Assembly: GCF_003410055.1 (NCBI RefSeq) | Contig: NZ_QUZK01000022.1 | Location: forward strand, 1 to 64,000 | DNA length: 64,000 nt | DNA from: Wenzhouxiangella sediminis | GTDB lineage: Bacteria > Pseudomonadota > Gammaproteobacteria > Xanthomonadales > Wenzhouxiangellaceae | Direction: 5' to 3' | Part shown: piece by piece, positions 1 to 64,000 of the stretch | Position numbering within the stretch: the first letter of the stretch is position 1 | Layout of the letters: every line of letters begins with the position of its first letter | Translations under genes and position numbers: made by a program | Notes under the pieces: model-generated | The model's input: the letters and a program-made list of their open reading frames with translations, nothing else | Told to the model about the DNA's origin: nothing | Databases searched by the model: none

Positions 1-72
1 TGATAAACTCCTGATTTACAGTACGTATCAATGGGCAGTTACACAAATCTCAGGACAGTCCCCTAAAGACAG

Positions 73-843
73 TCACTGGCCACGCCCAATGCAATGGAAG
101 ACACAACTCCACACTGTACGCCGCGCCCATTCATGACAATTGGTACCTGGACCGATCAGACCATAATATGGTCTTTCTTGCTCAAACTTCCCCAAAAAGC
201 ATTGCTCCATGCAATCATTTTCATTGTCGTCAATTTCAGTACACGAATCGGGGTGGTAATAATCCTCGTCCGAGGTTGTCGGACGCCCTTGGTTCCAACC
301 CCCGCCGGTGGTTGTTTGGCCTCCGCACTCTATAGAGCCGTCTGGTGTTGTGGCGCAAAGAAAAGTATGAGAGTAATCAAGAAATCCCTTTGTTCCAGGT
401 GGCTCGTCTAGCGCTCGCCGACAAATCCAACTCGTTAGACCTAAAGGATCGATATATTTCGAGGGGCTTTGGAACGCGTAACCATACGTACTAAACCCAC
501 CGCTAAGTCCAATCGGATCACTCTGCACATACCGCCCGGTCTGCGGCTCATAATCCCGGAAGTAGTTGTAGTGCAAGCCGCTTTCAGCATCATAGTACTG
601 CCCGGGAAAGCGAAGATTGAACTCAAAGGCTTCGCCAGTTTTCTTTGGATCCTCATTCGGCGCCATTTCGCCAAAAGGATTTCTCCGGAACGACCACTCC
701 CAACGCTTTGATCCACTAGCATCAACAACCGCGCGCGGTGCCCCCAAGTGGTCAGCGTGGATGCTGTAAACACTTTGGCCAGACTCGTGGCATTCGCCGA
801 AAATCGTTAGCGTCAGAACGCGACCGAATGAGTTGGTGGGCAT
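73..843 (-). CDS. Rhs-family protein, orphan C-terminal fragment with possible toxin tip
   Basis: This 256-residue frame holds only the end of an Rhs protein. The conserved Rhs core is visible as HADHLGAPR (about residues 29-37), YNYFRDYEPQTGRYVQSDP (about 92-110) and the terminal DPLGL (132-136). After DPLGL come about 120 unrelated residues rich in Cys, with a SHTFL motif and an NCHEW motif. Such variable tips are usually toxins; the H...NCxxW layout resembles papain/NlpC-like folds, which is inference. Complete Rhs proteins exceed 1000 residues, so more than 80% is missing. The frame closes six bases upstream of the ATG, inside the adjoining repeat element, so the 5' part was lost at that element. 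Only 72 bases of window follow, so a downstream immunity gene cannot be judged. Confidence 0.75.
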   Translation of the reverse strand: MPTNSFGRVLTLTIFGECHESGQSVYSIHADHLGAPRAVVDASGSKRWEWSFRRNPFGEMAPNEDPKKTGEAFEFNLRFPGQYYDAESGLHYNYFRDYEPQTGRYVQSDPIGLSGGFSTYGYAFQSPSKYIDPLGLTSWICRRALDEPPGTKGFLDYSHTFLCATTPDGSIECGGQTTTGGGWNQGRPTTSDEDYYHPDSCTEIDDNENDCMEQCFLGKFEQERPYYGLIGPGTNCHEWARRTVWSCVFHCIGRGQ

Positions 844-1100
844 CAGGTTTCAGGAAAAGAACCGCGCCGTCGCCCCGGACATGATCCGGGGCCTCCCATC
901 AGCTGGTGCCTTCGTTTGGAAGGTCCCGGATCGGGGTCCGGGACGACGCTTCGCGTCGGTTCGGGGTTCGGACCACGACACTAGGACATGGCCGATCTGG
1001 GTTCTGCGCTCAGCGACTCCCTGCGTAACGATTTTCGGCAACACACTCACCGACTCTCCACTCGCTCCTGAACACTGAACCCTGAAACCTGAACCCCTAA
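843..1100 (-). repeat. Hairpin element, TTTCAGG/CCTGAAA heptamer family, copy 1
   Basis: On the minus strand this copy begins near 1100 with GGTTTCA-type units followed by TTCAGTGTTCAGGAGC, and it ends at 843-858 with TTTTCCTGAAACCTGATG. The two ends are inverted copies of the same heptamer. The roughly 200-base interior holds two further GGATCCGGG-like inverted motifs (about 875-895 and 928-945). It lies between the stop of etfD (29 bases away) and the truncated Rhs frame, both on the minus strand. The same entry and exit motifs recur at 24.5 and 37 kb, and the exit motif at 35.9 kb. Confidence 0.7.
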
Positions 1101-1128
1101 TCCCAGAGCCCTTCTCGTAGCTGCAAGG

Positions 1129-2724
1129 TCACAGATTGGTGTAGTTCGGCCCGGAGCCACCCTCGGGCGTCACCCAATCAATCACCTGGTAGGGATCGGC
1201 GATATCGCAGGTCTTGCAGTGCACGCAGTTGGCGGCGTTGATCTGCAGGCGCTTGCCGCCTTCGTCTTCGACCACCTCGTAGACGTTGGCCGGGCAGAAG
1301 CGGGTACAGGGGTTGCCGTACTCCTCTTCGCACCGGGTGAAGCACACGTCCGGGTCGATGACCTTCAGGTGCACGGGCTGGTCTTCGTCGTGTTCGGTCT
1401 GCGCGTAGTAGACGGAGGCGAGGCGATCGCGCGGCGGCAGGTCGCGGTCGACGTAGTCGAACTCGAGACCCTTCTCGTCGATCTTGCGGTACTGCTCATG
1501 GTCGGCGTGATTGGACAAGGTACGGGGCAGCTTGCCGGCTGTCGCCGTCTCGATGGCGGCGATCGACATGCCGCGCCACAGTCCCTTGTTGAAACCGGGG
1601 CGGATGTTACGAACCTTCTTGAGCTCGGCCATGATGTCGGAGTCGCGCAGCCGCTTGTCGAAGCCCTCGCTGCTGAGCTTCTCGCTGAGGTGTTCTGCGG
1701 CGAGCATGCCCGACTTCATCGCCTGGTGCGTGCCCTTGATCTTGGGCACGTTGAGCAGGCCGGCGGAATCGCCGATCAGCATCGCGCCGGGCATCTCGAC
1801 CTTCGGCAAGGACTGGTAACCGCCCTCGACCAGGGCGCGGGCGCCGGACGACAGGATCTCGCCGCCCTCGAGCAGCTCGTGCATCATCGGATGGTGCTTG
1901 AACTGCTGGAAGGCCTCGAAGGGCATGAATTCTGGGTCCTGGTAGTCCAGGCCGCAGACGAATCCGACCGCGACGCGGTCCTTGTCGAGGTGGTAGACGA
2001 AGCTGCCGCCGTAGATTTCGGAGGGCAGCGGCCAGCCGACCGTGTGCTGGATCAGGCCCGGCTCGACGCGGCCTTCCGGAAGGCGCCAGAGTTCCTTCAT
2101 GCCGATGCCGTAGGTCTGCGGGTCGCTGTCGGCGTCGAGCTTGTACTTCTTGATCGCGCGCTTGGACAGGTGGCCACGGCAGCCCTCGCCCAGCACCGTC
2201 ACCGATGCGCGGATCTCGATGCCCTGGACATAGGTGTCCTTCTCGTTGCCCTGCGCATCGACGCCCATGTCGCCGATGATCACGCCCTGGACCTCGTCGG
2301 CGTCGTTGTAGCTCAGGTCGGCGGCGGCGAAGCCGGGGAACAGGTCGACGCCCAGTGCTTCGGCCTTTGGCGCCAGCCAGCCGCACATCGCGCCGAGCGA
2401 GACGATGAAATTGCCGTGGTTTTTCTGCTGCGGCGGCGTGGGCAGCTTGCGCTTGCCGGTCTTCGACAGGTGCAGGAACTGATCCTTGCCGGCCGGCACG
2501 CAGATCGGCGGCGGATCATCGCGCCAGCCTTCGATCAGCGCGTCCAGCGGCTCGGGCTCGATGACCGCACCGGACAGGATGTGCCCGCCGATCTCGGCGG
2601 CCTTCTCGATCACGCAGACGTTGAGGTCGTCGGAGAGCTGCTTGAGCCGGATGGCGCAGGCCAGGCCGGCCGGGCCGGCACCGACGATCACCACGTCGTA
2701 TTCCATGATTTCGCGTTCGGACAT
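1129..2724 (-). CDS. etfD: Electron transfer flavoprotein-ubiquinone oxidoreductase
   Basis: The 531-residue product matches the normal length of ETF-QO, which passes electrons from reduced ETF (fatty acid and amino acid oxidation) to the quinone pool at the inner membrane. The N-terminus carries an FAD-binding dinucleotide fold (VVIVGAGPAGLACAIRL, from about residue 10). A second FAD/quinone-domain segment reads MLIGDSAGLLNVPKIKG. The C-terminal ferredoxin-like domain supplies the 4Fe-4S cysteines in CTRFCPANVYEV and CVHCKTCDIADP. No etfA or etfB is nearby. The first ATG (MSEREIMEY) is used; a second ATG six codons later is possible. Confidence 0.95.
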   Translation of the reverse strand: MSEREIMEYDVVIVGAGPAGLACAIRLKQLSDDLNVCVIEKAAEIGGHILSGAVIEPEPLDALIEGWRDDPPPICVPAGKDQFLHLSKTGKRKLPTPPQQKNHGNFIVSLGAMCGWLAPKAEALGVDLFPGFAAADLSYNDADEVQGVIIGDMGVDAQGNEKDTYVQGIEIRASVTVLGEGCRGHLSKRAIKKYKLDADSDPQTYGIGMKELWRLPEGRVEPGLIQHTVGWPLPSEIYGGSFVYHLDKDRVAVGFVCGLDYQDPEFMPFEAFQQFKHHPMMHELLEGGEILSSGARALVEGGYQSLPKVEMPGAMLIGDSAGLLNVPKIKGTHQAMKSGMLAAEHLSEKLSSEGFDKRLRDSDIMAELKKVRNIRPGFNKGLWRGMSIAAIETATAGKLPRTLSNHADHEQYRKIDEKGLEFDYVDRDLPPRDRLASVYYAQTEHDEDQPVHLKVIDPDVCFTRCEEEYGNPCTRFCPANVYEVVEDEGGKRLQINAANCVHCKTCDIADPYQVIDWVTPEGGSGPNYTNL

Positions 2725-2812
2725 GAACTTCGCAGGGGATTCGGATCAGGCCTCAAAGGATACAGCCAAGGCGCTGACGGTGTCAGCCGACCGCAGCGCT
2801 GCCTGCAGATCC

Positions 2813-3430
2813 CTAGCCGGCGAGAAGCGATCTCAGCTCGGACAGGACCGTCTCGAGCATCAGGGGCTGCGCTTCGGCGGTCGGGTGGATGCCGTCGTCC
2901 TGCAACATGCCCGGGCGCTGGAAGATGTCCTCGAGGAAGAACGGCAGCAGTTCGACGTCGAAGCGTTCGGCCAGGCGCGGATAGACCGCCTCGAAGCGTT
3001 CGATGTAGACCGGGCCCAGGTTGGGCGGCAGGCGGATCTGCATCAGGCCGACGCGGGCGCCGGCCGACTTGCCTTTTTCGATCAGGGCCGCCAGATTGTC
3101 TTCGGTCTGGGCCGGCGAAAGGCCGCGCAGTCCGTCGTTGCCGCCGAGGATGATCAGCAGCACGTCGGGATCGTGGCGCTCGAGCAACCCATCGATGCGC
3201 GTTACGGCACCGGCGGTGGTCTCGCCCGAGATGCTGGCGTTGACCACTTCGTGCTCGCCATCCAGCCGCTCGGACAGCAGGTGAACCCAGCCCGATTCAC
3301 GGGGGATGGAATAGGCGTCGGACAGACTGTCGCCAACGACCATCACCGTGGCGGCTTGCACGGCATGACCGAAGGCCAGCGCCGCGACCAGCACGGTGAT
3401 CCATGAAACGTAGGCAAATCGCTTGAACAT
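2813..3430 (-). CDS. tesA: Periplasmic acyl-CoA thioesterase I / arylesterase (SGNH hydrolase)
   Basis: The 205-residue protein is a GDSL/SGNH hydrolase. A signal peptide (MFKRFAYVSW onward) ends near AVQA|A at residue 26. Block I GDSLSDAY holds the nucleophile Ser35, followed by SISGETTAG, GGNDGLRG and the C-terminal DGIHPT that provides the catalytic Asp and His. Family members hydrolyse acyl-CoAs, esters and lysophospholipids in the periplasm. The start was placed at the ATG at 3430 because the frame further upstream only reads antisense to the ABC gene. Its ATG overlaps the ATG of the divergent ybbA-like gene by two bases, an arrangement related to tesA/ybbA of Escherichia coli. Confidence 0.93.
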   Translation of the reverse strand: MFKRFAYVSWITVLVAALAFGHAVQAATVMVVGDSLSDAYSIPRESGWVHLLSERLDGEHEVVNASISGETTAGAVTRIDGLLERHDPDVLLIILGGNDGLRGLSPAQTEDNLAALIEKGKSAGARVGLMQIRLPPNLGPVYIERFEAVYPRLAERFDVELLPFFLEDIFQRPGMLQDDGIHPTAEAQPLMLETVLSELRSLLAG

Positions 3431-4145
3431 GACCCAATCCGGTAAAGAGATCCTGTCGGCCCGACAGGTGGGATTTTCCGTCGACGCGCCCGGCGGGCGG
3501 CTCGACATCCTCAAAGATATCAGCCTGGACCTGAACGGCGGCGAAACGCTGGCCATCGTCGGGGCCTCCGGCTCGGGCAAGACCACCCTGCTGGGCCTGC
3601 TCGCCGGCCTGGATCGCCCGACATCCGGCGATATCCGGCTGATCGGCGCTGAACTCAAGTCGCTCGACGAGAATGCGCGCGCCCGATTGCGCAAGCGCCA
3701 CGTCGGCTTCGTTTTCCAGAGTTTCCACCTGCTGCCCAGCCTGACCGCGCTGGAGAACGTGATGCTGGCCCTGGAGATCGCGGGTTTCGACAAGCCCCGG
3801 GAGCGCGCGCTCGGCGCGCTCGACCAGGTCGGCCTGAGCCACCGCCTCGAGCACTACCCGCGCCAGCTCTCCGGCGGCGAACAGCAGCGCGTGGCCATCG
3901 CCCGCGCCTTCGCCGGCGAGCCGGAAATCCTGTTCGCCGACGAGCCCACCGGCAACCTCGACCAGCGCACCGGCGAGTCGGTGGCCGACCTGCTGTTCGA
4001 ACTCAACGAACGCCACGGCACGGCGCTCGTACTGGTCACGCATGATATGAGGCTCGCCCGGCGCTGCGGACGAGTGGAAGAAATCGAGGACGGCCGGCTC
4101 GTCGGACGCAGGAATGGGGCAGTGGCAGGAGCTTCAAGCGCATGA
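3429..4145 (+). CDS. ybbA: ABC transporter ATP-binding protein, YbbA/LolD-like
   Basis: The 238-residue ATPase has Walker A GASGSGKTT (about residues 45-53), a Q-loop region VGFVFQSFHLL, signature LSGGEQQRVAIARA, Walker B ILFADEPTGNLD and the H-loop LVTHD. It belongs to the MacB/LolD/YbbA group that works with FtsX-type permeases; the exported substrate is not known. The start is ATG 3429, with TTG 3423 an in-frame alternative; neither has a strong Shine-Dalgarno. The stop TGA (4143-4145) overlaps the ATG of a small frame that bridges to the permease gene. Divergent tesA supports the ybbA assignment. Confidence 0.93.
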   Translation: MTQSGKEILSARQVGFSVDAPGGRLDILKDISLDLNGGETLAIVGASGSGKTTLLGLLAGLDRPTSGDIRLIGAELKSLDENARARLRKRHVGFVFQSFHLLPSLTALENVMLALEIAGFDKPRERALGALDQVGLSHRLEHYPRQLSGGEQQRVAIARAFAGEPEILFADEPTGNLDQRTGESVADLLFELNERHGTALVLVTHDMRLARRCGRVEEIEDGRLVGRRNGAVAGASSA

Positions 4146-4351
4146 GCATTCTGTTCGACGGGCAAGATCTTGAAACGCAAAGACGCGAAGACGCGAAGAA
4201 AAGTCATTTGGAAACTCGGCTAACCCCCTGGAATCACATTGCAGGCGCGTGGCGATCTGCCAAGGGACCGAGAACGTCTTCTCTTTCACCCTTTGCGTCT
4301 TTGCGTCTTCGCGTTTCCAAGATTTTGAGGAACAAAGCCCTCCCAGCATGA
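4142..4351 (+). CDS. Possible bridging small ORF across a repeat element
   Basis: This 69-codon frame spans the whole gap between the ATPase and permease genes. Its ATG overlaps the upstream stop (ATGA at 4142-4145) and its own stop overlaps the permease start (ATGA at 4348-4351), so ribosomes could move through all three by translational coupling. The encoded peptide is basic and resembles no family I know, and most of it is translated repeat-element DNA. It may serve only to keep coupling after the element was inserted. That the protein has a function is doubtful. Confidence 0.35.
   Translation: MSILFDGQDLETQRREDAKKSHLETRLTPWNHIAGAWRSAKGPRTSSLSPFASLRLRVSKILRNKALPA
4167..4323 (+). repeat. 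Hairpin element with ACGC(A/G)AAG octamer arms
   Basis: The left arm (4167-4198) consists of ACGC[AG]AAG units and the right arm (4291-4323) is its inverted copy, ending TTTCCAAGAT. The arms match over about 32 bases with few differences, enclosing about 90 unrelated bases. The element sits between ybbA and ybbP, genes that usually overlap or nearly touch. A GCATGA hexamer occurs 21-22 bases outside each arm (4140-4145 and 4346-4351), which may be a target duplication or may only reflect the two ATGA junctions. Confidence 0.75.
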
Positions 4352-6804
4352 ACGCCACCACGCTGTCACTAAAGCTGCTGACCCGTCAGTCCCGCTCCGG
4401 CGCGCTGATCATGTTGTTCGCCGGGCTGGTCGTGGCCACGGCGGCGCTGGCGGCGGTGAGTCTGTTTACCGACCGGGTCGGGCGGGCGCTGGAGCGGCAG
4501 GCCGGCGAGGTGCTGGCTGCCGACCTGGTGGTGACCGGCCGCGAGCGACTGCCTGACGAATATCTGGACAAGGCATCCGAGCTGGGCCTGGAAACCGCCG
4601 AGATCGCGCTGCTGAGCACCGTCCTTTTTGTCGGCGAGGAAAGCCATCTCGTGGACCTCAAGGCCGTCACCGAGGGCTACCCCTTGCGCGGGCAGCTCAA
4701 GCTGGCCGACCGGCTCGGGGCGCCCGAGGAGGCGCTGGCCGGCATCCCCGAGCCCGGCACCGGCTGGATGGCGGCGCGAGGCCTGCGCCTGTTCGAGACC
4801 GACACCGGCGTGCAGGTCGACATCGGCCGCCGACCGGTCACGATCGAGCGCGTGCTCGCCTGGGAGCCCGACCGCGGCGGCAGCCGCTTCATGCTCGCCC
4901 CGCGCCTGATCATCCACATGGACGACCTGCTGGCCAGCGAACTGCTCGGCCCCGGCTCGCGCGTGCGCTGGCGCCTGCTGGTCGCCGGCAGCGAGTCGGG
5001 CGTGGCCGAGTTCCGGCGCTGGGTCGAGCCGCGCCTGGAAGAACGCCAGGACATCGAGACCGTCGCGGAAGCCGAGGCCGACACCGGCCGGGCGCTCGAG
5101 CAGGCGCGCCGCTTCCTGGGCGTGGCCGCGCTGACCGCGGTGATCCTGGCCGCCGCCGCGGTGCTGCTCGCCGCGCTTCGCTTCTCGCGCTCGCAGCGCG
5201 ACCTGGTCGCCCTGCTCAAGGCCTTCGGGGCCGAGGGCCGGCAGATCCTGCTGGCCCTGACCCTGCTGTTGCTCTGGCTGGCCCTGGCCGCGATTGCCGT
5301 CGGCGGGCTGCTGGGCTTCGGCGCGCAGGCGATCATCGGGCAGATCCTGGCCGACGGGCCGGCGGGCGAGCTGCCACCGGCAAGGCTCCTGCCCCTGCTG
5401 GGCAGCGGCAGCTTCACCCTGCTGCTGGCAGCCGGCTTCGCCCTGCCGCCGCTGGTCGCGCTTCGCGGCGTGGCACCCATGCGCATCCTCAATCGCTCGC
5501 TCGACACGCGGCCCGGCCTGGCCGGCGGGCTGTGGTTGCTGCCGATTCTCGGCGCCCTGACCATTCCGGTGCTGCAGCTCGGCAACCTGCGCCTGGCGAT
5601 GATCGTGCTCGGCGGGTCGGCCGTACTGGCCGCCCTGCTGGCCCTGGCGGCCTGGCTGGCGATGGGCCTGAGCCGGCAGCTTTCCAAGCGCACCCGGGCG
5701 GACTGGCGCTTCGGCCTGGCCGGCCTGCACCGCCGTCGCGGCCAGGGCATCATCCAGATCACCGCCCTGGGCCTCGGCCTGATGGCCCTCCTGCTGTTGA
5801 TGATCGTGCGTACCGAGCTGCTCGACCAGTGGCGCGGCAGCCTGCCGGCCGACACCGCCGACCATTTCGTGGTGAACATCCAGCCCGACCAGACCGAGGG
5901 CGTGCGCGAGGCGTTGATCGAAGCCGGCGCGCAGAACGTGCAGGTGCGGCCCATGGCGACGGTCAACCTCATCGAGGTCAACGGCGAGCCGCCGCCCGAT
6001 CACCGCTGGGCCGGCCAGGTCAACGTTTCCTGGATCGACCGCCTGCCGCCGGCCAACCGGGTCGTCGAAGGCGAATTCTTCGCCCCGGATGCCACCGGCG
6101 AGATCTCGCTGGCCAAGCGCTGGTCGGAGCGGACCGGCGTCGGCCTGGGGGACACCATGCTGTTCGAGGCCGGCAGCCGGCGCTTCGAAGCCACGGTGAC
6201 CAGCATGCGCGAGGTCGAGTGGGAGTCATTCAACGTCAACTTCTTCATCCTGCTCACGCCCTCGGCCGGCGAGGCCCTGCCGCACCAGTTCATCGCCAGT
6301 TTCCGCCTGCCCGAGGAGGCCGGCCCGCTGCGCGCCGTGCAACAGGGCTGGCCCAACGTCTCGATCATCGACATTGGCGCCCTGCTGGACCGCATCGGCG
6401 AGATCATCGACCGGGTCTCGCGCGCCGCGCAGGTGGTGTTCTTCTTCACCCTGGTGGCCGGCCTGGTGGTGCTGCTGGCCGCGCTGGAAGCCACGCGCGA
6501 CGAGCGCCGCCAGGAGGCGGCCCTGATCCGCGCCCTGGGCGCCGACGACGCGATGGTGCGGCGCGGCCTCCTGATCGAGTACGGCGCCATGGCCTTCATC
6601 GCCGCGGTGCTGGCCACCGGCGGCGCGGCGCTGACCGGCTGGCTGCTCGCCCGTGAGCTGTTCGAATTCGCCTACCAACCGTCCGGGCTGCTACTGGTCA
6701 CCGGCTTCCTGGCTTCCTTCGTGCTGGTGATCGGCAGCGGCTGGCTGGGCAACCGCTCGGTCCTTCGCACTTCCCCCATCCGCATTCTGCGCGCCGGCGG
6801 CTGA
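4348..6804 (+). CDS. ybbP: ABC transporter permease, YbbP family (FtsX/MacB-like)
   Basis: The 818-residue protein has the YbbP layout: one transmembrane helix near the N-terminus (LIMLFAGLVVATAALAAVSLF), a large periplasmic domain, then groups of helices (about residues 255-475) around a second periplasmic domain, and a C-terminal FtsX-like triplet (VVFFFTLVAGLVVLLAALEA and after) ending RTSPIRILRAGG. It should pair with the upstream ATPase. YbbAP-type transporters are linked to export of hydrophobic compounds, but the substrate cannot be read here. The start ATG 4348 was chosen because it begins the conserved MNATTLSLKLLTRQ segment; the frame is open further upstream through the repeat. Confidence 0.92.
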   Translation: MNATTLSLKLLTRQSRSGALIMLFAGLVVATAALAAVSLFTDRVGRALERQAGEVLAADLVVTGRERLPDEYLDKASELGLETAEIALLSTVLFVGEESHLVDLKAVTEGYPLRGQLKLADRLGAPEEALAGIPEPGTGWMAARGLRLFETDTGVQVDIGRRPVTIERVLAWEPDRGGSRFMLAPRLIIHMDDLLASELLGPGSRVRWRLLVAGSESGVAEFRRWVEPRLEERQDIETVAEAEADTGRALEQARRFLGVAALTAVILAAAAVLLAALRFSRSQRDLVALLKAFGAEGRQILLALTLLLLWLALAAIAVGGLLGFGAQAIIGQILADGPAGELPPARLLPLLGSGSFTLLLAAGFALPPLVALRGVAPMRILNRSLDTRPGLAGGLWLLPILGALTIPVLQLGNLRLAMIVLGGSAVLAALLALAAWLAMGLSRQLSKRTRADWRFGLAGLHRRRGQGIIQITALGLGLMALLLLMIVRTELLDQWRGSLPADTADHFVVNIQPDQTEGVREALIEAGAQNVQVRPMATVNLIEVNGEPPPDHRWAGQVNVSWIDRLPPANRVVEGEFFAPDATGEISLAKRWSERTGVGLGDTMLFEAGSRRFEATVTSMREVEWESFNVNFFILLTPSAGEALPHQFIASFRLPEEAGPLRAVQQGWPNVSIIDIGALLDRIGEIIDRVSRAAQVVFFFTLVAGLVVLLAALEATRDERRQEAALIRALGADDAMVRRGLLIEYGAMAFIAAVLATGGAALTGWLLARELFEFAYQPSGLLLVTGFLASFVLVIGSGWLGNRSVLRTSPIRILRAGG

Positions 6805-6811
6805 TCCCGGT

Positions 6812-8200
6812 TTGGCTTCCACGCCCGAAACCGCGCTGCCCGAGGAGCACGCCGATCCGCACGCCCACCTGATTCTCTACGGCGGCCGGCTGCAGGTGCT
6901 GTGGCACATGGCCTGGCCGGCGATCGCGGTGATGATGGCCTTCGGCCTCAACGCCGTGATGGACGCCGTCTACATCGGTCGGCTGATCGGCGAGCAGGCC
7001 CTGGCCGGCGCGGTGCTGGCCTACCCGCTGACCCAGTTGACCCTGGGCCTCGGTTCGCTGGCGGGCATCGGCGGCGGCGTGGCGCTGTCGATCGCCATCG
7101 GCCGTGCCGACCGGGAAACGGTCAGGCAACTGCCCGGCACCGCGGTGACCATCGCCTTCGCGCTCTCGGCGGGCTATGCCGTAGTCGGCGGGATCTTCGC
7201 GGAGCAACTCGTCTACGCCATGGGCGCGCGCGGCGAGCTGGTCGGCATCGCCGCCGCCTACCTGCGCGCCTCGGCCCTGGGCGGGTTCGGCGCCATCGGC
7301 GGCATGACGCTCAACATGCTGCTCAGGGGCGAGGGCAAGATGAAGCTCGCCGCCGGCTACATGGCCACCGGGCTGCTGGTCAACGTCCTTCTGACACCGG
7401 CTTTCATCGTCTTCTTCGACTGGGGCGTGGCCGGCGCGGCCTGGGCGACGAATATCGGGGGCGCCGTCGGCGGGCTGCTGGTTTGGCGGCGCTTCGCGCG
7501 CGGCCGGGCCAGCTACCCTGTGGACGCCCGCTTTCTCGGCCTGCCGCGCGCGCTGGCCCAGCGCATCGTCAAGCTGGGCACGCCGGCGATGGTCCAGAGT
7601 TCGACCGGCCTGGTGCAGGCGGTGGTGGTTTTCAACATGCTCAGCCGCATCGGCAGCGAGGCCGACATCGCCTTCTTCGGTGCGGCCTGGCGGGTGCTGC
7701 TGTTCATGCTCACGCCGCTGTTCGGGCTGATGCGCGCCTTCCAGCCGGTGGCCGGTATCAACTACGGGGCGGGCCAGTGGCAGCGCATCCGCGAGGGATA
7801 CTGGACCTTCGTCGCCGCGGGTGCGGTCATGATCGTGCCGATCTGGATTTTCATGAACCTCTTCCCCGAAGCTACCCTGGCGCTGATGCTGCCCGAAGCG
7901 ACGCTGGGGGCGATCGACCTGCACCGCTTCCGGGTGCTGATGCTGGTGCTGCCGGTGCTGCCGATCGTGTTCACCGCGCTGGCGCTGCTGCCGGCCATCG
8001 AGCAGCCCGGCAAGGCGACGCTGGTCTCGGTGTCGCGACAGCTGCTGTTCTACGTGCCGGTCATGCTCACGCTACCCACGCTCATCGGCGTGTCGGGCAT
8101 CTACTACGGCGCGACTTCGATCGACTTCGTCTGCGCGATGTGGTTGCTGTCGATCGTGCTGTTGACCTTCCGCAACGCACCCGCGACCCGATCGCCTTAG
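6812..8200 (+). CDS. MATE-family multidrug/Na+ antiporter
   Basis: The 462-residue protein has about 12 hydrophobic segments arranged as two halves, as in MATE (DinF/NorM-like) exporters, which use Na+ or H+ gradients to expel cationic compounds. The first half begins LWHMAWPAIAVMMAFGLNAVMD and contains GRLIGEQALAGAVLAYPLTQL. The second half contains MVQSSTGLVQAVVVFNML and AFQPVAGINYGAGQ, typical of the family. The proposed start is TTG 6812, seven bases after the permease stop, because no earlier ATG exists and the next ATG (6908) would remove part of helix 1. It is probably cotranscribed with the ABC genes. Confidence 0.88.
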   Translation: MASTPETALPEEHADPHAHLILYGGRLQVLWHMAWPAIAVMMAFGLNAVMDAVYIGRLIGEQALAGAVLAYPLTQLTLGLGSLAGIGGGVALSIAIGRADRETVRQLPGTAVTIAFALSAGYAVVGGIFAEQLVYAMGARGELVGIAAAYLRASALGGFGAIGGMTLNMLLRGEGKMKLAAGYMATGLLVNVLLTPAFIVFFDWGVAGAAWATNIGGAVGGLLVWRRFARGRASYPVDARFLGLPRALAQRIVKLGTPAMVQSSTGLVQAVVVFNMLSRIGSEADIAFFGAAWRVLLFMLTPLFGLMRAFQPVAGINYGAGQWQRIREGYWTFVAAGAVMIVPIWIFMNLFPEATLALMLPEATLGAIDLHRFRVLMLVLPVLPIVFTALALLPAIEQPGKATLVSVSRQLLFYVPVMLTLPTLIGVSGIYYGATSIDFVCAMWLLSIVLLTFRNAPATRSP

Positions 8201-8232
8201 AATTCCCGACGAACCTTCACCAAGGCAAGCGA

Positions 8233-9366
8233 ATGTTCCGCTCGGTCCTCGTGCTCGGCCACATCCGCGGCATCCGCATCGAAATCCACGTCAGCTGGCT
8301 GGTGATCTTCGCGTTGTTGATGATTTCGCTCCACACCGGGCTCGGCCAGGCCTACCCGGACTGGTCGACGGCCACCGTGCTTGTCACGGCGATCACCACC
8401 GTCCTCCTGTTCTTCGCCAGTATCGTGGCGCACGAACTGGGGCACAGCCTGGTCGCCATCCGCCGGGGGGTCAGCGTGGAAGCGATCACCCTGTTCATCT
8501 TCGGCGGATTGGCGCAGATCACGCGCGAGGCGGAGTCGGCCAGCGACGAATTCTGGATCGCCATCGCCGGCCCGCTGGTCAGCATCGCGCTGGCCCTGCT
8601 GTTCACGCTCGTTTCCCTGCTTGCCGCGGGGTTCAGCGAACCGGCCGCGGTGGCGCTCGGCTGGCTGGGCATCATCAACCTGGTCGTGGCGGTGTTCAAC
8701 CTGATTCCCGGGTTTCCGCTCGACGGCGGTCGCGTCTTCCGCGCCGTGGTCTGGCGCTTCACCGGTGATGCCCGCAAGGGCATGCGGGCGGCGGTCGCGG
8801 GCGGCCGCCTGGTCGCCTACGGGTTGTTCGCGTTCGGGCTGTGGCAGCTCCTGGTCTGGAACAACCTGATCGGCGGGCTGTGGATCATGGTCATCGCCTG
8901 GTTCCTGCTCAACGCCGCGGAAGCCAGCGGCCGGAGCTTCGGACTCGGCGAGCGTCTCAGGAAGATCCGCGCCCGCGACCTGGCCGAGCGGGACGTGCCC
9001 TTCGTCTCGCCGACGACGAGCGTGGCCGACTGGGTGGAGCATCAGGTGCTGCCCACCAGCCTGCGCGCCGCGTTCGTGGGCGACGGCGAAACCTTGCTTG
9101 GACTGGTGACGCTCGGCGACGCGCGCGGGATCGAGCGCGAACGCTGGTCCCGAACCCGGGTCGCCGACATCATGACGCCGGCCGACCGGCTGGTGACGGT
9201 CGGGCCCGACACGGATGCCGAAGAAATCATGCGCCTGGTCAACCACCACCGGCTGAACCAGCTCCCGGTCATGGAGGGCAGTCGGTTGTACGGCTGGATC
9301 GATCGCCAGCGCCTGCTGTCGGCGCTGGCGGTGCAGATGGAAGCAGGCGACACCGGCGGCCGCTGA
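8233..9366 (+). CDS. Site-2 protease family membrane metalloprotease with CBS domains
   Basis: The 377-residue protein is an S2P-like intramembrane zinc protease. HELGH at residues 67-71 in the second hydrophobic segment gives two zinc ligands, and NLIPGFPLDGGR supplies the third (Asp of the NPDG-like motif). After about six transmembrane helices, the C-terminal third (from about residue 240) holds two CBS repeats, the second being VADIMTPADRLVTVGPDTDAEE and what follows. CBS domains commonly bind adenine nucleotides and gate the attached enzyme. The substrate is unknown. The ATG at 8233 starts the conserved MFRSVLVLGHIRGI segment. Confidence 0.9.
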   Translation: MFRSVLVLGHIRGIRIEIHVSWLVIFALLMISLHTGLGQAYPDWSTATVLVTAITTVLLFFASIVAHELGHSLVAIRRGVSVEAITLFIFGGLAQITREAESASDEFWIAIAGPLVSIALALLFTLVSLLAAGFSEPAAVALGWLGIINLVVAVFNLIPGFPLDGGRVFRAVVWRFTGDARKGMRAAVAGGRLVAYGLFAFGLWQLLVWNNLIGGLWIMVIAWFLLNAAEASGRSFGLGERLRKIRARDLAERDVPFVSPTTSVADWVEHQVLPTSLRAAFVGDGETLLGLVTLGDARGIERERWSRTRVADIMTPADRLVTVGPDTDAEEIMRLVNHHRLNQLPVMEGSRLYGWIDRQRLLSALAVQMEAGDTGGR

Positions 9367-9367
9367 A

Positions 9368-9772
9368 TTACTTCTTCCGGACGTCGCGCAGGATCGTGTA
9401 AGTCGTGATGTGCTTGCTCTCGTCCTCGTCGTCCTGGCGCTGCCCGGGGCGACTGTCGGCGTGCTTGCCGATGTACTTCATGTCGTCGCCGGGCCCGGCA
9501 CGGAAGACCAGTAGTGCGTTGTTGGAAGACGGCAGGGGCTTGTCGGCGATCAGCGTCAACTGATCGGCGCTCTTGCCCGAATCGGCCACGGTCACCTTGC
9601 TGAAGCGACCGCCCATTTCGTTCATGTCGGAGACAGCGCCCTGGTAGTAGGTCGTCTGGCCACGCCGCTCGAGCCCGATGTTGCTCGACAGCGAGGAGCA
9701 CATCTCCTCGGCACGCTTGATCGTGTCGTTGGAGACGAATTCGTAAATGTCGTCGTCTTCTTCTCGGCGCAT
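9368..9772 (-). CDS. Small acidic protein of unknown function
   Basis: I do not recognise this family. The 134-residue product is charged and soluble, starting MRREEDDDIYEFVSNDTIKRA and ending in an acidic/basic tail (RQDDEDESKHITTYTILRD). No signal peptide or membrane segment is seen. The start at 9772 is chosen over an in-frame ATG at 9829 because an AGGAG sequence lies about nine bases upstream of 9772. It converges on the S2P gene, ending two bases from its stop. A perfect inverted repeat precedes it (9795-9808). Confidence 0.65.
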   Translation of the reverse strand: MRREEDDDIYEFVSNDTIKRAEEMCSSLSSNIGLERRGQTTYYQGAVSDMNEMGGRFSKVTVADSGKSADQLTLIADKPLPSSNNALLVFRAGPGDDMKYIGKHADSRPGQRQDDEDESKHITTYTILRDVRKK

Positions 9773-9794
9773 CTTCTCGCTCTCCTGCAGACGG

Positions 9795-9808
9795 GTGACG
9801 GACGTCAC
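9795..9808 (-). promoter_or_regulatory. Inverted repeat GTGACG-GA-CGTCAC upstream of the small acidic protein gene
   Basis: Two perfect 6-base arms separated by two bases lie 23 bases upstream of the ATG at 9772. An AT-rich TATATT box lies about 20 bases further upstream on the minus strand (near 9828-9834). The spacing would fit a repressor operator just downstream of the transcription start. No binding protein can be named. Confidence 0.35.
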
Positions 9809-9916
9809 ATCTGCGACGTGTATTTGCAATATAACTCAGGTCCCGAACCTTTCGAAACCGCTCCTTCACGAATGTGATCCGCTCGTCGGGTAATCGTTCC
9901 CCGCGATTCGAGATAT

Positions 9917-11215
9917 TCAACCGCCACGCTGGCGCTCCCACCAGGCCAGGCGCTTGGCCACTTCACGCTCGAAACCCCGCTCGACCGGACGGTAGAAGCG
10001 CCGCCGATCCATTTCCTCGGGAAAGTAATCCTGACCGGAAAAGCCGGCCTCCGTGTCGTGATCGTAGACGTAGTCCTTGCCGTAGCCGAGTTCCTTCATC
10101 AGTCCGGTCGGGGCATTGAGAATGTGCGCCGGCGGCATGAGCGACCCGGTCTCCTTCGCCGAGCGCCAGGCCGCTCCGGCGGCCTTGTAGACGGCATTGG
10201 ACTTGGGCGCGGTCGCCAGGTAGAGCGTGGCCTGGACGATCGCCAGCTCGCCTTCGGGCGAGCCCAGCACCTCGTAGGCCTCACGCGCGGACAGCGCCTG
10301 GACGAGCGCCTGGGGGTCGGCCAACCCGATGTCTTCGGAGGCAAAGCGGATCAGGCGCCGCGCAACGTAGAGCGGATCCTCGCCGCCGACCAGCATCCGG
10401 GCCAGCCAGTAGAGCGCGGCGTCCGCATCGGAGCCCCGCAACGACTTGTGCAGCGCCGAGATCAGGTTGTAGTGCTCTTCGCGATCCTTGTCGTAGGCCG
10501 GCGCACGGCGCTGCACCAGGCCCATCAGCCGGTCGCTGTCGATGGTCTCGTCGTCGCCGGCGAGCTCGTAGATCGCCTCGGCCATGTTCAGCAGGTAGCG
10601 CCCGTCGCCGTCGGCCATGGCCAGCAGCATGCTCCGCGCTGCCTCGTCGACCGGCAGCGGCCGCTCGACGTGCGCTTCGGCACGCTCGAGCAAGCGCCCG
10701 AGTGCCGCCTGGTCCAGGCGCTGCAGCACGAGCACCTGCATGCGAGACAGCAGCGCCCCGTTGAGCTCGAAGGAGGGATTTTCGGTGGTCGCGCCCACCA
10801 GCGTGATCGTGCCGTCCTCCACGTGCGGCAGGAAGCTGTCCTGCTGGGCGCGATTGAAGCGATGGATCTCGTCGACGAACAGCAGCGTGCCCTGGCCGTT
10901 GCGGCGGCGCAGGCGGGCGGCCTCGAAGATCTTCTTGAGATCGCCCACGCCCGAGAAGATGGCCGAGATCTGGACGAACTCGAGATCGCCGACCTGCGCC
11001 AGCAGCCGCGCCATGGTCGTCTTGCCGGTGCCCGGCGGCCCCCAGAAGACCAGCGAGGCAACGCGGCCGGAATCGACCATCCGCCGCAGCGGCCCGCCGG
11101 GGCCGAGCAGATGGTCCTGCCCGACCACTTCGTCGAAATTTCCCGGACGCAGCCGGTCGGCCAGCGGACCCGAAGGCGGCTGGTCGGTGGTCTCCGGTGC
11201 GAATAGATCAGTCAT
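9917..11215 (-). CDS. rarA: Replication-associated recombination protein A (AAA+ ATPase)
   Basis: The 432-residue protein matches RarA/MgsA (WRNIP1 family), a clamp-loader-like AAA+ ATPase acting at stalled replication forks. Walker A is WGPPGTGKTT (about residues 58-67), Walker B is LLFVDEIHRF, sensor 1 region is LVGATTENPSFE. The C-terminal tetramerisation domain includes HYNLISALHKSLRGSDADAALYWLARML and ends with YFPEEMDRRRFYRPVERGFE. It is often next to lolA or serS, neither of which is present. The ATG at 11215 precedes MTDLFAPETTDQ. Confidence 0.95.
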   Translation of the reverse strand: MTDLFAPETTDQPPSGPLADRLRPGNFDEVVGQDHLLGPGGPLRRMVDSGRVASLVFWGPPGTGKTTMARLLAQVGDLEFVQISAIFSGVGDLKKIFEAARLRRRNGQGTLLFVDEIHRFNRAQQDSFLPHVEDGTITLVGATTENPSFELNGALLSRMQVLVLQRLDQAALGRLLERAEAHVERPLPVDEAARSMLLAMADGDGRYLLNMAEAIYELAGDDETIDSDRLMGLVQRRAPAYDKDREEHYNLISALHKSLRGSDADAALYWLARMLVGGEDPLYVARRLIRFASEDIGLADPQALVQALSAREAYEVLGSPEGELAIVQATLYLATAPKSNAVYKAAGAAWRSAKETGSLMPPAHILNAPTGLMKELGYGKDYVYDHDTEAGFSGQDYFPEEMDRRRFYRPVERGFEREVAKRLAWWERQRGG

Positions 11216-11311
11216 GCGCCCATTTTACGCCCCGAACCCGATGACGACGGCCTTCACGATCCGCGTTGCTATACTCCGGAAAACAACCCGACCAGAGGGG
11301 AGGAAGCCAGC

Positions 11312-12940
11312 ATGCGCGGCATTCAGGATCAACTGGCGCACCGGGCGAAGGCCACGCCCGACCAGCTCTACCTGACCCAGCCGATCGACCGGCAATGGCA
11401 TACCTGGACGTGGGCGGAGGCCTACGACGAGGCAAGGCGAATGGCCGCCGCGCTGGAGCGCATGGGCCTGCAGCCGGGAGACCGGGTCGGGCTGATTTCG
11501 CGTAACTGCGCGCACTGGATCCTCGCCGACATGGCGATCATCCTCGCCGGCCTGGTGAGCGTGCCCGTCTATCCCACGGCCAAGGCCGAGACCATCCGCC
11601 AGATTCTCGAGCACAGCGACTGCAAGCTGTGTTTCGTCGGCAAGATCGACGAGGCCGTCGAGCGCCTGGCCGGCGTTCCCGCGGGCGTGAGCACCATCGC
11701 CATGCCCTACCCCGACGCGCGGGGCGATTCCGACTGGGAGGAGCTGGTCGAGCAGCCGGCCGGCGAGTTCCAGACCCGCCAACGACGGGAAGACGACCTG
11801 GCCACCCTGCTCTACACCTCCGGCAGCACGGGTACGCCGAAAGGCGCGATGCACAGCTTCTCCAACTTTGCCTTCGTGGGCCACACCATCGCCACTTCTC
11901 TGGGCGTCGAGCCCGGCGACAAGGTCTTTTCCTACCTGCCGCTGTCGCACTGCACCGAACGCGCCTACGTCGAGGCCGTAAGCTTCTACGCCGAGACGTC
12001 GCTGTATTTCGCCGAGTCGATCGAGACCTTCGCCGAGGACCTGCGCCATGTCCGCCCCACCCTGTTCGGCTCGGTTCCGAGACTGTGGAAGCGCTTCCAG
12101 CTCGGCGTGCTCGAAAAGCTGCCGCCGGAGAAGCTCGATCGCCTGCTGAAGATCCCGGTCGTGGCCGGCCTGGTGCGGCGCAAGATCAAGAAGGGCCTGG
12201 GCCTGGACCGGGCGCGCTGGTTCGCCAGCGGCAGCGCGCCGATGGCCGTATCGCTGCTGGAATGGTGGGACCGTGTCGGCGTGACCATCCGCGAGGGTTG
12301 GGGCATGACCGAGACCTTCGCCTACGGCACCCAGATCGGCCTGGACGTCGAGCCGCGCTTCGGTACCATCAGCCGCGCGTTGCCGGAAGCGGAACTCAAG
12401 ATCAACGACGACCAGGAGCTGCTGATCCGCTGTCCCTGTCTGATGCAGGGTTACTACAAGGCCGACGAGCTCACCGCCGAGTCCATGACCGACGACGGCT
12501 TCTTCCGGACCGGCGATCGCGCCTTCATCGAGGACGGCTTCGTGACCATCACCGGCCGCGTGAAGGAGCTGTTCAAGACCGCCAAGGGCAAGTACGTCGC
12601 GCCCGTGCCGGTCGAGAGTCTTCTGGCGCGGACCTCGTGGATCGAGATCGCCTGCGTTCTCGGTAGCGGCATGACCCAGCCGGTCGCGCTCATCCAGCTC
12701 GCTGAACACGCGCCCGCTGATCGCGACCACGTGGCGCGGCAGCTCGAGTCCGACCTCGAAAAGCTCAACCGCGAACTCGAGCCGCATGAACGCCTGGGCA
12801 GCCTGATCGTGGTCAGCGAGACCTGGGAAGTCGACAACGGCATGCTCACACCCACGCTCAAGATCAAGCGCGACGTCATCGAGGCCCGATACGCCGGGCT
12901 GATCGAGCGGGCCAGCGACCGGATCCACTTCGAGTCCTGA
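11312..12940 (+). CDS. AMP-dependent long-chain acyl-CoA synthetase
   Basis: The 542-residue enzyme belongs to the ANL superfamily, forming acyl-adenylates and then acyl-CoA. The P-loop-like motif YTSGSTGTPKGAM is at about residues 168-180, followed by GWGMTET (motif for adenine binding), TGDRAFIEDGFVTITGR and the catalytic-lysine region KELFKTAKGKYVAP. Its FAA1-type sequence is shorter than the usual 600 residues. A GGGGAGG Shine-Dalgarno stands before ATG 11312. The stop overlaps the ATG of the next gene by one base, so the two are probably cotranslated. Substrate chain length cannot be read. Confidence 0.9.
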   Translation: MRGIQDQLAHRAKATPDQLYLTQPIDRQWHTWTWAEAYDEARRMAAALERMGLQPGDRVGLISRNCAHWILADMAIILAGLVSVPVYPTAKAETIRQILEHSDCKLCFVGKIDEAVERLAGVPAGVSTIAMPYPDARGDSDWEELVEQPAGEFQTRQRREDDLATLLYTSGSTGTPKGAMHSFSNFAFVGHTIATSLGVEPGDKVFSYLPLSHCTERAYVEAVSFYAETSLYFAESIETFAEDLRHVRPTLFGSVPRLWKRFQLGVLEKLPPEKLDRLLKIPVVAGLVRRKIKKGLGLDRARWFASGSAPMAVSLLEWWDRVGVTIREGWGMTETFAYGTQIGLDVEPRFGTISRALPEAELKINDDQELLIRCPCLMQGYYKADELTAESMTDDGFFRTGDRAFIEDGFVTITGRVKELFKTAKGKYVAPVPVESLLARTSWIEIACVLGSGMTQPVALIQLAEHAPADRDHVARQLESDLEKLNRELEPHERLGSLIVVSETWEVDNGMLTPTLKIKRDVIEARYAGLIERASDRIHFES

Positions 12941-13986
12941 TGCGTCGTGTCCTGTTGCTGTCGGCCTATCGCGCCGACAGCCACGCCTACTGGGCCGACT
13001 GGCTCCAGCGCGAGTTCGAGGAGTTCGACTGGCAGGTCCTGGAACTGCCGGGAAGGCACTTCGCCTGGCGCATCCGCGGCAATCCCCTGAGCTGGCTCGA
13101 TGCACTACCCGCCGAGAAGCCGGACCTGCTGCTGGCCACCTCGATGGTCGACCTGGCCACGCTCAAGGGCCTGCAGCCGCAGTTGGCCGACGTGCCCAGC
13201 CTGCTCTACTTCCACGAGAACCAGTTCGCCTACCCGCTCAGCGACGACCAGGTGCGCTCGGTGGAGCCGGCCATGGTGCAGATCTACGCCGGGCTGGCCG
13301 CCGACCGACTGCTGTTCAACTCCGCTTTCAATCGCGACAGCTACCTCCAAGGCGTGGCATCGCTGCTCGCGCGAATGCCCGATCACGTACCCGGCGGCAT
13401 CGCCCAGCGCCTGCGCAAGAAATCATCGGTGCTGCCCGTGGGCGTCGATCCGATCGAGCCTGCCCGGGACAAGGATCGACGGCTCGTGCTCTGGAACCAC
13501 CGCTGGGAATACGACAAGCGGCCCGAACTGTTCGTCGAGGCCATGCTCCAGCTGGCCGATCGTGGCGTCGACTTCCGACTGGCCCTGCTGGGCGCGCGGG
13601 GACGAAATCCCGTGCCGGCACTCGAGCTTCTGCGCCGGGAGCTGCCCGATCGCATCGTCGCCGACGGCTTTCCGCCGAAAGACGAGTATCGATCGATCGT
13701 GTCCAGGGCCGGCATCGTCGTCTCCACCGCCGCCCACGAGTTCCAGGGCCTGTCGATACTCGAGGCGGTCAGCGCCGGTGCCATGCCGGTCGTTCCGGAT
13801 GCCTTGTGCTATCCAGAGCAGTTCCCTGAGCGATTCCGCTATGAGTCCGGGGATCCCGATAGCCTCGCCACGTACATCGAAAGGCTGCTTTCTCCTGGTA
13901 ATGCCCGAGCGCCGGATGTGCAGGATTGGTCAGCCGCTCGCGTGCGCGAACGATGGCGCAAGGCGTTGTCCAGCCTGGCGGAGTAG
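12940..13986 (+). CDS. DUF3524 glycosyltransferase, tRNA-queuosine alpha-mannosyltransferase-like
   Basis: The 348-residue protein has the DUF3524 N-terminal region: LLLSAYRADSHAYWADWL, LPGRHFAWRIRGNPLSW, DLLLATSMVDLATLKGL and FHENQFAYPL. A group-1 glycosyltransferase C-terminal half follows (RLVLWNHRWEYDKRPELFVEAM, then EFQGLSILEAVSAGAMPVVPD). The vertebrate member (GTDC1/QTMAN) mannosylates queuosine of tRNA-Asp, and bacterial members are inferred to be related sugar transferases. No queuosine synthesis gene is visible nearby. The gene overlaps the acyl-CoA synthetase by one base (TGATG). No signal peptide is present, so it should act in the cytoplasm. Confidence 0.85.
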   Translation: MRRVLLLSAYRADSHAYWADWLQREFEEFDWQVLELPGRHFAWRIRGNPLSWLDALPAEKPDLLLATSMVDLATLKGLQPQLADVPSLLYFHENQFAYPLSDDQVRSVEPAMVQIYAGLAADRLLFNSAFNRDSYLQGVASLLARMPDHVPGGIAQRLRKKSSVLPVGVDPIEPARDKDRRLVLWNHRWEYDKRPELFVEAMLQLADRGVDFRLALLGARGRNPVPALELLRRELPDRIVADGFPPKDEYRSIVSRAGIVVSTAAHEFQGLSILEAVSAGAMPVVPDALCYPEQFPERFRYESGDPDSLATYIERLLSPGNARAPDVQDWSAARVRERWRKALSSLAE

Positions 13987-14071
13987 GACCTCGCAGGCCA
14001 GATGCGGATCGTAAACTGGGGTAAGCTGGCGCTGGCGAAAAGCAGAAAGTCTTTAAAAGTAGGGAGTGGGC

Positions 14072-17000
14072 ATGCCCCAGGAAATTACCGTGTGCCGGGC
14101 GCGCCCCGGATCCTTCTGCACGGGTCGAGCGAGGAGAACCGACGCCAGGCGCAAGCAGGGTGGAAAAGGTACATTTGGAAACACCGTGTTCGCCCTGCTG
14201 CTGGCAAGCGGCACGATCTTTCAAGCGGCGCAGGCAGGCTCGACAGCGGTCCAGGATCACGCCGCCCCCGAAGCCACTCCGGCGGCACTAAAGGGCGAGG
14301 CGTGGCAGCAAATCACGACGAAGATCGAGGCCGACCGTCACCGAATTCTCGAGCAGGACGGCAACTGGCGGGCTCACACGCCCAGCCAACACTATTCAAC
14401 GACCTTCGGACCCGAAGGTCCCGAACTGGCACTGAAGGACGGCAAGCGCAGCCACACGATTGGCTTCCGGTTCCAGGGCGCTCGGGTGGATGGACAGGCC
14501 ATCGAGACCCCTTCCCCGGAGCCTGTCGCCGACGGCAATCGCATGAGCTACCGACGCGGCTCGCTCACCGAATGGTACGTGAACGCCCCCGGAGGACTGG
14601 AGCAGGGGTTCACCATCGACGACGGGCCGGCCGGCGAGACACTGCATATCGATATCGGCGTGCATTCGGAACTGACAACGCAACTCGAGACCAACGCGCT
14701 GTTGCTCAGCGAAGGTGACCGACAGGTATTCAGGTATGCCGGACTCAGGGCCTGGGACGCCTCGGGTCGCGCCTTGTCCTCCCAACTGGCGCTTGACGGC
14801 CGTCGGCTGAGCCTGGCTGTCGACATCGAGGAAGCGCACTACCCGATCACCGTGGATCCGGTGATGTTCAACGAGGCGGCCAAGCTCACCGCCGAAGTTC
14901 CCGCCAATGCCTACGGCGGCGACTCGGACGCGGCCGGCTATTCCGTCAGCGTCGACGGCAATCGCGCCCTGATCGGAGCGCCCGGGAGCGATGACGGCGG
15001 ACTTTCAACGAACGGCGAAGCCTTCATATTCGAACTGGATTCGAGCGGCGCGGGCTGGCAATTCGTTGCGCGACTGGCACCGGATGACCCCGGTTACGCT
15101 GCTCAGTTCGGCTCATCGGTCAGCCTTTCGGGTGATCGCGCGCTGATCGGCTCTCACAGCGATCTCCAAGGCGGTTCCCGAACGGGTTCGGCATACGTGT
15201 TCGACTTTGACGGCAAGGCCTGGAGTCAGAGCGCAAGACTGATTGCGCAAGATGGCGCAAGCCATGATTCCTTCGGATTCTCCGTCAGCCTCTCCAGTGA
15301 TCGGGCGCTGATTGGAGCCAATCACGACGCCAACGGCAACGGCAGCAATGCGGGATCGGTCTATGTATTCGACTTTGACGGTTCAAACTGGAGCGAGAGC
15401 GCGAAACTGACTCCTGACGATGGAGCGCCCCAAGACGGCTTTGGCCATTCCGTCAGCCTGGCGGGAAATCGCGCCCTGGTCGGCTCGCCTTCCGGGACGG
15501 GTCATGATGTAAATTCGGGCTCGGCTTACCTGTTCGAATTCGACGGAGATGCGTGGCAGCAGAGCGCAAAGCTGGTTTCGAAAGACGATTCGGGAGACAA
15601 CTCCTTCTTTGGTTCGGCCGTCAGCTTGTCCGGCGATCGCGCATTGGTCGGCGACTATGGTCATTACAGCGCGCCGCTCGGTTCCGGCGCGGCCTTCGTG
15701 TTCGACTTCGACGGCGCTGCCTGGCACCAGAGCGCCAAACTGACGAATGACGGCAGCGCAAGGGATGACGAGTTCGGCTACGCGGTCAGTCTCTCCGGCG
15801 ACCGAGCGGTCGTCGGTGCCCATGGGCACGATGGCTCGGAAACCGGAACGGGTGCGGCGTATCTGTTCGAATTCGATGGAACGAGCTGGCACCGCAACGC
15901 AAGACTGGAAGCGGACGACGGCGCCGAGTACGACTCGTTCGGCTTTGCGGTCGGCATTTCCGGAGACCGCGTTCTGATTGGCGCCTACGGGGATGATGAC
16001 AGCGGCGGAGACTCCGGTTCGGCTTACGTCTTCGACTTCGAAACCGAAGGCTGGTCGCAGAACGGCAAGCTCGTGGCTATAGGTGGCGCAGCGCACGACC
16101 GGTTCGGCCGCTCGGTCAGCCTTTACGGCACCAGAGCCCTGATCGGGGCCTATGGCGACGACGACGGTGCCTACAACTCCGGAGCTGCTTATGTCTTCGA
16201 GCTGGAAGGCGCCGACTGGACACTGACTGCCAAACTCGCTCCCGCCGATGGCACCTCCGGCGATCGCTTCGGTCGGGCCGTCAGCCTCTCCGGCGATCGG
16301 GCGCTGATCGGCGCCTACCTGGCTGCAGGCGATGGCGCAGATGACGGCGCGGCCTACGTGTTCGACTTCGACGGCCTTGAGTGGCAGGAAAGCGCGAAAC
16401 TCCTGCCGAATGATGGCCTTAACGGCCAGTTCGGCTGGAGCGTCAGCCTGGACGGCGATCGAGCGCTGATCGGCTCTGCGACCGGATCGGCGCGCGTGTT
16501 CGAGCTCGGCGCATCGGGCTGGAGTCAATCCGCCAGACTGGTACCGGACGACTTTGAGGGCGACGATCTTTTCGGCCATGTCGTCAGCCTTTCCGGCGAT
16601 CGCGCATTGGTCGGCGCCCAGGAAGACGACGACAACGGCAGCAATTCCGGGTCGGCGCACCTGTTCGAGTTCGACGGCACCAGCTGGATCCAGAGTGCGA
16701 AGCTCGTGGCGGCTGACGGTGCATCGGAGGATTGGTTCGGCAGCTCGGTCAGTCTGTCCGGCAACCGGGCGCTGGTCGGCGCCTATCGGGACAACAGTGA
16801 CCAATTGGATACCGGCTCGGCCTACGTCTTCGACTTTGACGGTGTGACCTGGATCCAGAGCGCGAAACTGGAACCCGGTGTGGCCGACGAAAGCGATCTG
16901 TTTGGAAGGTCCGTCAGTCTGTACGGGGATCGCGCGCTCATCAGTGCCTCCCTGGACGATGCCAACGGCGGCAACTCCGGCGCGGTCTACGTGTTTGAAT

Positions 17001-17200
17001 TCGACGGAAGTGACTGGAGCGAGCGTGCCAAGCTGACTCCGGCCTACGGCGACGCGGGCGACAACTTCGGTCAGGCCGTCAGCCTTTTCGGCGAACAAGC
17101 ATTGATCGGCGCTTCCGGAGACGATGACAACGGCACCGGCTCCGGTTCGGCCTACATCTTCAAGAACGTCATACTGTTCTCGGATGGCTTTGAGGGCTAG
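14072..17200 (+). CDS. Secreted FG-GAP repeat protein with 14 propeller repeats and LFSDGFE tail
   Basis: The 1042-residue protein has a late hydrophobic export segment (NTVFALLLASGTIF...AQAG, about residues 37-56), an N-terminal domain of about 210 residues, then 14 repeats of about 54 residues. Each repeat contains FGxSVSLSGDRALIGA, acidic Gly/Asp/Asn stretches like calcium sites, and GSAYVFDFDG..W.QSAKL. Fourteen is twice the seven blades of a classical beta-propeller, so two propellers are plausible. The chain ends LFSDGFEG, a tail shared with two other secreted proteins here. An AGGGAG Shine-Dalgarno five bases before ATG 14072 fixes the start; GTG 14066 is an alternative. The role is unknown; adhesion or envelope display is an inference. 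Confidence 0.85.
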   Translation: MPQEITVCRARPGSFCTGRARRTDARRKQGGKGTFGNTVFALLLASGTIFQAAQAGSTAVQDHAAPEATPAALKGEAWQQITTKIEADRHRILEQDGNWRAHTPSQHYSTTFGPEGPELALKDGKRSHTIGFRFQGARVDGQAIETPSPEPVADGNRMSYRRGSLTEWYVNAPGGLEQGFTIDDGPAGETLHIDIGVHSELTTQLETNALLLSEGDRQVFRYAGLRAWDASGRALSSQLALDGRRLSLAVDIEEAHYPITVDPVMFNEAAKLTAEVPANAYGGDSDAAGYSVSVDGNRALIGAPGSDDGGLSTNGEAFIFELDSSGAGWQFVARLAPDDPGYAAQFGSSVSLSGDRALIGSHSDLQGGSRTGSAYVFDFDGKAWSQSARLIAQDGASHDSFGFSVSLSSDRALIGANHDANGNGSNAGSVYVFDFDGSNWSESAKLTPDDGAPQDGFGHSVSLAGNRALVGSPSGTGHDVNSGSAYLFEFDGDAWQQSAKLVSKDDSGDNSFFGSAVSLSGDRALVGDYGHYSAPLGSGAAFVFDFDGAAWHQSAKLTNDGSARDDEFGYAVSLSGDRAVVGAHGHDGSETGTGAAYLFEFDGTSWHRNARLEADDGAEYDSFGFAVGISGDRVLIGAYGDDDSGGDSGSAYVFDFETEGWSQNGKLVAIGGAAHDRFGRSVSLYGTRALIGAYGDDDGAYNSGAAYVFELEGADWTLTAKLAPADGTSGDRFGRAVSLSGDRALIGAYLAAGDGADDGAAYVFDFDGLEWQESAKLLPNDGLNGQFGWSVSLDGDRALIGSATGSARVFELGASGWSQSARLVPDDFEGDDLFGHVVSLSGDRALVGAQEDDDNGSNSGSAHLFEFDGTSWIQSAKLVAADGASEDWFGSSVSLSGNRALVGAYRDNSDQLDTGSAYVFDFDGVTWIQSAKLEPGVADESDLFGRSVSLYGDRALISASLDDANGGNSGAVYVFEFDGSDWSERAKLTPAYGDAGDNFGQAVSLFGEQALIGASGDDDNGTGSGSAYIFKNVILFSDGFEG

Positions 17201-17263
17201 GCAGGACTCTCCTCCATAGAAGGGACCCCGCTGTGAGTGGCACGATGGATGCCTCCGCCGGAA

Positions 17264-18133
17264 TCAGTCTCCGCTCCCATCGACTTCCAGCGCCTCCAGG
17301 CGCTCGATCGTCGCTGCCGGAATTTCCTGGCCCGAATAGCGCTCGCGAAAATCTTCCATCTCGGCCCGGGCGCGCTCGGCGTTGCCCACGGCGATCAGCT
17401 GATCGATCAACCACAGGGCCCGCTCGGCGTCGGCGGTGCGGCGCTGCATTTCTTCGAGCCGGGGTTCGGCGGACTCGAGGGGAGTCTGCTCGAGGGCGTC
17501 GTCGGGTGCGGGGCCGGCCTCCGACCATTCCTCCAGGAGCTCACTCGCGCCGGGGCCGTCCTGACCGGTTGAAAAATTGAATCGGACTTCGTCTTCGCCG
17601 GCTTTCTCTTCTGCGGCAGGCGAGCCGGCGCTTGGCGATGCGGCTCGCTCGGACTCGCCTTGCGCTGTGTCGGCGGACGTCGCGCGCGCGCGACGCTCCA
17701 GGACGTCCAGCGACGGTGGTGGCGATTCCGGACGCACGGGTATTGGCCGTTCTCTGAAGGCTGCCCGCTCGGGAAACGGCCGGTCGCTGCGCGCAGCGTT
17801 GATCCCCGAGTCCCCGGTCCGATCCGATTCCGCTGCCGGCTGTGGACTGCCTTGCCGTTCGGGCTCGGTCATGGGGAATTCCGCTTGCGGCGGCTCCATG
17901 TTGACGACGATGGAGACGACCACGAACAGCGAGGCGGCGACCGCCGCGCCGCCCAGCCAGTGGGCCGGGCGCGGCAGGCTGCTCGGGCGGACCTCGTCGT
18001 GGGCTTTTGCGCGGATGCGCTGGTCGACGCCGGGGCCGGGCTCGATATCGCCCTGCTCGCGATAGAGCTGCGCGAGTCGTTCCTGATCGCCGTCGTGATT
18101 CCGGTGATCGTGATGTCTGTCCTTGCCGGTCAT
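17264..18133 (-). CDS. Membrane-anchored sigma-partner protein (putative anti-sigma factor)
   Basis: The 289-residue protein has a charged N-terminal segment of about 60 residues, one transmembrane helix (WLGGAAVAASLFVVVSIVV, about residues 57-75), then a long Pro/Glu/Arg-rich linker and a C-terminal alpha-helical region (RTADAERALWLIDQLIAVGN). Its ATG overlaps the stop of the sigma factor gene (ATGA), the usual layout of sigma/anti-sigma pairs. No ZAS zinc motif is seen. By position and topology an anti-sigma factor is likely, with the N-terminus in the cytoplasm. It converges on the FG-GAP gene. Confidence 0.65.
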   Translation of the reverse strand: MTGKDRHHDHRNHDGDQERLAQLYREQGDIEPGPGVDQRIRAKAHDEVRPSSLPRPAHWLGGAAVAASLFVVVSIVVNMEPPQAEFPMTEPERQGSPQPAAESDRTGDSGINAARSDRPFPERAAFRERPIPVRPESPPPSLDVLERRARATSADTAQGESERAASPSAGSPAAEEKAGEDEVRFNFSTGQDGPGASELLEEWSEAGPAPDDALEQTPLESAEPRLEEMQRRTADAERALWLIDQLIAVGNAERARAEMEDFRERYSGQEIPAATIERLEALEVDGSGD

Positions 18134-18696
18134 GGTTCGCTCGTCGATGTTGCGGGCCTGAGCAGCGTTCTCAGTTTTCCGGTGGCGTAGCGCAGGCGGC
18201 TCTTGACCGTTTCGCGGCCCACGCCGCTGCGCTCGGCGATTTCTGCCAGGGTCAGGCCCGCTTCCTGTTGCAGCAGGAAAGTCTCGCGCTGCACGCGGGA
18301 GAGCTGGCCCAGGGCCTTCGTCAGTTCCGCCCGGTGCTGCGCCTGCTCGACGCTCGCCTCGGGCGAGTCCTCCCGGTCGGACACCGGTTCGGCTTCGCTG
18401 CCGTCGGCATCCTCGCGCCGGCGATCGAGGGCTCGCCAGTGGTCGACCAGGCGGTTGTGGGCGATGCGGAAGGCGTAGCGCTTGAAGCCGGTGTCCTTCC
18501 GGAATCGCTTGCGCGCGTCGATGATGCGGGTCCACACGTCCTGGAACAGTTCGTCGGCGACCGATCGGTTGCGGGCGGAATGGAACAGGTAGCGATAGAG
18601 CGGCTTGCGATAGCGTTCATAGAGCGCATCGAAGGCGCGCGCATCGCCGCGTGCGTAGGCCAGCATCAGCTCGTCGTCACTGCGGGAGTCGGTCAT
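18130..18696 (-). CDS. RNA polymerase ECF-type sigma factor
   Basis: The 188-residue protein has sigma region 2 (DARAFDALYERYRKPLYRYLF and ADELFQDVWTRII, where the -10 element is recognised) and region 4 (LGQLSRVQRETFLLQQEAGL, then the helix-turn-helix TLAEIAERSGVGRETVKSRL). No region 3 or 1.1 is present, as in ECF factors. It overlaps the membrane protein gene downstream by four bases. A VWA lipoprotein gene lies upstream on the same strand. Its regulon cannot be read from the window. Confidence 0.92.
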   Translation of the reverse strand: MTDSRSDDELMLAYARGDARAFDALYERYRKPLYRYLFHSARNRSVADELFQDVWTRIIDARKRFRKDTGFKRYAFRIAHNRLVDHWRALDRRREDADGSEAEPVSDREDSPEASVEQAQHRAELTKALGQLSRVQRETFLLQQEAGLTLAEIAERSGVGRETVKSRLRYATGKLRTLLRPATSTSEP

Positions 18697-18743
18697 CGCT
18701 CGCGGTGGTTGCGCCCGGATCGTCGATTCTACGCCCGGAGAGC

Positions 18744-18778
18744 CGCCGGCGCTTCGGACCGTGCCCGAAGCGCCGGCG
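18744..18778. repeat. 14-bp perfect hairpin between VWA lipoprotein and sigma factor genes
   Basis: The arms CGCCGGCGCTTCGG (18744-18757) and CCGAAGCGCCGGCG (18765-18778) are perfect inverted copies around a 7-base loop. They fill the gap between the VWA gene stop and the sigma factor start, both on the minus strand. No T-run follows on either strand, so it is not a standard terminator. It could slow transcription or stabilise the 3' end of the VWA message. Confidence 0.6.
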
Positions 18779-18801
18779 CCGCACTGCCCGACCCGACAGG
18801 G

Positions 18802-20592
18802 TCAATGACCATCGCTGGCGATCGTGCGCTCGTTCGGCCCGTAGCGTCGGGCTACGGCCAGGCCGTCGGCCAGGCGGACCAGCTGGAGAAATTCGCCGCG
18901 GTAGCCGAAGGCATCGGCACCCTTCGAGTCCCGGGCCAGCGCGTGGACGTCTTCCATGCTGAAGCCTTCCAGGTACTTGCCGCCGCGAAGGTGCTGGCCG
19001 AAGGCCGCCACGGCCGCGGCAAAACGCAGTCGCTCCGAGGCCGACTCCGCGGCCAGGTTGGGCACCGGCCGCTCGATGAGCTGGCTGCTGTCGGATTCTG
19101 GCTGCTTGTAGCGCAGGCGAACGATGCCGAGCTCGTTGCTGATCTCGCGGGTTGCGCGAGCCGCACCGTAGCGAAGCGGATCCATGCGCTCGCCGCCGCT
19201 GCCGACGAGGGCGAGTTCGTACAGCGCGGTGACCGTGTGTCCGGCGCCGATGTCACCGGCGTCGACCGCGTCGTTGTTGAAGTCCTCTCGCGCGAGCATG
19301 CGGTTCTCGTAGCCGATCAGGCGGTACTCGGCGACCACCGCCGGGTTGAACTCCACCTGGATCTTCACGTCACGCGCGATGGTGTGCAGGGTCGCACCCA
19401 TCTCGTCGACCAGCACCTTGCGCGCCTCGCCCAGAGTGTCGATGTAGGCGTGATTGCCGTCGCCCGCATCGGCGAGTTGCTCCATCAGGTGGTCGTTGTA
19501 GTTACCCGTGCCGAAGCCCAGGGTGGTGAGCGCAACGCCGGACTGGCGATTACGCTCGACCAGGTCGACGAGCGCATCGAAGTCGACGGTGCCGACGTTG
19601 AAGTCGCCGTCGGTGGCCAGGATGATGCGGTTGATACCGCCTTCGATGAAGCCTTGCCTGGCCTGGGCGTAGGCCAGCTCGATTCCGGCCGCGCCGTTGG
19701 TACGCCCGCCGGCCTGGAGCTGGTCGAGGGCGTTGCGGATCTTCACCGCCTGGTCGCCCGGGGTGGATTCCAGCACCACGCCGGTCGCGCCCGCGTAGAC
19801 CACCATGGCGACCCGGTCGTCGCCGTCGAGCTGGCCGGCCAGCATCTTCAGCGCGTTCTTGAGCAGCCCGAGCTTGTCGGGCGAGTGCATCGAACCGGAG
19901 ACATCGACCAGGAAGACCAGGTTGGCCGGCGGCACGTCCTCGGGCGGCGGCACGAAGCCCTTGATGCCGATCTGCAGCAGGCGCGTGTTCTCGTTCCAGG
20001 GCGAAGCGGCCTGCTCCAGCACGACGTTGAACGGTGTCGACGGATCCTCCGGCGCCGGATAGTCGTAGTCGAAGTAGTTGATCATCTCCTCGACCCGCAC
20101 CGCGCCTTTCGGCGGGAGTTGGCCGGCGTTGAGCATGCGCCGGACGTTGGCGTAGCTGCCGGTGTCGACATCGATGCTGAAGGTCGATACCGGCTGCTCG
20201 CTCACCCGATGGATCGGGTTGGGGTCGAGCTCGTCGTAGTTCTCGCGGTTGATCGGGCGATCCGGCGCTCGCAGGTGAGCTAGCGGATCGGCGCCCGGCG
20301 ACGCGGGCGAGGGGGCGAACGCCATAGGCTGGCCGGGAGCCGCCCGGTCGGCCAGGGCTTCCTCGACCCGGACCGGGCGCTGCCGAAACCGCCGCTCTTG
20401 CTCCGACGCGGTCTCGATGGTGACCTGCGTGAGATCCACTTCGGTCCGGGGCGCCGGTTCGGATACCGGCTTGTGCTCCTCACCGGTTTCCGGGGCCTGC
20501 GAGGCACAGCCTGCCGCCAGCGCAACGGCGGCCGCCGCCGCGGCCGCGAGTGCCCGGCGCCGAATACTCGAGTTGCGAATTGACTGGCTCAT
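18802..20592 (-). CDS. VWA-domain lipoprotein, YfbK-like
   Basis: The 596-residue protein has a lipoprotein signal (RRRALAAAAAAAVALAAGC, lipid-attached Cys about residue 29). A von Willebrand factor N-terminal segment (FSIDVDTGSYANVRRMLNAG) is followed by a VWA domain with the MIDAS motif FLVDVSGSM, and a C-terminal region ending SKGADAFGYRGEFLQLV, as in YfbK proteins with DUF3520. Such proteins are surface or periplasmic metal-dependent binding proteins of unclear role. The ATG at 20592 is preferred: GGAG lies nine bases upstream, and it starts just before the signal peptide. That GGAG sits inside a strong hairpin. Confidence 0.88.
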   Translation of the reverse strand: MSQSIRNSSIRRRALAAAAAAAVALAAGCASQAPETGEEHKPVSEPAPRTEVDLTQVTIETASEQERRFRQRPVRVEEALADRAAPGQPMAFAPSPASPGADPLAHLRAPDRPINRENYDELDPNPIHRVSEQPVSTFSIDVDTGSYANVRRMLNAGQLPPKGAVRVEEMINYFDYDYPAPEDPSTPFNVVLEQAASPWNENTRLLQIGIKGFVPPPEDVPPANLVFLVDVSGSMHSPDKLGLLKNALKMLAGQLDGDDRVAMVVYAGATGVVLESTPGDQAVKIRNALDQLQAGGRTNGAAGIELAYAQARQGFIEGGINRIILATDGDFNVGTVDFDALVDLVERNRQSGVALTTLGFGTGNYNDHLMEQLADAGDGNHAYIDTLGEARKVLVDEMGATLHTIARDVKIQVEFNPAVVAEYRLIGYENRMLAREDFNNDAVDAGDIGAGHTVTALYELALVGSGGERMDPLRYGAARATREISNELGIVRLRYKQPESDSSQLIERPVPNLAAESASERLRFAAAVAAFGQHLRGGKYLEGFSMEDVHALARDSKGADAFGYRGEFLQLVRLADGLAVARRYGPNERTIASDGH

Positions 20593-20594
20593 CC

Positions 20595-20627
20595 TGTTCT
20601 CCATTTGTGGGACTTGCATGGAGAACA
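20595..20627 (-). promoter_or_regulatory. Inverted repeat covering the VWA gene ribosome binding site
   Basis: TGTTCTCCAT and ATGGAGAACA form a perfect 10-base inverted repeat with a 13-base loop. In the minus-strand message the 3' arm contains the GGAG Shine-Dalgarno, and the arm ends two bases before the ATG at 20592. Folding would hide the ribosome binding site. It could equally be a DNA operator of two 10-base half sites. Confidence 0.55.
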
Positions 20628-20650
20628 ACGATCGTGCCGCGAATACGGGG

Positions 20651-21172
20651 TTAATCCGTCGGTCTGTCGGCCAACAGGTCGACGTAGGCCACCTCGACCA
20701 GGTCGTCGTCGGCGATATGCAGCCGTTCCATGAGCACCTGCGCATCGGCCTCGCCCAGGCGCGAGGACTCGCCGTCTGCGAGCACGACCTCCAGTTCCAG
20801 AAAGTCGCCGAGGCCCTCGACGTGATCGAGGTGAATCCGGGTCCGGTCGGCCAGGTAGAGGATCCGGCGCTTTCGGACGCGCCCGGTGGTTCCGAGCGCA
20901 TCGGTCAGCACTGCGCGCAGGCCATCGGGATCCTCGGTGGGCGTGATGCGATACTCCGACTGCCCCGGGCCGGCCTGGTCCGGGCGGCGGTAGAAGATCA
21001 GCTCGCCGCTGCCGTTGCCGAAATCGCGCAGCTTCAAGCGCCCGTCACGGCAGGCGAAGAAGGTGTCGTCCTGTTCGATGGCCCAGGGGCCCTCGTCGGC
21101 GATTCGCGCCGCGCGCTCGGCCATGACCTCCGGATCGGCCACGCGGGCCTTGATTTCGATGTTTCTCGCCAT
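20651..21172 (-). CDS. CYTH-domain protein (class IV adenylate cyclase / triphosphatase-like)
   Basis: The 173-residue protein shows the CYTH tunnel-fold pattern: N-terminal IEIKARV (the ExExK-type motif region), FFACRDGRLKLRDFG, the arginine-rich strand ELIFYRRPDQAGPGQSEYRI, VRKRRILYLADRTRIHLDHV and GLGDFLELEVVL. The family hydrolyses or cyclises triphosphorylated substrates with two metal ions; whether this one is a CyaB-like cyclase or a triphosphatase cannot be decided. An in-frame ATG nine bases upstream (21181) is possible. It precedes the VWA gene by 58 bases on the same strand. Confidence 0.85.
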   Translation of the reverse strand: MARNIEIKARVADPEVMAERAARIADEGPWAIEQDDTFFACRDGRLKLRDFGNGSGELIFYRRPDQAGPGQSEYRITPTEDPDGLRAVLTDALGTTGRVRKRRILYLADRTRIHLDHVEGLGDFLELEVVLADGESSRLGEADAQVLMERLHIADDDLVEVAYVDLLADRPTD

Positions 21173-21253
21173 CTGCCGCATTCTTGCTCGAAGGGAAAGC
21201 AGGGAGCAGAATAACGCAGCAGACAACAACAACGACATTCGAGGAGGATCACC

Positions 21254-21691
21254 ATGACCGAGACGCATGCCACGAAGCCGCCGGTCCATTTCTGGATCAT
21301 CGCCGTCATCGCCGTGCTCTGGAACGCCGTCGGCGCTTTCGATTTCCTGGCCACGCAGATTCAGCTTGAATCCTACATGTCGGCCTTCAGCGAGGAGCAA
21401 CTCGCCTTCTTCTACGGCATTCCGACCTGGGCCGTGGTCACCTGGGGCATTGCCACCTGGGGTTCGCTGCTCGGGTCGCTGGCCATGCTGCCCCGCCTGC
21501 GCTGGGCCTACCACCTGTTCATCATCGCGCTGGTCGCGATGCTGGCGACCTCGTTCCAGAATTTCGTACTTTCCAACGGCGCGGAGATCATGGGAACCGG
21601 CGGCATGATCTTTTCGGGCGTGATCGTCGCCATCGGCATCTTCCTGGTGTTCTACAACCGGGCCATGCTCCAGCGCGGCGTGCTCAGGTAG
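21254..21691 (+). CDS. Four-helix inner membrane protein of unknown function
   Basis: The 145-residue protein has four predicted transmembrane segments: FWIIAVIAVLWNAVGAFDFL, WAVVTWGIATWGSLLGSLAML, WAYHLFIIALVAMLATSF and MIFSGVIVAIGIFLVFYN. Relatives are sometimes labelled sugar transporter without evidence. GGAGG stands six bases before ATG 21254. It is divergent from the CYTH gene with an 81-base gap. No function is assigned. Confidence 0.8.
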   Translation: MTETHATKPPVHFWIIAVIAVLWNAVGAFDFLATQIQLESYMSAFSEEQLAFFYGIPTWAVVTWGIATWGSLLGSLAMLPRLRWAYHLFIIALVAMLATSFQNFVLSNGAEIMGTGGMIFSGVIVAIGIFLVFYNRAMLQRGVLR

Positions 21692-21711
21692 ACGCCAGGC
21701 TCCAATCAAAC

Positions 21712-21739
21712 GCGGGCGCCGTCGTCATTCGGCGCCCGC
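21712..21739 (-). terminator. Likely terminator of the oligomer hydrolase gene
   Basis: GCGGGCGCC (21712-21720) and GGCGCCCGC (21731-21739) form a 9-base GC stem. On the minus strand, downstream of the gene ending at 21773, the stem is followed by GTTTGATT. It also lies 20 bases beyond the stop of the plus-strand membrane protein gene but lacks a T-run on that side. Confidence 0.5.
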
Positions 21740-21772
21740 CGATCGGGTACTCGACTTCCGGTCGTTGCAGTT

Positions 21773-23590
21773 CTACAGCCCGAGATCCTGCCACTCCAGC
21801 GGTTCACCGCCAGGCGCCGGCTCGGGATCGATGAGTCGATCCTCGGCCGCTTCCGCATTGCCATCGAGCACGTCGCGCACGCGATCCAGGGCCCGCCAGC
21901 CGTAGGGCAACAGCGGCACATAGCGCCCGGCCACGCCCGGCGCGCCGAGCAGCACGTCGAAGTGCTGGGCATTCTTCACTTCCCAGTAGCTCACATTGCC
22001 GCCGTTGGCGCGCACCTGCTCGACCCAGGGCCGGCTGCTGAAGGCTGCGGGGATCAGGCCGTCGTCTGCGCCGTGGATCACCATCACCGGCGCTTCGCCG
22101 GGCAGCGAAGCGGAGGCGCGCGTGGCCTCGACGGCTTCGTGCAACTGCCTCGTCTCGCTTCCCTTGCCGGCCCACAGGGACCGCAGGCATCGCAGCGCCG
22201 GCAGCTGGGCGTCCTGACCGTCGCCCAGTGAGTCGGTGAGGACGATGCCCTCTCCCGCGCCGACCCCGGAATGCAGGGCCCACCAGGCATGCCGCTGGGC
22301 GGCAGTCGCTTCCGGCGCGCTGTAGGCGAAGCCGCAGGGCATGTCGAGAGGCCCGCGCCGCAGGTAGGCCGAGGCATAGCTGGCACCGACCGTGCGCCAC
22401 AGGCCGAGCACCACGTTCACGGCGGCCTGGTCGAGGGCGGGATCCTCGAAGCCCAGTTCGTTGAGGCGCGCCCGGGCCGCCTGCGCGTGGCCTTCTTCGA
22501 GCAGTCCGGCGCGCACCAGCGAGGCGCAGCGAACCTCGCCCATCGCCGCCAGCATCGGATTGCCCAGGGGCATGCCGCCGACCTTCTCCAGGTCGGCCAG
22601 CATGCAGGGCTGGTAGAGCGCGGCGGCCGTGGCGTAGTCGTAGAGCGGCGGCGCGCCGGGCGCGGTGACGTTGGGCGAGACGGCGACCACGGCGTCGAGC
22701 AAGCCAGCTTCGTCCAGCTCGGCTGCGCGCAGCACCGCGCCCCCGCCATTGGACAGGCCGGCGGCGATCACGCGGGTGTTGTCGGCCGAAATCTCGCCAT
22801 CGAGTTCATCGGACAGAATCCCGAGGCCGAACTCCGCCGCCGCCAGAACGTGGCGGCCCCAATCGGCTTCGGGGTTGTCGCCGGAGTGGGCATGCGGCAG
22901 CGCGACGGTGGCCGGGTCCGGTGCCGGGCCTTCAGCCTCCTCGTCTCCCGTCGGTATCGCGGCGGGTTCGAAGCCCAATCGGGCCTCGCCGCGGGCAGCA
23001 CGGGTGCCGTCCAGGCGCACGCCGGTTTCGCTGGCGTAGTCGAAGAAATCGGTGCCGGCTCCCTTGTCGGTGTAGACCACGGCGCAGCCGGCGGGCAAGG
23101 CCCAGGGTCCGGCCAGGGCGATAGCGCCATAGACCCCGCGCGAGCCGGAGGCGGGCGCTACGACTAGGCAGGGCGCTTCGGAATCGAAGGCGTCGGGAAG
23201 CTGGAGCAGCACGCGTACCGGGTGGTTCGCATCGGCAACGGTTACGAAGGCCTGGAACTCGCGCCCGGGCACGGCCGGCAGGTCGTCGAGCAGGCCGCCG
23301 AGACCGCCCGCGGGCGTGAAGCTCTGGATGCCGGTCCAGGACTTGTGGATGGCCATGCGGCGCAGTTCCGCCGCTGTCGGCGCTTCCGGATCGGCCGTCT
23401 GCGGCGCGTTGCCGGCAAGCCCGTCCAGACCCAGCCCCGCGGTCAGCAAATCGTCGCCGTCGCGATGCTCGGTGACCCGGATTTCGAGGTCGGCGGCAGC
23501 TTTGCCGTTGCCGGCGGAATCCTCGCCGGGGCTGCAGGCCGCGAGCAACGGAATCGCGAATAGGAGGACAGTCAGGTTCGATCGCATCAT
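21773..23590 (-). CDS. D-(-)-3-hydroxybutyrate oligomer hydrolase
   Basis: The 605-residue protein matches the 3HB-oligomer hydrolase family (PF10605 type). It carries a lipoprotein-like signal (LTVLLFAIPLLAACSPG, Cys about residue 19). Family hallmarks are SGSRGVYGAIALAGPWALP, YTDKGAGTDFFD, the nucleophile region GLSNGGGAVLRAAEL and VMVIHGADDGLIPAAFSSRPW near the C-terminus. It cleaves short 3-hydroxybutyrate oligomers left by polyhydroxybutyrate depolymerase; the lipobox places it outside the cytoplasm, so it likely processes external polymer. The divergent neighbour is 3-hydroxybutyrate dehydrogenase, the next step. Confidence 0.9.
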   Translation of the reverse strand: MMRSNLTVLLFAIPLLAACSPGEDSAGNGKAAADLEIRVTEHRDGDDLLTAGLGLDGLAGNAPQTADPEAPTAAELRRMAIHKSWTGIQSFTPAGGLGGLLDDLPAVPGREFQAFVTVADANHPVRVLLQLPDAFDSEAPCLVVAPASGSRGVYGAIALAGPWALPAGCAVVYTDKGAGTDFFDYASETGVRLDGTRAARGEARLGFEPAAIPTGDEEAEGPAPDPATVALPHAHSGDNPEADWGRHVLAAAEFGLGILSDELDGEISADNTRVIAAGLSNGGGAVLRAAELDEAGLLDAVVAVSPNVTAPGAPPLYDYATAAALYQPCMLADLEKVGGMPLGNPMLAAMGEVRCASLVRAGLLEEGHAQAARARLNELGFEDPALDQAAVNVVLGLWRTVGASYASAYLRRGPLDMPCGFAYSAPEATAAQRHAWWALHSGVGAGEGIVLTDSLGDGQDAQLPALRCLRSLWAGKGSETRQLHEAVEATRASASLPGEAPVMVIHGADDGLIPAAFSSRPWVEQVRANGGNVSYWEVKNAQHFDVLLGAPGVAGRYVPLLPYGWRALDRVRDVLDGNAEAAEDRLIDPEPAPGGEPLEWQDLGL

Positions 23591-23744
23591 CGGCTCTCTG
23601 AGGGCGTTCGGAAATTCGGGAGCGTCACTTTAGCAGGGCGCATGCGCGCGCACCCAATGGACTTTGGTACAGCAGCCGCGGCCTTGTCGCTCTGCTAGTC
23701 TTTCGATCCTGGCCAATCCACCCTATCCGGAGTCCGACGCGAAC

Positions 23745-24515
23745 ATGACCGATCGCCCCCTGCGCATCCTGATCACCGGCGCCGGCAGCGGCATCGGCGC
23801 CGGCATTGCAGCCGACCTGGCCAAGGCCGGTCATACCATTCTCGCGACCGACCTCGACGGCTCGGCCGCCGAGGCCACCGCCGCAGCGATCACTGCGGCC
23901 GGCGGCACGGCAAGCGCCCATGCCCTGGACGTCACCAACGACACCGATGTCGACAGGCTGGTGTCCGAACTCGACGGCAACGTCGACGTGCTCGTCAACA
24001 ATGCCGGGCTGCAACACGTCGCACGCCTGGAGGACTTTCCCATGGAGAAATGGGACCAGCTCGTCCAGGTCATGCTGACCGGGACGGCGCGCCTGACCCG
24101 GGCCCTGCTGCCGGGCATGCGCGAGCGCGGCTTCGGGCGCATCGTCAACATCGGCTCGATCCACTCGCTGGTGGCCAGCCCCTTCAAGAGCGCCTACGTG
24201 GCCGCCAAGCACGGCCTGACCGGCTTTTCCAAGGTGCTGGCGCTGGAAACGGCCGACACCGACATCACCATCAACACGGTCTGCCCGACCTACGTGAAAA
24301 CCCCATTGGTCGAGAAGCAGATCGCCGACCAGGCGAAGACCCACGGCATCTCGGAGGACCGCGTGGTCGAAGAGATCATGCTCAAGCCCATGCCCAAGGG
24401 CGTGTTCATCTCCTTCGAGGAACTGGCCGGCATCTGCGCCTTCCTGGTCGGACCGGCCGCGCGCAACATCACCGGGCAATGCATCGTTGTCGATGGGGGG
24501 TGGACGGTGCAATGA
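23745..24515 (+). CDS. bdhA: 3-hydroxybutyrate dehydrogenase (SDR family)
   Basis: The 256-residue short-chain dehydrogenase has the cofactor motif TGAGSGIGAGIA (about residues 11-22), NNAG, the catalytic Ser in NIGSIHS, and YVAAKHG with the catalytic Tyr and Lys. The downstream segment VCPTYVKTPLVEKQI, then ISFEELAGICAFL, is typical of BDH, which oxidises D-3-hydroxybutyrate to acetoacetate with NAD+. ATG 23745 begins the conserved region and has GGAG 14 bases before it; frames further upstream are not conserved-looking. Its partner is the divergent oligomer hydrolase. A heptamer hairpin element starts four bases after the stop. Confidence 0.92.
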   Translation: MTDRPLRILITGAGSGIGAGIAADLAKAGHTILATDLDGSAAEATAAAITAAGGTASAHALDVTNDTDVDRLVSELDGNVDVLVNNAGLQHVARLEDFPMEKWDQLVQVMLTGTARLTRALLPGMRERGFGRIVNIGSIHSLVASPFKSAYVAAKHGLTGFSKVLALETADTDITINTVCPTYVKTPLVEKQIADQAKTHGISEDRVVEEIMLKPMPKGVFISFEELAGICAFLVGPAARNITGQCIVVDGGWTVQ

Positions 24516-24518
24516 GAT

Positions 24519-24738
24519 CAGGTTTCGGGTTTCAGGTTTCAGTGTTCAGGAGCGCCCGGAATACCGAGAACGCCTTGCCGACAACCCGCGCGCCGTGCTC
24601 ACCGGACACTCGATGGTGGCATCATCAATCTGGCGATCTGGTCGCCGACCAGACTCCGGACCCGATATTTTTTCCTGAAACCTGAAACCTGAAACCTGAA
24701 ACCTGAAACCTGAAACCTGAAACCTGAATCCTGAAACC
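24519..24738 (+). repeat. Hairpin element, TTTCAGG/CCTGAAA heptamer family, copy 2
   Basis: The left arm reads CAGGTTTCGGGTTTCAGG then TTCAGTGTTCAGGAGC. The right arm starts TTTTTTCC and runs as nine uninterrupted 7-base units (24674-24736), eight CCTGAAA and one CCTGAAT. About 110 unrelated bases lie between. It fills the gap between bdhA and a response regulator gene, both on the plus strand, starting four bases after the bdhA stop. Confidence 0.8.
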
Positions 24739-24755
24739 TTTATCCTTGGATCTCA

Positions 24756-25421
24756 ATGGCCACCCGAGTCCTCATCGCAGACGATCACCCGCTGTTCCGC
24801 GGGGCGCTGGTGCAGGCCCTGGGGGCTTGCCTGGACGACGTCGAGATACTCGAGGCGCGCGATCTGCCTGAAACGACTGCCCTGCTCGAAGACAACGAGG
24901 ACATCGACCTCGTCCTGCTCGACCTGCACATGCCGGGCAGTCACGGCCTGGCGGGGCTGGCGTCCATTCGATGCAATCACCCGGCCGTGGCCGTTGTGGT
25001 CGTTTCGGCCAACGAAGACCCGCGCGTCATCCGGCGCGTGCTCGATCACGGTGCGGCGGGCTTCATCCCGAAGAGTTCCGGGCTCGACGACATGACCGCC
25101 GCGCTCGACACCGTGCTCGACTGCCGGGAGTGGGTGCCGCCCCGCCTGGAGCGCGCCGTGGCCGAACTCGATTCCGACGATGAAGACCTGGTGCTGGCCG
25201 AGCACATCGCGGCCCTGACGCCGCAGCAGTTCCGTGTGCTGGCGCTGGTCGCCGACGGCTGGCTCAACAAGCAGATCGCCGACGAGCTGGGCATCCAGGA
25301 GCGCACCGTCAAGGCCCACATGAGCGAAATACTTCAGAAACTCGAGGTGCGCAACCGAACCCAGGCCGGCGTGGCGCTGCGACGGCTCGAACTGATCGAT
25401 CCCGCCTCGCGCATCGGATAG
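24756..25421 (+). CDS. Two-component response regulator, NarL/LuxR family
   Basis: The 221-residue protein has a receiver domain (residues 1-120): acidic pocket IADDH, phospho-acceptor Asp in VLLDLHMPG and the conserved Lys in IPKSS. A LuxR-type helix-turn-helix follows (LTPQQFRVLALVADGWLNKQ, then GIQERTVKAHMSEILQKL). No histidine kinase gene is adjacent, so the partner is elsewhere. The start is the ATG 18 bases after the repeat element, which may influence its transcription from bdhA. Confidence 0.92.
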   Translation: MATRVLIADDHPLFRGALVQALGACLDDVEILEARDLPETTALLEDNEDIDLVLLDLHMPGSHGLAGLASIRCNHPAVAVVVVSANEDPRVIRRVLDHGAAGFIPKSSGLDDMTAALDTVLDCREWVPPRLERAVAELDSDDEDLVLAEHIAALTPQQFRVLALVADGWLNKQIADELGIQERTVKAHMSEILQKLEVRNRTQAGVALRRLELIDPASRIG

Positions 25422-25430
25422 GCAACCCGG

Positions 25431-27716
25431 TCAGGGCATCTCGAAACGGTCCTTGAACAATTCGTCGGGCGGCGGCGTGATGGTAAACGCCTGCTGTACA
25501 CCGATTTCCGAGCTGTTGCCGTCGGCATCGATGACCATGGCCATCAGGTAACCGTTGTCGAAGGGCGGATCGATCGTGATCGTTCGGTTCGAGCCCGGTG
25601 CGACGTTGTAGCTGTCGACGTGGATGCGGTAGCCCTCACGGAAATCCTGGCTGTTGTAGTAGAAGTCCACCTGTAGCGGATAGGTCGACTGACCGGTGCC
25701 GCTGTCGACGAAATAGGTCACCGAGAGTTGACCGCCCACGTCATCCACCTGCGAGATGACGGGATAGTTCTGCATGTTGTTGGGTCCGCTGTCGACATCG
25801 CCGGCGTCGTTGGGCGTGTCGCCGTCGTCGTTGAGGTCGATGGCCAGGTCGGCATGGCCGCCGAAGTTGTTGTCCTCGAGGCGATTGCCGGTCCCGGCCG
25901 TGCTTCCGACGCGGATCCCGTCGTCGTTGTTCCAGACAACGTTGTCCGAAACGTCATTGAGCGAGGCACCGTCGGTCAGCAAGACGCCGCCGCGTCCATT
26001 GCCGAGGTCCACGAAACGCTGGCCGCCAATCGTGTTATCGCGAATGGTGTTGTTGTCGCCGTGGACCTGAATGCCGTCGGAGGCATTGAAACCGATGTGG
26101 TTGCCGGTGCAGCCCGCACCCTCGTCACCGATCACGTTGGCCCCACCAAGCACTCGGATGCCCTCTATGGCATTGCCGATATTCTCGTTGGACGAGCCGA
26201 GCCCGATGAGATTGCCGCACACGTCGTTGGTGGCGCCTTCGAGCAGGACACCATCGCTGTTGTCTCCGATGACGTTGTCGAGGATCTGGGTGTTGACGGC
26301 CGCCGCGCGCACGCGGATGCCGACGCCCGCGTTGCCGAACACCGATCCGTCCTGTTGCGCGCCGACGCTGTTGCCGGTGATGGTCGAAGTCACGCCGCTG
26401 ACGACATCGATGCCGTCGTCGGCCATGCCGCCGATGCGGTTGCCCTGCAGCAGGTTGCCGCCGGCGGCCACGACGATGCCGTTGGCCCCGTTGCCCACGA
26501 GAGATCCGTTGAGGAAACCGATCTCGTTGCCCTGGACGGTGTTGTCTTCATCGGCGAGGTATACAGCATCGTTGTCGTTGTCGAAGATCTGGTTGAAAAC
26601 GACCGAGTTGTTTGATCCGGCCGAGACCTGTACGCCGCGCTGCTGGTTCTGGTAGATCCAGTTTTCCTCGATCACGTTGCCGCTACTGGTCGCCAGGTTG
26701 CCCACATGAATGCCGTGACCGGCATTGGCAGCAATCAGGTTGCGCCGTCCCGCCACGGAATCGCCCACTTCGCTGCTTCCGCCGTTGAGTGAAATGCCGT
26801 TGCCGCCATTGGCGAAGATCTCGTTGACGTGGATTCGTTGTGTGCCCGTCGTCGTGCGGATGCCGTCGCCGGCGTTGTATTCGATGTAGTTGGGGCTGGT
26901 AATCGGACCCGACGCAGTGCCCGCGATGATGCCCAGGAAGTTGTCGGGCCCGACAAGCTGGATGCCGTGTCGAGAATTGCCGAACGCACTCCCGCCGGCC
27001 GGATTGGTTCCGATGTAGTTGCCTGCGATCTGACCATCGGCACCCAGTTGCACGTAGATGCCGTCCTCGGCATTGTTGGAAATCAGGTTGCCCCGCCCGC
27101 TGATTCCGATGGTCGGCGAGGTCACAACGTCCGTGCCGACGACGCAACGATCGCAGTTGCTGACGTACACACCGCTGCCGCCGTTGCCACCGGCAGCACC
27201 GTCATGGCGAACGCCGATCCAGTTGGAATCCAGCTCGACTGTCGAGCTGTTGACGATCTCGATCCCGTTGTCGGGAAAATTGAAGATCGCCAGGCCGCGA
27301 ATCGTCACGGCCGCAGTGCTGGCCACGCGCAGTCCGTCAGCCGTCGTCCCGCCCAGAGAAGAACCGTCGAGCCGCACGAGCGGCGTGGCGTCGAGAACGG
27401 ACGAAGCGCCCGTGTTGTAGCCGGGTGCCGTGGTCGCGTCGATGGTCACGACGGAAGAAATGGTGGGCAGGGGCGTTACGGGCGTGATCGTGAACAGGCC
27501 GACGGAGAATTCGATCAGGTGGCCGCCACCGAATGCATTGGCCTCCTCGATGGCGGCCCTGAGCGTGCATCGGGGCGGCCCGCCGACCGGGATGTCGCAA
27601 AAGCCGTCGCCAGGATTGGCGTCTGACGCATCACCGATATCATTGACGACGAAAGCCTGGGCAGCGCCGGCTGCCAGCAGCATGCCCAGGGCCACGAACC
27701 GATTGAGAGTATTCAT
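25431..27716 (-). CDS. Secreted right-handed parallel beta-helix protein with CSLREA-type start and LFKDRFE tail
   Basis: The 761-residue protein has a signal peptide (MNTLNRFVALGMLLAAGAAQA) and a cysteine-bearing N-terminal motif CTLRAAIEEANA like CSLREA domains. Many short N-rich turns follow (GNLISNNAEDGIYV, GNYIGTNPAGGSAFGN, NVIEENWIYQNQQ), typical of parallel beta-helix folds found in polysaccharide lyases and adhesins. No catalytic site is recognisable. It ends LFKDRFEMP, the tail shared with the FG-GAP and Asp-box proteins. It is divergent from the sigma/kinase pair with a 103-base gap, so that pair may control it (inference). Confidence 0.85.
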   Translation of the reverse strand: MNTLNRFVALGMLLAAGAAQAFVVNDIGDASDANPGDGFCDIPVGGPPRCTLRAAIEEANAFGGGHLIEFSVGLFTITPVTPLPTISSVVTIDATTAPGYNTGASSVLDATPLVRLDGSSLGGTTADGLRVASTAAVTIRGLAIFNFPDNGIEIVNSSTVELDSNWIGVRHDGAAGGNGGSGVYVSNCDRCVVGTDVVTSPTIGISGRGNLISNNAEDGIYVQLGADGQIAGNYIGTNPAGGSAFGNSRHGIQLVGPDNFLGIIAGTASGPITSPNYIEYNAGDGIRTTTGTQRIHVNEIFANGGNGISLNGGSSEVGDSVAGRRNLIAANAGHGIHVGNLATSSGNVIEENWIYQNQQRGVQVSAGSNNSVVFNQIFDNDNDAVYLADEDNTVQGNEIGFLNGSLVGNGANGIVVAAGGNLLQGNRIGGMADDGIDVVSGVTSTITGNSVGAQQDGSVFGNAGVGIRVRAAAVNTQILDNVIGDNSDGVLLEGATNDVCGNLIGLGSSNENIGNAIEGIRVLGGANVIGDEGAGCTGNHIGFNASDGIQVHGDNNTIRDNTIGGQRFVDLGNGRGGVLLTDGASLNDVSDNVVWNNDDGIRVGSTAGTGNRLEDNNFGGHADLAIDLNDDGDTPNDAGDVDSGPNNMQNYPVISQVDDVGGQLSVTYFVDSGTGQSTYPLQVDFYYNSQDFREGYRIHVDSYNVAPGSNRTITIDPPFDNGYLMAMVIDADGNSSEIGVQQAFTITPPPDELFKDRFEMP

Positions 27717-27819
27717 CGAGTTGTCCTGCGAAATCCCGTCGTCAAGCAAATCGAAATCCCGGCGGTTTCTGTGACACGCCACGCAGGGCAGGCTGACTTA
27801 CGCGGCGGAATGCGCCAGA

Positions 27820-28407
27820 ATGAAGCCGGGACACCAGAAAGTCGCCTCGATCATGGTTCAAGCCTCAGACTCGGGATCTGCCGGCAGCGGTTTGTCGGAG
27901 TTCGGTCCCGACGGTACCGATCTCGACCGGGTCCGCCAGCTCTACCAGGAGTTGCGGCGCATCGCCCGGCGCGAGCGCCAGCTCATCCCCTCGGCGACGC
28001 TCAACACGACCGCACTGGTTCACGAGGTCTGGCTGCGCCTGGCCGCCGGAGAAAGCGAGTTCCGCGACCGGCGACATTTTCTCGGCGTGGCGGCGGTCGC
28101 CATGCGCCGGATGGTGGTCGACTACGCTCGCTATCGCCTGGCACAGAAACGCGGCGGCGACGCCGTCCAGGTGGAGCTGGGTGACGCCGACGCGGCCACG
28201 GTGACCGACATCGACCGAATCCTCGACATCGACCAGGCCATCGGCGACCTCGAGCAGCTCGATCCCCGCCTGGGCCGCCTGGTCGAACTTCGCTTCTTCA
28301 CCGGCCTTTCCAACGAGGACGCAGCCGAAGTGCTCGAAGTCTCCCCGCGCACGGCAGCGCGCGACTGGAAACGCGCACGGGCGCTGCTGGCGGCCAGCCT
28401 GGAATGA
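27820..28407 (+). CDS. ECF sigma factor, TIGR02999-like
   Basis: The 195-residue protein matches the ECF group found beside Ser/Thr kinases: LYQELRRIARRERQL, LNTTALVHEVWLRLAAG and FLGVAAVAMRRMVVDYARYR in region 2, and LVELRFFTGLSNEDAAEVLEVSPRTAARDWKRARALL in region 4. Such factors are thought to be controlled by their kinase rather than by an anti-sigma factor. ATG 27820 is used; ATG 27853 is an alternative. The stop TGA overlaps the kinase ATG (ATGA at 28404-28407). Confidence 0.9.
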   Translation: MKPGHQKVASIMVQASDSGSAGSGLSEFGPDGTDLDRVRQLYQELRRIARRERQLIPSATLNTTALVHEVWLRLAAGESEFRDRRHFLGVAAVAMRRMVVDYARYRLAQKRGGDAVQVELGDADAATVTDIDRILDIDQAIGDLEQLDPRLGRLVELRFFTGLSNEDAAEVLEVSPRTAARDWKRARALLAASLE

Positions 28408-30947
28408 AGATCAGCGCCTCGGACTGGGCAACCATTTCCGACCATTTCGATCGCCTGGCCGACCTGACTCGGGACGAGCGACAGGCCGAGCTCGACGCGC
28501 TGGACCTGGATCGCGTTCACCGCCGACAACTTCGCCACCTGCTGGAACAACACGACCGGGCCGACTCGCTGGGGCTGGACACGGGCGCTCCCGAACGGCT
28601 GGGGTTGGACCGAGACGAATCCGGCAAGGCAGACGCGCCGCCGCCCGACTGGCAGGGCCAGCGGCTCGGGCCCTGGCAGGTCGACGAGATCATCGGCCGC
28701 GGCGGTATGAGCGTGATCCACCGCGGGCACCGCGCCGACGGGCAATTCGAGAAGGAAGTGGCCGTCAAGGTACTCAAGCGCGCCAACCTGATCGGCGACG
28801 GCGAACGGCTGACGGAGGAAACGCGCATCCTCGCGCGCCTCGAGCACCCGGGCATCGCGCGACTGATCGACAGCGGCACAAGCGAGCAAGGTCACGGCTA
28901 TCTCGTCATGGAACTCGTCCACGGCCGCGCGCTCGACGCCCATTGCCGGGAGCGCGAGCTGTCCGTGGCCGCCATCGTTAAGCTGGTCATCGAGGCGGCC
29001 CGGGCACTTGAATACGCTCACCAGCGCCAGGTGGTGCATTGCGACGTCAAGCCGGCCAACCTGCTGGTGCGCGACAACGGCCGGCTGTGCGTGGTCGATT
29101 TCGGCATCGCTGCAATGCTGCAGCGGCAACCCGACGCCGAGCGCCACCTGTATTGCTCGCCCGCCTATACGGCCCCCGAACGGTTCCGGCGGGCGCCGCC
29201 GGACACGAGCCAGGACATCTACTCCCTCGGCGCGGTACTCGAGGAACTGATCGCCGAAAGGTCGGATCGCGACCTCGCGGCGATTTGCGCCCAGGCGACA
29301 GCACGTCAACCGGAAGAGCGCTACAGCTCGATGACCCTGTTGCGGGCCGACCTGGAATCCTGGCAGGAAAAGCGTCCGGTCGCGGCGCGCCGGGGCGGGC
29401 GGACTTACGTCTTCGTCCGCTGGCTGCAGCGCCACTCGGTCGCGGCGAGTCTCGGCCTGTTGCTGGTTGCCAGCCTGACGCTGGGCATTGCCGCCGCGCT
29501 CTGGCAAGCTCGCGAAGCTCGTAGCGAAGCCGCCCGGGCCGTGGCCGCCCGCGATTTCCTGATCGGCATCTTCGAGTCGGCCGATCCCGCGTTGATGCGC
29601 GGCGAGGATCCGCCGGCCTCCGAGTTGCTTCGGCGCGGCGCCGACCGGGTCCGCTCGGCCATGGCCGATCAACCGCGCCTTCTCGCGGAACTGCTCCACG
29701 TCATCGGGCGGACTCAGCTCGAAAGAGGCCTGATCGCCGACGCGGCGAATTCGCTCGACGAAGCGCTGTCACTGGATGCGGCCGATCGGATGAGCGACCT
29801 TCGAATCTCCGCCCTTTCCGATCGGGGCATGGTCGCTTACGAACAAGGGCTTTTCGAAGATGCCGTGCGCTTCCTCGAGAGGTCGCGTGCGCTCGCGCTC
29901 GAGCACGACGTGAAAGGCACCCGACTGGCCCGGATCGAGGTGCGACTGGCCGACATGCTGTTGATCGTTCAGCAGGCGGATCGGTCGCTCTCCATCGCCG
30001 AGCGGGTCGTTAGTCGCCTGGCGGATGCGCCGACGGGACCCGCGGCATCGATCCGGGCCGACGCGCTCCGCGTCCAGGGTGCCGCCCTTCAGGAAACGGG
30101 CCGCCTGGCGCAAGCCCAGGCCGTGCTTGAGGCGGCGCTTGAACTCCAGAAGCGCCTGGACGACGACGAGATCCTGCTGGCGAAGATCGAGAACGATCTC
30201 GGCATCGTCCACTGGTACCAGGAGGACTTCGATGCGGCCGCGAGCGTCTTCGAACGCTCACTGCAACACAAACGGGCCGTCTACGGCGACGACCACCCCC
30301 AAACGCTCAGCACCCTGGGCAACCTGGCCGGGGTCAACATGGCCCGCGGCGACCACGCCGGCGCGGAATCGGCCTGGCGACAATCGCTGGAATCGCTGAT
30401 GCGTGTGCACGATGGACCACACCCCGACATTGCCTACACCTGGGGCATGCTGGCCTGGTCTCACTACATGCGGGACGATTTCACGGGCGGGCTCGAACTC
30501 GTCGAGCGAGGCCTGGCGCACCGCGACGCCCTGCCGGAGGCCGACCTGGCCATGGTCAACTGGCTGCTGCCTCTCAGGAGCCTTATCCTGCTGGAACTCG
30601 ACCGCACCCCGAGCCTGTCCGATCTGCAACGACCCGGGGAAGCCTGCGACGACCTGGACGGCATCAGCAGCCTGCAGCAGCGGTTCTGCCTGGCCCGGCG
30701 CCTGCTGGAAACCGATCCACCGGCCAACTGCCACACATCGGTCGTACCCGCGGCAGGCGCAGCCACCCTCGACTCGCTACCCGCGCGTTGGCGAGACGCC
30801 TATCGACTGTTGCGACAACGTTGCGCCGGCGATCCCGCGCCCCCCGGCGGGCACATCACGGCAGCGAAGGATCCGCGATGGCTGGCGAGCCGCTTGGACG
30901 AGCTCGCTGGCAAGCCGGGCCGCGATGCCGTCACCGGGCCCGACTGA
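28404..30947 (+). CDS. Membrane Ser/Thr protein kinase with TPR sensor region
   Basis: The 847-residue protein has an eukaryote-like kinase domain (about residues 95-320): glycine loop IIGRGGMSVIHRG, catalytic Lys in VAVKVL, catalytic loop HCDVKPANLL near residue 212, DFGIA (the DFG motif) and APERF. HCD replaces the usual HRD, marking a non-RD kinase. A transmembrane helix (VAASLGLLLVASLTLGIAAAL, near residue 345) leads to an outer region with tetratricopeptide-like repeats (LLAELLHVIGRTQLERGL, TLGNLAGVNMARGDHAGAE). It is coupled to the ECF factor gene and probably activates it. The signal sensed is unknown. Confidence 0.92.
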   Translation: MKISASDWATISDHFDRLADLTRDERQAELDALDLDRVHRRQLRHLLEQHDRADSLGLDTGAPERLGLDRDESGKADAPPPDWQGQRLGPWQVDEIIGRGGMSVIHRGHRADGQFEKEVAVKVLKRANLIGDGERLTEETRILARLEHPGIARLIDSGTSEQGHGYLVMELVHGRALDAHCRERELSVAAIVKLVIEAARALEYAHQRQVVHCDVKPANLLVRDNGRLCVVDFGIAAMLQRQPDAERHLYCSPAYTAPERFRRAPPDTSQDIYSLGAVLEELIAERSDRDLAAICAQATARQPEERYSSMTLLRADLESWQEKRPVAARRGGRTYVFVRWLQRHSVAASLGLLLVASLTLGIAAALWQAREARSEAARAVAARDFLIGIFESADPALMRGEDPPASELLRRGADRVRSAMADQPRLLAELLHVIGRTQLERGLIADAANSLDEALSLDAADRMSDLRISALSDRGMVAYEQGLFEDAVRFLERSRALALEHDVKGTRLARIEVRLADMLLIVQQADRSLSIAERVVSRLADAPTGPAASIRADALRVQGAALQETGRLAQAQAVLEAALELQKRLDDDEILLAKIENDLGIVHWYQEDFDAAASVFERSLQHKRAVYGDDHPQTLSTLGNLAGVNMARGDHAGAESAWRQSLESLMRVHDGPHPDIAYTWGMLAWSHYMRDDFTGGLELVERGLAHRDALPEADLAMVNWLLPLRSLILLELDRTPSLSDLQRPGEACDDLDGISSLQQRFCLARRLLETDPPANCHTSVVPAAGAATLDSLPARWRDAYRLLRQRCAGDPAPPGGHITAAKDPRWLASRLDELAGKPGRDAVTGPD

Positions 30948-30953
30948 ATTCAC

Positions 30954-32081
30954 TCAGAGTTCCGGCAGGATTCTCCAGAAGGCGTCGATGCAGGCCGCGC
31001 CCAGGTGCTTGCAGCGGTCGGGTGACCAGCCGATCTCCGGCATCGGCATGTCGGCATTGTCCTTGAAAGGCATCTCCAGCGTCATGGCCAGGCAATCGAA
31101 GGTCTCGGCCATGTAGTCGGTGTTCTTCTTCAGGTCGGCCGCGCTGCCGGGGGCATCCACCTCGTAGCCGATTTTCGTCTGGAAATCCGGGCTGATCCCG
31201 GCCAGCAGATTCTTGAAGGTGTCGAGCTGGTGCTGCTTGCGGTCGTTCCAGGAGGGCGTGCCCTCGGCGCCGGCGATGAAGTTGTACGGCAGCGCCTCGT
31301 CGCCGTGAACGTCAAAGCACATGTCCACGCCGGTGGCGTGCATCTTCCGGCGCGTGAAGTAGACCTCGGGCGACTCGGTCTCGGAGGGCTCGGCCCACTC
31401 ACGGTTGAGGTTGCGCCCCTTCGCGTTGCAGCGCAGGTGACCGCGCACGGCGCCGTCGATGCACATATTCGGCACCAGGTAGACCACCGCCTCGTCGAGG
31501 AGCTTGCGCGACACCGGCTCTTCGGCATCGAGCAGGCGCTCCAGGAAACCTTCGACCCACCATTCGGCCATCGACTCGCCGGGATGCTGGCGGGCGATCA
31601 CCCAGATCTTCTTGCGACCCTCGACCGGCTCGCCGATGCGCAGCATGGTGTGGGCGCGCCCGTCCGGCGTGCTGCAAAGGGCCTCGGCGCGAACGCGGGG
31701 GTCGACCAGCGCGGCGGCGATCAGGTTGTCGTGCTCGAGCTGCGAATACGGCGCGAAATAGGCGTAGTAGACGACGTCACTGTCGGGCTTGTGCTTGATG
31801 ACCAGCTGCTTGCCGTCGAATTCGGTAGGGACGCGAAACCAGTGGACGCGGTCGAAACTCGCCACCGCCTGGTAATCCTCGAAACCGTCCACGTAGGACA
31901 CCTCGCCGGCATTCTCGATGGTCATGCGGCAGTGCGTATCGCGCGCTCCGGACAACTGGAAGTGGAACCACTGCATGTGCTCCCCGCCGGCATCGGGCCG
32001 GATCTTGAGACGGATATTGTCCGGGGATTCGGCTTCCAGGACTTCGATATTGCCGCTGTCGAAGGTTGAATTGATTTGCAT
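30954..32081 (-). CDS. M14-family carboxypeptidase, cytosolic CCP-like
   Basis: The 375-residue protein has an N-terminal beta-sandwich region and an M14 zinc carboxypeptidase domain. ARQHPGES supplies the first His and Glu zinc ligands, GRNLNREW the substrate-binding Asn-Arg, DVHGDE the second His, and LEMPFKD the catalytic Glu. This order matches the cytosolic carboxypeptidase (Nna1/CCP) group, which removes acidic residues from protein tails in eukaryotes; bacterial substrates are unknown. There is no signal peptide. A run of heptamer repeats lies ten bases upstream of the ATG. Confidence 0.9.
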   Translation of the reverse strand: MQINSTFDSGNIEVLEAESPDNIRLKIRPDAGGEHMQWFHFQLSGARDTHCRMTIENAGEVSYVDGFEDYQAVASFDRVHWFRVPTEFDGKQLVIKHKPDSDVVYYAYFAPYSQLEHDNLIAAALVDPRVRAEALCSTPDGRAHTMLRIGEPVEGRKKIWVIARQHPGESMAEWWVEGFLERLLDAEEPVSRKLLDEAVVYLVPNMCIDGAVRGHLRCNAKGRNLNREWAEPSETESPEVYFTRRKMHATGVDMCFDVHGDEALPYNFIAGAEGTPSWNDRKQHQLDTFKNLLAGISPDFQTKIGYEVDAPGSAADLKKNTDYMAETFDCLAMTLEMPFKDNADMPMPEIGWSPDRCKHLGAACIDAFWRILPEL

Positions 32082-32090
32082 GGCTATATC

Positions 32091-32115
32091 CAGGTTTCAG
32101 GTTTCAGGTTTCAGG
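32091..32115. repeat. Single arm of TTTCAGG heptamer repeat, copy 3
   Basis: CAGG followed by three TTTCAGG units lies between truC (stop 21 bases away) and the M14 gene start. No inverted partner or TTTTCC boundary motif is present, so it looks like a remnant of the hairpin family. Confidence 0.6.
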
Positions 32116-32135
32116 CCGCGAGTTTATCGCAGGGG

Positions 32136-32837
32136 TCAACGCGCCGTAGGTTCCGGCCAGCCGAAGACTTCGGCGGCGACGCGTGCGAACTCACCGGCCA
32201 GAGGCGCTTCAAGGCGGAGACGCCCGGCCTGCCGCGGATGGTCGAGTTCGAGCCGGCGGGCGTGCAGGAGCATGCGGTGGCATCCCAGGTGCTGGCGGAA
32301 AAGGCGGTTGTGGCGGCCGTCGCCGTAGGTGGTGTCGCCGATCAGGTGGTGAGAGATGTGCTTGAGGTGGCGCCGGATCTGGTGGCGCCGGCCAGTTTCG
32401 GGCACGGCCTCGAGCAGCGAATAGCGAGCGGTTTCGAATCCGCCGACCGGGATGGGCAACTCGCAGGTCGCCAGGCGCTCGTAGCGGGTCCTGGCGTCAC
32501 GCGGCTCGGCATGCTTGTGCCGCGCGAGCGGATGGTCGACGGTACCCTGCTCTTCCGTCCAGCCCCGGACGACCGCGAGGTAACGCTTGTCGACGCTGCG
32601 GTCCATGAAGGCCTGCCCGAGCATCCTGGCGGTTTCGGGATCGAGGGCGAACAGCAGCACGCCGGAAGTGGCCCGATCGAGTCGGTGCACCGGCCAGACG
32701 CGCTGGCCGAGCTGGTCGCGCAGGTTCTGCATCACGAATTCACGATCAGTACCTATGCTGCTGCGGTGGACCATGATGCCGGTCGGCTTGTTGACCGCGC
32801 ACAGCCATTCGTCGCGCAGCAGGATCTCGAAAGACAC
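32136..32837 (-). CDS. truC: tRNA pseudouridine(65) synthase
   Basis: The 233-residue protein is an RluA-type pseudouridine synthase: VNKPTGIMVHRS, the catalytic aspartate motif HRLDRATSGVLLFA (about residues 52-65), and the later GRRHQIRRHLKHISHHLIGDTTYGDGRHN, which is characteristic of TruC. It lacks the S4 domain of other RluA members. TruC modifies position 65 of certain tRNAs. It lies 15 bases after the MarR-type gene on the same strand. Confidence 0.9.
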   Translation of the reverse strand: MSFEILLRDEWLCAVNKPTGIMVHRSSIGTDREFVMQNLRDQLGQRVWPVHRLDRATSGVLLFALDPETARMLGQAFMDRSVDKRYLAVVRGWTEEQGTVDHPLARHKHAEPRDARTRYERLATCELPIPVGGFETARYSLLEAVPETGRRHQIRRHLKHISHHLIGDTTYGDGRHNRLFRQHLGCHRMLLHARRLELDHPRQAGRLRLEAPLAGEFARVAAEVFGWPEPTAR

Positions 32838-32852
32838 GGACCGGCCCGGCGC

Positions 32853-33287
32853 TCAGCAGTGACGCTCGGCGGCTTCTGCCAGTCGCTCGAGACTGTCGAG
32901 GAAGCGGCGCCGCTCCTCGGGTTCGAGCGCTTCGAGCAGGTCGCGCTCGAACGCCAGCGCGGCGGGCACGATGGCGTCATGGATCGACTCGCCCTCCTCG
33001 CTGAGGTAGAGCCGCTTGGCGCGGCGATCGGGGTGGTTCTCCCGTCGCTCGAGCCGGCCCGCGTCAAGCAGGCGGGAGACCGCCCGACTGACCGCGACCT
33101 TGTCCATCGCCGCGCGATCGGCGACCTCGGTGGCGGTCACCCCGGGATAGCGCCCGACGATGGCAATCACCCGCCACTCGGTGACGCCCAGGTCGAAGCG
33201 CGACTGGTAGGTGCGGGCAATCCCGTTGCTGATCCGGTTGGAGAGCACGGACAGGCGGTAGGGAAGGAAATCCTCGAGGTCGAGCAT
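32853..33287 (-). CDS. MarR-family transcriptional regulator of the homogentisate pathway (inferred)
   Basis: The 144-residue protein has the MarR layout: an N-terminal dimerisation helix, a winged helix (VTEWRVIAIVGRYPGVTATE, then AAMDKVAVSRAVSRLLDAGRLERR), the wing ENHPDRRAKRLYLSEEG, and C-terminal dimer helices. It is divergent from hpd. A near-perfect palindrome lies inside the hpd promoter between the two genes, so it is inferred to repress hpd and respond to a pathway intermediate. Other MarR regulators of homogentisate genes are known in gammaproteobacteria. It may also form an operon with truC. Confidence 0.85.
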   Translation of the reverse strand: MLDLEDFLPYRLSVLSNRISNGIARTYQSRFDLGVTEWRVIAIVGRYPGVTATEVADRAAMDKVAVSRAVSRLLDAGRLERRENHPDRRAKRLYLSEEGESIHDAIVPAALAFERDLLEALEPEERRRFLDSLERLAEAAERHC

Positions 33288-33310
33288 GGTCGAAGAGGTA
33301 CGGGTCCGGC

Positions 33311-33339
33311 TTGAAAACAGTTACAAATGTAACTAATAT
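33311..33339 (+). promoter_or_regulatory. hpd promoter with MarR-type operator in the spacer
   Basis: TTGAAA (33311-33316) and TAATAT (33334-33339) are separated by exactly 17 bases, a good sigma-70 promoter for hpd. Filling the spacer and touching the -10 box is the palindrome AGTTAC-AAAT-GTAACT (33319-33334), arms perfect. A regulator bound there would block RNA polymerase. The divergent MarR gene starts 24 bases to the left. Confidence 0.8.
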
Positions 33340-33425
33340 CACGGGTCCGAGGCAAGGCCATTCTTTGCCCACTCATTCAACCATTCGCCTTTCGTCGAAA
33401 CGCACAGTTGCAAGGAGACCGAATC

Positions 33426-34472
33426 ATGACGCAGTCCCGCCCCAATCCGCTCGGCGTCGAGCAGTTCGAATTCATCGAGTTCGCCGCGCCCGAACCGGCG
33501 TTGCTGCACGACCTGTTCCAGCAGCTCGGTTTCACGGCCGTCGCACGCCACAAGGAACAACCGGTCACCCTGTACCGCCAGGGCGGCATCAACTTCCTGG
33601 TCAACGAGAGCACCGACTCGTTCGCCAGCGACTTCGCCGCTGCCCACGGCCCGTGCTGCACCGGCTTCGCGATGCGCGTGACCGATCCGAAGGCCGCGCA
33701 CGAGGCCGTCCGCGCCAAGGGCGCCAAGGACATCGAGAACAAGCCCGACACCCTGCCGATCGACGTGCCCTGCATCGAAGGCATTGGCGGTTCCGTGCTG
33801 TATCTGACCAGCGGCGAGGAAGACGTCGACCGCCACTTCGACTTCGATCCGGCCGTCGACCGCCATCCCGAAGGCGTGAGCATGAACTTCATCGACCACC
33901 TTACCCACAACGTCTACAACGGCAACATGGGTCAGTGGGCGTCCTTCTACGAAGACCTCTTCGGCTTCTTTGAGGTGAAGTACTTCGACATCAAGGGCAA
34001 GGCGACCGGCCTGAAGTCCAAGGCCATGACCTCGCCGACGACGAAGATCGCCATCCCGATCAACGAGTCCGAAGACCCCAAGAGCCAGATCAACGAATAC
34101 CTGGACGAGTACAAGGGTGAAGGCGTCCAGCACATCGCGCTCTACACCGACCGCATCTATGAAACGGTCGAGGCGCTGCGCGAGAAGGGCGTCGAGTTCC
34201 TCGACACGCCCGACACCTATTACGACGTCATCGACGAGCGCATTCCGAACCACGGCGAGGACGTCGAGCGCATGCGCAAGAACAAGATCCTGATCGACGC
34301 CGACCCGAACGACTCGAACAAGCAGTTGCTGCAGATCTTCACCAAGACCAATATCGGTCCTATCTTCTTCGAGATCATTCAGCGCAAGGGCAACGAAGGG
34401 TTCGGCGAGGGCAACTTCACCGCCCTGTTCGAAGCCATCGAGCGCGACCAGGAAAAGCGCGGCGTACTTTAA
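33426..34472 (+). CDS. hpd: 4-hydroxyphenylpyruvate dioxygenase
   Basis: The 348-residue enzyme converts 4-hydroxyphenylpyruvate to homogentisate. It has two vicinal-oxygen-chelate domains, and the iron ligands are visible in the second: His158 (NFIDHLTHN), His236 (GVQHIAL) and Glu316 (FFEIIQR), followed by the gating helix NEGFGEGNFTALFEAIERDQ. Length and spacing fit bacterial HPPD. AGGAG stands about ten bases before ATG 33426. It heads the plus-strand series hpd-hmgA-fahA-maiA, and its promoter contains a MarR-type operator. Confidence 0.96.
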   Translation: MTQSRPNPLGVEQFEFIEFAAPEPALLHDLFQQLGFTAVARHKEQPVTLYRQGGINFLVNESTDSFASDFAAAHGPCCTGFAMRVTDPKAAHEAVRAKGAKDIENKPDTLPIDVPCIEGIGGSVLYLTSGEEDVDRHFDFDPAVDRHPEGVSMNFIDHLTHNVYNGNMGQWASFYEDLFGFFEVKYFDIKGKATGLKSKAMTSPTTKIAIPINESEDPKSQINEYLDEYKGEGVQHIALYTDRIYETVEALREKGVEFLDTPDTYYDVIDERIPNHGEDVERMRKNKILIDADPNDSNKQLLQIFTKTNIGPIFFEIIQRKGNEGFGEGNFTALFEAIERDQEKRGVL

Positions 34473-34477
34473 GAGAA

Positions 34478-34555
34478 GGTTTCAGGGTTCAGGGTTCAGG
34501 TTTCAGGAGCGGGTCAGCACCGCTCCTGGAGCCTGACCCGAACCTGGAGTCTTCG
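34478..34555 (+). repeat. Hairpin element, TTTCAGG heptamer family, copy 4 (degenerate)
   Basis: Six bases after the hpd stop, GGTTTCAGGGTTCAGGGTTC and TTTCAGGAGC are followed by nested inverted motifs (CAGGAGCGG with CCGCTCCTG; GGGTCAG with CTGACCC). The usual TTTTCCTGAAACC exit is missing. It lies between hpd and hmgA. Confidence 0.65.
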
Positions 34556-34593
34556 AAGCGGATGCATCCAAGACAGCCAATTCGGAGGCAGTC

Positions 34594-35721
34594 ATGAAGA
34601 AGTGGATTTCTCATTCCAAGGTGGAAGGCAAGGCCAGCCGGCAGGCGCACACCAACCTGCCCGAAGGCACGTTTGAGCGCGAGATGGGCAAGGAAGGCTT
34701 TTTCGGCCCGGCCACGCACTTCTACCACCAGCACATGCCCACGGGCTGGACCGACTTCGAAGGCCCGCTGCAGCCGCGCGCCTTCGACACCACCAAGCTC
34801 GACGACAACGTGGGCTCTCCGTGGCAGGCGGCCGAGCTGCTCAGCAACGCCCACTGCAAGTTCCGCTGCTGGCACTCGGACGGCAAGATGGATCACCTGG
34901 TGCGCAACGGCGACGGCGATGAACTGCTGTTCATCCACGACGGCGCCGGCGAGCTGTTTTGCGACTTCGGCCATATGTCCTTCCGCGACGGCGACTACAT
35001 CATGCTGCCGCGCGGCACCATGTGGCGCATCGAGTCCGACGGCCCGGTCGAGATGCTGCTCATCGAGGCGACCAACTCCAGCTACATGCTGCCCGAGAAG
35101 GGCCTGGTCGGTCCGCACGCCATCTTCGATCCGGCCATGCTCGACACCCCGGAAATCGACGACGCCTTCCGCGCCCAGCAGGGCGAGGACGAATGGAAGG
35201 TGCTGGTCAAGCGGCGCCACCAGATCTCGACCATCACCTACCCGTTCAACCCGCTCGACGCCGTCGGCTGGAAGGGCGACCTGATGCCGGTGCGCATCAA
35301 CTGGCGCGACATCCGCCCACTGATGAGTCACCGCTACCACCTGCCGCCGTCGGCGCACACGACGTTCGTGGCGCATCGCTTCGTCATCTGTACCTTCACG
35401 CCGCGCCCGTTCGAGTCGAGCGAGGACGCCCTCAAGGTGCCGTTCTTCCACAACAACGACGACTACGACGAAGTGCTGTTCTACCACGCCGGCAACTTCT
35501 TCTCGCGCGACAACATCCACCCGGGCATGATGACGCACCACCCCTGCGGCTTCACCCACGGCCCGCACCCGAAGGCGATGAACAACGCCTTCACGCCCAA
35601 GACGGACAAGACCGAAGAAGTCGCCGTCATGCTCGACACGCGCGACGCCCTCGACGTCACCGAAGCGGCCGAAAAGATCGAGTGGACCGGCTACGTGGAT
35701 AGTTGGAAGCCTAAGAACTGA
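34594..35721 (+). CDS. hmgA: Homogentisate 1,2-dioxygenase
   Basis: The 375-residue cupin-type iron dioxygenase opens the homogentisate ring to maleylacetoacetate. The C-terminal metal region is clear: NNDDYDEVLFYHAGNFFSR, then GMMTHHPCGFTHGPHP, which together provide the His and Glu iron ligands. It is shorter than the 430-450 residues of human and Pseudomonas enzymes; the start is well supported by GGAGG before ATG 34594, so this is the compact bacterial form rather than a truncation. It is flanked on both sides by heptamer elements. Confidence 0.93.
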   Translation: MKKWISHSKVEGKASRQAHTNLPEGTFEREMGKEGFFGPATHFYHQHMPTGWTDFEGPLQPRAFDTTKLDDNVGSPWQAAELLSNAHCKFRCWHSDGKMDHLVRNGDGDELLFIHDGAGELFCDFGHMSFRDGDYIMLPRGTMWRIESDGPVEMLLIEATNSSYMLPEKGLVGPHAIFDPAMLDTPEIDDAFRAQQGEDEWKVLVKRRHQISTITYPFNPLDAVGWKGDLMPVRINWRDIRPLMSHRYHLPPSAHTTFVAHRFVICTFTPRPFESSEDALKVPFFHNNDDYDEVLFYHAGNFFSRDNIHPGMMTHHPCGFTHGPHPKAMNNAFTPKTDKTEEVAVMLDTRDALDVTEAAEKIEWTGYVDSWKPKN

Positions 35722-35727
35722 CGTTAT

Positions 35728-35898
35728 TGGGTTTCGGGTTTCAGGTTTCAGGTTTCAGGGGCCAGTGGCGGCGATTCGGGATCGTTGCCGAAAAACCGGA
35801 TGACGTGCTGACTGCCACGTCGCCATGAGGCTCACCCCCGAAATCGGAATTCGTGTTGTTTTTCCTGAAACCCGAAACCTGAACCCTGAAACCTCAAA
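35728..35898 (+). repeat. Hairpin element, TTTCAGG/CCTGAAA heptamer family, copy 5
   Basis: Seven bases after the hmgA stop, the left arm (GGGTTTCGGG then TTTCAGG units, from 35728) faces an inverted right arm starting TTTTTCCTGAAACC near 35860 and ending ACCTCAAAC. About 100 unrelated bases lie between, including GTTGCCGAAAA, also found in copy 1. It separates hmgA from fahA. Confidence 0.75.
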
Positions 35899-35959
35899 CG
35901 CAATCTAGCGCCAACACGCTTACCAGACTCACAAGACACTCATTCGAGGCGAATCAATC

Positions 35960-36946
35960 ATGAAACTAGCAACACTGAAGGAAGGCGGTCGCGACGGTAC
36001 GCTGATCGTCGTTAATCGAGACCTCACACGCGCCGTTTCGGCAACCGATATCGCCCCGACCCTCCAGGCCGCGCTGGACGACTGGGACGCGGCCGCGCCG
36101 CGCCTGGCCAGCCTGTTCGACGACCTGATGAACGGCACGGCCGAAGGCAGCTTCGACCTCGACATCGACCGGCTGGCCGCCCCGCTGCCGCGCTGCTTCC
36201 AGTTCGTCGACGGCTCGGCCTACCTGCCGCACGTCGAACGCGTGCGCAAGGCACGCGGGGCCGAGGTGCCGGAGAGCTTCTTCACCGACCCGCTGATGTA
36301 CCAGGCCGTCTCCGACGGATTCCTGGCGCCGCACGACCCCATCTCCATGGCCTCGACCGAATGGGGTATCGACTTCGAGTCCGAGATCGGCGTCTTCACC
36401 GACGACGTGCCGATGGGCGCCACGCCCGAGGAGTGCGCCGAGCACATCCAGCTGGTGACCATCCTCAACGACGTCTCGCTGCGCAACCTGATCCCCGGCG
36501 AACTGGCCAAGGGCTTCGGCTTCCTCCAGTCCAAGCCGCGCTCGGCGCTGGCCCCGGTCGTCGTGACGCCCGACGAGCTGGGTGACGCCTGGCAGGACAC
36601 CAAGCTCAACCTGCCGCTGCTGACCCATCTCAACGGTGAACTCTTCGGCGAACCGGAAGCCGGCGAGGACATGCAGTTCAGCTTTGCCGAACTGGTCGCG
36701 CATGCCGCCAAGAGCCGCCCGCTGGCGGCCGGCTCCCTGGTCGGTTCGGGCACCATCGCCAACCAGGACACCAGCCGCGGCGCCTCCTGCCTGGCCGAGA
36801 AGCGCATGCTAGAGATCATCGCCGACGGCAAGCCGAGCACGCCTTTCATGGACTTCGGCGACGTGGTGCGCATCGAGATGAAGACCCGCGAAGGCGAGTC
36901 CATCTTCGGCGCCATCGAGCAGAAAGTGGTTCAGTACGAGCGATAA
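35960..36946 (+). CDS. fahA: Fumarylacetoacetate hydrolase
   Basis: The 328-residue protein of the FAH superfamily hydrolyses fumarylacetoacetate to fumarate and acetoacetate, the last pathway step. The metal-binding acidic residues are in WGIDFESEIGVFTDDVP, with further family motifs NDVSLRNLIPGELAKGFG, SKPRSALAPVVVTPDELG and SLVGSGTIANQDTSRGASC. It belongs to the short bacterial type rather than the 420-residue animal type. GAGG precedes ATG 35960. Confidence 0.93.
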   Translation: MKLATLKEGGRDGTLIVVNRDLTRAVSATDIAPTLQAALDDWDAAAPRLASLFDDLMNGTAEGSFDLDIDRLAAPLPRCFQFVDGSAYLPHVERVRKARGAEVPESFFTDPLMYQAVSDGFLAPHDPISMASTEWGIDFESEIGVFTDDVPMGATPEECAEHIQLVTILNDVSLRNLIPGELAKGFGFLQSKPRSALAPVVVTPDELGDAWQDTKLNLPLLTHLNGELFGEPEAGEDMQFSFAELVAHAAKSRPLAAGSLVGSGTIANQDTSRGASCLAEKRMLEIIADGKPSTPFMDFGDVVRIEMKTREGESIFGAIEQKVVQYER

Positions 36947-36950
36947 AGAA

Positions 36951-37118
36951 GGTTTCAGGGGTTCAGGTTTCAGTGTTCAGGAGCACTTGGAGAGCCGGCG
37001 CATGTGACGTCGACAGGCTTGGCGCCGTGCAATCGGTTCGCCAGGAACGACACAACGGGATCCGGTACACCGGTTCCCTTTGGTTTTCCTGAAACCTGAA
37101 ACCTGAAACCTGAAACCC
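36951..37118 (+). repeat. Hairpin element, TTTCAGG/CCTGAAA heptamer family, copy 6
   Basis: Five bases after the fahA stop, GGTTTCAGGGGTTCAGG runs into TTCAGTGTTCAGGAGC, the same entry motif as copies 1 and 2. The exit is TTTTCCTGAAACC followed by further CCTGAAA units to 37118. The interior of about 95 bases is unlike the other copies. It separates fahA from maiA. Confidence 0.8.
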
Positions 37119-37146
37119 AATAGATCGCAGCCGAAGCGACCCAAAG

Positions 37147-37806
37147 ATGCCCCAAACCAAACAGATGGTTCTATATTCCTACTGGCGCTCCTCAGCCAGC
37201 TACCGGGTGCGCATGGCGCTCAAGCTCAAGGGCCTGGATCACGAGATCCGGCCCGTGCACCTGGTGCGAGACGGCGGCGAGCAGTTTGCCGACGACTACA
37301 CGGCGCTCAACCCGCAGCAGCTGGTGCCGACGCTGATCGACGGCGAGACCGTCATCACGCAGTCGATGGCGATGCTCGAGTACCTGGAGGAGCGCCACCC
37401 CGAGCCCGCACTGCTGCCCGGCGACCATGCCGGGCGTGCACGGGTACGCGCCATCGCCCAGGCGATCGCCTGCGAAATTCACCCGCTCAACAACCTGCGC
37501 GTGCTCAAGTACCTGACGGGGACGGCCGGTCTCGACGAAGACGCCAAGCTCGCCTGGTACCGACACTGGACGGAAACCGGCCTGGCTGCCGTCGAGCGCA
37601 TGCTCGACAATCCGGGCACCGGGCGATTCTGTCACGGCGATGAACCGGGCCTGGCCGATTGCTGTCTGTTGCCACAGGTCTATAATGCCGAGAGATTCGA
37701 GTGCAACATCGCGCAGCTCAAGCGCATTCGCCGCATCTGCGAAGCACTCGGAAAGATCCCGGCCGTGGTCGAAGCCATGCCGGAAAACCAGCCCGACGCG
37801 GCCTGA
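37147..37806 (+). CDS. maiA: Maleylacetoacetate isomerase (zeta-class GST)
   Basis: The 219-residue protein is a glutathione S-transferase of the zeta class that isomerises maleylacetoacetate to fumarylacetoacetate using glutathione. The signature is YWRSSASYRVRMALKLKGL (about residues 12-30, with the catalytic Ser), followed by NPQQLVPTLIDG, ITQSMAMLEYLEE and the C-terminal FCHGDEPGLADCCLLPQVYNAERF. It closes the homogentisate gene series. Gene order places it after fahA. Confidence 0.95.
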   Translation: MPQTKQMVLYSYWRSSASYRVRMALKLKGLDHEIRPVHLVRDGGEQFADDYTALNPQQLVPTLIDGETVITQSMAMLEYLEERHPEPALLPGDHAGRARVRAIAQAIACEIHPLNNLRVLKYLTGTAGLDEDAKLAWYRHWTETGLAAVERMLDNPGTGRFCHGDEPGLADCCLLPQVYNAERFECNIAQLKRIRRICEALGKIPAVVEAMPENQPDAA

Positions 37807-37847
37807 TTCCGCGTCAATCCGAAAAGACGAAACCAGTGACCGACCCG

Positions 37848-38228
37848 ATGAAGCCAATTCGCCTGCTCGCCGCGGCCGCCGCGCTGGCGCTGCTGGCCGC
37901 CTGTGCCACGACGCCGCCCGACCCCGCCATGCTCGACAACGCGCGCAACGCCATCAGTCAGGCCGAGGCCGCCAACGCCGAGGAATACGCGCCGATCGAG
38001 TTGCGCTACGCCCACGAACGCCTGCAGCAGGCCAGCCAGGCCCTCGAGAACGAACGCCCGGACGATGCCCGGCGACTGGCCGAACAGGCCGAGATCGAGG
38101 CCCAGCTGGCCCTGGCACGTACCCGAGCCGCGCTCGCCCGAGCCGAACTGCAGCGCAAGCAGGAAGAACTCGAGCAGGTGCGCGCCGACCTGGTCGAGGT
38201 GTTCGGCGAGGGGGTCGTGCAGCCATGA
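37848..38228 (+). CDS. DUF4398-type lipoprotein
   Basis: The 126-residue protein has a lipobox (LAAAAALALLAACATTP, Cys about residue 19) and an amphipathic helical body (EAANAEEYAPIELRYAHERL, ARRLAEQAEIEAQLALAR) as in DUF4398 proteins. It is probably an outer membrane-anchored periplasmic coiled protein. GTG 37836 is an in-frame alternative start. Its stop overlaps the ATG of the OmpA-like gene (ATGA, 38225-38228), so the two are cotranslated and likely form one envelope unit. Confidence 0.8.
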   Translation: MKPIRLLAAAAALALLAACATTPPDPAMLDNARNAISQAEAANAEEYAPIELRYAHERLQQASQALENERPDDARRLAEQAEIEAQLALARTRAALARAELQRKQEELEQVRADLVEVFGEGVVQP

Positions 38229-39223
38229 GCCGAATGCAGACCACCGTCAGAATCACCCTCACGGCGCTGATCATCGCCGCCCTGGCCGCCTGCGCGGTCC
38301 AGCCGCCGCGCGAGAACGCCGCGCTGCGCAACCTGAACAACGACCTCGAGGAGTTCCGGGCCAACACCGAGTTGTCCGAACGTGTGCCGCTGGCCGTTTC
38401 CGACGCCGAGCGCGCGGTGCGCGCCGCCAGCGCGGAGGGCCTGTCCGAGGCCGAGCTTTCGCACCGCATCAATCTGGCGGCCAAGCGCATCGAGATCGCC
38501 CGCGCCGAGGCCTTTCGGGCCCAGGCGCGCGAGCAGATCGACGCCGTCGAGGCCGAGCGCACCGAACTGCTTCTGCGCGCCAGCCGCCTCGAGGTCGAGC
38601 AGGCGCGCCGTGAGGCCGAACGCGCCCTGATGCAGAGCCAGGCGGCGACCGAGGAAGCCGAGCGCACGCGCCTGGAGGCGATGACCGCCGAGGAACTTCG
38701 CGAGGAAGCCGCACGCCGGGAGCAGCAGGCCCGCGAGGAAGCCGAGGCCGCCCGGCGCCTGGCGGAAGCCCAGGCCAGCGAGATCGAGCTGGCCCGACGC
38801 GAGGCCGAGCTGGCCACCGAGGCCGCGGAATCCATGCGCCGCCGCCTGGATTACCTGGAGCTGCGCGAAACCGACCGCGGAGTCGTGGTGACGCTCGGCG
38901 ACGTGCTGTTCGCGAGCGGCGAAACCACCCTGCAACCCGAGGCCCGCAATCAACTGGGCGACGTGGTCAAGCTCGTCGAGGGCGAACCCGAAAAGCAGAT
39001 CCGCATCGAAGGGCACACCGACTCGACCGGATCGTCGGCGGCCAACATGCGCATTTCGCGCCTGCGGGCCGAAGCGGTGCGTGACGCCCTGGTCGAAGAA
39101 GGCATCGACGCCAGCCGGATCCAGGCCGTCGGCATGGGGGAGGACTTCCCCATCGCCAGCAACGAATCGGCCGAAGGCCGCCGCAAGAATCGCCGCGTGG
39201 ACGTGATTCTGCTCAACGACTGA
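38225..39223 (+). CDS. OmpA-family lipoprotein with DUF4398 and coiled-coil region
   Basis: The 332-residue protein has a lipobox (LTALIIAALAACAVQ), a DUF4398-like helical region, a long Ala/Glu/Arg-rich coiled coil (about residues 80-215) and a C-terminal OmpA peptidoglycan-binding domain. That domain shows VVTLGDVLFASGETTLQPEA, IRIEGHTDSTGSSAANMRIS, LRAEAVRDALVEEGID and GRRKNRRVDVILLND. It would bridge the outer membrane and the cell wall. It overlaps the preceding lipoprotein gene by four bases. Confidence 0.9.
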   Translation: MSRMQTTVRITLTALIIAALAACAVQPPRENAALRNLNNDLEEFRANTELSERVPLAVSDAERAVRAASAEGLSEAELSHRINLAAKRIEIARAEAFRAQAREQIDAVEAERTELLLRASRLEVEQARREAERALMQSQAATEEAERTRLEAMTAEELREEAARREQQAREEAEAARRLAEAQASEIELARREAELATEAAESMRRRLDYLELRETDRGVVVTLGDVLFASGETTLQPEARNQLGDVVKLVEGEPEKQIRIEGHTDSTGSSAANMRISRLRAEAVRDALVEEGIDASRIQAVGMGEDFPIASNESAEGRRKNRRVDVILLND

Positions 39224-39241
39224 CCGGGCCGCTCCCAACCC

Positions 39242-39270
39242 TTGAACTGGCCGGGAGTTGACGCTATAAA
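39242..39270 (+). promoter_or_regulatory. Sigma-70 promoter upstream of candidate small RNA
   Basis: TTGAAC (39242-39247) and TATAAA (39265-39270) are separated by 17 bases. The predicted start is near 39277, 19 bases downstream of the OmpA-like gene stop. No open frame with a ribosome binding site begins before the terminator at 39382. Confidence 0.6.
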
Positions 39271-39276
39271 GTGAGT

Positions 39277-39412
39277 GTGATGGTTGATTTCTCGAGCGCG
39301 TCGCTCGCAGCATCCAGCCGCCGCAGGAACGAATCTGCACCAGCGCGCCCTGCGGCGCCGCATCCCACCTCCCGAATTCACACGGGCCGCCGAAGTGCGG
39401 CCCGTTGTTTTA
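39277..39412 (+). ncRNA. Candidate small RNA or leader transcript
   Basis: About 136 bases run from a good promoter to an intrinsic terminator (ACGGGCCGC, loop CGAAGT, GCGGCCCGT, then TGTTTTAT). The interior holds a GCG-rich inverted motif (GAGCGCGTCGCTC, 39294-39306) and GC-rich stems near 39345-39363. It could be a free small RNA or an attenuated leader of the downstream YdcH-like gene. No known RNA family was recognised. Confidence 0.5.
39382..39412 (+). terminator. Intrinsic terminator of the candidate small RNA
   Basis: A perfect 9-base stem (39382-39390 with 39397-39405) with a 6-base loop is followed by TGTTTTAT. It ends 60 bases before the ATG of the YdcH-like gene. Confidence 0.7.
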
Positions 39413-39471
39413 TGCGCGGGGCCGGACGGCTTCGCGCACACTCATGGACCCAACCGAAAAGGAGTCTGCCC

Positions 39472-39690
39472 ATGTTCGAAAGTCAGAAGGATCAGATGGA
39501 AATCATGCTCAAGGGCAACGAAGAATTCCGTCGCCTCTACAACCATCACCAGCAGCTCGAAAAACGGGTCGTGGCCGCCGAAAACGGTACGGCGCCGATG
39601 GAGGATCTGGCGCTGAACCAGCTCAAGCGCGAAAAGCTCCGCACCAAGGACCAGCTCACTCGAATGATGGAACAGGGCCAGGCCGCCTGA
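39472..39690 (+). CDS. YdcH-family (DUF465) small protein
   Basis: The 72-residue protein is helical and highly charged: NEEFRRLYNHHQQLEKRVVA and LNQLKREKLRTKDQLTRMM match the DUF465/YdcH pattern, a short antiparallel coiled coil with unknown function. AAGGAG precedes ATG 39472. It lies between a terminator upstream and another downstream, so it is a single-gene transcript, perhaps read through from the candidate small RNA promoter. Confidence 0.85.
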   Translation: MFESQKDQMEIMLKGNEEFRRLYNHHQQLEKRVVAAENGTAPMEDLALNQLKREKLRTKDQLTRMMEQGQAA

Positions 39691-39715
39691 CCCCGGCCGG
39701 AACCGATTCCTGCCA

Positions 39716-39745
39716 GACGCCCGGCCACCGCGCCGGGCGTCTTGC
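39716..39745 (+). terminator. Intrinsic terminator of the YdcH-like gene
   Basis: GACGCCCGG (39716-39724) pairs with CCGGGCGTC (39733-39741) around an 8-base loop, followed by TTGCGTTT. It lies 25 bases after the stop. Confidence 0.7.
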
Positions 39746-39838
39746 GTTTCGGGCCTGCCGACGGGAGCGCCTTGCTCCCGACGGACGGTTTGAGCTATCG
39801 TGGCCGGCTGGCAACCGACCCGACCAGAGCCCCTTCCA

Positions 39839-41212
39839 ATGAGCGTCTACGGCAACACACTCGAATTGATCGGCAACACGCCGATCGTGCGCGTCAACAA
39901 GCTGGACACCGGCCCCTGCGAGCTCTACCTCAAGCTCGAGAACCAGAATCCGGCTGGATCGATCAAGGATCGCATCGCCCTGAAGATGATCGAGGAGGCC
40001 GAGAAACGCGGCGACCTCAAGCCGGGCGCGACCATCATCGAAGGCACGGCCGGCAACACCGGGCTGGGGCTCGCCCTGGTCGCCGCGCAGAAGGGCTACC
40101 GCCTGATCCTGGTCATCCCGGACAAGATGAGCCGGGAGAAGATCTCCAACCTCAAGGCCATGGGCGCGGAAGTGGTCATCACCCGCTCCGACGTCGGCAA
40201 GGGCCACCCCGAGTACTACCAGGACCTGGCCGAGAAGCTGGCCGGGGAGACCGAGAACAGCTACTTCATCAACCAGTTCGGCAATCCCGACAACCCCAAG
40301 GCGCATGAAGAGGACACCGGCCCGGAAATCCTCAGGCAGATGGACGGTGATCTCGACGCGATGGTGATCGGCGTCGGCTCCAGCGGCACCATCACGGGGC
40401 TTTCGCGCCACTTCGCCAAGGCCGCGCCCGAGCTGGAACTGGTCCTGGCCGACCCGGAGGGCTCGATCCTGGCCGACTACATCGCCACCGGCAACGTACG
40501 CGACGATGCCGGCGGCTGGCTGGTCGAGGGCATCGGCGAGGACTTCCTGCCGTCCATCAGCGACTTCTCGCGCGTGCACAAGGCCTATTCGATCTCCGAC
40601 AAGGAGAGTTTCCTGACCGCGCGCCTCCTGCTCGAGAAGGAAGGCCTGTTCGGCGGCTCGTCCACGGGCACGCTGCTGGCGGCCGCGCTGAAGTACTGCC
40701 GCGAACAGACCGAACCGAAGAAGGTGCTCACCTTCGTCTGCGACACGGGCAACAAGTACCTGTCGAAGATGTACAACGACACCTGGATGCGCGAACAGGG
40801 CTTCCTCGACACCGACGAGTTCGGCGACCTGCGCGACCTGATCGCACGCCCGGCCGCCACCCGCGACGCCATCACGGTGGGCCCCAAGGAGCCGCTTTCG
40901 AACGCCTACAAGCGCATGAAGCTCTACGACGTCTCACAGCTGCCGGTCGTCGACGGCAAGCGCATCGTCGGCATCATCGACGAGTCGGACCTGCTGATGG
41001 CCGTCTACGACAACGAGGAGCGCTTTGCCGAGCCCGTCTCGACGGCGATGGTCAGCAAGCTCGAATCCGTCCAGGTCGACGGCACCATCGACGACCTGCT
41101 GCCGATCTTCAACCGCGACCTCGTCGCCATCGTCCTCGACGGCGAGGAGTTCATGGGCCTGATCACGCGCGTCGACCTGCTGAACTACCTGCGCCGCCGG
41201 GCCGACCGGTAA
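39839..41212 (+). CDS. cbs: Cystathionine beta-synthase
   Basis: The 457-residue protein is a PLP enzyme joining serine and homocysteine into cystathionine. The PLP lysine is in QNPAGSIKDRIALKM, the phosphate loop region is EGTAGNTGLGLA, and VGSSGTITGL follows. Unlike plain cysteine synthases, it has a C-terminal pair of CBS domains (about residues 340-457: AITVGPKEPLSNAYKRMKLY, VDGKRIVGIIDESDLLMAV). No N-terminal heme domain is present. The ATG at 39839 begins MSVYGNTLELIGNTP. The next gene supplies the partner step. Confidence 0.93.
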   Translation: MSVYGNTLELIGNTPIVRVNKLDTGPCELYLKLENQNPAGSIKDRIALKMIEEAEKRGDLKPGATIIEGTAGNTGLGLALVAAQKGYRLILVIPDKMSREKISNLKAMGAEVVITRSDVGKGHPEYYQDLAEKLAGETENSYFINQFGNPDNPKAHEEDTGPEILRQMDGDLDAMVIGVGSSGTITGLSRHFAKAAPELELVLADPEGSILADYIATGNVRDDAGGWLVEGIGEDFLPSISDFSRVHKAYSISDKESFLTARLLLEKEGLFGGSSTGTLLAAALKYCREQTEPKKVLTFVCDTGNKYLSKMYNDTWMREQGFLDTDEFGDLRDLIARPAATRDAITVGPKEPLSNAYKRMKLYDVSQLPVVDGKRIVGIIDESDLLMAVYDNEERFAEPVSTAMVSKLESVQVDGTIDDLLPIFNRDLVAIVLDGEEFMGLITRVDLLNYLRRRADR

Positions 41213-41215
41213 TCG

Positions 41216-41357
41216 GGTTGGCTGGTTTGCTCGTTTGCTGGTTCGCTGGTTGAAGACCACGGGAACCAGACGCACGAGCCAACTAGCCAACCAGCCAACT
41301 AGCCAACCAGCCAACTAGCCAACCAGCCAACTAGCAAACCAGTCAACGAGCAAACGC
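41216..41357 (+). repeat. Hairpin element with GGTTNGCT octamer arms
   Basis: Four bases after the cbs stop, the left arm is four to five 8-base units (GGTTGGCT, GGTTTGCT, CGTTTGCT, GGTTCGCT). After about 30 bases the right arm runs as alternating AACTAGCC and AACCAGCC octamers and ends at the start codon of the next gene. Arms are inverted with respect to each other. It separates cbs from the gamma-synthase/lyase gene. Confidence 0.8.
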
Positions 41358-41358
41358 A

Positions 41359-42507
41359 ATGACCAAACTCGCCACACGCGTCATCCACGCCGGCCAGGCG
41401 CCGGATCCGTCGAACGGGGCCATCATGACCCCGATCTACCAGACGTCGACCTACGTGCAGAAGAGCCCGGGCGACCACCAGGGCTTCGAGTACTCGCGCA
41501 CGCACAATCCGACCCGCAAGGCCTGGGAGGCCTGCATCGCCGATCTCGAGGGCGGCAGCCACGGCTTCGCCTTCGCCTCGGGCATGGCCGCGGTCGACAC
41601 GCTGATGCACCTGCTCGAGCCGGGTGACCACGTGCTGGCCATGCACGACCTCTACGGCGGCACCTGGCGCCTGTTCGAGCGCGTGCGCCGCCGCTCCTCG
41701 GGCCTGGAGTTCAGCTTCGCCGACCTGGCCGACGTCGACGCCGCCCGCGCCGCGCTGACCGACAAGACGAAGATGATCTGGGTCGAGACGCCGACCAACC
41801 CGATGCTGCAATTGGTCGACATCGCGGCCATGGCCGAGCTGGCGCGCGAGGCGGGTGCGATGCTGGTGGTCGACAACACCTTCGCCACGCCGATGCTGCA
41901 GCAGCCCATCGCGCTGGGCGCCGACGTGGTCCTGCACTCGGTGACCAAGTACCTCAACGGCCATTCCGACATGGTCGGCGGCGCGCTGGTGGTCAACGAC
42001 GACAAGCTGGCCGAAGACATTCACTTCATCCAGAATTCCGCCGGCGGCGTCCAGGGACCCTTCGACTCCTGGCTGGTGATGCGCGGGGTCAAGACCCTGG
42101 CGCTGCGCATGGCCGCCCACTGCGAAAACGCCGGCCGCATCGCAGAATGGCTTTCCCAGCACCCCAAGGTCGAGAAGGTCATCTACCCCGGCCTGGACAG
42201 CCATCCGCAGAAGGCCCTGGCCGAGAAGCAGATGTCGGGCTTCGGGGGCATGGTCAGCTTCGACATCGGCGGCGACCTCGACCGCGCGCGGCGCTTCCTG
42301 GAGAACACTCATCTGTTCGCCCTGGCCGAGTCCCTGGGCGGCGTGGAGTCCCTGGTCAACCACCCGGCCATCATGACCCACGGTTCGGTGCCGAAGGAAA
42401 ACCGCGACAAGCTGGGTATCACCGACACCCTGATCCGCCTGTCGGTCGGCATCGAAGACGTCGACGACCTGATCGAAGACCTCTCGACGGCGCTGGACCA
42501 CGTTTAA
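41359..42507 (+). CDS. Cystathionine gamma-lyase / gamma-synthase (PLP enzyme)
   Basis: The 382-residue protein is of the Cys/Met metabolism PLP family. Features are THNPTRKAWEACIADLEGG, ASGMAAVDTLMHLLEPGD, the PLP lysine in DVVLHSVTKYLNGHSDMVGG and SLGGVESLVNHPAIMTHGSVP. Sequence alone does not separate gamma-lyase from gamma-synthase. Pairing with cbs favours the lyase role, giving homocysteine to cysteine reverse transsulfuration. The octamer element ends at its start codon, so its ribosome binding site lies within or beside repeat DNA (no clear GGAG is seen). Confidence 0.9.
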   Translation: MTKLATRVIHAGQAPDPSNGAIMTPIYQTSTYVQKSPGDHQGFEYSRTHNPTRKAWEACIADLEGGSHGFAFASGMAAVDTLMHLLEPGDHVLAMHDLYGGTWRLFERVRRRSSGLEFSFADLADVDAARAALTDKTKMIWVETPTNPMLQLVDIAAMAELAREAGAMLVVDNTFATPMLQQPIALGADVVLHSVTKYLNGHSDMVGGALVVNDDKLAEDIHFIQNSAGGVQGPFDSWLVMRGVKTLALRMAAHCENAGRIAEWLSQHPKVEKVIYPGLDSHPQKALAEKQMSGFGGMVSFDIGGDLDRARRFLENTHLFALAESLGGVESLVNHPAIMTHGSVPKENRDKLGITDTLIRLSVGIEDVDDLIEDLSTALDHV

Positions 42508-42549
42508 TCGAAGATCATGTCGTGATCAGGACTGATATGTTGTCGGGAC

Positions 42550-42705
42550 TCTCGCAAAGGCGCCAAGGCGCAAGGATCGCAAAGGAAATCAACACGGAAG
42601 AAAAGAAGTCCGCGCCCCGAAGAAAATCGCTGCTGACAACTTTCTTTTTTCTGTTTTCCTTTCACTTTTTCATTGCGACCCTTGCGCCGTTGCGCCTTTG
42701 CGAGA
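42550..42705 (+). repeat. Hairpin element with CGCAAAGG-type octamer arms
   Basis: A 33-base left arm (42550-42582, starting TCTCGCAAAGGCGC) and right arm (42673-42705) are inverted copies with three differences. Inside, purine-rich (GGAAGAAAAGAAG) and pyrimidine-rich (TTTCTTTTTTCTG) tracts could extend the pairing. It resembles the element between ybbA and ybbP. It lies between the PLP enzyme gene and the FHA gene. Confidence 0.8.
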
Positions 42706-42755
42706 AATCCGTCCCAGAGCGCTAGAATAAACACCGGATCCACCCCGAGACACCC

Positions 42756-43163
42756 ATGCAATTTCGCCTGAAAGCCGCCTCCGGCCCGCACACGGGGAAG
42801 AACTTTCCGCTCGAGGAAGAGGACACTTCCATCGGCTCGGCCGAGGGTTCCGACATCCAGCTCGACGGTCTGATGGAGCGCCACGCGCGGATCGTTTACG
42901 ACGGCGAGACCCTGATGCTCGAGCCGGCCGGCAAGGCCTGGGTCAACGGCGAGCCCGTGCAGCGCCGCCCGCTGAAATCGGGCGACGAGATCCGGCTCGG
43001 TGAGCATCGTTTCGTGCTGCAGGCCCCGGGACTGCGTCCGCCGAGCGTGCTCAAGGACACCGAGGCACGCCCTTCGCGCACCTGGCTGTGGACGGCCATC
43101 GGCGTGGCCCTCGCCGCCGGCGGCGCGGCGGCCGCTTACTACTACTTCTGGCCGCTGCAGTAA
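42756..43163 (+). CDS. FHA-domain protein with C-terminal membrane anchor
   Basis: The 135-residue protein is an almost bare forkhead-associated domain (EEEDTSIGSAEGSDIQLDGL, MERHARIVYDGETLMLEP, WVNGEPVQRRPLKSGDEIRLG), which binds phosphothreonine. A C-terminal hydrophobic helix (WLWTAIGVALAAGGAAAAYYYF) makes it a tail-anchored protein with the FHA domain in the cytoplasm. The usual SxxH-like motif appears as MERHAR. It could read out the Ser/Thr kinase in this window, but there is no direct link. Confidence 0.85.
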   Translation: MQFRLKAASGPHTGKNFPLEEEDTSIGSAEGSDIQLDGLMERHARIVYDGETLMLEPAGKAWVNGEPVQRRPLKSGDEIRLGEHRFVLQAPGLRPPSVLKDTEARPSRTWLWTAIGVALAAGGAAAAYYYFWPLQ

Positions 43164-43177
43164 GAGATCAGAACAAG

Positions 43178-43256
43178 GGAACCACGGAGGACACGGAAAT
43201 CACGGAGTGAATCAAGAAGGAATTTTTCCCGTGCATTCCGTGTTTTCCGTGGTTCC
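43178..43256 (+). repeat. Hairpin element with CACGGANNN nonamer arms
   Basis: The left arm (43178-43206) carries CACGGA every nine bases; the right arm (43228-43256) carries TCCGTG every nine bases. The arms match at 24 of 29 positions and are separated by about 21 bases. It lies 15 bases after the FHA gene stop and 40 bases from the convergent truD stop. It follows the same design as the 7- and 8-base elements. Confidence 0.75.
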
Positions 43257-43295
43257 ATTCTTTTCAGGCGGCGCCCCCACGAGCCGGAACCCGAC

Positions 43296-44324
43296 TCATT
43301 CGTAGTCCACCAGCTCGCGCAGCACAGAGGTGGCGTAGCTGCCGGTTCCCAGCGAAAAGACCAGCTTCAGCGTGCGCTCCTCGGGGAAGGACCACTCGAG
43401 ATCGCCCACGCGCATGCGCAGGGGGCGCCGCTCCTGCTTCATGCCGAACTTCGCCAGGCCCTCGACCAGTTCGCGGTGGGCCTCGAACTGCCGGTTCTCG
43501 ATCTCGGCGGCCTCGCCTTCGGCGGGACTGTCGCCCTGCCCCGGCAGCGGACCGCTGGGATGAATATCCTGTTCGGCGCAGCGGCGGACCTGGTCGGGAT
43601 CGTCCGGATCGGCGGCGAAGAAGGAGCGACTGCCGTCGAGCATGGCCAGGTCGCCATCGATCAGGCGGTTCCAGTCGCCGCGGCGGATGCGCTCGTCGAG
43701 CACGTGGTTGAACACCAGGCTACGCGCGGCCGACAGGTAGAAGCCGCGCTTGATCTTGGACGGCTTGCGGCGCATCTCGCCGCGGAAGAGCGCGAGAGCG
43801 CGAGCAATGTTGTTGCCGCCGAAACGCTGCTCGCCGAAGCCGTTGGGCACGCCGTGGTCGCGCACCGCGGCCAGCCGTTCCTCGAGCGCCCCGAGGTCGC
43901 CTTCCAGTTCGCGCACGACCAGCTCGAAGCGGTTGCCGCGCAGGCGGCCGCGCTTGATCTTGCGCGAGCTGCGCGAGGCCGACTCGATGGTCACGCCGTC
44001 GATGCGCCACTGCGACCAGTCGGGCGAGTCGGTTCCGGGGAGATGGATGGAAAAATACTGCCGGGTGACCGCGTTGCGGTCCTTGAGGCCGGCAAAACCG
44101 ACCTGGCGGATGTGCACACCGGCGGCGCGCGCCAGGTCGGCGGCCACGTCCACCGTATTGCGTTCCCGCTTGGCCACCCATAGCCAGAGGTGCTCCCCCT
44201 GGCCGTCGGGTTCGTGCCCGAGCACCTCGTTGACCGCGAAGTCCTCGGGCTCGAGGCGGATTCGCCCGGTGGCGGGAGGCCCGCCCCAGGCGAATCCGGG
44301 TTGACGAGCGTTGTCTTCGCTCAC
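43296..44324 (-). CDS. truD: tRNA pseudouridine(13) synthase
   Basis: The 342-residue protein is TruD: EDFAVNEVLGHEPDGQGEHLWL, the catalytic aspartate motif VGFAGLKDRNAVTRQYFSIH, the insertion domain with HGVPNGFGEQRFGGNN, and SAARSLVFNHVLDERI. It modifies U13 of tRNA-Glu. The start is GTG 44324, which overlaps the stop of the upstream exported protein gene (GTGA). No ispF or surE is next to it, unlike the common gammaproteobacterial order. Confidence 0.93.
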   Translation of the reverse strand: MSEDNARQPGFAWGGPPATGRIRLEPEDFAVNEVLGHEPDGQGEHLWLWVAKRERNTVDVAADLARAAGVHIRQVGFAGLKDRNAVTRQYFSIHLPGTDSPDWSQWRIDGVTIESASRSSRKIKRGRLRGNRFELVVRELEGDLGALEERLAAVRDHGVPNGFGEQRFGGNNIARALALFRGEMRRKPSKIKRGFYLSAARSLVFNHVLDERIRRGDWNRLIDGDLAMLDGSRSFFAADPDDPDQVRRCAEQDIHPSGPLPGQGDSPAEGEAAEIENRQFEAHRELVEGLAKFGMKQERRPLRMRVGDLEWSFPEERTLKLVFSLGTGSYATSVLRELVDYE

Positions 44325-44749
44325 TGATTGTCCTCGACGCGGTAGACCACCGTGTTGTAGGGCGCCCGCCGATCCCTGCCGGTGAAGTGCGCGCCGATGT
44401 AGTAGGTCTTGCCCGCCTCGACGACGACCTCGATCTCGTTGATGTCGTCGCGTTCGCGCAGGCGACCCCGCATCGAGCTCAGCCCGCCGGGATTGGTGAT
44501 TTCCGGCGACACCGTCAGCGTGTACTTGCCCGGCTTGAGCCAGAACACCTCGCGCGGGATGATCTGCTGACCGTCGATGGCGACGACCCGGACCGGGTAG
44601 ATGTCGCGGGCGGGCTGGGCCGGCGCACCGACGATGGAGCCCGACGCCTCGCCGGAATCGGCGAACGGCAGTTCGGCCAGCGCCGGCAACGCGGCCAGGC
44701 CGATTGCCAGGCCGGCCACCAGGTTGATGAGCATCCTTCTTGATTGCAT
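44321..44749 (-). CDS. Exported protein of unknown function
   Basis: The 142-residue protein has a signal peptide (MLINLVAGLAIGLAALPALA, cleavage near residue 25) and a beta-rich body (DIYPVRVVAIDGQQIIPREV, KYTLTVSPEITNPG, EIEVVVEAGKTYYIGAHF). The last part resembles small periplasmic proteins with a KTYYIGA strand, but I cannot name a family. GAGGAGG precedes ATG 44749. Four CTGA direct repeats lie upstream, next to a winged-helix regulator gene. Confidence 0.75.
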   Translation of the reverse strand: MQSRRMLINLVAGLAIGLAALPALAELPFADSGEASGSIVGAPAQPARDIYPVRVVAIDGQQIIPREVFWLKPGKYTLTVSPEITNPGGLSSMRGRLRERDDINEIEVVVEAGKTYYIGAHFTGRDRRAPYNTVVYRVEDNQ

Positions 44750-44828
44750 GACAACCTCCTCGTGCTGTCTTGTTCGTGAATGTGCCGACAGGATGGGCCT
44801 TCGCCGCCGCCCCGACCATGGACATTCA

Positions 44829-44864
44829 CTGAAATCGTCCTGAACTTGTCCTGAAATCACCTGA
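44829..44864 (-). promoter_or_regulatory. Four CTGA direct repeats one helical turn apart (OmpR-type site)
   Basis: CTGA occurs at 44829, 44840, 44851 and 44861, with spacings of 11, 11 and 10 bases, mostly in the context TCCTGAA. Direct repeats at this spacing are what OmpR/PhoB winged-helix domains bind. The site lies 80-115 bases upstream of the exported protein gene and 14 bases after the stop of the winged-helix regulator gene. Confidence 0.55.
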
Positions 44865-44877
44865 GAGCCGCGTGATA

Positions 44878-45750
44878 TCAGCCCTCGCGCGCCAGGCGCG
44901 CTCGCAGTGACGGCCAGGCCTCGACCAGATCCTCGGCCATGCTCCCCGCCACCGCGCGCACATCCAGCGGCCTGCCCGGCTCGCCGGTGACCGTCGACGA
45001 CCACACCACGCGACCGGGCGGGACGGCCAGCAGCCGCATCTCCGCCTGCCAGCCCTGCTCGGCCCGACCGGTGACGGCGCCCTCGATCAGCAGTTCGACA
45101 CCCAGGTCCCCGGCCAGGGCGGAAACCACGTCCTCGCGGCCCAGGTAGGGCCTGAGGCTCGTGCGTCCGAGCAGCTCGAGCCCTTCGACCGGTCGTGCCA
45201 GCAATTCGGCCAGCAGGGTGTCGGCCATCAGCAGGCCGACATGCTCGGGCAGCTCGGCGCTGCGCTCATAGTTCTCGAAAGGCAGGATGGCCAGGCTGGA
45301 CTCACCGGGCGGTTCCGGCGCCGTGCCGTCCAGGGCCAGCCAGAGGCCGTAGCCCGCGCCCAGGAGCACCGGCACGAGCACGGCCAGCAGCATGGCCGCC
45401 CGCCGTCGCCCGCCTCGCGACCCGCCGTCGACGCGCACCTCGGCGTCCAGGCGATAGCCGCGCCGCGGCACGGTCTCGACCAGGTCATCGGGACCCTCGA
45501 CCGCGCGCACGGATTGTCGAAGCTCGCGCATCAGCGCGGCCAGGCCCGATTCGAAGTCGACCACGGCCTCTTCGCCCCAGACCGCGGTGTAGAGCCGCTC
45601 GCGGGGGATTACTTCGCCGGCGTGGGCCAGGAGGTTCTCCAGCAGGCGGGCGACCTGGGGCCGCAGGGACGTCTCGCTTTCGGCGTGCTCGTTGCGCAGC
45701 CGGCCGTCCTCGAGGGTGAAGACCAGATTGGCGAAGCGGTAAGCGTGCAT
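44878..45750 (-). CDS. Membrane winged-helix regulator, CadC/ToxR-like
   Basis: The 290-residue protein has an N-terminal OmpR-type DNA-binding domain (LRPQVARLLENLLAHAGEVI, RERLYTAVWG, LVETVPRRGYRLD), one transmembrane helix (AAMLLAVLVPVLLGAGYGLWL, about residues 117-138) and a periplasmic domain (AILPFENYERSAELPEHVGLL) like those of TolB/adenylate-cyclase-type regulators. It would bind DNA directly from the membrane and needs no phosphorylation. Likely targets are the exported protein gene downstream and itself (inferred from the repeats at 44829-44864). Confidence 0.88.
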   Translation of the reverse strand: MHAYRFANLVFTLEDGRLRNEHAESETSLRPQVARLLENLLAHAGEVIPRERLYTAVWGEEAVVDFESGLAALMRELRQSVRAVEGPDDLVETVPRRGYRLDAEVRVDGGSRGGRRRAAMLLAVLVPVLLGAGYGLWLALDGTAPEPPGESSLAILPFENYERSAELPEHVGLLMADTLLAELLARPVEGLELLGRTSLRPYLGREDVVSALAGDLGVELLIEGAVTGRAEQGWQAEMRLLAVPPGRVVWSSTVTGEPGRPLDVRAVAGSMAEDLVEAWPSLRARLAREG

Positions 45751-45761
45751 CTTTCGGACAA

Positions 45762-46046
45762 TCAGCCCCGGGGCTCGGCGTCCTCGGGATCGACGATCAG
45801 GAAGAACTCCTCGTCTTCACGGATCAGGCCGAGCTCCGAGCGGGCGCGTTCTTCGATGGCTTCCAGGCCGGCGCGCAGGTCTTCGACCTCGGCGGCTAGG
45901 GCCTCGTTGCGCTTGTGCAGTTCGTCGTTTTCGGCCTGCTGCTCTTCGACCAGCTCGCGCAGCGTGCGCACTTCACTGAACTGGCGCCACAGCTGTACCT
46001 GCAGCGCGAGCAGAATGATCAGCAGGGCGATCAGGATGACGCGCAT
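45762..46046 (-). CDS. ftsB: Cell division protein FtsB
   Basis: The 94-residue protein has the FtsB layout: one N-terminal transmembrane helix (MRVILIALLIILLALQVQLW), a leucine-zipper coiled coil (LRELVEEQQAENDELHKRNE, LAAEVEDLRAGLEAIEERAR) and the conserved end ARSELGLIREDEEFFLIV. FtsB forms a divisome subcomplex with FtsL and FtsQ. Its start lies within the end of dapE (16-base overlap); it is more often found next to eno and ispD, which are not here. Confidence 0.9.
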   Translation of the reverse strand: MRVILIALLIILLALQVQLWRQFSEVRTLRELVEEQQAENDELHKRNEALAAEVEDLRAGLEAIEERARSELGLIREDEEFFLIVDPEDAEPRG

Positions 46047-47215
46047 GACGCACCCCCGGACTTGAGCATGCCCTCGATGATGCGCCGGTAGAGGCCGGGC
46101 AGCAAGACCAGTTCGTCGACGGCGATGCACTCGTCAACCTGGTGGATGGTGGCATTGACCGGGCCCAGCTCGACGACGGGGATGCCGAGCGGGCCGAAGA
46201 AGCGCCCGTCGGAAGTGCCGCCGCCGGTGTCCGGCTTCGACTCGATCCCCAGCAGCTCCCGGCAAGCCGTTTCGACAACGCCCGGCAGCGGTCCGGACGC
46301 CGGGCCGAACGGTTCGCCGGAGACGCGCCAGGAAAGCGCCCAGTCGCCGGGATCGGCGTCTTCGATCAAGTGGCGGATGCGAGACTCGAGCGCATCGGAG
46401 CGAGTGTTGGGGTTATTGCGCAGGTTGAACCAGATTTCGAGCTCACCGGGCGTCACGTTGTCGGCCCCGGTGCCGGCACGGACGTTGGAAACCTGAAGCC
46501 GTGTGGGCGGAAAGAACTCGTCGCCGTCATCGAAGTCCAGCCGGCCCAGTTCGGCCAGCAAGGGGCCGGCCCGGTGCACCGGGTTGTCGCGCGGATCGGC
46601 ATAGGCCGTGTGTCCCTGGATGCCGCGAATGGTCAGCCGCCCCTGAATCGAGCCGCGCCTTCCGATCCGGATGACGTCGCCCAGGCGGTCCCGGCTGGAC
46701 GGTTCGCCCACCAGGCAGGCGTCGGGCATCATCCCGCGCTTCTCCAGCTCGGGCACGACGGCCCGCACGCCGTGGCGCGCCGGGCCTTCCTCGTCGGAAG
46801 TCAGCAGCAGCGAAACCGTACCGGGGTGATCGGGATGCGCCTCGAGAAACGCCTCCAGCGCCAGCACGAAAGCGGCAACGGACGACTTCATGTCCGCCGC
46901 ACCCCGGCCGTAGAGCACGCCGTCCCGGATTTCCGGCTCGAAGGGCGGCGAAGCCCAGTTCGACTCCGGCCCCGGCGGCACGACGTCGGTGTGGCCGACG
47001 AGCATCAGGTGCGGCGAACCGCTGCCGTGCCGGGCCAGAAGATTGTGCACATCCTCGACGTCGATCGACTCGACCGCCATCCCCGCGGCCTCGAGCCGGT
47101 CGGCGATCAAGGGCTGGCAGCCGGCGTCCTCGGGCGTGACCGACGCGCGCGAAATCAGTTCGCGGGCCAGTGTCAGCACCGCGTCGCGCTCGGCTTGGGA
47201 AGGGGCGGTCGCCAT
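46031..47215 (-). CDS. dapE: Succinyl-diaminopimelate desuccinylase
   Basis: The 394-residue M20 metallohydrolase removes succinate from N-succinyl-LL-DAP in lysine and cell-wall synthesis. Metal-site motifs are LMLVGHTDVVPPG, GRGAADMKSSVAAF, TSDEEGPARHG and the C-terminal TIHQVDECIAVDEL. The dimerisation domain contains GHTAYADPRDNPVHRAGPLL. Start ATG 47215 is chosen because upstream sequence is repeat DNA (GGTT units). Confidence 0.93.
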   Translation of the reverse strand: MATAPSQAERDAVLTLARELISRASVTPEDAGCQPLIADRLEAAGMAVESIDVEDVHNLLARHGSGSPHLMLVGHTDVVPPGPESNWASPPFEPEIRDGVLYGRGAADMKSSVAAFVLALEAFLEAHPDHPGTVSLLLTSDEEGPARHGVRAVVPELEKRGMMPDACLVGEPSSRDRLGDVIRIGRRGSIQGRLTIRGIQGHTAYADPRDNPVHRAGPLLAELGRLDFDDGDEFFPPTRLQVSNVRAGTGADNVTPGELEIWFNLRNNPNTRSDALESRIRHLIEDADPGDWALSWRVSGEPFGPASGPLPGVVETACRELLGIESKPDTGGGTSDGRFFGPLGIPVVELGPVNATIHQVDECIAVDELVLLPGLYRRIIEGMLKSGGASCASS

Positions 47216-47232
47216 GGGAGTGAAGCTTACCG

Positions 47233-47279
47233 CATTGGCTGGTTCGTTGGTTCGTTGGTTGGTTGGTTGGTTGGTTGAG
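47233..47279. repeat. Single arm of GGTT-based tandem repeat
   Basis: TTGGCTGGTTCGTTGGTTCG is followed by five GGTT tetramers. The units resemble the octamer element at 41.2 kb, but there is no inverted partner. It fills the divergent gap between dapE and mtfA, the only one of these repeats found in a divergent gap. Confidence 0.6.
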
Positions 47280-47322
47280 GATCGTCGATAATCGGGGGCC
47301 GGAAGTCGAGGCCTGATCTGCA

Positions 47323-48072
47323 ATGCTGAACAAATGGCGCCAGCGACGCTGGCAACGCAAGGTCGACGCGGCCCTGCCCTCGCCCGAGGATGTCGCGGCC
47401 GTGGTCCGGCACTTTCCGGTCCTGGCCGGCATCGAGGGAGAATCAGCGCATCTGCTGCGCCGTCGCGCGGCCGAGATCCTGGCTGCCAAGACCTTCCTGG
47501 GCGCAGGCGGCCTGGAGCCGGGCTACGAGGACTGCCTCGCGGTCGCCCTGCTCGCCGCACGGCCAGTGCTCGAGTTGGGCATCGACGCCTACGCCGATTT
47601 CCACACCTTCATCCTCTATCCCGACGAATTCATCGCCGAAGAGGAATTCGAGGACGAGGCCGGCGTGGTCAGCCACGGCCGCGACCTGCGCGCCGGCGAG
47701 GCCTGGGCGCGCGGTCCGGTGGTGCTGTCGATGGCCGACGTCATGGACTCGGCGCAGGGCCAGGGCTTCGACGTCGTCGTCCATGAACTCGCCCACCAGA
47801 TCGACCAGCTCAACGGCGACATGGACGGCTTCCCGCCCCTGCCACGCTCGATGAACCCGGATGAGTGGACCCGAAGCTTCTCCGAGGCCTTCGACCGAAT
47901 CAACGCCGCCCTCGACCGCGACGAGGAACCCGCCATCGACCCCTACGCCGCCGAATCACCCGCCGAGTACTTCGCGGTCACCAGCGAATACTATTTCGAT
48001 GCGCCCGCATGGCTGGAACAACACGAGCCGGCAATCTTCAGCTTGCTACGGAGCTTCTACTCAGGCAATTGA
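47323..48072 (+). CDS. mtfA: Zinc peptidase MtfA
   Basis: The 249-residue protein matches MtfA (M90), a cytoplasmic zinc peptidase that in Escherichia coli binds the Mlc repressor and so affects glucose uptake. The zinc motif is VVHELAHQIDQLNGDMDG, followed by the downstream Glu region YAAESPAEYFAVTSEYYFD. The N-terminal helices include LAGIEGESAHLLRRRAAEIL. It is divergent from dapE with the GGTT repeat between them. Confidence 0.93.
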   Translation: MLNKWRQRRWQRKVDAALPSPEDVAAVVRHFPVLAGIEGESAHLLRRRAAEILAAKTFLGAGGLEPGYEDCLAVALLAARPVLELGIDAYADFHTFILYPDEFIAEEEFEDEAGVVSHGRDLRAGEAWARGPVVLSMADVMDSAQGQGFDVVVHELAHQIDQLNGDMDGFPPLPRSMNPDEWTRSFSEAFDRINAALDRDEEPAIDPYAAESPAEYFAVTSEYYFDAPAWLEQHEPAIFSLLRSFYSGN

Positions 48073-48138
48073 TCACGACAGCCGAGTGCACCGCACATCC
48101 CCAACCCAAGCGCGGCGCAGCCGCCCGCAACGACCTCC

Positions 48139-48181
48139 GCGCCGAACCAAAAAACCAAAAAACCAAACAACGAAAAAACCA
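48139..48181. repeat. Tandem AACCAAAA octamer repeat
   Basis: Five octamer-like units (AACCAAAA twice, AACCAAAC, AACGAAAA, then AACC) follow the mtfA stop by about 70 bases. The GTCAGCGGCCAGCGGC stretch beyond (from 48187) is a separate short direct repeat. This single arm lies between convergent mtfA and the alkyltransferase-like gene. Confidence 0.6.
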
Positions 48182-48202
48182 CGCCGCGTCAGCGGCCAGC
48201 GG

Positions 48203-48577
48203 CTAACCCGGTCCCCAAAGCATTCGATCCAGCGCCCGCTCGGGGCTGAATCGGTCCAGATCGATACTGCCGCCCTCGAACTCGACGCCCTCCTCTTCCA
48301 GGCGCCGGCGCTGTTCGGCAGCCTTGCGGCTGTCTTCCGGGAAACTGATCCTGCCCTGGGCGTTGACCACCCGGTGCCAGGGCAGCGCCATCTTCTTCGG
48401 CGCCAGGCCGAGCGCCCGGCCGACAAGGCGCGCCTTGCCCGGCAGGCCGGCACGACGGGCCACTTCACCGTAATTGAGCACGCAGCCGGTGGGGATTCCG
48501 GCGACCGCCTCCCAGATGCGCTGATAGCGGTCGTCTTCACCCGCCGGATCAGCGGTCGCTTTCGTCTTCTCGCTCAC
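48203..48577 (-). CDS. Alkyltransferase-like protein (MGMT homologue without catalytic Cys)
   Basis: The 124-residue protein is related to the DNA-binding part of O6-methylguanine methyltransferase: PTGCVLNYGEVARRAGLPGK, ARLVGRALGLAP, then PWHRVVNAQGRISF. The reactive cysteine of PCHRV is replaced by Trp, which defines the ATL group. Such proteins bind alkylated guanine and hand it to nucleotide excision repair. The start is placed at GTG 48577, overlapping the end of trmJ by 29 bases; an upstream start inside trmJ is less likely. Confidence 0.9.
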   Translation of the reverse strand: MSEKTKATADPAGEDDRYQRIWEAVAGIPTGCVLNYGEVARRAGLPGKARLVGRALGLAPKKMALPWHRVVNAQGRISFPEDSRKAAEQRRRLEEEGVEFEGGSIDLDRFSPERALDRMLWGPG

Positions 48578-49301
48578 GGGCGACTCCGAGGGTGTGCGAC
48601 ACGATCCCGTTGAGGATGTTGAGCTCGTTCTCGTCCGGCCGGGCACGCAGGTAGAGACGGCGCAGGCGCTGCATCAGCCGCTTGGGCTGGCGCGGGTTCA
48701 GAAAGCGGATGGCCAGCAGGGATTCCTCCAGGCGTTTGAAGAAGAACTCGAGGCGCTCGGGCTCGACCGGGTCCCAGTCCGAGGGCGGCGTCTCGCCGGG
48801 CGCACCGCCGATCATGGCCAGGTGCACTTCGTAGGCCAGGATCTGCACCGCCTGGGCCAGGTTGAGCGAGCCGTAGGTCTCGCTTGTCGGGATGCTGATC
48901 AGCGAATGACAGTGTTTGATCTCCTCGACGTGCAGCCCGGTCTTCTCGCGGCCGAAGACCAGGGCGACCTCGTGGTTGCCGGCCTCGGCCACCGCTCTGG
49001 CCGCCGCGGTCCGGGGGTCGACCGCCGGCTGCGGCAGGGACCAGAGCTTGCCCGAGGTGCCCAGCACCAGCGGGCAGCCGGCAATCGCCTGCATGAAGTC
49101 GTCGACGACCACCGCACGAGCCAGAATGTCGTCGGCGTGCGAGGCCCGGGCGGTGGCCTCCCCGGACGGAAAGCCCGACGGGGACACCAGATAGAGCCGA
49201 TCGAGCCCCATCACCTTCATCGCCCGCGCCGTGGCACCGATATTGCCCGGATGCGTGGTGCCGACCAACACGACCCGGATATTGCTCGCTGGATTCGTCA
49301 T
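48549..49301 (-). CDS. trmJ: tRNA (cytidine/uridine-32-2'-O)-methyltransferase
   Basis: The 250-residue protein is a SPOUT methyltransferase: VVLVGTTHPGNIGATARAMK at the N-terminus, then ALVFGREKTGLHVEEIKHCH and ISIPTSETYGSLNLAQAVQI forming the knotted SAM site. TrmJ methylates position 32 of several tRNAs. It is divergent from suhB, as in many gammaproteobacteria, with a 63-base gap that must hold both promoters. Confidence 0.94.
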   Translation of the reverse strand: MTNPASNIRVVLVGTTHPGNIGATARAMKVMGLDRLYLVSPSGFPSGEATARASHADDILARAVVVDDFMQAIAGCPLVLGTSGKLWSLPQPAVDPRTAAARAVAEAGNHEVALVFGREKTGLHVEEIKHCHSLISIPTSETYGSLNLAQAVQILAYEVHLAMIGGAPGETPPSDWDPVEPERLEFFFKRLEESLLAIRFLNPRQPKRLMQRLRRLYLRARPDENELNILNGIVSHTLGVAREREDESDR

Positions 49302-49364
49302 GCGCGCGATTTTACCCCGATAATCCTTTATCCTTACGGGTTTGGCACCGAAGCTGCGCTCGCA

Positions 49365-50195
49365 ATGTCCACCAACCCGTATATCAACATCGCTTCCGAG
49401 GCTGCGCGTCGCGCCGGCCAGCTGGCGGTCAAGTACCGCTCGCGCCTGGAGGGCATTCCGGTCGAGCGCAAGGCCCGGCACGACTACGTCAGCGACGTCG
49501 ACCGCGCCTGCGAACAGGTGATCCGCGAATACATCCTGAAGCACCACCGCGACCACGCCATTCTCGGCGAGGAAGGCGGCCAGACGGGCAGCGGCGACTA
49601 TGTGTGGATCGTCGACCCGATCGACGGCACCAGCAACTACCTGCGCGGCATTCCGCACTTCGCCATCTCGATCGCCCTGCAGATCAAGGGCCGGATCGAG
49701 GCGGGCGTGGTCTACGATCCGCTTCGCGAGGAGATGTTCACGGCCGCGCGCGGCCAGGGCGCCTTCCTCAACAGCCAGCGCATGCGCGTGTCGGGCCGCA
49801 AGGACCTGGCCACGGCGGTCGTGGCAACCGCGTTTCCCTTCCGCCAGCGCCGCCTCATGGAGGCCTACCAGGCGATGTTCAACTCGGTCTTCGAAAAGGT
49901 CGAGGACTTCCGCCGCGCCGGCACCGCTTCGCTGGACCTGGCTTACGTGGCCTGCGGCCGCCTCGACGGCTACTGGGAACTCAACCTCAAGCCCTGGGAC
50001 ATCGCCGCGGGCGCCCTCCTCGTCCAGGAAGCCGGCGGCGTGGTGATGGACGTCACCGGCGGCGACCAGTGGCTGCAGTCCGGCCACATCCTGGCCGCAC
50101 CCTTCAAGCTGATCACGCCCATGCGCGCAGCCATCGAGCCGCACGTGACCGAAGGCATCAGGGCACGCGTGTCCCGCAAGATCGATACGGACTGA
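49365..50195 (+). CDS. suhB: Inositol-1-monophosphatase family protein SuhB
   Basis: The 276-residue protein is an IMPase: metal-binding motifs LGEEGG and WIVDPIDGTSNYLRGIPHF, and the C-terminal GYWELNLKPWDIAAGALLVQEAGG. SuhB hydrolyses inositol phosphates and in Escherichia coli also joins NusA in rRNA antitermination complexes. nusA lies 10 kb away here. The start ATG 49365 follows the divergent gap with trmJ. Confidence 0.94.
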   Translation: MSTNPYINIASEAARRAGQLAVKYRSRLEGIPVERKARHDYVSDVDRACEQVIREYILKHHRDHAILGEEGGQTGSGDYVWIVDPIDGTSNYLRGIPHFAISIALQIKGRIEAGVVYDPLREEMFTAARGQGAFLNSQRMRVSGRKDLATAVVATAFPFRQRRLMEAYQAMFNSVFEKVEDFRRAGTASLDLAYVACGRLDGYWELNLKPWDIAAGALLVQEAGGVVMDVTGGDQWLQSGHILAAPFKLITPMRAAIEPHVTEGIRARVSRKIDTD

Positions 50196-50205
50196 TTATC
50201 GGGCG

Positions 50206-50221
50206 GGCGAGACGTCTCGCC
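50206..50221. promoter_or_regulatory. Perfect 16-base palindrome after suhB
   Basis: GGCGAGACGTCTCGCC is fully self-complementary and lies ten bases after the suhB stop, upstream of the secreted Asp-box protein gene. It has no loop and no following T-run, so an operator is more likely than a terminator. No regulator gene is adjacent. Confidence 0.35.
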
Positions 50222-50313
50222 TGCAGGCGGAGTGGCAAGATAATGGCGTTTGCCCTACCCTGCATTGTGTAGGGATACATTCTGGGGAGTTCGCCATCAC
50301 TATCATCAATGCC

Positions 50314-51318
50314 ATGCGGCTCGGTGCCGCACTTTCTGTGTGCTTGCCGCTGTTTGCCGTTAGCCAGACACCGGTAACGGATACCACGGCCAAGGAGTCC
50401 CTGGGATTCGCCCTGCAACCGTGGGACAGCCCGCAGGAACGCATCGTGGTCATGGACCGGATTGACCTCGATACCAATTACCAACTATACGTCACTCGCT
50501 CATCCGACGGCGGGGCGACGTGGACGACGCCGTCCCCGGCGCTCGCCACCGGCGTGTACGAAAGTCATGGCTCGCTCATACAAACGGGCGAGGACGCCTA
50601 CCAGCTCTTCTACTCGACGATGAGCGACGACGGCATGCGCATCAGTCGAGCGACTTCCGCCAACGCCGCGAACTTCACGGTCGAGGGGCCCCTGGAACTG
50701 GGCTGGGCGGAACCGGGCTCGATCCGCCCTCGCGCCGTTCGACTTCCGGGCGGCCGGATCGTTTTGGTCTATGATCGCTTGCTCGACATGCCGGCCTACG
50801 TCTCCTGGTCCGATGACGATGGTGCATCCTGGGACACGAGCAAGGTGCAGATCGCGCCGGCCGGGGCGCAATTCGCCAGGATTACCTGGAGAGAGGCCGA
50901 CGATCGCTTTCTCCTCACCTATTCCACGGGCGCGCAGGATGGATCCAGCCGCCTGTGGGCCCGGACCACCACCGAGATCGACGACTGGAGTGATCCTGCA
51001 ACCGAGATCTCTTCGGGCGACGGAGACTTCCTCTCGACACCCCTGGCACTGGACGATGGTGATTTCGCTGTTCTCTGGGGACAATCGGTCGGCTCGGACG
51101 TCCAGCTCTTTTCCTCGCACAGCGAGAATGGCAATGACTGGAGCGAGGCACGACAACACACGTTCACGAACGGGAGCACCAATGTTGCGCCATTCGGGCT
51201 TGATGCCGGAGAAGGCTGCGTGGACTTGTTTTGGACCTTGAGCGATTCGGAGGTTTACTACGACATCGTTCAGGAGCTGGCCTGCCTGGACCCCCTGTTC
51301 GGGGATCAGTTCGAATAG
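50314..51318 (+). CDS. Secreted Asp-box (sialidase-like propeller) protein with LFGDQFE tail
   Basis: The 334-residue protein has a short signal peptide (MRLGAALSVCLPLFAVSQ) and at least three Asp-box-type turns: SSDGGATW, SDDDGASWD and SHSENGNDWSEA, spaced along a beta-propeller-like chain. Asp-box propellers occur in sialidases and other glycan-binding proteins; the catalytic Arg triad and acid of sialidases are not recognised. It ends LFGDQFE, the same tail as two other secreted proteins in the window. No Shine-Dalgarno lies close to the ATG; GGGGAG is 25 bases upstream. Confidence 0.8.
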   Translation: MRLGAALSVCLPLFAVSQTPVTDTTAKESLGFALQPWDSPQERIVVMDRIDLDTNYQLYVTRSSDGGATWTTPSPALATGVYESHGSLIQTGEDAYQLFYSTMSDDGMRISRATSANAANFTVEGPLELGWAEPGSIRPRAVRLPGGRIVLVYDRLLDMPAYVSWSDDDGASWDTSKVQIAPAGAQFARITWREADDRFLLTYSTGAQDGSSRLWARTTTEIDDWSDPATEISSGDGDFLSTPLALDDGDFAVLWGQSVGSDVQLFSSHSENGNDWSEARQHTFTNGSTNVAPFGLDAGEGCVDLFWTLSDSEVYYDIVQELACLDPLFGDQFE

Positions 51319-51354
51319 CGATCGACTCCTCCGGACTCCTTCTTGGAAAAAGAT

Positions 51355-51822
51355 TCAGGAGTCGCGACGATTTCTTCCCGTGGCCGTCATCGAACCAAGC
51401 GACGCCCTGAACGCACCATAAAGCAGGGGCGTCGTCAGCAGGATGCCCAGGAAGAAGCCCAGTACGGCGAAATGCTCTTCCGTGGCGGGCGGCTCCTCGA
51501 GGGGCGCCTGATGCCAAAGTAGCAGTGACCCCGCCATTACGACAATGCCCGTAAGCCCCAACCATCGACTGGCCGGGGGAATCGCTGCCGCACGGCGCTC
51601 GAAATCCTCTTTGAGCCGCTCTCGCCAGGTACCCTTGATTCGTTGTCGGTCTTCTTCAACGCGCTCCAAAAAGAGCAGTACTTGCGCCCCTAGGGCCGCT
51701 ATCACGAGCAGGCCGATCATCGCGTAAAAGAGATAGACAAAAACGTCGTTGACGGTCGGAATTTCGCCTCCGATGCGCCCGCCTGACCTGCGGGGCCACT
51801 GCGCAAAAAGCCAATAACGCAT
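51355..51822 (-). CDS. Membrane protein of unknown function
   Basis: Starting at ATG 51822 (MRYWLFAQWPRRSGG) the product has 155 residues with three hydrophobic segments: VYLFYAMIGLLVIAALGAQVLLFL, WLGLTGIVVMAGSLLLW and FAVLGFFLGILLTTPLLYGAF. Between the first two is a charged helix (ERVEEDRQRIKGTWRERLKE). An in-frame start at 51897 is possible but would overlap the upstream gene. No family is recognised. It converges on the Asp-box protein gene. Confidence 0.6.
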   Translation of the reverse strand: MRYWLFAQWPRRSGGRIGGEIPTVNDVFVYLFYAMIGLLVIAALGAQVLLFLERVEEDRQRIKGTWRERLKEDFERRAAAIPPASRWLGLTGIVVMAGSLLLWHQAPLEEPPATEEHFAVLGFFLGILLTTPLLYGAFRASLGSMTATGRNRRDS

Positions 51823-51828
51823 TGTACC

Positions 51829-51850
51829 GCCCGGCCGGATTCGGCCGGGC
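51829..51850 (-). repeat. Hairpin between two minus-strand genes
   Basis: CCCGGCCG and CGGCCGGG surround a 4-base loop 10 bases after the stop of the secreted tandem-domain protein gene. There is no T-run. The hairpin ends just before the ATG proposed for the next gene, so it may lower read-through or translation. Confidence 0.4.
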
Positions 51851-51859
51851 AGCCGGTAC

Positions 51860-53284
51860 TTAATTGCAGCTACCCGGCACGATCTTCTCGACATCAAGTG
51901 TCTGGTCTTCGAAGCCGGCCAGGGCCGACTCGACCTGGATCGTGGCGTTGTTGCAGTCCTCGATCGTCATCTCGATGGCGCCGAAAAACTCGCTCTGGAC
52001 GTCGCCGGGCCGGAAACGACCGCCGAAGTCGGCACCCCCGGTGATGTTGACGTCGGGGAAGATCAGGGTGTCACCGAAACGCTCACCCAGGCCGAGGAGC
52101 CAGGTCTGCTTGCCGTTGTTGTACGTGTAGTAGGTCAGCACGAACTGACCTTCTTCCCAGGCCAGCTGGAAGCCCTCTCCGCTGCGTGCAGGATCGTACC
52201 AGTTGCCGGTGATGACGCGATTGTTCATCGACGGGCCGCCGGCATCGCATTGCGTTGGCACGATGCGTTGCATTTCCACAGCGAACGGCTCGAACCCGTC
52301 CAAGACGGGATCGATGTCGAGAACGGCACGGTCGCAGTCGATGAATTCCATCTCGATCGAGCCCCAGTGCGTGTAGTCGACATCATCGGGGTCGAAGGCG
52401 CTACCGTAATCGGCGCCCTGCGTGATCGACATCTCGTCGAACAGAATGCGGCCATTGGACAAGGTACCAATTCCGATCAGCCAGACCTGTTCGCCATCGA
52501 GGTACGTGTAGTACGTCAGGACGAAAGTCTCGCCGTCGTTCTCGAGCGTGAGCTGGATCCCCTCGCCCGAGCGACCGGGGTTGTAGAAATTACCGTAGGC
52601 TTCTTCACGAAGCTGCGCGTCCGTTGGCACGTCGTCATCGGACTCATCTCCGGGCTCGGCCTCGCCGTTGGCAATGGGACCGTCGGTGCCGAAGCGATCG
52701 AGAGTGACATGGCCACTGGCTCCCTCGATGCTTCCAGTCGTGATGAGGATATTATCGACCCGATCCCATTCCAGCGGTGTCGGCGTCATTGAAATGAACT
52801 GATCGAATGGAATGACAAGCTGTCCCGGTGACGGCGACTGAACAAACGCGATGGCATTGTTCTGGTCCGGCCCGGTAACGGACACCTGCATGACGGCACC
52901 GCCGCTGACCGATTCGATATCGATCTCGAACGCGCTTGAGCCGGTCAGGTCGAACAGCGGGCCGTCACTGCGATCATAGCCGGTACCGCAGCCGCCGCCA
53001 GTGTCCGAAACTGCCGACGACAGGTTGACCTGGCAGGTGAACTGGCCACCGGCCACGCTTGCGGTCACCGTCGACCCCGGCGGCGCCTCGTCATCGAGGG
53101 CTGGAACCAGGATTCTGAACCCGCCAAGTACGGAAGGCGTCTCCAGAATGCCTTCATCCTCGGATACCTCCTCTCCGGGCCCGACCGTAAAGGGGCCCTG
53201 GCTGACTCCGAAATCATCGATCAGCTCGGCCTGGGCCAGCTGGGCGGCGCCTGACAGTAGCGCGGCCAATATCACTCGTGACAT
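51860..53284 (-). CDS. Secreted protein with tandem RSGEG domains
   Basis: The 474-residue protein has a signal peptide (MSRVILAALLSGAAQLAQA), an N-terminal beta-rich domain of about 200 residues that looks like a carbohydrate-binding jelly roll, and two copies of a domain of about 115 residues. Copy 1 starts NFYNPGRSGEGIQLTL and copy 2 NWYDPARSGEGFQLAW; both continue VLTYYTY, WLxGxG, ITxGADxG and end with IVPxxC. GGAG nine bases before ATG 53284 fixes the start. I cannot name the domain; lipocalin-like or metal-binding beta structure is a guess. Confidence 0.8.
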   Translation of the reverse strand: MSRVILAALLSGAAQLAQAELIDDFGVSQGPFTVGPGEEVSEDEGILETPSVLGGFRILVPALDDEAPPGSTVTASVAGGQFTCQVNLSSAVSDTGGGCGTGYDRSDGPLFDLTGSSAFEIDIESVSGGAVMQVSVTGPDQNNAIAFVQSPSPGQLVIPFDQFISMTPTPLEWDRVDNILITTGSIEGASGHVTLDRFGTDGPIANGEAEPGDESDDDVPTDAQLREEAYGNFYNPGRSGEGIQLTLENDGETFVLTYYTYLDGEQVWLIGIGTLSNGRILFDEMSITQGADYGSAFDPDDVDYTHWGSIEMEFIDCDRAVLDIDPVLDGFEPFAVEMQRIVPTQCDAGGPSMNNRVITGNWYDPARSGEGFQLAWEEGQFVLTYYTYNNGKQTWLLGLGERFGDTLIFPDVNITGGADFGGRFRPGDVQSEFFGAIEMTIEDCNNATIQVESALAGFEDQTLDVEKIVPGSCN

Positions 53285-53401
53285 AAGATTCTCCAATCGT
53301 CGTGGCCGGTTCTCCGGCGCTTGCCCTCAGTTACGAGAAGCGCCGGAAAATGTGGACAGCGGATTCTGCTGACCCGCAAGCGGCGTGCCTTGCAGCCGGT
53401 A

Positions 53402-53947
53402 TCACTCGTTCGCCAGCGACTGCATGGCGTCGGAATAGCTGGCGCCGAAGTGCTCGATCATGGCGTCGAGCAAGCGCAGGTTCATGGCATTGCCTCGATG
53501 CTCGTCCACGCCTTCGGCGACACGTTCACGATGATCGATCAGGGCCTCGCGGTTCTTCTCAAGGAATGCGATGGTGGCCAGTACGTAGTCGTTCCAACGC
53601 AGCGGGTGCTCGGACAGATCCTCGTTCTCCCTGAGGGAGGCGCGTGCGTACCTGATGGCTTCGGCATTGTCCCCGTGCGATGCCCGCAGCTGGGCGATGT
53701 GCCAGCGAAGCGAACTCTGCTCCGCACCGGTAGCTTCAATGTAGGCTTCGATCAGATCAGCTGCCCGTCGCTCGCAGCCGGCTTGCGCCAGGGCGCGGAA
53801 GCCGCTGCCCATCGTCTGGTCGAATTCCTGGTAGGAGAGGGAAAGATCGGTTTCCAGGTGTTGCTGGAAGAGCTTTTCGCAATCGGCCTCGACCCCGGCC
53901 TCGACGATCATGGGCGCCAGAAGCGCAAGCGCAACGAGAGTTCTCAC
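53402..53947 (-). CDS. Exported helical-repeat protein of unknown function
   Basis: The 181-residue protein has a signal peptide (MRTLVALALLAPMIVEA) and a helical body resembling TPR/Sel1-type repeats (LRWHIAQLRASHGDNAEAIRYARASL, DYVLATIAFLEKNREALIDHRE). Two Cys residues (CEKLF and GCERR) could form a disulfide. It lies on the same strand as, and 117 bases upstream of, the tandem RSGEG protein gene. No function is assigned. Confidence 0.7.
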   Translation of the reverse strand: MRTLVALALLAPMIVEAGVEADCEKLFQQHLETDLSLSYQEFDQTMGSGFRALAQAGCERRAADLIEAYIEATGAEQSSLRWHIAQLRASHGDNAEAIRYARASLRENEDLSEHPLRWNDYVLATIAFLEKNREALIDHRERVAEGVDEHRGNAMNLRLLDAMIEHFGASYSDAMQSLANE

Positions 53948-54036
53948 AAACGATTTCCTTTTTGTCGTGTTCCTCTGCCTTTGGAACGCGACATCTGGAA
54001 AAGTTCATTTCAGTTCCTTCCGTTCAGGCACTTGCT

Positions 54037-55233
54037 TCAGATAACTTCACCCGCGGCGTGTCCGGAGGCCCAGGCCCACTGAAAGTTGTGCCCGCCGAGA
54101 TGGCCCGTGACGTCGACGACTTCACCGATGAAGAACAGGCCAGATTGCTGACGGCACTCCATGGTCCTGGACGATAGCTCGCCGGTATCGACCCCGCCGA
54201 TGGTGACCTCGGCCGTGCGGTACCCTTCGGTTCCCGCCGGCCACACGCGCCAGGGCTTGAGTCGTTGGCGGGCCTGTTCGATATCCGCGTCGGAGACTTC
54301 GGCCATGGGTTTGTCGGGGAGCCACAGTTCGCACCAGCGTTCGGCCACGCGGCGCGGCAGGAGGTCGGCCAGTGCGTTCTTCAGTGACAGCTTCGGACGA
54401 CTCCGGCGCAGTTCCCGCAAGTGCTCGGCAAGATCGATCTCGGGCAGCAGATCGATCGAGACCGGCTCGCCGGGATGCCAGTAGGAAGAGGTCTGGAGCA
54501 TGGCCGGCCCACTCAGGCCTTGATGAGTGAACAGCATGTTCTCCCGGAAGCCCGCACCGCCGGCCTCGCTGTAGGTGTCGAGCGACACGCCGGCCAGGTC
54601 GCGAATCTGCTCGAGCTTGCGACCCTCGAACACGAAGGGCACCAGCGCAGCGCGTGTAGGCTGGATCTCGAGTCCCAAATCCCGGGCGAAATCGAAGCCG
54701 AATCCGGTCGCGCCCATCCTCGGAATGGAATAGCCGCCGGTAGCAATCACCAGGGATTCGCAATGAATCGCACCATCCGGGCCGGTCATGTGATGCGGTG
54801 GTCCCAGCTGATCGATACGGACCGGAGAGTGCGTGCGCACCTGCACGCCCGCGGCTTCGCATTCGGCCAACAGCAGTCGCACGATGTCCTTCGAGGAGCG
54901 GTCACAGAACAGTTGCCCCAGCTTCTTCTCGTGGTAGGGAATTTCGTGCTGCTCGACCAGGGCGATGAAGTCCCGGGGCGTGTAGCGGCTGAGGGCCGAC
55001 TTGCAGAAATGCGGATTGGCGGAAAGAAAATTCTCGGGCGCAGAGTACATGTTGGTGAAGTTGCAGCGCCCACCGCCGGACATCAGGATTTTCTTGCCGA
55101 CCTTGTTGGCATGGTCGACGACGAGCACGCTGCGCCCGCGCCGGCCGGCCGTGATGGCGCACATCAGGCCTGCGGCGCCAGCACCTATGATGCAAACGTC
55201 AAACTGTTCCGCATTGTTTGAAGCGCCGACCAT
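54037..55233 (-). CDS. HI0933/YhiN-family flavoprotein
   Basis: The 398-residue protein binds FAD through DVCIIGAGAAGLMCAITAGRRG (about residues 9-30), with VGKKILMSGGGRCNFTN and LVIATGGYSIPRMGATGFGFDFA as family hallmarks, and a C-terminal GEVVDVTGHLGGHNFQWAWASG closing the FAD site. YhiN-type proteins are predicted oxidoreductases without a proven substrate. The gene is divergent from a membrane protein gene. Confidence 0.9.
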   Translation of the reverse strand: MVGASNNAEQFDVCIIGAGAAGLMCAITAGRRGRSVLVVDHANKVGKKILMSGGGRCNFTNMYSAPENFLSANPHFCKSALSRYTPRDFIALVEQHEIPYHEKKLGQLFCDRSSKDIVRLLLAECEAAGVQVRTHSPVRIDQLGPPHHMTGPDGAIHCESLVIATGGYSIPRMGATGFGFDFARDLGLEIQPTRAALVPFVFEGRKLEQIRDLAGVSLDTYSEAGGAGFRENMLFTHQGLSGPAMLQTSSYWHPGEPVSIDLLPEIDLAEHLRELRRSRPKLSLKNALADLLPRRVAERWCELWLPDKPMAEVSDADIEQARQRLKPWRVWPAGTEGYRTAEVTIGGVDTGELSSRTMECRQQSGLFFIGEVVDVTGHLGGHNFQWAWASGHAAGEVI

Positions 55234-55314
55234 CGCGGCATTCTACGCGAGTCGGCGCTTGCCCCTGCGCCTCGACCTGACTAAGATGCCCGCTTCCATC
55301 CCGGGGACCGATCG

Positions 55315-55983
55315 ATGACCGACGCAAGAATCGTCCGCCGCCCGCGCAGGCGCGCTGCGGCCATTTACTCGCTGATTCTCATCATCGCGCTCTATGCGCT
55401 CTACAAGCTGGCCAGCCCCGGGTTTCCGTTCTCCCTGCTGCTCGCGCCGGTCATTTTCGGCCAGGGCCTGCTCATGATGCTGCTGGGTGCCCTGGGCATG
55501 GAAGGCGACACGGCGGGCGACATTGCCTTCGGCCTGTCCTGGTTCGCCGGTGCGCTGGCCATGTGGTACGTCTACTACAAGCTGGTCTACTTCCTGCTGT
55601 GGCTGTTCGGGATACATCAGCCGCTCAAGGCCGGCAGCGACGACCCGGACGCCGAGATGGAGCGCGACTCAGAGGGCGGCTGGCCCATGCGGGTGTTCCT
55701 GGTATCACTGTTCCCCGCGGTCATCGGCCTCATGTTCTGGCAATCGGCCACCAGCTTCGACGGCCAGTACCAGCGCCAGCACGATATCGTGCGCACGGCC
55801 GCCGAGGTCGCATGCAGGGAGAAGGAATCCTGCCACACCCGCATCGAATCACACTTCGACGAATGCTTCGACGCCCATTTCGTGGAGCGTGGCCGCAAGT
55901 GGCTGCGGGCCAGGTATGTCGTTGATCGCGAGCCGTTCAGGGCCTGCCTGTTTCCCGCACGAAGCGGCAAAACGAACCCGTAA
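55315..55983 (+). CDS. Membrane protein of unknown function
   Basis: The 222-residue protein has an arginine-rich start (RIVRRPRRRAAAIYSLILI), about four hydrophobic segments (AAIYSLILIIALYALYKLA, LLLAPVIFGQGLLMMLLGALG, FGLSWFAGALAMWYVYYKLVY and VFLVSLFPAVIGLMFWQSA) and a C-terminal soluble part with four Cys (CREKESCHTRIESHFDECF and FRACLF). I do not recognise a family. It converges on truB, whose stop is adjacent. Confidence 0.7.
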   Translation: MTDARIVRRPRRRAAAIYSLILIIALYALYKLASPGFPFSLLLAPVIFGQGLLMMLLGALGMEGDTAGDIAFGLSWFAGALAMWYVYYKLVYFLLWLFGIHQPLKAGSDDPDAEMERDSEGGWPMRVFLVSLFPAVIGLMFWQSATSFDGQYQRQHDIVRTAAEVACREKESCHTRIESHFDECFDAHFVERGRKWLRARYVVDREPFRACLFPARSGKTNP

Positions 55984-56877
55984 TCAGCCCGCGGTGAACA
56001 GGCGAACGGGCTTGAGGTGGCCCATACCGTCCATCTCTCCCACGCCGAGGAAGGTCCCGGGGCCGTAGATTCGCACTTGCCCGGAATGCGACGCCCGCAG
56101 GCCGGCCAGGCGTTGTCCCTGAGCCATCCGTGCGGCCTGCTGTTCATCGAGTTCGACCGCCGGCAGGTGCTCCAGGGCGCGATCGGGCGGTGCCAGAAGG
56201 GCGCGCGCCTGATCGCGCGTCAACGATTCAAGCGCCTCGAGTTCCACAGAGTCGCGAATGTCGAAGGGAGCGCTGGCTGTCCGCCGCAGTCCCGAAAGAT
56301 GCGCGCCGCAGCCCAGCGCCTCGCCGATGTCGCGCGCCAGCGACCGGATGTAGGTACCCTTCGAACAGGTCACTTTCAGGCGCAGACTCTGCTCGTCGTG
56401 ATCGATCAGTTCGAGCTCGTGGATCACGACGGCGCGCGGCGGCCGCTCCACCGTTTCGCCCTTGCGCGCCAGGTCGTAGAGCCGCTGACCCTTGTGCTTG
56501 AGCGCCGAATGCATGGGCGGGACCTGCTCGATGGCACCCCGAAAGCGCGCCAGCACGGCTTCGATGGCGGCCTCGTCCAGCGCCGGCACTGCCTTGCGCT
56601 CGAGCACCTCGCCTTCGGCATCCTCGCTGTCGGTGGTCACGCCCAGGCAAGCTTCGGCCTCGTAGGTCTTGTCGGCGTCGAGCAGGAACCCCGCTACCTT
56701 GGTGGCCTGTCCGAAACACAGCGCCAGCAGTCCGGAGGCCATGGGGTCGAGGGTGCCGGTGTGGCCGGCCTTCTTGATGCCGATGATGCGTTTGGCACGG
56801 CCCAGCGCGGCGTTGGAGGTGATGCCGGCAGGCTTGTCGAGAAGCAGGATGCCGCTGGGTGCCTGTTGATCCTTCAT
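55984..56877 (-). CDS. truB: tRNA pseudouridine(55) synthase
   Basis: The 297-residue protein is TruB: GILLLDKPAGITSNAALGRAK, the catalytic motif KAGHTGTLDPMASGLL, and the RNA-binding KVTCSKGTYIRSLARDIGEALG. A C-terminal PUA-like segment follows. It makes pseudouridine 55 in the T-loop of all tRNAs. ATG 56877 begins just before the conserved region; an in-frame TTG at 56913 overlaps the rbfA stop (TTGA) and could couple translation, so the start is uncertain. It is the last gene of the operon starting with rimP. Confidence 0.94.
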   Translation of the reverse strand: MKDQQAPSGILLLDKPAGITSNAALGRAKRIIGIKKAGHTGTLDPMASGLLALCFGQATKVAGFLLDADKTYEAEACLGVTTDSEDAEGEVLERKAVPALDEAAIEAVLARFRGAIEQVPPMHSALKHKGQRLYDLARKGETVERPPRAVVIHELELIDHDEQSLRLKVTCSKGTYIRSLARDIGEALGCGAHLSGLRRTASAPFDIRDSVELEALESLTRDQARALLAPPDRALEHLPAVELDEQQAARMAQGQRLAGLRASHSGQVRIYGPGTFLGVGEMDGMGHLKPVRLFTAG

Positions 56878-56909
56878 GGAGCGCTTGGGAGTCGGGAGCG
56901 GCCTGGAAC

Positions 56910-57257
56910 TCAACCCTTCTTCCGGGCGGAGGCCAGGAGTTGCTCGATGCGGTCGCCGGTCTCCGAGGACGTGTCGTGCAGGAACTTGATCGTGGGAGTC
57001 ACGCGCAGGCGAATGCGCTTGCCCAACTCGTGCCGAACCTGGCCGGCGTGCTCGTTGAGGAATTCGATGATTTCCGGGGCCTGCTCGATCTCGAGCACGG
57101 CGACGAAGACTTTGGCGTGCGAGAGGTCGCGCGCGACCTCCACGTCGGTGACGGTGATCAGGCCGCGCGGAATTTCGTACTCGAACTCGCTGTGGACGAT
57201 GTCGGCCAATTCACGCCGCAGCAGTCCCGCGACGCGTTCCGAGCGGGGCGTGCTCAT
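56910..57257 (-). CDS. rbfA: 30S ribosome-binding factor A
   Basis: The 115-residue KH-like protein shows RVAGLLRRELADIVHSEFEYE, RGLITVTDVEVARDLSHAKVFVAV and HELGKRIRLRVTPTIKFLHDTS, the RbfA pattern. It helps mature the 5' end of 16S rRNA in the small subunit. The start overlaps the infB stop by one base, consistent with coupling. Confidence 0.95.
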   Translation of the reverse strand: MSTPRSERVAGLLRRELADIVHSEFEYEIPRGLITVTDVEVARDLSHAKVFVAVLEIEQAPEIIEFLNEHAGQVRHELGKRIRLRVTPTIKFLHDTSSETGDRIEQLLASARKKG

Positions 57258-59827
57258 CAGTCCAGCGTGCGCTGCACTTCAATGCGCTCGAAGCACTCGA
57301 TCTGGTCGCCCGGCTTGACGTCGTTGTACTGCTTGACGCCGATACCGCACTCGGTACCTGCCTGGACTTCCTTGGCGTCGTCCTTGAAACGACGCAGCGA
57401 TTCCAGTTCGCCCTCGAAAATGACCACGTTGTCGCGCAGGACGCGAATCGGATTGTCGCGCTTGACAACGCCTTCGACGACCAGGCAACCGGCAACGGCG
57501 CCGAGCTTGGAAGAGCGGAACACGTCCTTGACCTCGGCCAGGCCGATGATCTCTTCCTTGGTTTCGGTGCCCAGCAGACCGGAAATGGCCTTCTTGACGT
57601 CGTCGATGGCGTCGTAGATGACGCTGTAGTAATTCAGGTCGAGATCGGCTTCCTGGATGATCTTGCGGGCCGAGGCGTCGGCACGCACGTTGAAGCCGAT
57701 GATGATCGCACCCGAGGCCTGTGCCAGGCTGGCGTCGGACTCGGTGATGCCGCCCACGCCCGAAGCGATGACGTTGACCTTGACCTCCTGGTTCGACAGG
57801 CGGGTGAGCGAATCGCGCAGGGCTTCGACCGAACCCTGAACGTCGGCCTTGATGACCAGGTTGACGTTCTGCTGTTCGCCGGTCGACTCGCCCATCTGGT
57901 CGAACAGGTTCTGCAGCTTGGCGGCCTGCTTCTCGGCCAGGCGGCCCTCGCGGGCGGACTGCTTGCGCTGCTCGGCGGCTTCCCTGGCCTTCTTCTCGTC
58001 GGCCACGGCCAGTACGTCGTCGCCGGCGTTGGGCACGCCCGACAGGCCCAGCACCTCGGCCGGAATGGAGGGCCCGGCTTCGTCGATGGCCTTGCCCGTT
58101 TCGTCGAACATGGCACGAACGCGGCCGTACTCCTCACCGGCCAGGATCATGTCGCCGCGATGCAGCGTGCCGTCCTGGACCAGGATGGTCGCGACCGGGC
58201 CGCGCCCCTTGTCGAGCGAGGACTCGACCACCACGCCGCGGCAGCGACGCTTGGGATTGGCCTTGAGCTCGAGGACCTCGGACTGCAGCAGCACGGACTC
58301 GAGCAGCGTGTCGATGCCGTCGCCGCTAATGGCCGAAACGGGCACGAAGATTTCTTCACCGCCCCAGTCCTCGGGCACGACTTCCTCGGCGGCCAGTTCC
58401 GACTTGACGCGGTCGGGATCGGCCTCGGGCTTGTCCATCTTGTTGACGGCGACGATCAGCGGCACGCCGGCGGCGCGGGCATGCTGGATGGCTTCCTTGG
58501 TCTGCGGCATCACGCCGTCGTCGGCGGCCACGACCAGGATGACGATGTCGGTCGCCTGCGCGCCGCGGGCGCGCATCGAGGTGAACGCCGCGTGGCCCGG
58601 CGTATCCAGGAAGGTCACCACGCCGTTGTCGGTCTCGACGTGATAGGCGCCGATATGCTGCGTGATGCCGCCCTGCTCGCCGGAAGCGACCTTGGCGCGG
58701 CGAATGTAGTCGAGCAGCGAGGTCTTGCCGTGGTCGACGTGACCCATGACGGTGACCACCGGCGGACGCGTGACCAGGTCCTCCTCGTCGGCGGTCTCTT
58801 CAACCTCGGCAACCAGTTCCTGCTCGATGTCCGTTTCCTCGGCCGGCTTGGCCGTGTGGCCCATCTCCTCGACCACGAGGATGGCCGTGTCCTGATCGAG
58901 CGGCTGGTTGATCGTGACCATGGTGCCCATGTTCATCAGCACCTTGATCAGCTCGCCGGCCTTGACGGCCATCGCCTTGGCCAGTTCGCCGACGGTGATC
59001 GTCTCGGGCACTTCGATCTCTCGCTTGACCGGCGCGGTCGGCTTCTGGAAACCGTGCTCGCCGCTGACGCTGCTGGCAACCTTGGCCGCGCGTGCGCCGC
59101 CCTTGCGCTTGGGCTTGCGGCGCTTGGACTTGGGCGCGATGTGCAGTTCATCGCGGCCGTAGCGCGTGCCGGATTCACTCTTGCCCTTGGCGGCCTTGCG
59201 CTCGGCTTCCTTCTGGGCGGCCTGGCGGGCGACCTTTTCTTCGACCTTCTTGAGGGCCTCGGCCTCGGCGCGCTGACGATCTTCTTCCTTGCGCCGCTCT
59301 TCTTCCTCGGCCTCTCGCTTCTTGCGCTCTTCTGCTTCGACGCGTGCCTGCTCCTCGGCCTCCTTCTGGCGGCGCTCGGCCTCTTCGCGTTCGGCGCGTT
59401 CGGCTTCCTCGCGCTGGCGCTTGGCCTCCTCGAGGGCCTTGGCCGCGGCTTCGCGTTCGGGATCGCCCTTGTCCTGATCGGCGATCTCGCCGCGCTTGAC
59501 GTAGGTGCGGCGCTTGCGCACTTCCACGTTGACCGTTCGCGAAGGCGCGGCGCCGCGCGAACGCGTGCGGCCGGCTCCGCCGGTGGGCACCTTCAACTCG
59601 CTCACGCTCTTGCGCGTCAGCGTCACCTTCTTCGGCTGGGTGGTGTCGTCGGTCTCGCCCTTGCCGTGGCTCGAGCGCAGATAGGTCAGAAGCTTGATCT
59701 TGTCCTCATTGGTCACCGCGGCATCGGGTTCGCTGACCTCGATTCCGGCCTCGTTGAGCTGGGTGATCAGGCGCTTGACGTCAACGCCCAATACGTCAGC
59801 AAGTTGTGAAACAGTGACCTGAGACAT
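57257..59827 (-). CDS. infB: Translation initiation factor IF-2
   Basis: The 856-residue GTPase has the IF-2 N-terminal domain ([21 protein letters not shown]), a long charged helix of Glu/Arg/Ala repeats (about residues 100-215), and the G domain with [20 protein letters not shown] (G1), [18 protein letters not shown] (G3) and NKMDKPEA (G4). C-terminal domains that bind initiator tRNA follow. The initiator tRNA gene lies in the same cluster. ATG 59827 is supported by the conserved [10 protein letters not shown] start. Confidence 0.97.
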
Positions 59828-59848
59828 TTGTATTCCTCGAATCTCGTT

Positions 59849-61384
59849 TTATTCCTCGGCAAACCAGTGCGCGCGAGCCTTCATGATCAGGTCGGCGGCC
59901 AGCTCGGGATCGAGCCCTTCGATTTCCTCGAGCTCGTCGGTGGCGCACTCGGCCAGATCGTCGCGCGTGCGGATGCCCTTCTCGGCCAGGCGGTAGGCAA
60001 TGGTATCGGTCATGCCTTCCAGATCAAGCAGATCCTGCTCCGGCTTGTGCTCCTCGAGCTCTTCCTCGGAAGCGATCATCTGCGTCAGCAGGGCATCGCG
60101 GGCGCGCTGGCGCAGTTCGGAGACGACGTTCTCGTCGAACTCCTCGACGTCGAGCAGTTCGCTCTCGGGCACGTAGGCCACTTCCTCGACGTTGGTGAAG
60201 CCTTCCTGCACCAGGATCGTGGCGACTTCCTCGTCGACGTCCAGCTTGGTCTTGAACATCTCGAGGATGGTGCGCGCCTCGGTCTCGCTCTTCTGCTCGG
60301 CTTCCTCGATGGTCATCACGTTGAGGTTCCAGCCGGTCAGTTCGGAGGCCAGGCGCACGTTCTGGCCGCCACGGCCGATCGCCTGCGAGAGATTCTCTTC
60401 CTCGACGGCGATGTCCATGCTGTTGGTGTCCTCGTCGACGACGATCGAGTGGACTTCGGCCGGCGCCATCGCGTTGATCACGAACTGCGCCGGGTTTTCG
60501 TCCCAAAGGATGATGTCGATGCGCTCGCCGGCCAGCTCGTTGGAGACGGCCTGCACGCGCGAGCCGCGCATGCCGACGCAAGCGCCGATCGGGTCGGTGC
60601 GGTCATCCAGGGCGTGCACGGCAATCTTGGCGCGCCGGCCCGGATCGCGGGCCGCGCCCTTGAGCTCGATCAGGTCCTGACCGATCTCGGGCACTTCGAG
60701 CTTGAACAGCTCGATGAGAAACTCGTTCATGGTGCGGCTGACGAACAGCTGCGGACCGCGCACTTCCGGACGCACCTCGTAGAGGTAGCCTCGGACGCGA
60801 TCGTTGATTCGCGCAGTTTCGCCCGGAATCGTGTGCCGCGACGGAATGAAGGCTTCGGCGTTCTCGCCGAGGTCGAGCATGATGCCGCCCTTTTCCATGC
60901 GCTTGATCTGTCCGCTGATCAGTTCGCCGACGCGTTCTTCGTAAGCCTCGACCACCTTGGCGCGCTCGGCCTGGCGCACGCGCTGGACGATCACCTGCTT
61001 GGCGGCCTGGGCGGCGATGCGGCCGAACTCCGGCGGCTCCATCGGCTCTTCGATGTAGTCGCCGACTTCCAGATCGGCATCGTGCTTCCTGGCGTCAGCA
61101 AGGCGAATCTGGCGGTCTTCCGATTCCAGCTCGACCTCTTCCTCGTCCTCGCCCTCGCCGACGGTCTCGCCTTCGTCGGGAATCACTTCCCAGCGGCGGA
61201 AGGCCTCGTATTCGCCGGTCTCGCGGTCGATGGCGACGCGCACGTCGACGTCCTCCGGGTGGCGACGACGCGCAGCCGATGCCAGCGCGGCCTCGATGGC
61301 CTCGAAGATCGTCTCGCGGTCCAGGCCCTTCTCGTTCGAGACGGCCTCGACCACCTGCAGGATTTCCTTGCCCTTCTTCATCAT
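59849..61384 (-). CDS. nusA: Transcription termination/antitermination factor NusA
   Basis: The 511-residue protein has the N-terminal RNA polymerase-binding domain (EILQVVEAVSNEKGLDRETI), an S1 domain (KVVEAYEERVGELISGQIKR, LDLGENAEAFIPSR), two KH domains (DPIGACVGMRGSRVQAVSNEL and AIGRGGQNVRLASELTGW) and two acidic C-terminal helix-hairpin repeats, as in gammaproteobacteria. Two adjacent ATGs (61384 and 61381) are both possible starts. It controls pausing, termination and rRNA antitermination. Confidence 0.97.
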   Translation of the reverse strand: MMKKGKEILQVVEAVSNEKGLDRETIFEAIEAALASAARRRHPEDVDVRVAIDRETGEYEAFRRWEVIPDEGETVGEGEDEEEVELESEDRQIRLADARKHDADLEVGDYIEEPMEPPEFGRIAAQAAKQVIVQRVRQAERAKVVEAYEERVGELISGQIKRMEKGGIMLDLGENAEAFIPSRHTIPGETARINDRVRGYLYEVRPEVRGPQLFVSRTMNEFLIELFKLEVPEIGQDLIELKGAARDPGRRAKIAVHALDDRTDPIGACVGMRGSRVQAVSNELAGERIDIILWDENPAQFVINAMAPAEVHSIVVDEDTNSMDIAVEEENLSQAIGRGGQNVRLASELTGWNLNVMTIEEAEQKSETEARTILEMFKTKLDVDEEVATILVQEGFTNVEEVAYVPESELLDVEEFDENVVSELRQRARDALLTQMIASEEELEEHKPEQDLLDLEGMTDTIAYRLAEKGIRTRDDLAECATDELEEIEGLDPELAADLIMKARAHWFAEE

Positions 61385-61420
61385 TGCCAAGTTCCGCAAA
61401 AGCTCGTTACGAATCGGTTC

Positions 61421-61903
61421 TTAATGTCGCTTCTCCGCCAGCAGCGCATCCACGTCGGGAGCGAGGTTGGCGCGCTGGATGTCGGCGACGACCAGGGTGT
61501 GACGCTCACCGTCGACCTCGAGAATCACCTCGTCGTCGTCGGCGCTGACGATCACGCCCTTGAACTTGCGCCGACCCTCGACGGGCGCGGCCAGCATGAC
61601 CTTCGCCATCTCGCCGACGAACTGCGCAAACTGCGCGCCGGTAAACAGCGGCCGCTCGATGCCCGGAGAAGAAACTTCCAGCGTGTACTGACCGCTGACC
61701 GGGTCTTCGACGTCGAGCAGGGCCGACACCTCGCGGCTGACACGCTCGCAGTCGTCGATGCCGATGCCGACTTCCGGCCGGTCGATGTAGAGCCGGATCA
61801 ACCGATTCTTGGGATTGGACTGGTACTCGATGCCGACGAACTCGTAACCGAGATCCTCGACCAGCGGTGCCAGCAACGATTCCAGCTTGTCGCTCACTGC
61901 CAC
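61421..61903 (-). CDS. rimP: Ribosome maturation factor RimP
   Basis: The 160-residue protein shows LESLLAPLVEDLGYEFVGIEY, RLYIDRPEVGIGIDDCERVSRE, YTLEVSSPGIERPLFTGAQF and the C-terminal SH3-like barrel (FKGVIVSADDDEVILEVDG). It is needed for 30S subunit maturation. It is the first protein gene of the nusA operon, 36 bases ahead of nusA, and follows the initiator tRNA gene on the same strand. Confidence 0.95.
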   Translation of the reverse strand: MAVSDKLESLLAPLVEDLGYEFVGIEYQSNPKNRLIRLYIDRPEVGIGIDDCERVSREVSALLDVEDPVSGQYTLEVSSPGIERPLFTGAQFAQFVGEMAKVMLAAPVEGRRKFKGVIVSADDDEVILEVDGERHTLVVADIQRANLAPDVDALLAEKRH

Positions 61904-61947
61904 GGCTATCTCTCCGGCCCTGAAACGGCTTTCTTCGGCCCTGAACG

Positions 61948-61977
61948 AAAAAAGCCCCTTTGACCAGGGGCTTTTTT
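61948..61977. terminator. Bidirectional intrinsic terminator between tRNA-fMet and rimP
   Basis: AAAAAAGCCCC (61948-61958) pairs with GGGGCTTTTTT (61967-61977) around an 8-base loop, giving a GC stem with T-runs on both strands. On the minus strand it ends the tRNA transcript 15 bases after the CCA, before rimP. The downstream operon must therefore rely on read-through or its own promoter. Confidence 0.85.
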
Positions 61978-61991
61978 CTACTCCAAAAACC

Positions 61992-62068
61992 TGGTAGCGG
62001 GGGCAGGATTCGAACCTGCGACCTTCGGGTTATGAGCCCGACGAGCTGCCAGACTGCTCCACCCCGCA
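61992..62068 (-). tRNA. metY: Initiator tRNA-Met (CAT)
   Basis: The 77-base gene folds as a full cloverleaf with encoded CCA. The anticodon loop CTCATAA is flanked by the stem TCGGG/CCCGA, giving the three consecutive G-C pairs that mark the initiator. The acceptor stem pairs GCGGGG with CCCCGC, while the first base is T opposite T at position 72, so the 1:72 pair is open as in initiators. The T-loop is GTTCGAATC. Position ahead of rimP-nusA-infB matches metY of Escherichia coli. Confidence 0.95.
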
Positions 62069-62080
62069 ATCGAATTCGCA

Positions 62081-62109
62081 ATTATAGGATCGACTCCGTT
62101 TCTTTGCAA
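62081..62109 (-). promoter_or_regulatory. Strong sigma-70 promoter of tRNA-fMet
   Basis: On the minus strand TTGCAA (62109-62104) and the consensus TATAAT (62086-62081) are separated by exactly 17 bases. The start point would fall about six bases before the tRNA 5' end at 62068. Confidence 0.85.
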
Positions 62110-62143
62110 GCCCGATCCCGAAAAATCGCGTGTCGGCCGGAGA

Positions 62144-62839
62144 TCAGCCGCCCCGGTCGTCGACTTGCTCCGACTCGGGACGCGAGAGGATATCACGAAG
62201 GCCACCGACGATGTAAAGACTCCAGGTGACGGCGGTCACTTGGCCGATCATCGCCAGGCGCCGAGCCATCCCGCGCCGCCACCCGAATTTGCTCTCCTTG
62301 GTGCGATGCGTCACGCCAGTGACCAGATCGAAGCTCATGCCGCGCCCGTATCGCTTGGCGGTGTGATTGAGCGCCACTTCGATGCGATAGCCGCGCTTGT
62401 GACGCTCGGGCACCAGGTTCCAGATGCGCCGCGTCACCGCCCGTTCACCGCCGATGATGGGAAACACGTGCAGCAGGCGGTTGAGCCACAACGTCTTTCG
62501 GGCCCGCAATCCGACGTGCATGTCCACCCTGCCCTCTGCAACGGGGCGCACGATCCGCGTGATCGCTTCGTGGGTCAGTCCGGTCACGTCGGCGTCGAGG
62601 AACAGCAACAGGTCGCTGGCGGCTTGCGCCACCCCCGCCTCGAGCGCGGCCGCCTTGCCGCCGTTGTCCTTCAGGCGCAGGACCCGGGCGCCCGCCGCGG
62701 CCGCGCGCTCGGCGGTCTCGTCGCTCGAGCCGTCGTCGACCACGATCACCTCTTCCACTTCCGGATGCCCGATCACGTCGGAGACCGCCCGGCCCACCGT
62801 GGCCGCCTCGTTGAAAGCGGCGATCACGACCGAAACCAT
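62144..62839 (-). CDS. Family 2 glycosyltransferase
   Basis: The 231-residue protein is a GT-A glycosyltransferase: VSVVIAAFNEAATVGRAVSD, VEEVIVVDDGSSDET and the metal-binding LLLFLDADV. A single C-terminal hydrophobic segment (IGQVTAVTWSLYIVGGL) may attach it to the membrane. The acceptor is unknown; a lipid or polyprenyl sugar acceptor is common for the family. Its start overlaps the end of the DedA gene by 16 bases, suggesting joint function in envelope synthesis. Confidence 0.88.
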   Translation of the reverse strand: MVSVVIAAFNEAATVGRAVSDVIGHPEVEEVIVVDDGSSDETAERAAAAGARVLRLKDNGGKAAALEAGVAQAASDLLLFLDADVTGLTHEAITRIVRPVAEGRVDMHVGLRARKTLWLNRLLHVFPIIGGERAVTRRIWNLVPERHKRGYRIEVALNHTAKRYGRGMSFDLVTGVTHRTKESKFGWRRGMARRLAMIGQVTAVTWSLYIVGGLRDILSRPESEQVDDRGG

Positions 62840-63420
62840 CGCTTCCTCATCATCGTTCCGACCAGCAGGTAGGCCGCAATCGCCAGAAGCAGGAACAGCA
62901 GGAAAGCCACCTCGATGTGCTCGACCAGTTGTTCGAGATGCTGCGCCGTGCCGACCACGCCCCAGGCCAGGCCGGCCATGGCCAGGGTGATGGTGACGAC
63001 CGCTGCGAAATTGACCATGACCCACGTGCGAAACGGCATGTTCAGCGCTCCGGCCAGGACCTGGGCCGCAATCCGAGTGCCATAGACGAACTTGGACAGG
63101 AAGAGGAGCCGCGGCCCGTTGCGCGAGAAAAGGCCCTGCAGCCGATTGACCACCCGGCTGGAGTGCCGCTGCCGCATCTTCTCCACGGCGCCCGAGGGCG
63201 ACCATCGGCCGATCATGAACCAGGCCAGGTCGGAGAGCATGGTGGCGACCACCGCCACCAGGATCACGGCGACGGGGTCCAGTCGACCGGTGGTCGCCAG
63301 GTAGAGCGCAGGCAAGAGTACGACTTCGCCGGCCAGCAGCAGGCCGACGAAAAGCATCAGGTAAGGATATGCGGCTACAAGGTCGAGCACCGGCTGGAAG
63401 ATTCCGGCCGCCTCCTGCAT
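62824..63420 (-). CDS. DedA-family membrane protein
   Basis: The 198-residue protein has the DedA/SNARE-associated pattern: a re-entrant-like start (YPYLMLFVGLLLAGEVVLLPAL), LSDLAWFMIGRWS, and the arginine motif RLLFLSKFVYGTRIAAQVLAG before further helices. DedA members act as lipid or undecaprenyl-phosphate carriers in several bacteria; the exact substrate here is unknown. A GGGGAG Shine-Dalgarno precedes ATG 63420. It is followed by an overlapping glycosyltransferase gene. Confidence 0.85.
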   Translation of the reverse strand: MQEAAGIFQPVLDLVAAYPYLMLFVGLLLAGEVVLLPALYLATTGRLDPVAVILVAVVATMLSDLAWFMIGRWSPSGAVEKMRQRHSSRVVNRLQGLFSRNGPRLLFLSKFVYGTRIAAQVLAGALNMPFRTWVMVNFAAVVTITLAMAGLAWGVVGTAQHLEQLVEHIEVAFLLFLLLAIAAYLLVGTMMRKRWFRS

Positions 63421-63603
63421 CCCTCTCTCCCCGGAATTCACTTGTCGTTGATGACTGTCAACGGATTGTAACCGGCCCGTCACGGGGCGCAAGCGCGAGC
63501 AACCGGGCGTCGATCCATGTCAGGACCCCGACCCGGTCAGGCGGACGCCCCCGCCATCCCGTGTAGAATCCGGATTCGGAACTCAACACACCGCAATGAT
63601 TCG

Positions 63604-64000
63604 ATGAAGCGACTTTTCCTTGCAGCCGTTGCGCTGCTGGCCGGCAGCGCGCTGGCCGAGACCCCCGAACTGAAACAGATCATGGCCGACCCGCAGTGGA
63701 TCGGGCCGCCCGTCGAGGCCGCCTGGTGGCAGCTCGACGGCGAGGCCGTCTACTACCGCGTCGAACGCGACGACAGCGAGCTGTTCGACATCCACCGCGT
63801 CGACCTCGACAGCGGCGAGGACAGCGTAGTGGCGTACGCCGACCAGGCCGACATCGATGGCGCGAACCCGATCCTTCATCCGCATACCGGCCGCATCGTC
63901 TTCGTGCGCGAGGGCAATCTGTTCGCCCGCCTGCCGGGCCGCGATGAACTGCTCCAGCTGACCCGCAATACCGAAGCCGACACCGACCCGGACTTCAGTC
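63604..64000 (+). CDS. S9-family peptidase (prolyl oligopeptidase/DPP-like), 5' part
   Basis: The frame runs off the window end after about 132 codons. It starts with a signal peptide (MKRLFLAAVALLAGSALA) and enters an N-terminal propeller region with repeated strands (WQLDGEAVYYRVERDDSELF, DIHRVDLDSGEDSV, HTGRIVFVREGNLFARL). This arrangement fits the propeller of secreted dipeptidyl peptidase-like S9 enzymes; the catalytic domain lies outside the window, so the assignment is provisional. Confidence 0.7.
   Translation, partial: MKRLFLAAVALLAGSALAETPELKQIMADPQWIGPPVEAAWWQLDGEAVYYRVERDDSELFDIHRVDLDSGEDSVVAYADQADIDGANPILHPHTGRIVFVREGNLFARLPGRDELLQLTRNTEADTDPDFS

Follow-up and report, generated by a model that had tools for sequence, protein, structure and literature searches.

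The genome of Wenzhouxiangella sediminis carries multi-copy families of small intergenic elements in which inward-pointing arms of short tandem units flank an interior, and members of these families are present at gene junctions that are empty in relatives. Interiors are common to several loci, units are genome-specific, arms change in length, and orthologous junctions hold differing families. The elements look like mobile passengers whose driver was not found among the enzyme families searched, and we read them, with a confidence barely above even, as families of non-autonomous foldback-type mobile repeats. The starting point was a window of 64,000 nt, the whole stretch of DNA analysed (GCF_003410055.1, contig NZ_QUZK01000022.1, positions 1-64,000, forward strand), in which a sequence-only reading had described hairpins of a single design, built from many different tandem units.

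In each element, about 2-12 tandem units of 7-10 nt form the left arm, which is followed by an interior and an inverted right arm; the unit types TTTCAGG, ACGCRAAG, GGTTNGCT, CGCAAAGG and CACGGANNN can all be read in the window (coordinates are given without strand). The TTTCAGG site at 845..1111 combines a short left arm (845-854) with a right array (1067-1111); between them lie a CGTC-like palindrome (about 862-957, by eye) and two copies of GGTTCGG (958-971). A further TTTCAGG element (24518..24747) possesses a right arm of about nine units and an interior of class I, one of two recurring interior classes, and interiors of this class are also found in the TTTCAGG elements at the hmgA/fah (35729..35899) and fah/maiA (36950..37117) junctions. 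The HPPD/hmgA junction (34477..34548) holds a TTTCAGG arm on the left (34477-34507) and, as judged by eye, the decayed remains of one on the right, and a solo TTTCAGG arm of 3.6 units is located at 32091..32115. Eight-nucleotide units build the ACGCRAAG element at 4175..4314 (arms 4175-4199 and 4291-4314), the GGTTNGCT element at 41216..41355 and the CGCAAAGG element at 42550..42705, the latter with the outer flank TTCT/AGAA; the CACGGANNN element (43172..43262) has a 9-nt unit. Two arrays are one-armed, a TTGG-type array at 47235..47277 and a AACCAAAA array at 48145..48181 that corresponds to the right-arm type of the TTGGTTTT family. Rfam, at gathering scores, reported one tRNA in the window.

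When 849 kb of the W. sediminis genome were scanned with a detector for paired tandem arms, its final settings returned 48 inverted and 2 direct pairs, while five Markov-4 controls, each for the full 849 kb, contained 6, 6, 4, 4 and 5 inverted and 4, 2, 1, 11 and 3 direct pairs; the window alone accounts for 8 inverted and 0 direct pairs. Stricter versions of the detector had failed on known sites and the settings were then relaxed on the window itself; hence, the independent test is the DNA of this genome outside the window (about 785 kb), which yielded 40 inverted versus 2 direct pairs. Nested arms enter the count of 48 more than once, and merging leaves 45 elements, two of them within ORF calls; at least one of the 48 pairs (C14:58401-58660) falls within a called gene and is apparently due to chance. 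The 14-mer TTTCAGGTTTCAGG is present genome-wide in 382 exact copies, overlapping ones counted, versus 0 for its reversed-letter control. These numbers (48 against 4-6 inverted pairs, 382 against 0 copies) bear out both the inverted tandem-arm design and the claim that the arms exceed chance throughout the genome. They also make it scarcely credible that we are dealing with ordinary conserved UTRs or terminators plus chance repeats; that explanation would accommodate stems behind stop codons and the HPPD/hmgA element shared with the relative G027, but other junctions are empty or exchanged.

The number of TTTCAGG 14-mers varies from 0 to 382 among 30 genomes of the genus, many of them incomplete, and W. 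sediminis has the highest count. In W. sediminis, 119 of 120 same-unit TTTNNGG dimers read TTTCAGG, and in G027 7 of 7 read TTTCCGG; units that differ between genomes and families support the notion of one design with many units, and a single mechanism for all of them would fit. Mixed units in G010, G012 and G026, among the matches listed, count against the foldback reading, as do interleaved arms (L1 L2 R1 R2), an arrangement that simple nested insertion does not predict. Polarity is pronounced: read inward from the left end, the unit contains more G than C in 37 of the 48 W. sediminis pairs, and TTTCAGG-type neighbours within 420 nt in W. sediminis, G009 and G016 DNA point towards each other in 43 cases and away from each other in none. 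One-armed sites exist as had been noted, with 62 solo arms among 148 of the TTTCAGG type. The outer end of the arms is A/GG, and no further target consensus was found. Within a TTTCAGG element, left and right arm resemble each other no more closely than do arms taken from separate elements (0.310 versus 0.360, p=0.92), a result that leaves copying between an element's two arms unsupported, and their lengths are uncorrelated; the arms therefore behave like draws from a genome-wide pool.

Elements had been placed just behind stop codons, mostly between genes on the same strand, and both statements need qualification. At 25 of 27 same-strand junctions (one of 28 elements, with a distance above 300 nt, was left out) the element is nearer to the stop codon than to the next start (p=6e-6), but when 15 nt are allowed for the ribosome site this falls to 18 of 27 (p=0.12). 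A same-strand setting is indeed that of the majority (28 of 41), but without excess over the base rate of 435 in 649 gene pairs.

The expectation that interiors are unique as a rule was not borne out, as two interior classes (I and II) recur at unlinked loci. Profiles of these classes gave 31 matches, all in W. sediminis, G016 and G009; 16 of these are the seeds, which were picked among two-armed elements, and the 15 new ones have a unit on both sides (10), on one side (3) or on neither side (2). Class I interiors are flanked by TTTCAGG arms and, in the element at C9:57552, by TTCCGGG-type arms; class II interiors contain REP-like hairpins. Some elements have an interior of neither class, a finding counted against the foldback reading. 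At the 24518 junction, where G009 carries TTCCGGG-type arms, a switch of units on a kept interior was first read by eye. The G009 interior resembles that of W. sediminis over 26 nt (as good in 0 of 2000 shuffles), but this likeness is matched by another class I copy (score 33 versus 30), and the G016 interior is without resemblance (p=0.43); therefore, no unit switch is upheld at this site. If arms really switch their unit on kept interiors, this would give a rare insight into how bacterial sequences change in concert.

The same 24518 junction is empty in G027, G010, G024, G026 and G018. By eye, the 4175 junction holds three different families in W. sediminis, G016 and G027, and both arms at the 43172 junction of G016 have CACCGAA-type units. 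The fah/maiA element is missing from L009 and L011, and the HPPD/hmgA junction is empty in G025, L012, L015, L031 and L022 and has several different units elsewhere. Since several orthologous junctions are empty or occupied by another unit, the elements appear to come and go between relatives, gain and loss being taken together rather than separated on a tree. Interiors were in general not seen again in distant relatives; the exception is the HPPD/hmgA junction, which aligns through the interior with G027 (flank identity 80-89%). The proposed dispersal of the elements is thus supported by multi-copy families, by element-free orthologous sites and by other families at the junctions of other species. 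Near relatives mostly hold the same elements, so that no event was caught.

Selection for hairpins might instead account for this picture: a stem behind the stop codon would stabilise or insulate the message, and a needy junction would be refilled by any available family. In keeping with this, relatives are occupied at 11 of 37 junctions where W. sediminis is occupied, often with other units, versus 1 of 55 where it is empty (a contrast that also counts in favour of the foldback reading), and filled junctions mostly fold with z of -2 to -10 (from 30 mononucleotide shuffles, G016 at 24518 being an exception near 0) compared with z near 0 for empty ones. However, the excess at hot junctions is gone under a strict two-arm criterion (3 of 25 versus 5 of 67, p=0.68), the relatives are not independent, many orthologous junctions are empty, and an insertion preference predicts the identical pattern; we consider selection distinctly improbable. 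A transposase-free origin is somewhat more plausible but still unlikely; here, short seeds would lengthen into arrays by replication slippage, and template switching, at hairpins or between dispersed arrays, would copy the arrays to new places and keep their inversion. Hairpins can be created and maintained by template switching, as reported in PMC8794818; array lengths differ among near relatives (about 8 versus 2-4 units at C3:88147), an inner array of G016 is a single unit in G009 (KhS), and neither a target duplication nor an arm-linked enzyme was found. Against it stand the lack of greater likeness and of length correlation between the arms of one TTTCAGG element, the recurrence of interior classes together with arms at unlinked loci, and whole hairpins at what are otherwise short, empty junctions.

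The arms might instead be written by a telomerase-like reverse transcriptase, such as that of DRT10, on broken ends that are then joined; ends capped with G-rich repeats would upon joining give the inward polarity. The product of DRT10 is described as DNA of tandem repeats whose motif length varies with the system and is 9 nt in one of them (PMC12632851), and inward orientation (43 versus 0), G-biased units and the lack of visible duplications would suit such a process. We nevertheless regard it as very improbable: the reverse transcriptase family RVT_1 has no match in W. sediminis (99.8% complete), G009 or G016, interior classes recur together with the arms, and insertion into chromosomes is not described in the parts of PMC12632851 drawn on here. 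Under the preferred reading as foldback-type mobile repeats, the arms would be a module recognised or copied by a trans-acting machinery and the interior a passenger, and the elements would persist chiefly in the space just downstream of stop codons, where they presumably do least harm.

No transposase was seen within the elements, as had been stated. The suggested reverse transcriptase and RAYT drivers fared poorly: in addition to RVT_1, Y1/RAYT (PF01797) has no match in W. sediminis, although it does in 9 of 30 genomes of the genus. IS110 likewise has no match in W. sediminis, and G012 and G025, with 67 and 59 pattern matches respectively, gave none for RVT_1, Y1, IS110 or rve. W. sediminis has five rve matches; no arms lie within 3 kb of the two inspected rve ORFs, and solo arms are situated about 3.7 and 4.5 kb from the rve ORF of C14. 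In sampled DNA of W. sediminis (about a quarter of the genome), G009 and G016, adjacent inward TTTCAGG-like 7-mer arrays with a spacing of 400-6000 bases revealed none of the longer, gene-enclosing copies that the sequence-only reading had suggested looking for. Contig C11 (4.2 kb), which has arrays at either end, was rejected as an enclosing copy, as its ORFs are housekeeping-like and its arrays same-strand. Among 42 elements, for at least seven of which an end was wrongly placed inside an array, target-site duplications numbered 0 against 0.76 expected at k=4 and 14 against 9.57 at k=2 (p=0.07).

No paper on intergenic repeats of Wenzhouxiangella was found, and a search with the repeat letters gave one unrelated match. 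REPINs/RAYT systems and MITEs are small, intergenic, inverted, non-autonomous and multi-copy, as are the W. sediminis elements. The latter differ from REPIN/RAYT in that Y1 has no match in their genome and in that their arms are tandem units ending in A/GG, not GTAG-tagged REP hairpins; they resemble DDE-type MITEs in being multi-copy with a shared interior, in two classes though not in all elements, and may differ from MITEs, no target duplication having been seen among those 42 elements with their partly misplaced ends. With foldback-type elements they share inverted arms that are composed of short tandem repeats and enclose a variable middle, the arms of foldback transposons being much longer. 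Galileo, a eukaryotic foldback-type transposon, uses a P-type transposase (PMC3573991); the elements described here are bacterial, with neither transposase nor target duplication found.

Rehm et al. (2015) described dispersed, mostly intergenic GGGAATC/GGGNATC heptamer arrays, usually of four units, in Xanthomonas and Nostoc, with 70 convergent inverted pairs in Xcc and 75 in Xac and mean distances of 28 nt to the 5' gene and 160 nt to the following one, and interpreted them as quadruplex simple repeats generally unassociated with mobile elements (PMC4692102). Of 151 genomes in the order, 23 contain GGGAATC dimers, and W. sediminis lacks the unit; 30 loci retrieved from such genomes comprised seven inverted pairs (two at the same place, one with another unit) and one direct pair. 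The W. sediminis arrays are, like these, inward inverted heptamers close behind the 5' gene, but quadruplex-capable GGG tracts are, by sequence, absent from TTTCAGG (GG only) and from ACGCAAAG and CACAGATGAA (no GG), and present in TTCGGGG-type variants. Added here to the 2015 description are shared interiors, empty sites, the coexistence of many unit families and the exchange of one family for another at a junction. The TAACTGA heptamer arrays of Beggiatoaceae (MacGregor 2015) are also dispersed and intergenic, but are described as direct repeats, most of them immediately preceding a start codon, and as inverted in a single instance (PMC4679880). CGTC-tagged palindromes lacking a dedicated transposase (Di Nocera et al. 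2013) have look-alikes, by eye, next to some W. sediminis arms (about 862-957 in the window, about 97991-98090 of C3), but are a separate repeat without tandem units as presented in PMC3733652.

It is possible, if doubtful, that all this reflects one unrecognised bacterial foldback class with interchangeable tandem units and the G-rich unit inward, which spreads without the aid of reverse transcriptase, Y1, IS110 or rve enzymes through Xanthomonadales and beyond, and whose arms would include the published Xanthomonas quadruplex repeats. If so, the quadruplex-forming simple repeat of 2015 would have to be seen as the arm of a class of mobile elements, and the question posed would be what moves repeats with species-specific units in genomes without four of the usual enzyme families. 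A superfamily B pattern matched 5 of 299 genomes across the phylum, being too strict to judge spread. A viral scan with a 23-mer yielded 19 contigs, on which the detector reported 5 inverted and 19 direct pairs; two look-alike contigs, L331 and L333, carry an inward GTTTCAG-type pair.

The genome of Wenzhouxiangella sediminis (G000; 54 contigs, 3,506,010 bases) carries inverted pairs of tandem-unit arms far more often than expected by chance. The sites named in the sequence-only reading were present when the window (G000:C20:1-64000) was re-read, and the detector, at its final settings and for periods of 7-12, returned eight inverted and no direct pairs there. In 848,838 bases of this genome, 48 inverted pairs were found vs two direct ones; five Markov-4 controls of the same DNA yielded 6, 6, 4, 4 and 5 inverted and 4, 2, 1, 11 and 3 direct pairs. 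The detector settings were tuned on the window, and 40 of the 48 pairs fall outside it; at least one of the 48, an intragenic pair, looks like a chance occurrence. The stretches scanned in seven relatives contained 16 inverted pairs and one direct pair, and 80 fah loci, partly from the same species, 20 and four. The best protein-search matches of the fah product, among those listed, were Wenzhouxiangella sp. KhS_metabat.34 (98%), a Gammaproteobacteria-titled MAG (97%) and Wenzhouxiangella sp. 15190 (91%). TTTCAGG arrays stand at the starts of contigs C11, C15 and C19, which suggests that the assembly breaks at arrays and that the copy number is a lower bound.

The arms of this genome comprise a 7-nt family (TTTCAGG, with TTCCGGG-type variants), 8-nt families with the units ACGCAAAG, CGCAAAGG, TTGGTTTT and GGTTGGCT, a 9-nt family (CACGGANNN) and a 10-nt family (CACAGATGAA); judged by eye, the outer flanks are family-specific and common within each 8-10 nt family. 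The 148 TTTCAGG-type arms in sampled DNA of this genome and two relatives (G009, G016) include 43 inward-facing pairs; neighbouring arms face outward in no case and share a strand in 13, and 62 arms stand alone. Left-arm units contain more G than C in 37 of the 48 pairs of this genome (equal in 10, fewer in one) and in 46 of 60 pairs elsewhere (equal in nine, fewer in five). Four uninterrupted units are commonest in left arms (20/43 elements), and right arms mostly have two or four (16 elements each). The left and right arm of an element resemble each other no more than arms taken from separate elements do (0.310 vs 0.360, p=0.92), and their lengths are uncorrelated; this argues against copying from one arm to the other and for a shared arm pool. 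At C7:101131-101407 and C14:134298-134455, two unit types are interleaved (L1 L2 R1 R2), an arrangement that simple nested insertion fails to explain. An CTGAAATCGTC-type tandem repeat with an 11-base unit (window 44829-44858) adjoins the beginning of an ORF called on the reverse strand. Counts of TTTCAGG dimers in 30 genomes of the genus, many incomplete, lie between 0 and 382. Where a TTTNNGG dimer repeats one and the same unit, that unit is TTTCAGG in 119/120 cases here and TTTCCGG in 7/7 in the relative G027; units are mixed, with TTTCCGG frequent, among the matches listed for G010, G012 and G026.

The interiors, previously described as unique, are not all so: an all-against-all profile search and alignments revealed two recurring classes among them. 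Iterated searches of 1,678,151 bases gave 13 matches to class I and 18 to class II, only in this genome, G016 and G009; 16 were seeds picked among two-armed elements and 15 were new. Of the new matches, 10 are flanked on both sides, three on one side and two on neither by one or more units no farther than 45 nt away. Class I interiors are found between TTTCAGG arms and also, at C9:57552, between TTCCGGG-type ones; hence, arm and interior are separable. Class II interiors (e.g., C7:104983, C4:47092) hold two inverted REP-like hairpins, GGGCGGCTNNGCCGCGA, within the arms. A CGTC-like palindrome repeat adjoins TTTCAGG arms at about 862-957 of the window and about 97991-98090 of G000:C3, and sequences matching the C3 copy are numerous in G009 and G016.

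Orthologous junctions vary in occupancy. That between the HPPD and hmgA genes is element-free in G025, L012, L015, L031 and L022, is alignable with its counterpart in G027, and carries several differing units across this genome, G010, G024, G018, L013, G026, L014, L016 and L017. Three families occupy junction 4175: ACGCAAAG here, AAATCCG in G016 and, by eye, CACGGA in G027. Site 24518 is element-free in G027, G010, G024, G026 and G018; in G009 (flanks 93-95%) it has TTCCGGG-type arms and retains an outer CCTGAAA end. The G009 interior shares a 26-nt match with ours that none of 2000 shuffles equalled. Yet it matched the class I copy at C14:139646 no less closely (33 vs 30), whereas ours was not matched by the interior of G016 (p=0.43); replacement by another element is therefore as likely as an arm switch. 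Elsewhere, elements are mostly common to this genome and its near relatives. Window junctions matchable in five relatives, which are not independent, were occupied in 11/37 cases where ours is occupied and in 1/55 where it is empty (Fisher p=0.00013; 0/2000 junction permutations); under a strict two-arm criterion, the same comparison in these non-independent relatives gives 3/25 vs 5/67 (p=0.68).

Taken together, the pool-like arms, recurrent interiors and empty sites favour the dispersal of foldback-type units by an agent that we infer, with slippage altering arm length afterwards. Profile searches of this genome gave no match to RVT_1, Y1 or IS110 and five to rve; no arms lie within 3 kb of the two rve ORFs in the sampled DNA, the distances to solo arms on C14 being 3.7 and 4.5 kb. 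No match to any of these four families was obtained in G012 or G025, which have 67 and 59 pattern matches, respectively; this absence weighs less because both are drafts. All nine RVT_1 matches of G018, several equal in score, lie within about 30 kb (G018:C1:3792391-3820990). Comparison of the sampled DNA with itself yielded no long high-identity dispersed repeat (longest match 741 bases, 72%), and the flanks of 42 elements showed neither a duplication of at least 4 nt nor a target consensus, although at least seven of these elements had an end set inside an array.

With simple, GC3-based gene calls, 28 of 41 intergenic elements lie at same-strand junctions, nine at convergent and four at divergent ones. 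The earlier remark that most elements lie between same-strand genes holds as a count, but it reflects no excess, equalling the base rate of all gene pairs (435, 108 and 106). Same-strand elements are closer to the stop than to the next start in 25/27 cases, and in 18/27 once 15 nt are allowed for. Tolerance of insertions may explain this location behind stop codons.

In Xanthomonas, Rehm et al. (PMC4692102) reported GGGAATC arrays, among them convergent inverted pairs behind genes; this unit is absent from our genome and present in 23/151 genomes of the order. The elements were also compared with the MacGregor TAACTGA repeats (PMC4679880), DRT10 (PMC12632851), a Thiomargarita genome bearing MITEs, CGTC palindromes (PMC3733652), Galileo (PMC3573991) and template switching (PMC8794818). 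Among the titles and abstract openings listed in searches of open-licence literature, none concerned the Wenzhouxiangella elements. In G071, of the same order, GGGAATC dimers are strongly strand-biased (7 forward vs 207 reverse), and two look-alike contigs of a viral collection, L331 (3783-4018) and L333 (6690-6925), contain a GTTTCAG-type pair facing inward across a gap of 118 nt.
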